From: Utricularia gibba
Lineage: Eukaryota > Streptophyta > Magnoliopsida > Lamiales > Lentibulariaceae
Assembly: GCA_002189035.1 (NCBI GenBank)
Contig: NEEC01000472.1
Span: forward strand, 1 to 25,546
DNA length: 25,546 nucleotides
Direction: 5' to 3'
The position numbers were made by a program, and so were the translations under genes. The notes beneath the pieces are model-generated. The model did no database searches. It had not been told where the DNA came from and was given only the letters and a program-made list of their open reading frames with translations. This document shows positions 1-25,546 of the stretch, in pieces. How positions within the stretch are numbered: position 1 is the first letter of the stretch; the number at the start of each line of letters is the position of its first letter.

Positions 1-2
1 GT

Positions 3-631
3 CATGAGATCCTAACTTCAATAAAGGTATCACGATTTTCGTCGAATGGGACCTTATTGTGCTGTGAAGTCAGACCGAACCTTGGGTCCGGACGAAGTTC
101 CCAACAACAGCACCGCGCCAAAAAACGACAACTTTTCCTTGAAAAAGCATGTAGGCAGCCGCCGAAAACCCAACGTTAATAAATGCATCACTTTTTTGGC
201 CGGGCTAAAAATGACTATGGGCCAGAGCGCGACTCGACCATTTGCTCGATACTAGAGCCAGCTTAAAGCACCTCGTCAAATAAAAATCAGGTTGTTGAGA
301 AAACCATTTGGGGCGCTCATGACATCCTAACTTCATTAAATGCATCACGATTTTCATCGAGTAGGACCCGATTGGGCTCAGGAGCCAGACCAAACCTTGG
401 GCCCTTACAAAGCTGCCAACGACAGCACCCGCCTTAAAACGGCAAGCTGTTGCTTGAAAAACCATGTGGGCAGCCGCCGACAACCCAACGTTAATAAATG
501 CATCATTCTTTTTTTCGGGCTACAGCTGACTTTGGGCCGAGCTCGACCCGAATTCCGGGCCGATCTCGGTGACCCACAAAAGCGCCTTCTCAAGTGTATA
601 GCATGCTGTTGAAAAAAGCATTTGGGGTAAT
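3..631 (+). repeat. HOR unit 1: dimer A2-B
   Basis: A is 3-317 and B is 318-631. The A monomer is subfamily A2 (CTAGAGCCAGCTTAAAGC, AAATAAAAATCAGG, GGGCTAAAAATGAC). It has CACCGCGCC in place of the usual CACCCGCC. The B core reads GCATCATTC instead of GCATCACTTC, one of few changes in the otherwise invariant core, followed by a longer T run. Only two bases of the preceding unit are visible. Confidence 0.94.
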
Positions 632-944
632 CATGAGATCCTAACTTCAATAAAGGTATCACGATTTTCGTCGAATGGGACCTATTGTGCTGTGAAGTCA
701 GACCGAACCTTGGGTCCGGACGAAGTTCCCAACAACAGCACCCGCCAAAAAACGACAACTTTTCCTTGAAAAAGCATGTAGGCAGCCGCCGAAAACCCAA
801 CGTTAATAAATGCATCACTTTTTTGGCCGGGCTACAAATGACTATGGGCCAGAGCGCGACTCGACCATTTGCTCGATACTAGTGCCAGCCTAGAGCACCT
901 CGTCAAATATAAATCAGGTTGTTGAGAAAACCATTTGGGGCGCT

Positions 945-1255
945 CATGACATCCTAACTTCATTAAATGCATCACGATTTTCATCGAGTAGGACCCGATT
1001 GGGCTCAGGAGCCAGACCAAACCTTGGGCCCTTACAAAGCTGCCAACGACAGCACCCGCCTTAAAACGGCAAGCTGTTGCTTGAAAAACCATTTAGGCAG
1101 CCGCCGAAAACCCAACGTTGATAAATGCATGACTTATTTTCCGGGCTACAACTGACTATGGGCGTGAGCCCGACCCGACCTCTGGCCCAATCCAAACCCC
1201 CGAGAGCGCCTTCTCAAATATAAAGTAGAGTGTGGAGAAAACCCATTGGGGTTCT
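945..1255 (+). repeat. Representative B' monomer (middle monomer of trimers)
   Basis: The first half matches B, including CCCGATTGGGCTCAGGAGCC. The second half diverges after GCTTGAAAAACCATTTAGGC: it has GTTGATAAATGCATGACTT, CTACAACTGACTATGGGCGT, then CTCAAATATAAAGTAGAGTG and CCCATTGGGGTTCTCATGAC. That second half looks partly like the A second half (GACTATGGGC, CAAATATAAA, GAGAAAACC) and partly like B (GAGCCCGACCCGA, GCGCCTTCTCAA). It has no GAATTC. It is seen only in the seven trimers at 632-13251. Confidence 0.88.
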
Positions 1256-1560
1256 CATGACATCCTAACAAAAGCAAATGCATCACGATTTTCATCGAGT
1301 AGGACCCGATTGGGCTCAGGAGCCGAACCTTGGGCCCTTACAAAGCTGCCAACGACAGCACCCGCCTTAAAACGGCAAGTTGTTGCTTGAAAATGTGGGC
1401 AGCCGCCGACAACCCAACGTTAATAAATGCATCACTTCTTTTGACGGGCTACAGCTGACTTTGTCCCCAAGCCGACCCGAATTCCGGCCCGATCTCGGTG
1501 ACCCACAAAAGCGCCTTCTCAAGTTTAAAGCATGCTGTTGAAAAAAGCATTTGGGGCGGT
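1256..1560 (+). repeat. Representative C monomer (third monomer of trimers)
   Basis: It begins CATGACATCCTAACAAAAGC, where B has CTAACTTCATTAAATGC. It then follows B closely but lacks the CAGACCAAA segment (AGGAGCCGAACCTTGGG). It is 4 bp shorter at GCTTGAAAATGTGGGC, has GACGGGCTAC and GACTTTGTCCCCAAGCC, and ends GTTTAAAGCATGCTG instead of the B ending GTGTATAGCATGC. It carries GAATTC. The unit following a C monomer usually begins after GGGGCGGTC. Confidence 0.88.
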
Positions 1561-2186
1561 CATGAGATCCTAACTTCAATAAAGGTATCACGATTTTCGT
1601 CGAATGGGACCTTATTGTGCTGTGAAGTCAGACCGAACCTTGGGTCCGGACGAAGTTCCAAACAACAGCACCCGCCAAAAAACGACAACTTTTCCTTGAA
1701 AAAGCATGTAGGCAGCCGCCGAAAACCCAACGTTAATAAATGCATCACTTTTTTGGCCGGGCTACAAATGACTATGGGCCAGAGCGCGACTCGACCATTT
1801 GCTCGATACTAGTGCCAGCCTAGAGCACCTCGTCAAATATAAATCAGGTTGTTGAGAAAACCATTTGGGGCGCTCATGACATCCTAACTTCATTAAATGC
1901 ATCACGATTTTCATCGAGTAGGACCCGATTGGGCTCAGGAGCCAGACCAAACCTTGGGCCCTTACAAAGCTGCCAACGACAGCACCCGCCTTAAAACGGC
2001 AAGCTGTTGCTTGAAAAACCATGTGGGCAGCCGCCGACAACCCAACGTTAATAAATGCATCACTTCTTTTATCGGGCTACAGCTGACTTTGGGCCCGAGC
2101 TCGACCCGAATTCCGGCCGATCTCGGTGACCCACAAAAGCGCCTTCTCAAGTGTATAGCATGCTGTTGAAAAAAGCATTTGGGGTT
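1561..2186 (+). repeat. HOR unit 3: dimer A1-B
   Basis: A is 1561-1874 and B is 1875-2186. A single substitution gives GTTCCAAACAAC. B has CTTTTATCGGGC, a variant shared with the unit at 2809 and therefore useful for tracing exchange. It has the GAGCTCGACC form and one C lost in TTCCGGCCGATC. Confidence 0.94.
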
Positions 2187-2808
2187 CATGAGATCCTAAC
2201 TTCAATAAAGGTATCACGATTTTCGTCGAATGGGACCTTATTGTGCTGTGAAGTCAGACCGAACCTTGGGTCCGGACGAAGTTCCCAACAACAGCACCCG
2301 CCAAAAAAACGACAACTTTTCCTTGAAAAAGCATGTAGGCAGCCGCCGAAAACCCAACGTTAATAAATGCATCACTTTTTTGGCCGGCTACAAATGACTA
2401 TGGGCCAGAGCGCGACTCGACCATTTGCTCGATACTAGTGCCAGCCTAGAGCACCTCGTCAAATATAAATCAGGTTGTTGAGAAAACCATTTGGGGCGCT
2501 CATGACATCCTAACTTCATTAAATGCATCACGATTTTCATCGAGTAGGACCCGATTGGGCTCAGGAGCCAGACCAAACCTTGGGCCCTTACAAAGCTGCC
2601 AACGACAGCACCCGCCTTAAAACGGCAAGCTGTTGCTTGAAAAACCATGTGGGCAGCCGCCAACCCAACGTTAATAAATGCATCACTTCTTTTTTCGGGC
2701 TACAGCTGACTTTGGGCCCGAGCCGACCCGAATTCCGGCCCGATCTCGGTGACCCACAAAAGCGCTTCTCAAGTGTATAGCATGCTGTTGAAAAAAGCAT
2801 TTGGGGTT
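2187..2808 (+). repeat. HOR unit 4: dimer A1-B
   Basis: A is 2187-2500 and B is 2501-2808. It has an A run lengthened to seven (CCGCCAAAAAAACG), one G lost (GGCCGGCTAC), three bases lost in CAGCCGCCAACCC and one C lost in AGCGCTTCTC. The incoming junction is the short GGGGTTC type. Confidence 0.94.
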
Positions 2809-3435
2809 CATGAGATCCTAACTTCAATAAAGGTATCACGATTTTCGTCGAATGGGACCTTATTGTGCTGTGAAGTCAGACCGAACCTTGGGTCCGGACG
2901 AAGTTCCCAACAACAGCACCCGCCAAAAAACGACAACTTTTCCTTGAAAAAGCATGTAGGCAGCCGCCGAAAACCCAACGTTAATAAATGCATCACTTTT
3001 TTGCCGGGCTAAAAAATGACTATGGGCCAGAGCGCGACTCGACCATTTGCTCGATACTAGAGCCAGCTTAAAGCACCTCGTCAAATAAAATCAGGTTGTT
3101 GAGAAAACCATTTGGGCGCTCATGACATCCTAACTTCATTAAATGCATCACGATTTTCATCGAGTAGGACCCGATTGGGCTCAGGAGCCAGACCAAACCT
3201 TGGGCCCTTACAAAGCTGCCAACGACAGCACCCGCCTTAAAACGGCAAGCTGTTGCTTGAAAAACCATGTGGGCAGCCGCCGACAACCCAACGTTAATAA
3301 ATGCATCACTTCTTTTATCGGGCTACAGCTGACTTTGGGCCCGAGCTCGACCCGAATTCCGGCCCGATCTCGGTGACCCACAAAAGCGCCTTCTCAAGTG
3401 TATAGCATGCTGTTGAAAAAAGCATTTGGGGTGGT
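2809..3435 (+). repeat. HOR unit 5: dimer A2-B
   Basis: A is 2809-3120 and B is 3121-3435. The A monomer is A2, with GGGCTAAAAAATGAC and CTAGAGCCAGCTTAAAGC. The A-B junction has one G fewer (TTTGGGCGCTC). B carries the CTTTTATCGGGC variant also seen in the unit at 1561. Confidence 0.94.
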
Positions 3436-4310
3436 CATGAGATCCTAACTTCAATAAAGGTATCACGATTTTCGTCGAATGGGACCTTATTGTGCTGTGA
3501 AGTCAGACCGAACCTTGGGTCCGGACGAAGTTCCCAACAACAGCACCCGCCAAAAAACGACAACTTTTCCTTGAAAAAGCATGTAGGCAGCCGCCGAAAA
3601 CCCAACGTTAATAAATGCATCACTTTTTTGGCCGGGCTACAAATGACTATGGGCCAGAGCGCGACTCGACCATTTGCTCGATACTAGTGCCAGCCTAGAG
3701 CACCTCGTCAAATATAAATCAGGTTGTTGAGAAAACCATTTGGGGCGCTCATGACATCCTAACTTCATTAAATGCATCACGATTTTCATCGAGTAGGACC
3801 CGATTGGGCTCAGGAGCCAGACCAAACCTTGGGCCCTTACAAAGCTGCCAACGACAGCACCCGCCTTAAAACGGCAAGCTGTTGCTTGAAAAACCATTTA
3901 GGCAGCCAAAACCCAACGTTGATAAATGCATGACTTATTTTCCGGGCTACAACTGACTATGGGCAGCCCGACCGACAATTTCTCAAATATAAAGTAGAGT
4001 GTGGAGAAAACCCTCATGACATCCTAACAAAAGCAAATGCATCACGATTTTCATCGAGTAGGACTTGGGCTCAGGAGCCGAACCTTGGGCCTTACAAAGC
4101 TGCCAACGACAGCACCCGCCTTAAAACGGCAAGCTGTTGCTTGAAAATGTGGGCAGCCGCCGACAACCCAACGTTAATAAATGCATCACTTCTTTTGACG
4201 GGCTACAGCTGACTTTGTCCCAGCCCGACCCGAATTCCGGCCCGATCTCGGTGACCCACAAAAGCGCCTTCTCAGTTTAAAGCATGCTGTTGAAAAAAGC
4301 ATTTGGGGGT
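3436..4310 (+). repeat. HOR unit 6: shortened trimer A1-B'-C
   Basis: A is 3436-3749, B' 3750-4014 and C 4015-4310. At 875 bp this is the most eroded trimer. B' lost bases in GGCAGCCAAAACCC, in GGGCAGCCCGACCGACAATT and before CCCTCATGAC, leaving it about 265 bp instead of 311. C lost CCGAT (AGGACTTGGGC). The erosion is concentrated in B' and the C start while A is intact. Confidence 0.92.
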
Positions 4311-4931
4311 CATGAGATCCTAACTTCAATAAAGGTATCACGATTTTCGTCGAATGGGACCTTATTGTGCTGTGAAGTCAGACCGAACCTTGGGTCCGGA
4401 CGAAGTTCCCAACAACAGCACCCGCCAAAAAACGACAACTTTTCCTTGAAAAAGCATGTAGGCAGCCGCCGAAAACCCAACGTTAATAAATGCATCACTT
4501 TTTTGGCCGGGCTACAAATGACTATGGGCCAGAGCGCGACTCGACATTTGCTCGATACTAGTGCCAGCCTAGAGCACCTCGTCAAATATAAATCAGGTTG
4601 TTGAGAAAACCATTTGGGGCGCTCATGACATCCTAACTTCATTAAATGCATCACGATTTTCATCGAGTAGGACCCGATTGGGCTCAGGAGCCAGACCAAC
4701 CTTGGGCCCTTACAAAGCTGCCAACGACAGCACCCGCCTTAAACGGCAAGCTGTTGCTTGAAAAACCATGTGGGCAGCCGCCGACAACCCAACGTTAATA
4801 AATGCATCACTTCTTTTTCGGGCTACAGCTGACTTTGGGCCCGAGCTCGACCCGAATTCCGGCCGATCTCGGTGACCCACAAAAGCGCCTTCTCAAGTGT
4901 ATAGCATGCTGTTGAAAAAAGCATTTGGGGT
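4311..4931 (+). repeat. HOR unit 7: dimer A1-B
   Basis: A is 4311-4623 and B is 4624-4931. It follows a trimer, but its incoming junction is GGGGGTC, without the CG of most post-trimer junctions. Single-base losses give CTCGACATTTG, ACCAACCTTGG and CTTAAACGGC. Confidence 0.94.
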
Positions 4932-5555
4932 CATGAGATCCTAACTTCAATAAAGGTATCACGATTTTCGTCGAATGGGACCTTATTGTGCTGTGAAGTC
5001 AGACCGAACCTTGGGTCCGGACGAAGTTCCCAACAACAGCACCCGCCAAAAAACGACAACTTTTCTTGAAAAAGCATGTAGGCAGCCGCCGAAAACCCAA
5101 CGTTAATAAATGCATCACTTTTTTTGCCGGGCTACAAATGACTATGGGCCAGAGCGCGACTCGACCATTTGCTCGATACTAGTGCCAGCTTAAAGCACCT
5201 CGTCAATAAAAAATCAGGTTGTTGAGAAAACCATTTGGGGCGCTCATGACATCCTAACTTCATTAAATGCATCACGATTTTCATCGAGTAGGACCCGATT
5301 GGGCTCAGGAGCCAGACCAAACCTTGGCCCTTACAAAGCTGCCAACGACAGCACCCGCCTTAAAACGGCAAGCTGTTGCTTGAAAAACCATGTGGGCAGC
5401 CGCCGACAACCCAACGTTAATAAATGCATCACTTCTTTTGTCGGGCTACAGCTGACTTTGGGCCCGAGCTCGACCCGAATTCCGGCCGATCTCGGTGACC
5501 CACAAAAGCGCCTTCTCAAGTGTATAGCATGCTGTTGAAAAAAGCATTTGGGGTT
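4932..5555 (+). repeat. HOR unit 8: dimer with A1/A2 hybrid A monomer
   Basis: A is 4932-5244 and B is 5245-5555. The A monomer reads CTAGTGCCAGC (A1 form) immediately followed by TTAAAGCACC and CAATAAAAAATC (A2 form). The switch falls inside about 10 bases. This is the clearest hybrid in the window. The incoming junction GGGGTC is the shortest of all. Confidence 0.93.
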
Positions 5556-6478
5556 CATGAGATCCTAACTTCAATAAAGGTATCACGATTTTCGTCGAAT
5601 GGGACCTTATTGTGCTGTGAAGTCAGACCGAACCTTGGGTCCGGACGAAGTTCCCAACAACAGCACCCGCCAAAAAACGACAACTTTTCCTTGAAAAAGC
5701 ATGTAGGCAGCCGCCGAAAACCCAACGTTAATAAATGCATCACTTTTTTGGCCGGGCTACAAATGACTATGGGCCAGAGCGCGACTCGACCATTTGCTCG
5801 ATACTAGTGCCAGCCTAGAGCACCTCGTCAAATATAAATCAGGTTGTTGAGAAAACCATTTGGGGCGCTCATGACATCCTAACTTCATTAAATGCATCAC
5901 GATTTTCATCGAGTAGGACCCGATTGGGCTCAGGAGCCAGACCAAACCTTGGGCCCTTACAAAGCTGCCAACGACAGCACCCGCCTTAAAACGGCAAGCT
6001 GTTGCTTGAAAAACCATTTAGGCAGCCGCCGAAAACCCAACGTTGATAAATGCATCACTTATTTTCCGGGCTACAACTGACTATGGGCGTGAGCCCGACC
6101 CGACCTCTGGCCCAATCCCAAACCCCCCGAGAGCGCCTTCTCAAATATAAAGTAGAGTGTGGAGAAAACCATTGGGGTTCTCATGACATCCTAACAAAAG
6201 CAAATGCATCACGATTTTCATCGAGTAGGACTTGGGCTCAGCCGAACCTTGGGCCCTTACAAAGCTGCCAACGACAGCACCCGCCTTAAAACGGCAAGCT
6301 GTTGCTTGAAAATGTGGGCAGCCGCCGACAACCAACGTTAATAAATGCATCACTTCTTTTGACGGGCTACAGCTGACTTTGTCCCCAGCCCGACCCGAAT
6401 TCCGGCCCGATCTCGGTGACCCACAAAAGCGCCTTCTCAAGTTTAAAGCATGCTGTTGAAAAAAGCATTTGGGGCGGT
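5556..6478 (+). repeat. HOR unit 9: trimer A1-B'-C
   Basis: A is 5556-5869, B' 5870-6181 and C 6182-6478. Its B' core reads GCATCACTT rather than the GCATGACTT of the other trimers. C lost bases at AGGACTTGGGCTCAGCCG and one C at ACAACCAACG. It begins a trimer+dimer block of 1548 bp. Confidence 0.94.
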
Positions 6479-7103
6479 CATGAGATCCTAACTTCAATAA
6501 AGGTATCACGATTTTCGTCGAATGGGACCTTATTGTGCTGTGAAGTCAGACCGAACCTTGGGTCCGGACGAAGTTCCCAACAACAGCACCCGCCAAAAAA
6601 CGACAACTTTTCCTTGAAAAAGCATGTAGGCAGCCGCCGAAAACCCAACGTTAATAAATGCATCACTTTTTTGGCCGGGCTACAAATGACTATGGGCCAG
6701 AGCGCGACTCGACCATTTGCTCGATACTAGTGCCAGCCTAGAGCACCTCGTCAAATATAAATCAGGTTGTTGAGAAAACCATTTGGGGCGCTCATGACAT
6801 CCTAACTTCATTAAATGCATCACGATTTTCATCGAGTAGGACCCGATTGGGCTCAGGAGCCAGACCAAACCTTGGGCCCTTACAAAGCTGCCAACGACAG
6901 CACCCGCCTTAAAACGGCAAGCTGTTGCTTGAAAAACCATGTGGGCAGCCGCCGACAACCCAACGTTAATAAATGCATCACTTCTTTTGTCGGGCTACAG
7001 CTGACTTTGGGCCCGAGCTCGACCCGAATTCCGGCCGATCTCGGTGACCCACAAAAGCGCCTTCTCAAGTGTAAGCATGCTGTTGAAAAAAGCATTTGGG
7101 GTT
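6479..7103 (+). repeat. HOR unit 10: dimer A1-B
   Basis: A is 6479-6792 and B is 6793-7103. The A monomer matches the consensus. The end of B reads GTGTAAGCATGCTG, two bases short of GTGTATAGC. The incoming junction GGGGCGGTC fits its position after a trimer. Confidence 0.95.
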
Positions 7104-7989
7104 CATGAGATCCTAACTTCAATAAAGGTATCACGATTTTCGTCGAATGGGACCTTATTGTGCTGTGAAGTCAGACCGAACCTTGGGTCCGGACGAAGTT
7201 CCCAACAACAGCACCCGCCAAAAAACGACAACTTTTCCTTGAAAAAGCATGTAGGCAGCCGCCGAAAACCCAACGTTAATAAATGCATCACTTTTTTGGC
7301 CGGGCTACAAATGACTATGGGCCAGAGCGCGACTCGACCATTTGCTCGATACTAGTGCCAGCCTAGAGCACCTCGTCAAATATAAATCAGGTTGTTGAGA
7401 AAACCATTTGGGGCGCTCATGACATCCTAACTTCATTAAATGCATCACGATTTTCATCGAGTAGGACCCGATTGGGCAGGAGCCAGACCAAACCTTGGGC
7501 CCTTACAAAGCTGCCAACGACAGCACCCGCTTAAAACGGCAAGCTGTTGCTTGAAAAACCATTTAGGCAGCCGCCGAAAACCCAACGTTGATAAATGCAT
7601 GACTTATTTTCCGGGCTACAACTGACTATGGGCGTGAGCCCGACCCGACCAATCCTTCTCAAATATAAAGTAGAGTGTGGAGAAAACCCATTGGGCATGA
7701 CATCCTAACAAAAGCAAATGCATCACGATTTTCATCGAGTAGGACTTGGGCTCAGGAGCCGAACCTTGGGCCCTTACAAAGCTGCCAACGACAGCACCCG
7801 CCTTAAAACGGCAAGCTGTTGCTTGAAAATGTGGGCAGCCGCCGACAACCCAACGTTAATAAATGCATCACTTCTTTTGACGGGCTACAGCTGACTTTGA
7901 AGCCCGACCCGAATTCCGGCCCGATCTCGGTGACCCACAAAAGCGCCTTCTCAAGTTTAAGCATGCTGTTGAAAAAAGCATTTGGGGGT
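7104..7989 (+). repeat. HOR unit 11: shortened trimer A1-B'-C
   Basis: A is 7104-7417, B' 7418-7695 and C 7696-7989. At 886 bp, B' lost about 25-30 bp at CCCGACCAATCCTTCTC and more at CCATTGGGCATGAC. C lost TCCCC at GACTTTGAAGCCC. The first half of B' also lost CT in TTGGGCAGGAGCC. Confidence 0.92.
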
Positions 7990-8615
7990 CATGAGATCCT
8001 AACTTCAATAAAGGTATCACGATTTTCGTCGAATGGGACCTTATTGTGCTGTGAAGTCAGACCGAACCTTGGGTCCGGACGAAGTTCCCAACAACAGCAC
8101 CCGCCAAAAAACGACAACTTTTCCTTGAAAAAGCATGTAGGCAGCCGCGAAAACCCAACGTTAATAAATGCATCACTTTTTTGGCCGGGCTACAAATGAC
8201 TATGGGCCAGAGCGCGACTCGACCATTTGCTCGATACTAGTGCCAGCCTAGAGCACCTCGTCAAATATAAATCAGGTTGTTGAGAAAACCATTTGGGGCG
8301 CTCATGACATCCTAACTTCATTAAATGCATCACGATTTTCATCGAGTAGGACCCGATTGGGCTCAGGAGCCAGACCAAACCTTGGGCCCTTACAAAGCTG
8401 CCAACGACAGCACCCGCCTTAAAACGGCAAGCTGTTGCTTGAAAAACCATGTGGGCAGCCGCCGACAACCCAACGTTAATAAATGCATCACTCTTTTTCG
8501 GGCTACAGCTGACTTTGGGCCCGAGCTCGACCCGAATTCCGGCCCGATCTCGGTGACCCACAAAAGCGCCTTCTCAAGTGTATAGCATGCTGTTGAAAAA
8601 AGCATTTGGGGTAAT
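7990..8615 (+). repeat. HOR unit 12: dimer A1-B
   Basis: A is 7990-8302 and B is 8303-8615. It has CAGCCGCGAAAACCC in A and GCATCACTCTTTTTCGGG in B. It follows a shortened trimer and has the GGGGGTC junction seen at the only other unit after a strongly shortened trimer (4311). Confidence 0.94.
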
Positions 8616-9238
8616 CATGAGATCCTAACTTCAATAAAGGTATCACGATTTTCGTCGAATGGGACCTTATTGTGCTGTGAAGTCAGACCGAACCTTGGGT
8701 CCGGACGAAGTTCCCAACAACAGCACCGCCAAAAAACGACAACTTTTCTTGAAAAAGCATGTAGGCAGCCGCCGAAAACCCAACGTTAATAAATGCATCA
8801 CTTTTTTGCCGGGCTACAAATGACTATGGGCCAGAGCGCGACTCGACCATTTGCTCGATACTAGAGCCAGCTTAAGCACCTCGTCAATAAAAATCAGGTT
8901 GTTGAGAAAACCATTTGGGGCGCTCATGACATCCTAACTTCATTAAATGCATCACGATTTTCATCGAGTAGGACCCGATTGGGCTCAGGAGCCAGACCAA
9001 AACCTTGGGCCCTTACAAAGCTGCCAACGACAGCACCCGCCTTAAAACGGCAAGCTGTTGCTTGAAAAACCATGTGGGCAGCCGCCGACAACCCAACGTT
9101 AATAAATGCATCACTTCTTTTCGGGCTACAGCTGACTTTGGGCCCGAGCTCGACCCGAATTCCGGCCCGATCTCGGTGACCCACAAAAGCGCCTTCTCAA
9201 GTGTATAGCATGCTGTTGAAAAAAGCATTTGGGGTAAT
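8616..9238 (+). repeat. HOR unit 13: dimer A2-B
   Basis: A is 8616-8924 and B is 8925-9238. It is A2-type (CTAGAGCCAGCTTAAGC, CAATAAAAATC) but keeps the A1-like GGGCTACAAATG. It has losses at CAGCACCGCC and TTTTCTTGAA and an extra A in ACCAAAACCTTGG. Confidence 0.94.
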
Positions 9239-10154
9239 CATGAGATCCTAACTTCAATAAAGGTATCACGATTTTCGTCGAATGGGACCTATTTGTGCTG
9301 TGAAGTCAGACCGAACCTTGGGTCCGGACGAAGTTCCCAACAACAGCACCCGCCAAAAAACGACAACTTTTCCTTGAAAAAGCATGTAGGCAGCCGCCGA
9401 AAACCCAACGTTAATAAATGCATCACTTTTTTGGCCGGGCTACAAATGACTATGGGCCAGAGCGCGACTCGACCATTTGCTCGATACTAGTGCCAGCCTA
9501 GAGCACCTCGTCAAATATAAATCAGGTTGTTGAGAAAACCATTTGGGGCGCTCATGACATCCTAACTTCATTAAATGCATCACGATTTTCATCGAGTAGG
9601 ACCCGATTGGGCTCAGGAGCCAGACCAAACCTTGGGCCCTTACAAAGCTGCCAGACAGCACCCGCCTTAAAACGGCAAGCTGTTGCTTGAAAAACCATTT
9701 AGGCAGCCGCCGAAAACCCAACGTTGATAAATGCATGACTTATTTTCCGGGCTACAACTGACTATGGGCGTGAGCCCGACCCGACAATCCCAAAACCCCC
9801 GAGAGCGCCTTCTCAAATATAAAGTAGAGTGTGGAGAAAACCCATTGGGGTTCTCATGACATCCTAACAAAAGCAAATGCATCACGATTTTCATCGAGTA
9901 GGACCCGATTGGGCCGAACCTTGGGCCCTTACAAAGCTGCCAACGACAGCACCCGCCTTAAAACGGCAAGCTGTTGCTTGAAAAATGTGGGCAGCCGCCG
10001 ACAACCCAACGTTAATAAATGCATCACTTCTTTTGACGGGCTACAGCTGACTTTGTCCCCCAAGCCGACCTGAATTCCGGCCCGATCTCGGTGACCCACA
10101 AAAAGCGCCTTCTCAAGTTTAAAGCATGCTGTTGAAAAAAGCATTTGGGGCGGT
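9239..10154 (+). repeat. HOR unit 14: trimer A1-B'-C
   Basis: A is 9239-9552, B' 9553-9854 and C 9855-10154. B' lost AAC (GCTGCCAGACAGC) and CTCTGGCC (CCCGACAATCCC). C lost the TCAGGAG segment (GATTGGGCCGAACC). A has an ATT rearrangement, ACCTATTTGTG. Confidence 0.94.
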
Positions 10155-10778
10155 CATGAGATCCTAACTTCAATAAAGGTATCACGATTTTCGTCGAATG
10201 GGACCTTATTGTGCTGTGAAGTCAGACCGAACTTGGGTCCGGACGAAGTTCCCAACAACAGCACCCGCCAAAAAACGACAACTTTTCCTTGAAAAAGCAT
10301 GTAGGCAGCCGCCGAAAACCCAACGTTAATAAATGCATCACTTTTTTGGCCGGCTACAAATGACTATGGGCCAGAGCGCGACTCGACCATTTGCTCGATA
10401 CTAGTGCCAGCCTAGAGCACCTCGTCAAATATAAATCAGGTTGTTGAGAAAACCATTTGGGGCGCTCATGACATCCTAACTTCATTAAATGCATCACGAT
10501 TTTCATCGAGTAGGACCCGATTGGGCTCAGGAGCCAGACCAAACCTTGGGCCCTTACAAAGCTGCCAACGACAGCACCCGCCTTAAAACGGCAAGCTGTT
10601 GCTTGAAAAACCATGTGGGCAGCCGCCGAAACCCAACGTTAATAAATGCATCACTTCTTTTGTCGGGCTAGCTGACTTTGGGCCCGAGCTCGACCCGAAT
10701 TCCGGGCCGATCTCGGTGACCCACAAAAGCGCCTTCTCAAGTGTATAGCATGCTGTTGAAAAAAGCATTTGGGGTAAT
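10155..10778 (+). repeat. HOR unit 15: dimer A1-B
   Basis: A is 10155-10466 and B is 10467-10778. Losses occur at CCGAACTTGGG and GGCCGGCTAC in A and at CCGCCGAAACCC and GGGCTAGCTGAC in B. The incoming junction is GGGGCGGTC, as expected after a trimer. Confidence 0.94.
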
Positions 10779-11698
10779 CATGAGATCCTAACAGCAATAA
10801 AGGTATCACGATTTTCGTCGAATGGGACCTTATTGTGCTGTGAAGTCAGACCGAACCTTGGGTCCGGACGAAGTTCCCAACAACAGCACCCGCAAAAAAA
10901 CGACAACTTTTCCTTGAAAAAGCATGTAGGCAGCCGCGAAAACCCAACGTTAATAAATGCATCACTTTTTTGGCCGGGCTACAAATGACTATGGGCCAGA
11001 GCGCGACTCGACCATTTGCTCGATACTAGTGCCAGCCTAGAGCACCTCGTCAAATATAAATCAGGTTGTTGAGAAAACCATTTGGGGCGCTCATGACATC
11101 CTAACTTCATTAAATGCATCACGATTTTCATCGAGTAGGACCCGATTGGGCTCAGGAGCCAGACCAAACCTTGGGCCCTTACAAAGCTGCCAACGACAGC
11201 ACCCGCCTTAAAACGGCAAGCTGTTGCTTGAAAAACCATTTAGGCAGCCGCCGAAAACCCAACGTTGATAAATGCATGACTTATTTTCGGGCTACAACTG
11301 ACTATGGGCGTGAGCCCGACCCGACCTCTGGCCCAATCGAGAGCGCCTTCTCAAATATAAAGTAGAGTGTGGAGAAAACCCATTGGGGTTCTCATGACAT
11401 CCTAACAAAAGCAAATGCATCACGATTTTCATCGAGTAGGACCCGATTGGGCTCAGGAGCCGAACCTTGGGCCCTTACAAAGCTGCCAACGACAGCACCC
11501 GCCTTAAAACGGCAAGCTGTTGCTTGAAAATGTGGGCAGCCGCCGACAACCCAACGTTAATAAATGCATCACTTCTTTTGACGGGCTACAGCTGACTTTG
11601 TCCCCAAGCCCGACCTGAATTCCGGCCCGATCTCGGTGACCCACAAAAGCGCCTTCTCAAGTTTAAAGCATGCTGTTGAAAAAAGCATTTGGGGCGGT
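10779..11698 (+). repeat. HOR unit 16: trimer A1-B'-C
   Basis: A is 10779-11091, B' 11092-11392 and C 11393-11698. The start of A reads CTAACAGCAATAAAGG where every other A has CTAACTTCAATAAAGG, a two-base change resembling the C start (CTAACAAAAGC). B' lost the CCCAAAACCCC segment (CCAATCGAGAGC). Confidence 0.94.
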
Positions 11699-12327
11699 CA
11701 TGAGATCCTAACTTCAATAAAGGTATCACGATTTTCGTCGAATGGGACCTTATTGTGCTGTGAAGTCAGACCGAACCTTGGGTCCGGACGAAGTTCCCAA
11801 CAACAGCACCCGCCAAAAAACGACAACTTTTCCTTGAAAAAGCATGTAGGCAGCCGCCGAAAACCCAACGTTAATAAATGCATCACTTTTTTGGCCGGGC
11901 TACAAATGACTATGGGCCAGAGCGCGACTCGACCATTTGCTCGATACTAGTGCCAGCCTAGAGCACCTCGTCAAATATAAATCAGGTTGTTGAGAAAACC
12001 ATTTGGGGCGCTCATGACATCCTAACTTCATTAAATGCATCACGATTTTCATCGAGTAGGACCCGATTGGGCTCAGGAGCCAGACCAAACCTTGGGCCCT
12101 TACAAAGCTGCCAACGACAGCACCCGCCTTAAAACGGCAAGCTGTTGCTTGAAAAACCATGTGGGCAGCCGCCGACAACCCAACGTTAATAAATGCATCA
12201 CTTCTTTTGTCGGGCTACAGCTGACTTTGGGCCCGAGCTCGACCCGAATTCCGGCCCGATCTCGGTGACCCACAAAAGCGCCTTCTCAAGTGTATAGCAT
12301 GCTGTTGAAAAAAGCATTTGGGGTAAT
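11699..12327 (+). repeat. HOR unit 17: dimer A1-B
   Basis: A is 11699-12012 and B is 12013-12327. At 629 bp I see no deletion relative to the majority sequence, so it is one of the best consensus-like copies in the left half. Confidence 0.95.
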
Positions 12328-13251
12328 CATGAGATCCTAACTTCAAAAAGGTATCACGATTTTCGTCGAATGGGACCCTTATTGTGCTGTGAAGTCAGAC
12401 CGAACCTTGGGTCCGGACGAAGTTCCCAACAACAGCACCCGCCAAAAAACGACAACTTTTCCTTGAAAAAGCATGTAGGCAGCCGCCGAAAACCCAACGT
12501 TAATAAATGCATCACTTTTTTGGCCGGGCTACAAATGACTATGGGCCAGAGCGCGACTCGACCATTTGCTCGATACTAGTGCCAGCCTAGAGCACCTCGT
12601 CAAATATAAATCAGGTTGTTGAGAAAACCATTTGGGGCGCTCATGACATCCTAACTTCATTAAATGCATCACGATTTTCATCGAGTAGGACCCGATTGGG
12701 CTCAGGAGCCAGACCAAACCTTGGGCCCTACAAAGCTGCCAACGACAGCACCCGCCTTAAAACGGCAAGCTGTTGCTTGAAAAACCATTTAGGCAGCCGC
12801 CGAAAACCCAACGTTGATAAATGCATGACTTATTTTCCGGGCTACAACTGACTATGGGCGTGAGCCCGACCCGACCTCTGGCCCAATCCCAAAACCCCCA
12901 GAGCGCCTTCTCAAATATAAAGTAGAGTGTGGAGAAAACCCATTGGGGTATGACATCCTAACAAAAGCAAATGCATCACGATTTTCATCGAGTAGGACCC
13001 GATTGGGCTCAGGAGCCGAACCTTGGGCCTTACAAAGCTGCCAACGACAGCACCCGCCTTAAAACGGCAAGCTGTTGCTTGAAAATGTGGGCAGCCGCCG
13101 ACAACCCAACGTTAATAAATGCATCACTTCTTTTGACGGGCTACAGCTGACTTTGTCCCCAAGCCGACCTGAATTCCGGCCCGATCTCGGTGACCCACAA
13201 AAGCGCCTTCTCATGTTTAAAGCATGCTGTTGAAAAAAGCATTTGGGCGGT
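12328..13251 (+). repeat. HOR unit 18: last complete trimer A1-B'-C
   Basis: A is 12328-12641, B' 12642-12948 and C 12949-13251. A lost a T (CTTCAAAAAGG) and has an extra C (GGGACCCTTATT). The B'-C junction lost bases (GGGGTATGACATCC). C ends TCATGTTTAAAGC. No complete trimer lies to the right of this one. Confidence 0.94.
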
Positions 13252-13874
13252 CATGAGATCCTAACTTCAATAAAGGTATCACGATTTTCGTCGAATGGAC
13301 CTTATTGTGCTGTGAAGTCAGACCGAACCTTGGGTCCGGACGAAGTTCCCAACAACAGCACCCGCCAAAAAACGACAACTTTTCCTTGAAAAAGCATGTA
13401 GGCAGCCGCCGAAAACCCAACGTTAATAAATGCATCACTTTTTTGCCGGCTACAAATGACTATGGGCCAGAGCGCGACTCGACCATTTGCTCGATACTAG
13501 TGCCAGCCTAGAGCACCTCGTCAAATATAAATCAGGTTGTTGAGAAAACCATTTGGGGCGCTCATGACATCCTAACTTCATTAAATGCATCACGATTTTC
13601 ATCGAGTAGGACCCGATTGGGCTCAGGAGCCAGACCAAACCTTGGGCCCTTACAAAGCTGCCAACGACAGCACCCGCCTTAAAACGGCAAGCTGTTGCTT
13701 GAAAAACCATGTGGGCAGCCGCCGACAACCCAACGTTAATAAATGCATCACTTCTTTTCGGGCTACAGCTGACTTTGGGCCGAGCTCGACCCGAATTCCG
13801 GGCCGATCTCGGTGACCCACAAAAGCGCCTTCTCAAGTGTATAGCATGCTGTTGAAAAAAGCATTTGGGGTAAT
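13252..13874 (+). repeat. HOR unit 19: dimer A1-B
   Basis: A is 13252-13562 and B is 13563-13874. Losses occur at GAATGGACCTT and TTTTTTGCCGGCTAC in A. The incoming junction is GGGCGGTC, a post-trimer type with one G lost. Confidence 0.94.
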
Positions 13875-14501
13875 CATGAGATCCTAACTTCAATAAAGGT
13901 ATCACGATTTTCGTCGAATGGGACCTTATTGTGCTGTGAAGTCAGACCGAACCTTGGGTCCGGACGAAGTTCCCAACAACAGCACCCGCCAAAAAACGAC
14001 AACTTTTCCTGAAAAAGCATGTAGGCAGCCGCCGAAAACCCAACGTTAATAAATGCATCACTTTTTTGGCCGGGCTAAAAAATGACTATGGGCCAGAGCG
14101 CGACTCGACCATTTGCTCGATACTAGAGCCAGCTTAAAGCACCTCGTCAATAAAAATCAGGTTGTTGAGAAAACCATTTGGGCGCTCATGACATCCTAAC
14201 TTCATTAAATGCATCACGATTTTCATCGAGTAGGACCCGATTGGGCTCAGGAGCCAGACCAAACCTTGGGCCCTTACAAAGCTGCCAACGACAGCACCCG
14301 CCTTAAAACGGCAAGCTGTTGCTTGAAAAACCATGTGGGCAGCCGCCGACAACCCAACGTTAATAAATGCATCACTTCTTTTGTCGGGCTACAGCTGACT
14401 TTGGGCCCGAGCTCGACCCGAATTCCGGCCCGATCTCGGTGACCCACAAAAGCGCCTTCTCAAGTGTATAGCATGCTGTTGAAAAAAGCATTTGGGGTAA
14501 T
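13875..14501 (+). repeat. HOR unit 20: dimer A2-B
   Basis: A is 13875-14186 and B is 14187-14501. The A monomer is A2 with GGGCTAAAAAATGAC. It lost a T at TTTTCCTGAAAAAG. The incoming junction GGGGTAATC links it to the left-half dimers. Confidence 0.94.
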
Positions 14502-15125
14502 CATGAGATCCTAACTTCAATAAAGGTATCACGATTTTCGTCGAATGGGACCTTATTGTGCTGTGAAGTCAGACCGAACCTTGGGTCCGGACGAAGTTCC
14601 CAACAACAGCACCCGCCAAAAAACGACAACTTTTGCTTCAAAAAGCATGTAGGCAGCCGCCGAAAACCCAACGTTAATAAATGCATCACTTTTTTGACCG
14701 GCTACAAATGACTATGGGCCAGAGCGCGACTCGACCATTTGCTCGATACTAGTGCCAGCCTAGAGCACCTCGTCAAATATAAATCAGGTTGTTGAGAAAA
14801 CCATTTGGGCGCTCATGACATCCTAACTTCATTAAATGCATCACGATTTTCATCGAGTAGGACCCGATTGGGCTCAGGAGCCAGACCAAACCTTGGGCCC
14901 TTACAAAGCTGCCAACGACAGCACCCGCCTTAAAACGGCAAGCTGTTGCTTGAAAAACCATGTGGGCAGCCGCCGACAACCCAACGTTAATAAATGCATC
15001 ACTTCTTTTGTCGGGCTACAGCTGACTTTGGGCCCGAGCTCGACCCGAATTCCGGCCGATCTCGGTGACCCACAAAAGCGCCTTCTCAAGTGTATAGCAT
15101 GCTGTTGAAAAAAGCATTTGGGGGT
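14502..15125 (+). repeat. HOR unit 21: dimer A1-B
   Basis: A is 14502-14813 and B is 14814-15125. A has TTTTGCTTCAAAAAGC where most have TTTTCCTTGAAAAAGC, a two-substitution change partly shared with the unit at 16999 (TTCTTCAAAAGC). It also has TTTTTTGACCGGCTAC. Confidence 0.94.
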
Positions 15126-15750
15126 CATGAGATCCTAACTTCAATAAAGGTATCACGATTTTCGTCGAATGGGACCTTATTGTGCTGTGAAGTCAGACCG
15201 AACCTTGGGTCCGGACGAAGTTCCCAACAACAGCACCCGCCAAAAAACGACAACTTTTCCTTGAAAAAGCATGTAGGCAGCCGCCGAAAACCCAACGTTA
15301 ATAAATGCATCACTTTTTTGGCCGGGCTACAAATGACTATGGGCCAGAGCGCGACTCGACCATTTGTTCGATACTAGTGCCAGCCTAGAGCACCTCGTCA
15401 AATATAAATCAGGTTGTTGAGAAAACCATTTGGGGCGCTCATGACATCCTAACTTCATTAAATGCATCACGATTTTCATCGAGTAGGACCCGATTGGGCT
15501 CAGGAGCCAGACCAAACCTTGGGCCCTTACAAAGCTGCCAACGACAGCACCCGCCTTAAAACGGCAAGCTGTTGCTTGAAAAACCATGTGGGCAGCCGCC
15601 GACAACCCAACGTTAATAAATGCATCACTTCTTTTGTCGGGCTACAGCTGACTTTGGGCCGAGCTCGACCCGAATTCCGGCCGATCTCGGTGACCCACAA
15701 AAGCGCCTTCTCAAGTGTATAGCATGCTGTTGAAAAAAGCATTTGGGGTT
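15126..15750 (+). repeat. HOR unit 22: dimer A1-B
   Basis: A is 15126-15439 and B is 15440-15750. It has a C-to-T change in CATTTGTTCGATAC. B shows the GGGCCGAGCTCGACC form with one C lost. Otherwise it follows the majority sequence. Confidence 0.95.
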
Positions 15751-16373
15751 CATGAGATCCTAACTTCAATAAAGGTATCACGATTTTCGTCGAATGGGAC
15801 CTTATTGTGCTGTGAAGTCAGACCGAACCTTGGGTCCGGACGAAGTTCCCAACAACAGCACCCGCCAAAAAACGACAACTTTTCCTGAAAAAGCATGTAG
15901 GCAGCCGCCGAAAACCCAACGTTAATAAATGCATCACTTTTTTGCCGGGCTAAAAAATGACTATGGGCCAGAGCGCGACTCGACCATTTGCTCGATACTA
16001 GAGCCAGCTTAAAGCACCTCGTCAATAAAAATCAGGTTGTTGAGAAAACCATTTGGGGCGCTCATGACATCCTAACTTCATTAAATGCACACGATTTTCA
16101 TCGAGTAGGACCCGATTGGGCTCAGGAGCCAGACCAAACCTTGGGCCCTTACAAAGCTGCCAACGACAGCACCGCCTTAAAACGGCAAGCTGTTGCTTGA
16201 AAAACCATGTGGGCAGCCGACAAACCCAACGTTAATAAATGCATCACTTCTTTTGTCGGGCTACAGCTGACTTTGGGCCCGAGCTCGACCCGAATTCCGG
16301 GCCGATCTCGGTGACCCACAAAAGCGCCTTCTCAAGTGTATAGCATGCTGTTGAAAAAAGCATTTGGGGTAAT
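15751..16373 (+). repeat. HOR unit 23: dimer A2-B
   Basis: A is 15751-16062 and B is 16063-16373. It is A2 with GGGCTAAAAAATGAC. The B core is damaged (AAATGCACACGATTTT, T lost), which is rare in this conserved segment. CAGCCGACAAACCC also differs. Confidence 0.94.
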
Positions 16374-16998
16374 CATGAGATCCTAACTTCAATAAAGGTA
16401 TCACGATTTTCGTCGAATGGGACATTGTGCTGTGAAGTCAGACCGAACCTTGGGTCCGGACGAAGTTCCCAACAACAGCACCCGCCAAAAAACGACAACT
16501 TTTCCTTGAAAAAGCATGTAGGCAGCCGCCGAAAACCCAACGTTAATAAATGCATCACTTTTTTTTGCCGGGCTACGAATGACTATGGGCCAAGCGCGAC
16601 TCGACCATTTGCTCGATACTAGAGCCAGCTTAAAGCACCTCGTCGAATAAAAATCAGGTTGTTGAGAAAACCATTTGGGGCGCTCATGACATCCTAACTT
16701 CATTAAATGCATCACGATTTTCATCGAGTAGGACCCGATTAGGCTCAGGAGCCAGACCAAACCTTGGGCCCTTACAAAGCTGCCAATGACAGCACCCGCC
16801 TTAAAACGGCAAGCTGTTGCTTGAAAAACCATGTGGGCAGCCGCCGACAACCCAACGTTAATAAATGCATCACTTCTTTTGTCGGGCTACAGCTGACTTT
16901 GGGCCCGAGCTCGACCCGAATTCCGGCCGATCTCGGTGACCCACAAAAGCGCCTTCTCAAGTGTATAGCATGCTGTTGAAAAAAGCATTTGGGGCGGT
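16374..16998 (+). repeat. HOR unit 24: dimer A2-B with clustered substitutions
   Basis: A is 16374-16684 and B is 16685-16998. A lost CTTAT (GGGACATTGTGC). It has GGCTACGAATGAC and CGTCGAATAAAAATC, both shared only with the next unit. B has CGATTAGGCTC (G to A) and GCCAATGACAGC (C to T), which are genuine-looking substitutions. Confidence 0.94.
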
Positions 16999-17676
16999 CA
17001 TGAGATCCTAACTTCAATAAAGGTATCACGATTTTCGTCGAATGGGACCTTATTTGTGCTGTGAAGTCAGACCGAACTTGGGTCCGGACGAAGTTCCCAA
17101 CAACAGCACCGCCAAAAAACGACAACTTTTTCTTCAAAAGCATGTAGGCAGCCGCCGAAAACCCAACGTTAATAAATGCATCACTTTTTTGTCCGGGCTA
17201 CGAATGACTATGGGCCAGAGCGCGACTCGACCATTTGCTCGATACTAGAGCCAGCTTAAAGCACCTCGTCGAATAAAATCAGGTTGTTGAGAAAACCATT
17301 TGGGGCGCTCATGACATCCTAACTTCATTAAATGCATCACGATTTTCATCGAGTAGGACCCGATTGGGGAGCCAGACCAAACCTTGGGCCCTTACAAAGC
17401 TGCCAACGACAGCACCCGCCTTAAAACGGCAAGCTGTTGCTTGAAAAGGCAGCCGCCGACAACCCAACGTTAATAATGCATCACTTCTTTTGGGGCTACA
17501 GCTGACTTTGTTTCCGGCCGATTTCTCAAACTATGGGGGAATTATTGGGCTTTTTAAAGTGTTAATAATGCATCACTTCTTACAGCTGAAGCCGACCCGA
17601 ATTCCGGCCCGATCTCGGTGACCCACAAAAGCGCCTTCTCAAGTGTATTGCTGTTGAAAAAAGCATTTGGGGTGGT
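16999..17676 (+). repeat. HOR unit 25: scrambled dimer A2-B
   Basis: A is 16999-17309 and B is 17310-17676. A is A2 and shares GGCTACGAATGAC and CGTCGAATAAAA with the preceding unit. B is about 367 bp instead of 312, with internal losses (GATTGGGGAGCC, CTTGAAAAGGCAGCC) and a rearranged second half at 17489-17590. The unit is 678 bp. It separates the mixed left part of the array from the uniform right block. Confidence 0.92.
17469..17580 (+). repeat. 92-bp local direct duplication inside unit 25
   Basis: GTTAATAATGCATCACTTCT occurs at 17469-17488 and again at 17561-17580. Both copies carry the same private loss of one A (TAATAATGC; the array norm is TAATAAATGC), so the second copy came from the first. 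The material between includes recognisable fragments (TTCCGGCCGAT, TTCTCAA, ACTATGGG) and a short stretch I cannot place, about 17538-17557. The second copy then jumps to ACAGCTGAAGCCGACCCGAA. Confidence 0.82.
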
Positions 17677-17833
17677 CATGAGATCCTAACTTCAATAAAG
17701 GTATCACGATTTTCGTCGAATGGGACCTTATTGTGCTGTGAAGTCAGACCGAACCTTGGGTCCGGACGAAGTTCCCAACAACAGCACCCGCCAAAAAACG
17801 ACAACTTTTCCTTGAAAAAGCATGTAGGCAGCC
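17677..17833 (+). repeat. Basic half-unit a1 (first half of A)
   Basis: Half-unit boundaries are approximate and set from the ATCAC core, which lies at 17703 here. Successive cores in this dimer lie at 17703, 17860, 18016, 18173 and 18326, spacings of 157, 156, 157 and 153 bp. This half-unit carries TATCACGATTTTCGTCGA, then TGTGAAGTCAGACCGAACC, and ends in the A-rich CAAAAAACGAC...CTTGAAAAAGCATG stretch, which corresponds to GCTGTTGAAAAAAGCATTTG in b2. Confidence 0.8.
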
Positions 17834-17989
17834 GCCGAAAACCCAACGTTAATAAATGCATCACTTTTTTGGCCGGGCTACAAATGACTATGGGCCAGAG
17901 CGCGACTCGACCATTTGCTCGATACTAGTGCCAGCCTAGAGCACCTCGTCAATATAAATCAGGTTGTTGAGAAAACCATTTGGGGCGCT
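17834..17989 (+). repeat. Basic half-unit a2 (second half of A)
   Basis: The core at 17860 reads AATAAATGCATCACTTTTTT. It is followed by GGCCGGGCTACAAATGACTA, then the only A1/A2 subfamily-diagnostic stretch, CTAGTGCCAGCCTAGAGC. It ends TGTTGAGAAAACCATTTGGG, homologous to the end of b2. The preceding CCGCCGAAAACCCAACGTTA aligns with ATCCTAACTTCAATAAAGG of a1. Confidence 0.8.
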
Positions 17990-18146
17990 CATGACATCCT
18001 AACTTCATTAAATGCATCACGATTTTCATCGAGTAGGACCCGATTGGGCTCAGGAGCCAGACCAAACCTTGGGCCCTTACAAAGCTGCCAACGACAGCAC
18101 CCGCCTTAAAACGGCAAGCTGTTGCTTGAAAAACATGTGGGCAGCC
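17990..18146 (+). repeat. Basic half-unit b1 (first half of B)
   Basis: The core at 18016 reads TTAAATGCATCACGATTTTC, joining features of the a1 core (CACGATTTTC) and the a2/b2 cores (AAATGCATCAC). The following GATTGGGCTCAGGAGCCAG and ACCTTGGGCCC align with GACTTTGGGCCCGAGC and ATTCCGGCCC of b2. This supports common descent of all half-units. Confidence 0.8.
18115..18128 (+). other. Short inverted repeat in b1 (recurs in most B-type monomers)
   Basis: CAAGC-TGTT-GCTTG is a perfect 5-bp stem with a 4-nt loop. It recurs at the same place in most B, B' and C monomers, but not in A. One copy is altered (unit 22052, CGCAAGC, stem retained). The stem is too short to claim a functional hairpin, and its conservation is expected simply because the array is homogenised. 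Confidence 0.35.
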
Positions 18147-18299
18147 GCCGACAACCCAACGTTAATAAATGCATCACTTCTTTTTCGGGCTACAGCTGAC
18201 TTTGGCCCGAGCCCGACCCGAATTCCGGCCCGATCTCGGTGACCCACAAAAGCCTTCTCAAGTGTATAGCATGCTGTTGAAAAAAGCATTTGGGGTGGT
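18147..18299 (+). repeat. Basic half-unit b2 (second half of B)
   Basis: The core at 18173 reads AATAAATGCATCACTTC. It then runs CGGGCTACAGCTGACTTTGG, CCCGACCCGAATTCCGG, ATCTCGGTGACCCACAAAAG and GCATGCTGTTGAAAAAAGC. It holds the GAATTC and GCATGC sites. It ends at the variable junction GGGG-N-TCATGAG that separates one higher-order unit from the next. Confidence 0.8.
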
Positions 18300-18924
18300 C
18301 ATGAGATCCTAACTTCAATAAAGGTATCACGATTTTCGTCGAATGGGACCTTATTGTGCTGTGAAGTCAGACCGAACCTTGGGTCCGGACGAAGTTCCCA
18401 ACAACAGCACCCGCCAAAAAACGACAACTTTTCCTTGAAAAAGCATGTAGGCAGCCGCCGAAAACCCAACGTTAATAAATGCATCACTTTTTTGGCCGGG
18501 CTACAAATGACTATGGGCCAGAGCGCGACTCGACCATTTGCTCGATACTAGTGCCAGCCTAGAGCACCTCGTCAATATAAATCAGGTTGTTGAGAAAACC
18601 ATTTGGGGCGCTCATGACATCCTAACTTCATTAAATGCATCACGATTTTCATCGAGTAGGACCCGATTGGGCTCAGGAGCCAGACCAAACCTTGGGCCCT
18701 TACAAAGCTGCCAACGACAGCACCCGCCTTAAAACGGCAAGCTGTTGCTTGAAAAACCATGTGGGCAGCCGCCGACAACCCAACGTTAATAAATGCATCA
18801 CTTCTTTTGACGGGCTACAGCTGACTTTGGGCCCGAGCCCGACCCGAATTCCCCGATCTCGGTGACCCACAAAAGCGCCTTCTCAAGTGTATAGCATGCT
18901 GTTGAAAAAAGCATTTGGGGTGGT
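18300..18924 (+). repeat. HOR unit 27: dimer A1-B
   Basis: A is 18300-18612 and B is 18613-18924. It shares the CGTCAATATAAATC loss with the preceding unit. B has the C-like GACGGGCTAC and GAGCCCGACC and lost GGC at GAATTCCCCGATC. Confidence 0.95.
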
Positions 18925-19553
18925 CATGAGATCCTAACTTCAATAAAGGTATCACGATTTTCGTCGAATGGGACCTTATTGTGCTGTGAAGTCAGACCGA
19001 ACCTTGGGTCCGGACGAAGTTCCCAACAACAGCACCCGCCAAAAAACGACAACTTTTCCTTGAAAAAGCATGTAGGCAGCCGCCGAAAACCCAACGTTAA
19101 TAAATGCATCACTTTTTTGGCCGGGCTACAAATGACTATGGGCCAGAGCGCGACTCGACCATTTGCTCGATACTAGTGCCAGCCTAGAGCACCTCGTCAA
19201 ATATAAATCAGGTTGTTGAGAAAACCATTTGGGGCGCTCATGACATCCTAACTTCATTAAATGCATCACGATTTTCATCGAGTAGGACCCGATTGGGCTA
19301 AGGAGCCAGACCAAAACCTTGGGCCCTTACAAAGCTGCCAACGACAGCACCCGCCTTAAAACGGCAAGCTGTTGCTTGAAAAACCATGTGGGCAGCCGCC
19401 GACAACCCAACGTTAATAAATGCATCACTTCTTTTGACGGGCTACAGCTGACTTTGGCCCGAGCCCGACCCGAATTCCGGCCCGATCTCGGTGACCCACA
19501 AAAGCGCCTTCTCAAGTGTATAGCATGCTGTTGAAAAAAGCATTTGGGGTGGT
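18925..19553 (+). repeat. HOR unit 28: dimer A1-B
   Basis: A is 18925-19238 and B is 19239-19553. B has GGGCTAAGGAGCC (C to A), shared only with the unit at 21425, and an extra A in ACCAAAACCTTGG. Its second half begins with the C-like GACGGGCTAC. Confidence 0.95.
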
Positions 19554-20176
19554 CATGAGATCCTAACTTCAATAAAGGTATCACGATTTTCGTCGAATGG
19601 GACCTTATTGTGCTGTGAAGTCAGACCGAACCTTGGGTCCGGACGAAGTTCCCAACAACAGCACCCGCCAAAAAACGACAACTTTTCCTTGAAAAAGCAT
19701 GTAGGCAGCCGCCGAAAACCCAACGTTAATAAATGCATCACTTTTTTGGCCGGGCTACAAATGACTATGGGCCAGAGCGCGACTCGACCATTTGCTCGAT
19801 ACTAGTGCCAGCCTAGAGCACCTCGTCAAATATAAATCAGGTTGTTGAGAAAACCATTTGGGGCTCATGACATCCTAACTTCATTAAATGCATCACGATT
19901 TTCATCGAGTAGGACCCGATTGGGCTCAGGAGCCAGACCAACCTTGGGCCCTTACAAAGCTGCCAACGACAGCACCCGCCTTAAAACGGCAAGCTGTTGC
20001 TTGAAAAACCATGTGGGCAGCCGCCGACAACCCAACGTTAATAAATGCATCACTTCTTTTGTCGGGCTACAGCTGACTTTGGGCCCGAGCTCGACCCGAA
20101 TTCCGGCCCGATCGTGACCCACAAAAGCGCCTTCTCAAGTGTATAGCATGCTGTTGAAAAAAGCATTTGGGGTGGT
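19554..20176 (+). repeat. HOR unit 29: dimer A1-B
   Basis: A is 19554-19865 and B is 19866-20176. The A-B junction lost GC (TTTGGGGCTCATGAC). Further losses give ACCAACCTTGG and CCCGATCGTGACC. Confidence 0.95.
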
Positions 20177-20799
20177 CATGAGATCCTAACTTCAATAAAG
20201 GTATCACGATTTTCGTCGAATGGGACCTTATTGTGCTGTGAAGTCAGACCGAACCTTGGGTCCGGACGAAGTTCCCAACAACAGCACCCGCCAAAAAACG
20301 ACAACTTTTCCTTGAAAAAGCATGTAGGCAGCCGCCGAAACCCAACGTTAATAAATGCATCACTTTTTTGGCCGGGCTACAAATGACTATGGGCCAGAGC
20401 GCGACTCGACCATTTGCTCGATACTAGTGCCAGCCTAGAGCACCTCGTCAAATATAAATCAGGTTGTTGAGAAAACCATTTGGGGCGCTCATGACATCCT
20501 AACTTCATTAAATGCATCACGATTTTCATCGAGTAGGACCCGATTGGGCTCAGGAGCCAGACCAAACCTTGGGCCTTACAAAGCTGCCAACGACAGCACC
20601 CGCCTTAAAACGGCAAGCTGTTGCTTGAAAAACCATGTGGGCAGCCGCCGACAACCCAACGTTAATAAATGCATCACTTCTTTTGACGGGCTACAGCTGA
20701 CTTTGGGCCCGAGCCGACCCGAATTCCGGCCCGATCGGTGACCCACAAAAGCGCCTTCTCAAGTGTATAGCATGCTGTTGAAAAAGCATTTGGGGTGGT
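20177..20799 (+). repeat. HOR unit 30: dimer A1-B
   Basis: A is 20177-20489 and B is 20490-20799. It has CCGCCGAAACCC, TTGGGCCTTAC and CCCGATCGGTGACC. The loss around GATC(TC)GG resembles, but is not identical to, that in the previous unit. B is of the C-like GACGGGC form. Confidence 0.95.
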
Positions 20800-21424
20800 C
20801 ATGAGATCCTAACTTCAATAAAGGTATCACGATTTCGTCGAATGGGACCTTATTGTGCTGTGAAGTCAGACCGAACCTTGGGTCCGGACGAAGTTCCCAA
20901 CAACAGCACCCGCCAAAAAACGACAACTTTTCCTTGAAAAAGCATGTAGGCAGCCGCCGAAAACCCAACGTTAATAAATGCATCACTTTTTTGGCCGGGC
21001 TACAAATGACTATGGGCCAGAGCGCGACTCGACCATTTGCTCGATACTAGTGCCAGCCTAGAGCACCTCGTCAAATATAAATCAGGTTGTTGAGAAACCA
21101 TTTGGGGCGCTCATGACATCCTAACTTCATTAAATGCATCACGATTTTCATCGAGTAGGACCCGATTGGGCTCAGGAGCCAGACCAAACCTTGGGCCCTT
21201 ACAAAGCTGCCAACGACAGCACCCGCCTTAAACGGCAAGCTGTTGCTTGAAAAACCATGTGGCAGCCGCCGACAACCCAACGTTAATAAATGCATCACTT
21301 CTTTTGACGGGCTACAGCTGACTTTGGGCCCAAGCCCGACCCGAATTCCGGCCCGATCTCGGTGACCCACAAAAGCGCCTTCTCAAGTGTATAGCATGCT
21401 GTTGAAAAAAGCATTTGGGGTGGT
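20800..21424 (+). repeat. HOR unit 31: dimer A1-B
   Basis: A is 20800-21111 and B is 21112-21424. Single-base losses in homopolymers give CACGATTTCGTCG, GAGAAACCATT, CTTAAACGG and CATGTGGCAGCC. B has the C-like GACGGGC and GGGCCCAAGCCCG, intermediate between B and C. Confidence 0.95.
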
Positions 21425-22051
21425 CATGAGATCCTAACTTCAATAAAGGTATCACGATTTTCGTCGAATGGGACCTTATTGTGCTGTGAAGTCAGACCGA
21501 ACCTTGGGTCCGGACGAAGTTCCCAACAACAGCACCCGCCAAAAAACGACAACTTTTCCTTGAAAAAGCATGTAGGCAGCCGCCGAAAACCCAACGTTAA
21601 TAAATGCATCACTTTTTTGGCCGGGCTACAAATGACTATGGCCAGAGCGCGACTCGACCATTTGCTCGATACTAGTGCCAGCCTAGAGCACCTCGTCAAA
21701 TATAAATCAGGTTGTTGAGAAAACCATTTGGGGCGCTCATGACATCCTAACTTCATTAAATGCATCACGATTTTCATCGAGTAGGACCCGATTGGGCTAA
21801 GGAGCCAGACCAAACCTTGGGCCCTTACAAAGCTGCCAACGACAGCACCCGCCTTAAAACGGCAAGCTGTTGCTTGAAAAACCATGTGGGCAGCCGCCGA
21901 CAACCCAACGTTAATAAATGCATCACTTCTTTTGTCGGGCTACAGCTGACTTTGGGCCCGAGCTCGACCCGAATTCCGGCCCGATCTCGGTGACCCACAA
22001 AAGCGCCTTCTCAAGTTAAAGCATGCTGTTGAAAAAAGCATTTGGGGTGGT
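21425..22051 (+). repeat. HOR unit 32: dimer A1-B
   Basis: A is 21425-21737 and B is 21738-22051. It shares GGGCTAAGGAGCC with the unit at 18925. B ends CAAGTTAAAGCATG, close to the C-monomer ending (CAAGTTTAAAGC) although the rest of b2 is B-type, so this looks like a B/C hybrid end. Confidence 0.95.
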
Positions 22052-22676
22052 CATGAGATCCTAACTTCAATAAAGGTATCACGATTTTCGTCGAATGGGA
22101 CCTTATTGTGCTGTGAAGTCAGACCGAACCTTGGGTCCGGACGAAGTTCCCAACAACAGCACCCGCCAAAAAACGACAACTTTTCCTTGAAAAAGCATGT
22201 AGGCAGCCGCCGAAAACCCAACGTTAATAAATGCATCACTTTTTTGGCCGGGCTACAAATGACTATGGGCCAGAGCGCGACTCGACCATTTGCTCGATAC
22301 TAGTGCCAGCCTAGAGCACCTCGTCAAATATAAATCAGGTTGTTGAGAAAACCATTTGGGGCGCTCATGACATCCTAACTTCATTAAATGCATCACGATT
22401 TTCATCGAGTAGGACCCGATTGGGCTCAGGAGCCAGACCAAACCTTGGGCCCTTACAAAGCTGCCAACGACAGCACCCGCCTTAAAACGCAAGCTGTTGC
22501 TTGAAAAACCATGTGGGCAGCCGCCGACAACCCAACGTTAATAAATGCATCACTTCTTTTGTCGGGCTACAGCTGACTTTGGGCCCGAGCCGACCCGAAT
22601 TCCGGCCCGATCTGTGACCCACAAAAGCGCCTTCTCAAGTGTATAGCATGCTGTTGAAAAAAGCATTTGGGGTGGT
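22052..22676 (+). repeat. HOR unit 33: dimer A1-B
   Basis: A is 22052-22365 and B is 22366-22676. Losses occur at AAAACGCAAGC and GATCTGTGACC in B. The A monomer matches the block consensus. Confidence 0.95.
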
Positions 22677-23078
22677 CATGAGATCCTAACTTCAATAAAG
22701 GTATCACGATTTTCGTCGAATGGGACCTTATTGTGCTGTGAAGTCAGACCGAACCTTGGGTCCGGACGAAGTTCCCAACAACAGCACCCGCCAAAAAACG
22801 ACAACTTTTCCTTGAAAAAGCATGTAGGCAGCCGCCGAAAACCCAACGTTAATAAATGCATCACTTTTTTGGCCGGGCTACAAATGACTATGGGCCAGAG
22901 CGCGACTCGACCATTTGCTCGATACTAGTGCCAGCCTAGAGCACCTCGTCAAATATAAATCAGGTTGTTGAGAAAACCATTTGGGGCGCTCATGACATCC
23001 TAACTTCATTAAATGCATCACGATTTTCATCGAGTAGGACCGATTGGGCTCAGGAGCCAGACCAAACCTTGGGCCTTA

Positions 23079-23138
23079 TTTATGCTTGAGGCAGCTTCGG
23101 GCTGGTTTTTAACCATTGATGGGCAGGTTAGTTTGCTG
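23079..23138 (+). other. Short stretch with little satellite similarity in unit 34
   Basis: This ~60-bp stretch reads as shuffled fragments. TATGCTTGA, GGCAGC, TTCGGGCT and GCTGTTAATAAATGC can be matched to parts of the monomer in order, but GGTTTTTAACCATTGATGGG and CAGGTTAGTTTG cannot. It is the least repeat-like sequence in the window. I see no transposon ends, no target-site duplication and no coding signal. Confidence 0.6.
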
Positions 23139-23162
23139 TTAATAAATGCATTAATAAATGCA
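23139..23162 (+). repeat. Twelve-bp tandem duplication at the core of unit 34
   Basis: TTAATAAATGCA occurs twice in direct succession (23139-23150 and 23151-23162), followed by TCACTTCTTTTGACGGG of a C-type b2. All other half-units have this core once. It marks the right edge of the rearranged segment and suggests repair with short homology. Confidence 0.85.
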
Positions 23163-23293
23163 TCACTTCTTTTGACGGGCTACAGCTGACTTTGTCCCCC
23201 AAGCCCGACCCGAATTCCGGCCCGATCTGGGTGACCCACAAAAGCGCCTTCTCAAGTTTAAAGCATGCTGTTGAAAAAAGCATTTGGGGTGGT

Positions 23294-23921
23294 CATGAGA
23301 TCCTAACTTCAATAAAGGTATCACGATTTTCGTCGAATGGGACCTTATTGTGCTGTGAAGTCAGACCGAACCTTGGGTCCGGACGAAGTTCCCAACAACA
23401 GCACCCGCCAAAAAACGACAACTTTTCCTTGAAAAAGCATGTAGGCAGCCGCCGAAAACCCAACGTTAATAAATGCATCACTTTTTTGGCCGGGCTACAA
23501 ATGACTATGGGCCAGAGCGCGACTCGACCATTTGCTCGATACTAGTGCCAGCCTAGAGCACCTCGTCAAATATAAATCAGGTTGTTGAGAAAACCATTTG
23601 GGGCGCTCATGACATCCTAACTTCATTAAATGCATCACGATTTTCATCGAGTAGGACCCGATTGGGCTCAGGAGCCAGACCAAACCTTGGGCCCTTACAA
23701 AGCTGCCAACGACAGCACCCGCCTTAAAACGGCAAGCTGTTGCTTGAAAAACCATGTGGGCAGCCGCCGACAACCAACGTTAATAAATGCATCACTTCTT
23801 TTGTCGGGCTACAGCTGACTTTGGGCCCGAGCTCGACCCGAATTCCGGCCCGATCTCGGTGACCCACAAAAGTGCCTTCTCAAGTGTATAGCATGCTGTT
23901 GAAAAAAGCATTTGGGGTGGT
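23294..23921 (+). repeat. HOR unit 35: dimer A1-B
   Basis: A is 23294-23607 and B is 23608-23921. A matches the block consensus. B lost one C (ACAACCAACG) and has a C-to-T change in AAAAGTGCCTTC. Confidence 0.95.
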
Positions 23922-24546
23922 CATGAGATCCTAACTTCAATAAAGGTATCACGATTTTCGTCGAATGGGACCTTATTGTGCTGTGAAGTCAGACCGAACC
24001 TTGGGTCCGGACGAAGTTCCCAAACAGCACCCGCCAAAAAACGACAACTTTTCCTTGAAAAAGCATGTAGGCAGCCGCCGAAAACCCAACGTTAATAAAT
24101 GCATCACTTTTTTGGCCGGGCTACAAATGACTATGGGCCAGAGCGCGACTCGACCATTTGCTCGATACTAGTGCCAGCCTAGAGCACCTCGTCAAATATA
24201 AATCAGGTTGTTGAGAAAACCATTTGGGGCGCTCATGACATCCTAACTTCATTAAATGCATCACGATTTTCATCGAGTAGGACCCGATTGGGCTCAGGAG
24301 CCAGACCAAACCTTGGGCCCTTACAAAGCTGCCAACGACAGCACCCGCCTTAAAACGGCAAGCTGTTGCTTGAAAAACCATGTGGGCAGCCGCCGACAAC
24401 CCAACGTTAATAAATGCATCACTTCTTTTCGGGCTACAGCTGACTTTGGGCCCGAGCCCGACCCGAATTCCGGCCCGATCTCGGTGACCCACAAAAGCGC
24501 CTTCTCAAGTGTATAGCATGCTGTTGAAAAAAGCATTTGGGGTGGT
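23922..24546 (+). repeat. HOR unit 36: dimer A1-B
   Basis: A is 23922-24233 and B is 24234-24546. A lost three bases at TTCCCAAACAGC. B has the CTTTTCGGGCTAC form and GAGCCCGACC. Confidence 0.95.
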
Positions 24547-25175
24547 CATGAGATCCTAACTTCAATAAAGGTATCACGATTTTCGTCGAATGGGACCTTA
24601 TTGTGCTGTGAAGTCAGACCGAACCTTGGGTCCGGACGAAGTTCCCAACAACAGCACCCGCCAAAAAACGACAACTTTTCCTTGAAAAAGCATGTAGGCA
24701 GCCGCCGAAAACCCAACGTTAATAAATGCATCACTTTTTTGGCCGGGCTACAAATGACTATGGGCCAGAGCGCGACTCGACCATTTGCTCGATACTAGTG
24801 CCAGCCTAGAGCACCTCGTCAAATATAAATCAGGTTGTTGAGAAAACCATTTGGGGCGCTCATGACATCCTAACTTCATTAAATGCATCACGATTTTCAT
24901 CGAGTAGGACCCGATTGGGCTCAGGAGCCAGACCAAACCTTGGGCCCTTACAAAGCTGCCAACGACAGCACCCGCCTTAAAACGGCAAGCTGTTGCTTGA
25001 AAAACCATGTGGGCAGCCGCCGACAACCCAACGTTAATAAATGCATCACTTCTTTTGTCGGGCTACAGCTGACTTTGGGCCCGAGCCGACCCGAATTCCG
25101 GCCCGATCTCGGTGACCCCAAAAAGCGCCTTCTCAAGTGTTATAGCATGCTGTTGAAAAAAGCATTTGGGGTGGT
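24547..25175 (+). repeat. HOR unit 37: dimer A1-B
   Basis: A is 24547-24860 and B is 24861-25175. B has a local change at GTGACCCCAAAAAGCGCC (the array norm is GTGACCCACAAAAGCGCC) and an extra T at GTGTTATAGC. A matches the block consensus. Confidence 0.95.
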
Positions 25176-25546
25176 CATGAGATCCTAACTTCAATAAAGG
25201 TATCACGATTTTCGTCGAATGGGACCTTATTGTGCTGTGAAGTCAGACCGAACCTTGGGTCCGGACGAAGTTCCCAACAACAGCACCCGCCAAAAAACGA
25301 CAACTTTTCCTTGAAAAAGCATGTAGGCAGCCGCCGAAAACCCAACGTTAATAAATGCATCACTTTTTTGGCCGGGCTACAAATGACTATGGGCCAGAGC
25401 GCGACTCGACCATTTGCTCGATACTAGTGCCAGCCTAGAGCACCTCGTCAAATATAAATCAGGTTGTTGAGAAAACCATTTGGGGCGCTCATGACATCCT
25501 AACTTCATTAAATGCATCACGATTTTCATCGAGTAGGACCGATTGG
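25176..25546 (+). repeat. HOR unit 38: partial dimer cut by the window edge
   Basis: A (25176-25489) is complete and A1-type. Only the first 57 bases of B are present, ending GTAGGACCGATTGG. That GGACCGATT form, with one C lost, is otherwise seen only in the scrambled unit at 22677. The array clearly continues beyond the window. Confidence 0.93.

What the first reader, a model, noticed from the sequence alone, without database searches (positions are those of the whole stretch)
1..25546. Nested satellite: ~156-bp half-units, ~312-bp monomers, ~625-bp dimers and ~925-bp trimers
The core ATCAC recurs every 153-157 bp (for example 17703, 17860, 18016, 18173, 18326), and four distinguishable half-units a1-a2-b1-b2 make one dimer. 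All four align along their length, so a 156-bp ancestor probably duplicated twice, with divergence in between, before the array was amplified. The base period is close to known plant centromeric satellites (rice CentO about 155 bp, maize CentC about 156 bp) and to a nucleosome-scale length. I do not recognise the sequence family.
Basis: partly seen in the sequence, partly recalled or inferred. Interest (0 to 1): 0.7.

Follow-up and report, generated by a model that had tools for sequence, protein, structure and literature searches.

The report
Nested centromere-like satellite in a bladderwort
The window is one solid stretch of tandem-repeat DNA built from 156-bp halves, 312-bp units and 625-bp pairs; it belongs to a family that makes up several percent of a small plant genome (most likely the bladderwort Utricularia gibba), probably sits at or beside the centromeres of some chromosomes, and was not seen on four others.

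Summary
Confirmed. The whole window (contig C174) is one satellite array with autocorrelation peaks at 157, 314 and 625 bp. Its 312-bp monomer has two diverged halves (66-73% identical). Two monomer types (82-84%) alternate as a 625-bp dimer; 7 of 37 repeats are 875-929-bp trimers carrying a fifth half-unit. In a tree of 233 half-units from 18 contigs, odd and even halves separate without exception, so the 156-to-312 duplication is family-wide. Higher-order forms differ by contig: dimers here and in C7, four-monomer units in C47, mostly plain 312-bp monomers in C213.

The family has ~19,000 core sites in the 100-Mb assembly (about 6-7.5 Mb). Contig C213 has a telomere at one end and satellite at every point sampled in its last 218 kb, starting 0.3 kb after a Ty1/copia pol frame. 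Close relatives of that element cluster mainly at one place on each of five large contigs; four of these (C1-C4) show no exact satellite core. Best reading: a centromeric or pericentromeric satellite of some chromosomes, with satellite-poor, copia-rich centromeres on others. CENH3 occupancy is untested. A 2021 paper says U. gibba's putative centromeres lack satellites. The kind of repeat is ordinary; the mixed landscape is the interesting part.

The parts
1..25546 (.). One continuous satellite array (subfamily S2) filling the whole contig C174
   Evidence: TRF rows 2-3964, 4013-7649 and 7654-25546, all period 314; autocorrelation; segmentation into 170 pieces
17683..17839 (+). Reference half-unit a1 (157 bp), odd class, of a clean dimer
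   Evidence: cut and aligned
17840..17995 (+). Reference half-unit a2 (156 bp), even class
   Evidence: a1-a2 66% identical, z 6.4 against shuffles
17996..18152 (+). Reference half-unit b1 (157 bp), odd class; 82% identical to a1
18153..18305 (+). Reference half-unit b2 (153 bp), even class; 84% identical to a2
638..1566 (+). Example of a 929-bp trimer: a1 a2 b1 c2 b1 b2; the other six are 3442-4316, 5562-6484, 7110-7995, 9245-10160, 10785-11704, 12334-13257
   Evidence: segmentation and a1 start positions
1109..1261 (+). Fifth half-unit type c2 (80% to a2, 78% to b2)
   Evidence: other full copies at 6034-6187, 9715-9860, 11256-11398, 12805-12954
17005..17682 (+). Locally rearranged 678-bp repeat with partial b2/a1 pieces

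Best explanation
This is part of a long centromeric or pericentromeric satellite array of a small plant genome, most likely Utricularia gibba. SHOWN: an array of 312-bp monomers with two diverged ~156-bp halves, arranged in this contig as a nearly uniform 625-bp a/b higher-order repeat; at least three subfamilies; about 19,000 core sites; on C213, satellite at every sampled point of the last 218 kb of a contig whose other end is a telomere; a Ty1/copia element beside that array whose close relatives cluster mainly at one place on each of five large contigs, four of which (C1-C4) have no exact core match. INFERRED: the clusters mark centromeres, so the satellite lies at or beside centromeres of some chromosomes. 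There its repeats would wrap CENH3 or flanking H3 nucleosomes (one per ~156-bp half), be kept alike by unequal exchange and gene conversion, and be invaded at the edge by the copia element. Other chromosomes would have satellite-poor, copia-rich centromeres.
For: Array anatomy. Family tree. Copy number: 2,496 exact and 19,089 matches with up to 3 mismatches to a 27-mer core, 0 for the reversed control; one site per 312-394 bp in fetched arrays, so about 6.0-7.5 Mb of 100.09 Mb. Of 24 small contigs sampled by number before their content was known, 11 start in this family, 2 in sat340, 5 are withheld (N), 6 are other sequence. C213 has a telomere at base 1 and its satellite begins at 3,486,166; 24 kb read continuously and 12 spot samples up to the end at 3,704,653 are satellite, one of the 12 only 529 of 600 bases at 67% identity. 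Copia clustering (rows of 79-100% identity; 69-76% rows left out): a 300-kb stretch holds 5 of 5 elements on C1, 5 of 7 on C2, 5 of 5 on C3, 11 of 12 on C4, 4 of 5 on C413; uniform placement reaches this in 0, 15, 1, 0 and 51 of 20,000 trials. Distance from satellite edge to nearest such RT match: 1.1 kb (C213), at most 26.6 kb (C402), 465 kb (C414); combined p 5e-5 under uniform placement, chosen after the fact. A second, unrelated satellite (sat340) was sampled more than 2 Mb from the nearest listed copia on C244, C451 and C402, though its inner edges were not located.
Against: No CENH3 or cytology data. C414's satellite edge is 465 kb from the nearest listed family copia. Clustering on C451 (2 of 3) and C244 (2 of 2) is not significant, 4,930 and 3,370 of 20,000; other contigs were not tested. 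Only 150 of 1010 copia candidates were scored, so copies may be missed. Only 3 of 32 ends of 16 large contigs carry the satellite, one end being withheld, and at least 3 more contigs over 1 Mb were not examined. The C213 junction lies at a repeated element, so a misjoin is possible, though C402 gives a second adjacency not at a copia. On C402 the satellite is only part of a 2.3-kb composite repeat. C213's array is unsampled between 3,500,601 and 3,550,000. The window's contig has no unique flank, so its chromosome is unknown. WW-dinucleotide autocorrelation shows no convincing 10-bp rhythm (lag 10: 0.017).
Confidence: 0.72

Rival explanations
1. Pericentromeric heterochromatin block rather than the kinetochore-binding core: sat312 lies beside the centromere on some chromosomes, while CENH3 sits on the copia-rich DNA everywhere.
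For: The 80 kb fetched from copia clusters on C4 (50 kb), C3 (20 kb) and C1 (10 kb) contain no sat312 or sat340, so copia-rich DNA alone could suffice for a centromere; on C402 the three copia copies lie outside the sampled satellite composite.
Against: A span of about 218 kb of satellite at the inner end of the C213 arm; HOR structure and high homogeneity of this window, which are typical of active core arrays (general knowledge).
Confidence: 0.2
2. Non-centromeric knob or interstitial heterochromatin satellite, with the copia adjacency accidental.
For: Plants often carry such blocks (general knowledge); the C414 edge is 465 kb from a listed family copia.
Against: Adjacency on C213 and C402 against uniform placement (p 5e-5 with C414 included, post hoc); sat340, sampled far from the copia, serves as contrast.
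Confidence: 0.06
3. Subtelomeric satellite.
For: None found.
Against: On C213 the telomere is at the opposite end, about 3.49 Mb away; 0 of 13 telomere-bearing ends of the 16 large contigs show the satellite in the 0.7-1.5 kb read.
Confidence: 0.01
4. Assembly artefact: the hierarchy is produced by misassembly of a simple repeat.
For: Long-read assemblies can collapse or scramble arrays (general knowledge); one irregular 678-bp repeat is present.
Against: The same odd/even halves recur in 18 contigs, and half-units 91-97% identical to a1, a2, b1 and b2 recur in another contig, C47.
Confidence: 0.01

Closest known systems
New World monkey 343-bp alpha-satellite-type repeat (PMC4053949, passages seen)
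   Different: Unrelated organism; no sequence comparison made; here further two- and four-monomer repeats exist in some contigs
Genlisea nigrocaulis 161-bp repeat Gn7c161 (PMC4542322, passages seen), sister genus of Utricularia
   Same: Most abundant tandem repeat of a tiny Lentibulariaceae genome, about one nucleosome long, called centromere-associated there from FISH and antibody co-localisation
   Different: Its two published PCR primers match the sat312 consensus no better than shuffled primers (1574 and 1059 of 5000 shuffles as good); only primers could be compared
Rice CentO and maize CentC
   Same: Monomer length about 155-156 bp (maize 156 bp stated in a passage of PMC4053949; rice recalled)
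   Different: Sequence similarity not tested (no sequence at hand); here the family-wide unit is 312 bp with two diverged halves
Potato centromeres with and without satellite (Gong et al. 2012, via passages of PMC4620154)
   Same: Satellite-based and repeat-free centromeres coexist in one genome
   Different: In potato shown experimentally with CENH3 (recalled); here inferred from copia clusters and contig ends
[quoted passage not shown]
   Same: LTR retrotransposons invade both kinds of centromere (tobacco) or dominate tandem-repeat-poor centromeres (jujube)
   Different: Those elements are mainly Gypsy type; the marker here is Ty1/copia

Membership tests
Higher-order-repeat satellite DNA | Tandem array in which diverged monomer types recur in fixed order with near-identical multimers | tested here: met
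   29 of 37 a1-to-a1 distances 617-629 bp; median identity of copies to the reference 0.987-1.0 by type, against 82-84% between a and b
Plant centromeric satellite | Arrays of 100 kb or more | tested here: met
   C213: satellite at all 12 spot samples and 24 kb read between 3,486,166 and 3,704,653; not read continuously, one spot strongly diverged
Plant centromeric satellite | Lies at the centromere (primary constriction) | tested here: inconclusive
   Indirect only: adjacency to a copia family that clusters on five large contigs; no cytology
Plant centromeric satellite | Bound by CENH3 | not testable with these tools
   No ChIP data; a CENH3-like gene candidate is at C375:2691601-2695000
Plant centromeric satellite | Present on all chromosomes (typical, not obligatory) | tested here: inconclusive
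   No exact 20-mer core listed on C1-C6 although 6,406 matches exist (list in contig order). The 20-mer is frequent in S2 and S3 arrays but occurs only once in 20 kb of C213 and twice in 10 kb of C37, so a short S1 array on C1-C4 could be missed
CentO / CentC family | Sequence homology to the rice or maize repeat | not tested
   No reference sequence available in the tools; length only
Genlisea Gn7c161 | Sequence homology | tested here: inconclusive
   Only the two primers could be compared; no better than shuffled
Subtelomeric satellite | Adjacent to telomere repeats | tested here: not met
   0 of 13 telomere-bearing ends of the 16 large contigs show it in the 0.7-1.5 kb read
Structured RNA or rDNA repeat | Match to an RNA family | tested here: not met
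   0 Rfam matches over the window at gathering thresholds; this does not test rDNA spacer sequence
LTR-retrotransposon-derived tandem repeat | Similarity to LTR or coding part of a resident element | tested here: inconclusive
   No match between the satellite library and 80 kb of copia-rich pieces of C1, C3 and C4 or C414:128-10000; other elements not compared

The most novel reading that the evidence does not exclude
U. gibba has a mixed, potato-like set of centromeres in a ~100-Mb genome. Some chromosomes carry long arrays of the nested sat312 satellite, one perhaps carries a different ~530-bp satellite (C505), and at least four (C1-C4) have satellite-free centromeres made of nested copies of one centromere-seeking Ty1/copia family that also sits at satellite edges. 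This would correct the published view that its centromeres lack satellites: they lack them only on the chromosomes that could be assembled. (Probability lowered from 0.45 after one search showed that the exact core is a weak probe for S1 arrays.)
Probability: 0.42. Interest if true: 0.65.

Novelty: new member of a known kind. Interest (0 to 1): 0.5.

Why it matters
Satellite-based and satellite-free centromeres in one tiny, largely assembled plant genome would allow a direct test of how satellites invade or leave centromeres, with the same copia family marking both states. It also suggests that the statement in PMC8333044 (passages seen; it cites Lan et al. 2017, which is not held) that U. gibba's putative centromeres lack satellite repeats reflects which chromosomes could be assembled. 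The listings of my paper searches showed no description of this repeat; the library lacks most subscription journals and I read only passages.

Tried and rejected
Coding content: 17 ORFs of at least 100 aa on both strands of the window, the longest 159 aa; not followed up because they lie in repeats. Rfam: no match. A 625-bp similarity search of the genome had too many candidates and was not scored, so core patterns were used instead. Nucleosome rotational signal: no convincing 10-bp rhythm. Kinship to the Genlisea 161-bp repeat: primers no better than shuffled. Kinship of sat312 and sat340: no blastn hit at E <= 1. No LTR pair was found in the 5.7 kb fetched beside the C213 array, so the copia's ends are unknown. 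An IQ-TREE bootstrap failed on a thread setting and was not rerun; FastTree support is given instead. Subtelomeric, rDNA and artefact readings were considered and rejected (see rivals). Near-matches of the satellite on C1-C4 cannot be seen, because the listing shows only the first 100 places. Sat312 inside the other large contigs was not tested. Two notebook lines are wrong: one search gives dimer and trimer counts 28 and 8 (recount 29 and 7) and leaves out the 69-76% copia rows.
Full report
What the window is. The window is all of contig C174 of assembly G000 (100,091,633 bases, 516 contigs) and is satellite DNA from end to end. Tandem Repeats Finder gives period 314 in three rows covering nearly all of it. 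Autocorrelation peaks at 157, 314 and 625 bp, z 13.2, 14.2 and 11.9. No Rfam family matches.

Hierarchy. Four reference half-units cut from a clean dimer show a1-b1 82% and a2-b2 84% identity (z 21.1 and 17.0), and 66-73% between odd and even halves (z 4.4-7.1), each against 300 shuffles. A dynamic-programming segmentation gave 170 pieces, 161 of full size. Of 37 a1-to-a1 distances, 29 are 617-629, 7 are 875-929 and 1 is 678 bp. The longer repeats read a1 a2 b1 c2 b1 b2, where c2 is a fifth half-unit (five full copies at 80-83% to a2, two in pieces). All seven lie between 638 and 13257. Copies of each type are nearly identical (median 0.987-1.0 to the reference), so amplification or homogenisation is recent relative to the a/b split.

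Family. In 233 half-units sampled from 19 loci on 18 contigs, odd and even halves separate completely, FastTree support 1.0. The family-wide consensus halves are 70% identical over 147 aligned sites, z 8.7 against 2000 shuffles; the in-register score is the highest of all rotations, tied by a one-base shift; identity is uneven, from 0.8 in the first 20 columns down to 0.5 in several others. Three groups emerge: S1 (C34, C37, C50, C56, C110, C213; half-units within a contig 88-96% identical), S2 (this window, C47, C490) and S3 (C7, C8, C18, C20, C22, C24, C260; 63-75% to the rest); C160 is intermediate. Spacing of successive identical 15-mers shows the higher-order form of each array: one 312-bp unit is commonest in C213 (49-53%) and C37 (42%), two in this window (63%) and C7 (73%), four in C47 (61%); C8 is mixed. 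So the first duplication is family-wide, and the larger multimers arose in particular arrays, more than once.

Abundance. A 27-mer core has 2,496 exact and 19,089 matches with up to 3 mismatches, reversed control 0. At one site per 312-394 bp in fetched arrays this is about 6.0-7.5 Mb. Of 24 small contigs sampled by number only, 11 begin in this family, 2 in a second satellite, 5 are withheld and 6 are other sequence.

Organism. Plant telomere repeats cap several contigs. PMC8333044 (passages) describes 4 putatively entire chromosomes, 18 contigs over 1 Mb and a 'Unitig_8 (6.8 Mb)' in Utricularia gibba; here C451 is 6,822,880 bp, C1-C4 start with telomere repeats and C3 and C4 also end with them. 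At least 19 contigs exceed 1 Mb, and a review gives 581 contigs (PMC5793159, passages), so the match is close but not exact. The organism is inferred, not given.

Position on chromosomes. Both ends of 16 large contigs were read (32 ends, one of them N). Sat312 is at 3: C213 end (1500 of 1500 bases), C402 end (596 of 1500), C414 start (148 of 1500). C213 begins with telomere repeats and its satellite starts at 3,486,166. Twelve spot samples between 3,490,001 and 3,675,600, 4.4 kb at the edge and the last 20 kb are satellite; 11 of the 12 spots are fully covered, and the one at 3,500,001 is covered for 529 of 600 bases at 67% identity. C402 ends in a 2.3-kb composite repeat with about 860 bp of sat312 each. 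C414 starts with about 126-148 bp of sat312 followed by Ty3/gypsy gag and RNase H frames.

Copia marker. A Ty1/copia pol frame ends about 0.3 kb before the C213 satellite, and its RT match 1.1 kb before. Searching the genome with its RT (151 matches; 150 of 1010 candidates scored; list cut) gave relatives at 79-100% identity, a few at 69-76%, and other families at 59% or less. The 79-100% rows cluster on C1 (5.01-5.29 Mb), C2 (2.82-3.07, two outliers), C3 (4.53-4.74), C4 (1.98-2.05, one outlier) and C413 (2.93-3.00, one outlier); clustering is significant on these five, not on C451 or C244, and was not tested on others. They also lie at C402 2.54-2.57 Mb, just inside its satellite end, which begins between 2,581,001 and 2,595,001. 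On C414 the nearest is 465 kb away. The gypsy gag of C414, by eye, is spread more widely around many of the same places, with exceptions such as C375 (117 of 646 candidates scored). Eighty kilobases from the C4, C3 and C1 clusters hold no sat312 or sat340.

Are C1-C4 free of it? The exact 20-mer core has 6,406 matches and the first listed contig is C7, so none is listed on C1-C6. This excludes arrays like this window (72 exact cores in 25.5 kb) but is a weak probe for S1: one exact core in 20 kb of C213, two in 10 kb of C37. An S1 array the size of C213's would be expected to show about ten; a few tens of kb could be missed.

Contrast satellite. A second satellite of 336-356 bp, without detectable similarity to sat312, ends C244 and C451 and starts C402. 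Where sampled it lies more than 2 Mb from the nearest listed copia, but its inner edges were not located and one sample on C451 is withheld. It looks like a distal block, which makes the sat312-copia adjacency less likely to be a generic property of satellites.

Interpretation. Shown: structure, abundance, subfamilies, adjacency. Inferred: copia clusters mark centromeres; sat312 is centromeric or pericentromeric on a subset of chromosomes; half-units carry one nucleosome each; unequal exchange keeps the dimer uniform. Against: no CENH3 data; C414; non-significant clustering on two contigs; a possible misjoin at C213; the adjacency statistic was chosen after seeing the data. PMC8333044 says putative centromeric regions lack satellites; this survey agrees for C1-C4 within its limits, but the statement cannot hold for the whole genome if C213 is sound and the reading right.

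Comparison. The architecture matches the New World monkey 343-bp repeat with two weakly related halves (PMC4053949, passages); mixed centromeres are known from potato (PMC4620154, passages) and tobacco (PMC12596083, passage). The kind of system is therefore known; the family and the landscape in this plant look undescribed in the search listings seen.

Noticed in passing
G000 C244 end, C451 end, C402 start, C32, C200 (loci L043, L050, L030, L023, L091): A second satellite family of 336-356 bp units, no detectable similarity to sat312; 4,054 exact matches to a 14-mer core, first listed contig C32.
   Followed up: partly
G000 C505:1-1500 (L035), also C79, C100, C147, C293, C378: A third tandem repeat of about 530 bp, 99% uniform at C505's start, 1,100 matches with up to 2 mismatches; C505 also carries the clustering copia family at 23 and 58 kb.
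   Followed up: partly
G000 C402:2619908-2629907 (L054): A ~2.3-kb composite tandem repeat combining ~860 bp of sat312 with 62-bp repeats, itself tandemly amplified.
   Followed up: partly
G000 C4:1976677-2051951: Eleven RT matches (copies or pieces) of one Ty1/copia family on both strands within 75 kb near the middle of a contig with telomeres at both ends, with no satellite in the 50 kb fetched: a candidate copia-based centromere.
   Followed up: partly
G000 C375:2691601-2695000, minus strand (L097): Exon-like pieces of a divergent, intron-containing histone H3 resembling CENH3; the motif judgement is recalled, and the structure-database search shows only that it is H3-like.
   Followed up: partly
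G000 C98:3094553-3136923: Copia matches arranged partly as a mirror-image pair near the contig end, possibly an inverted duplication or assembly palindrome.
   Followed up: no
G000 C1, C2, C409, C505 and some small contigs: Contig lengths are multiples of 2,500 (for example 8,500,000), which may mean that end stretches were withheld, so missing telomeres there say little.
   Followed up: no
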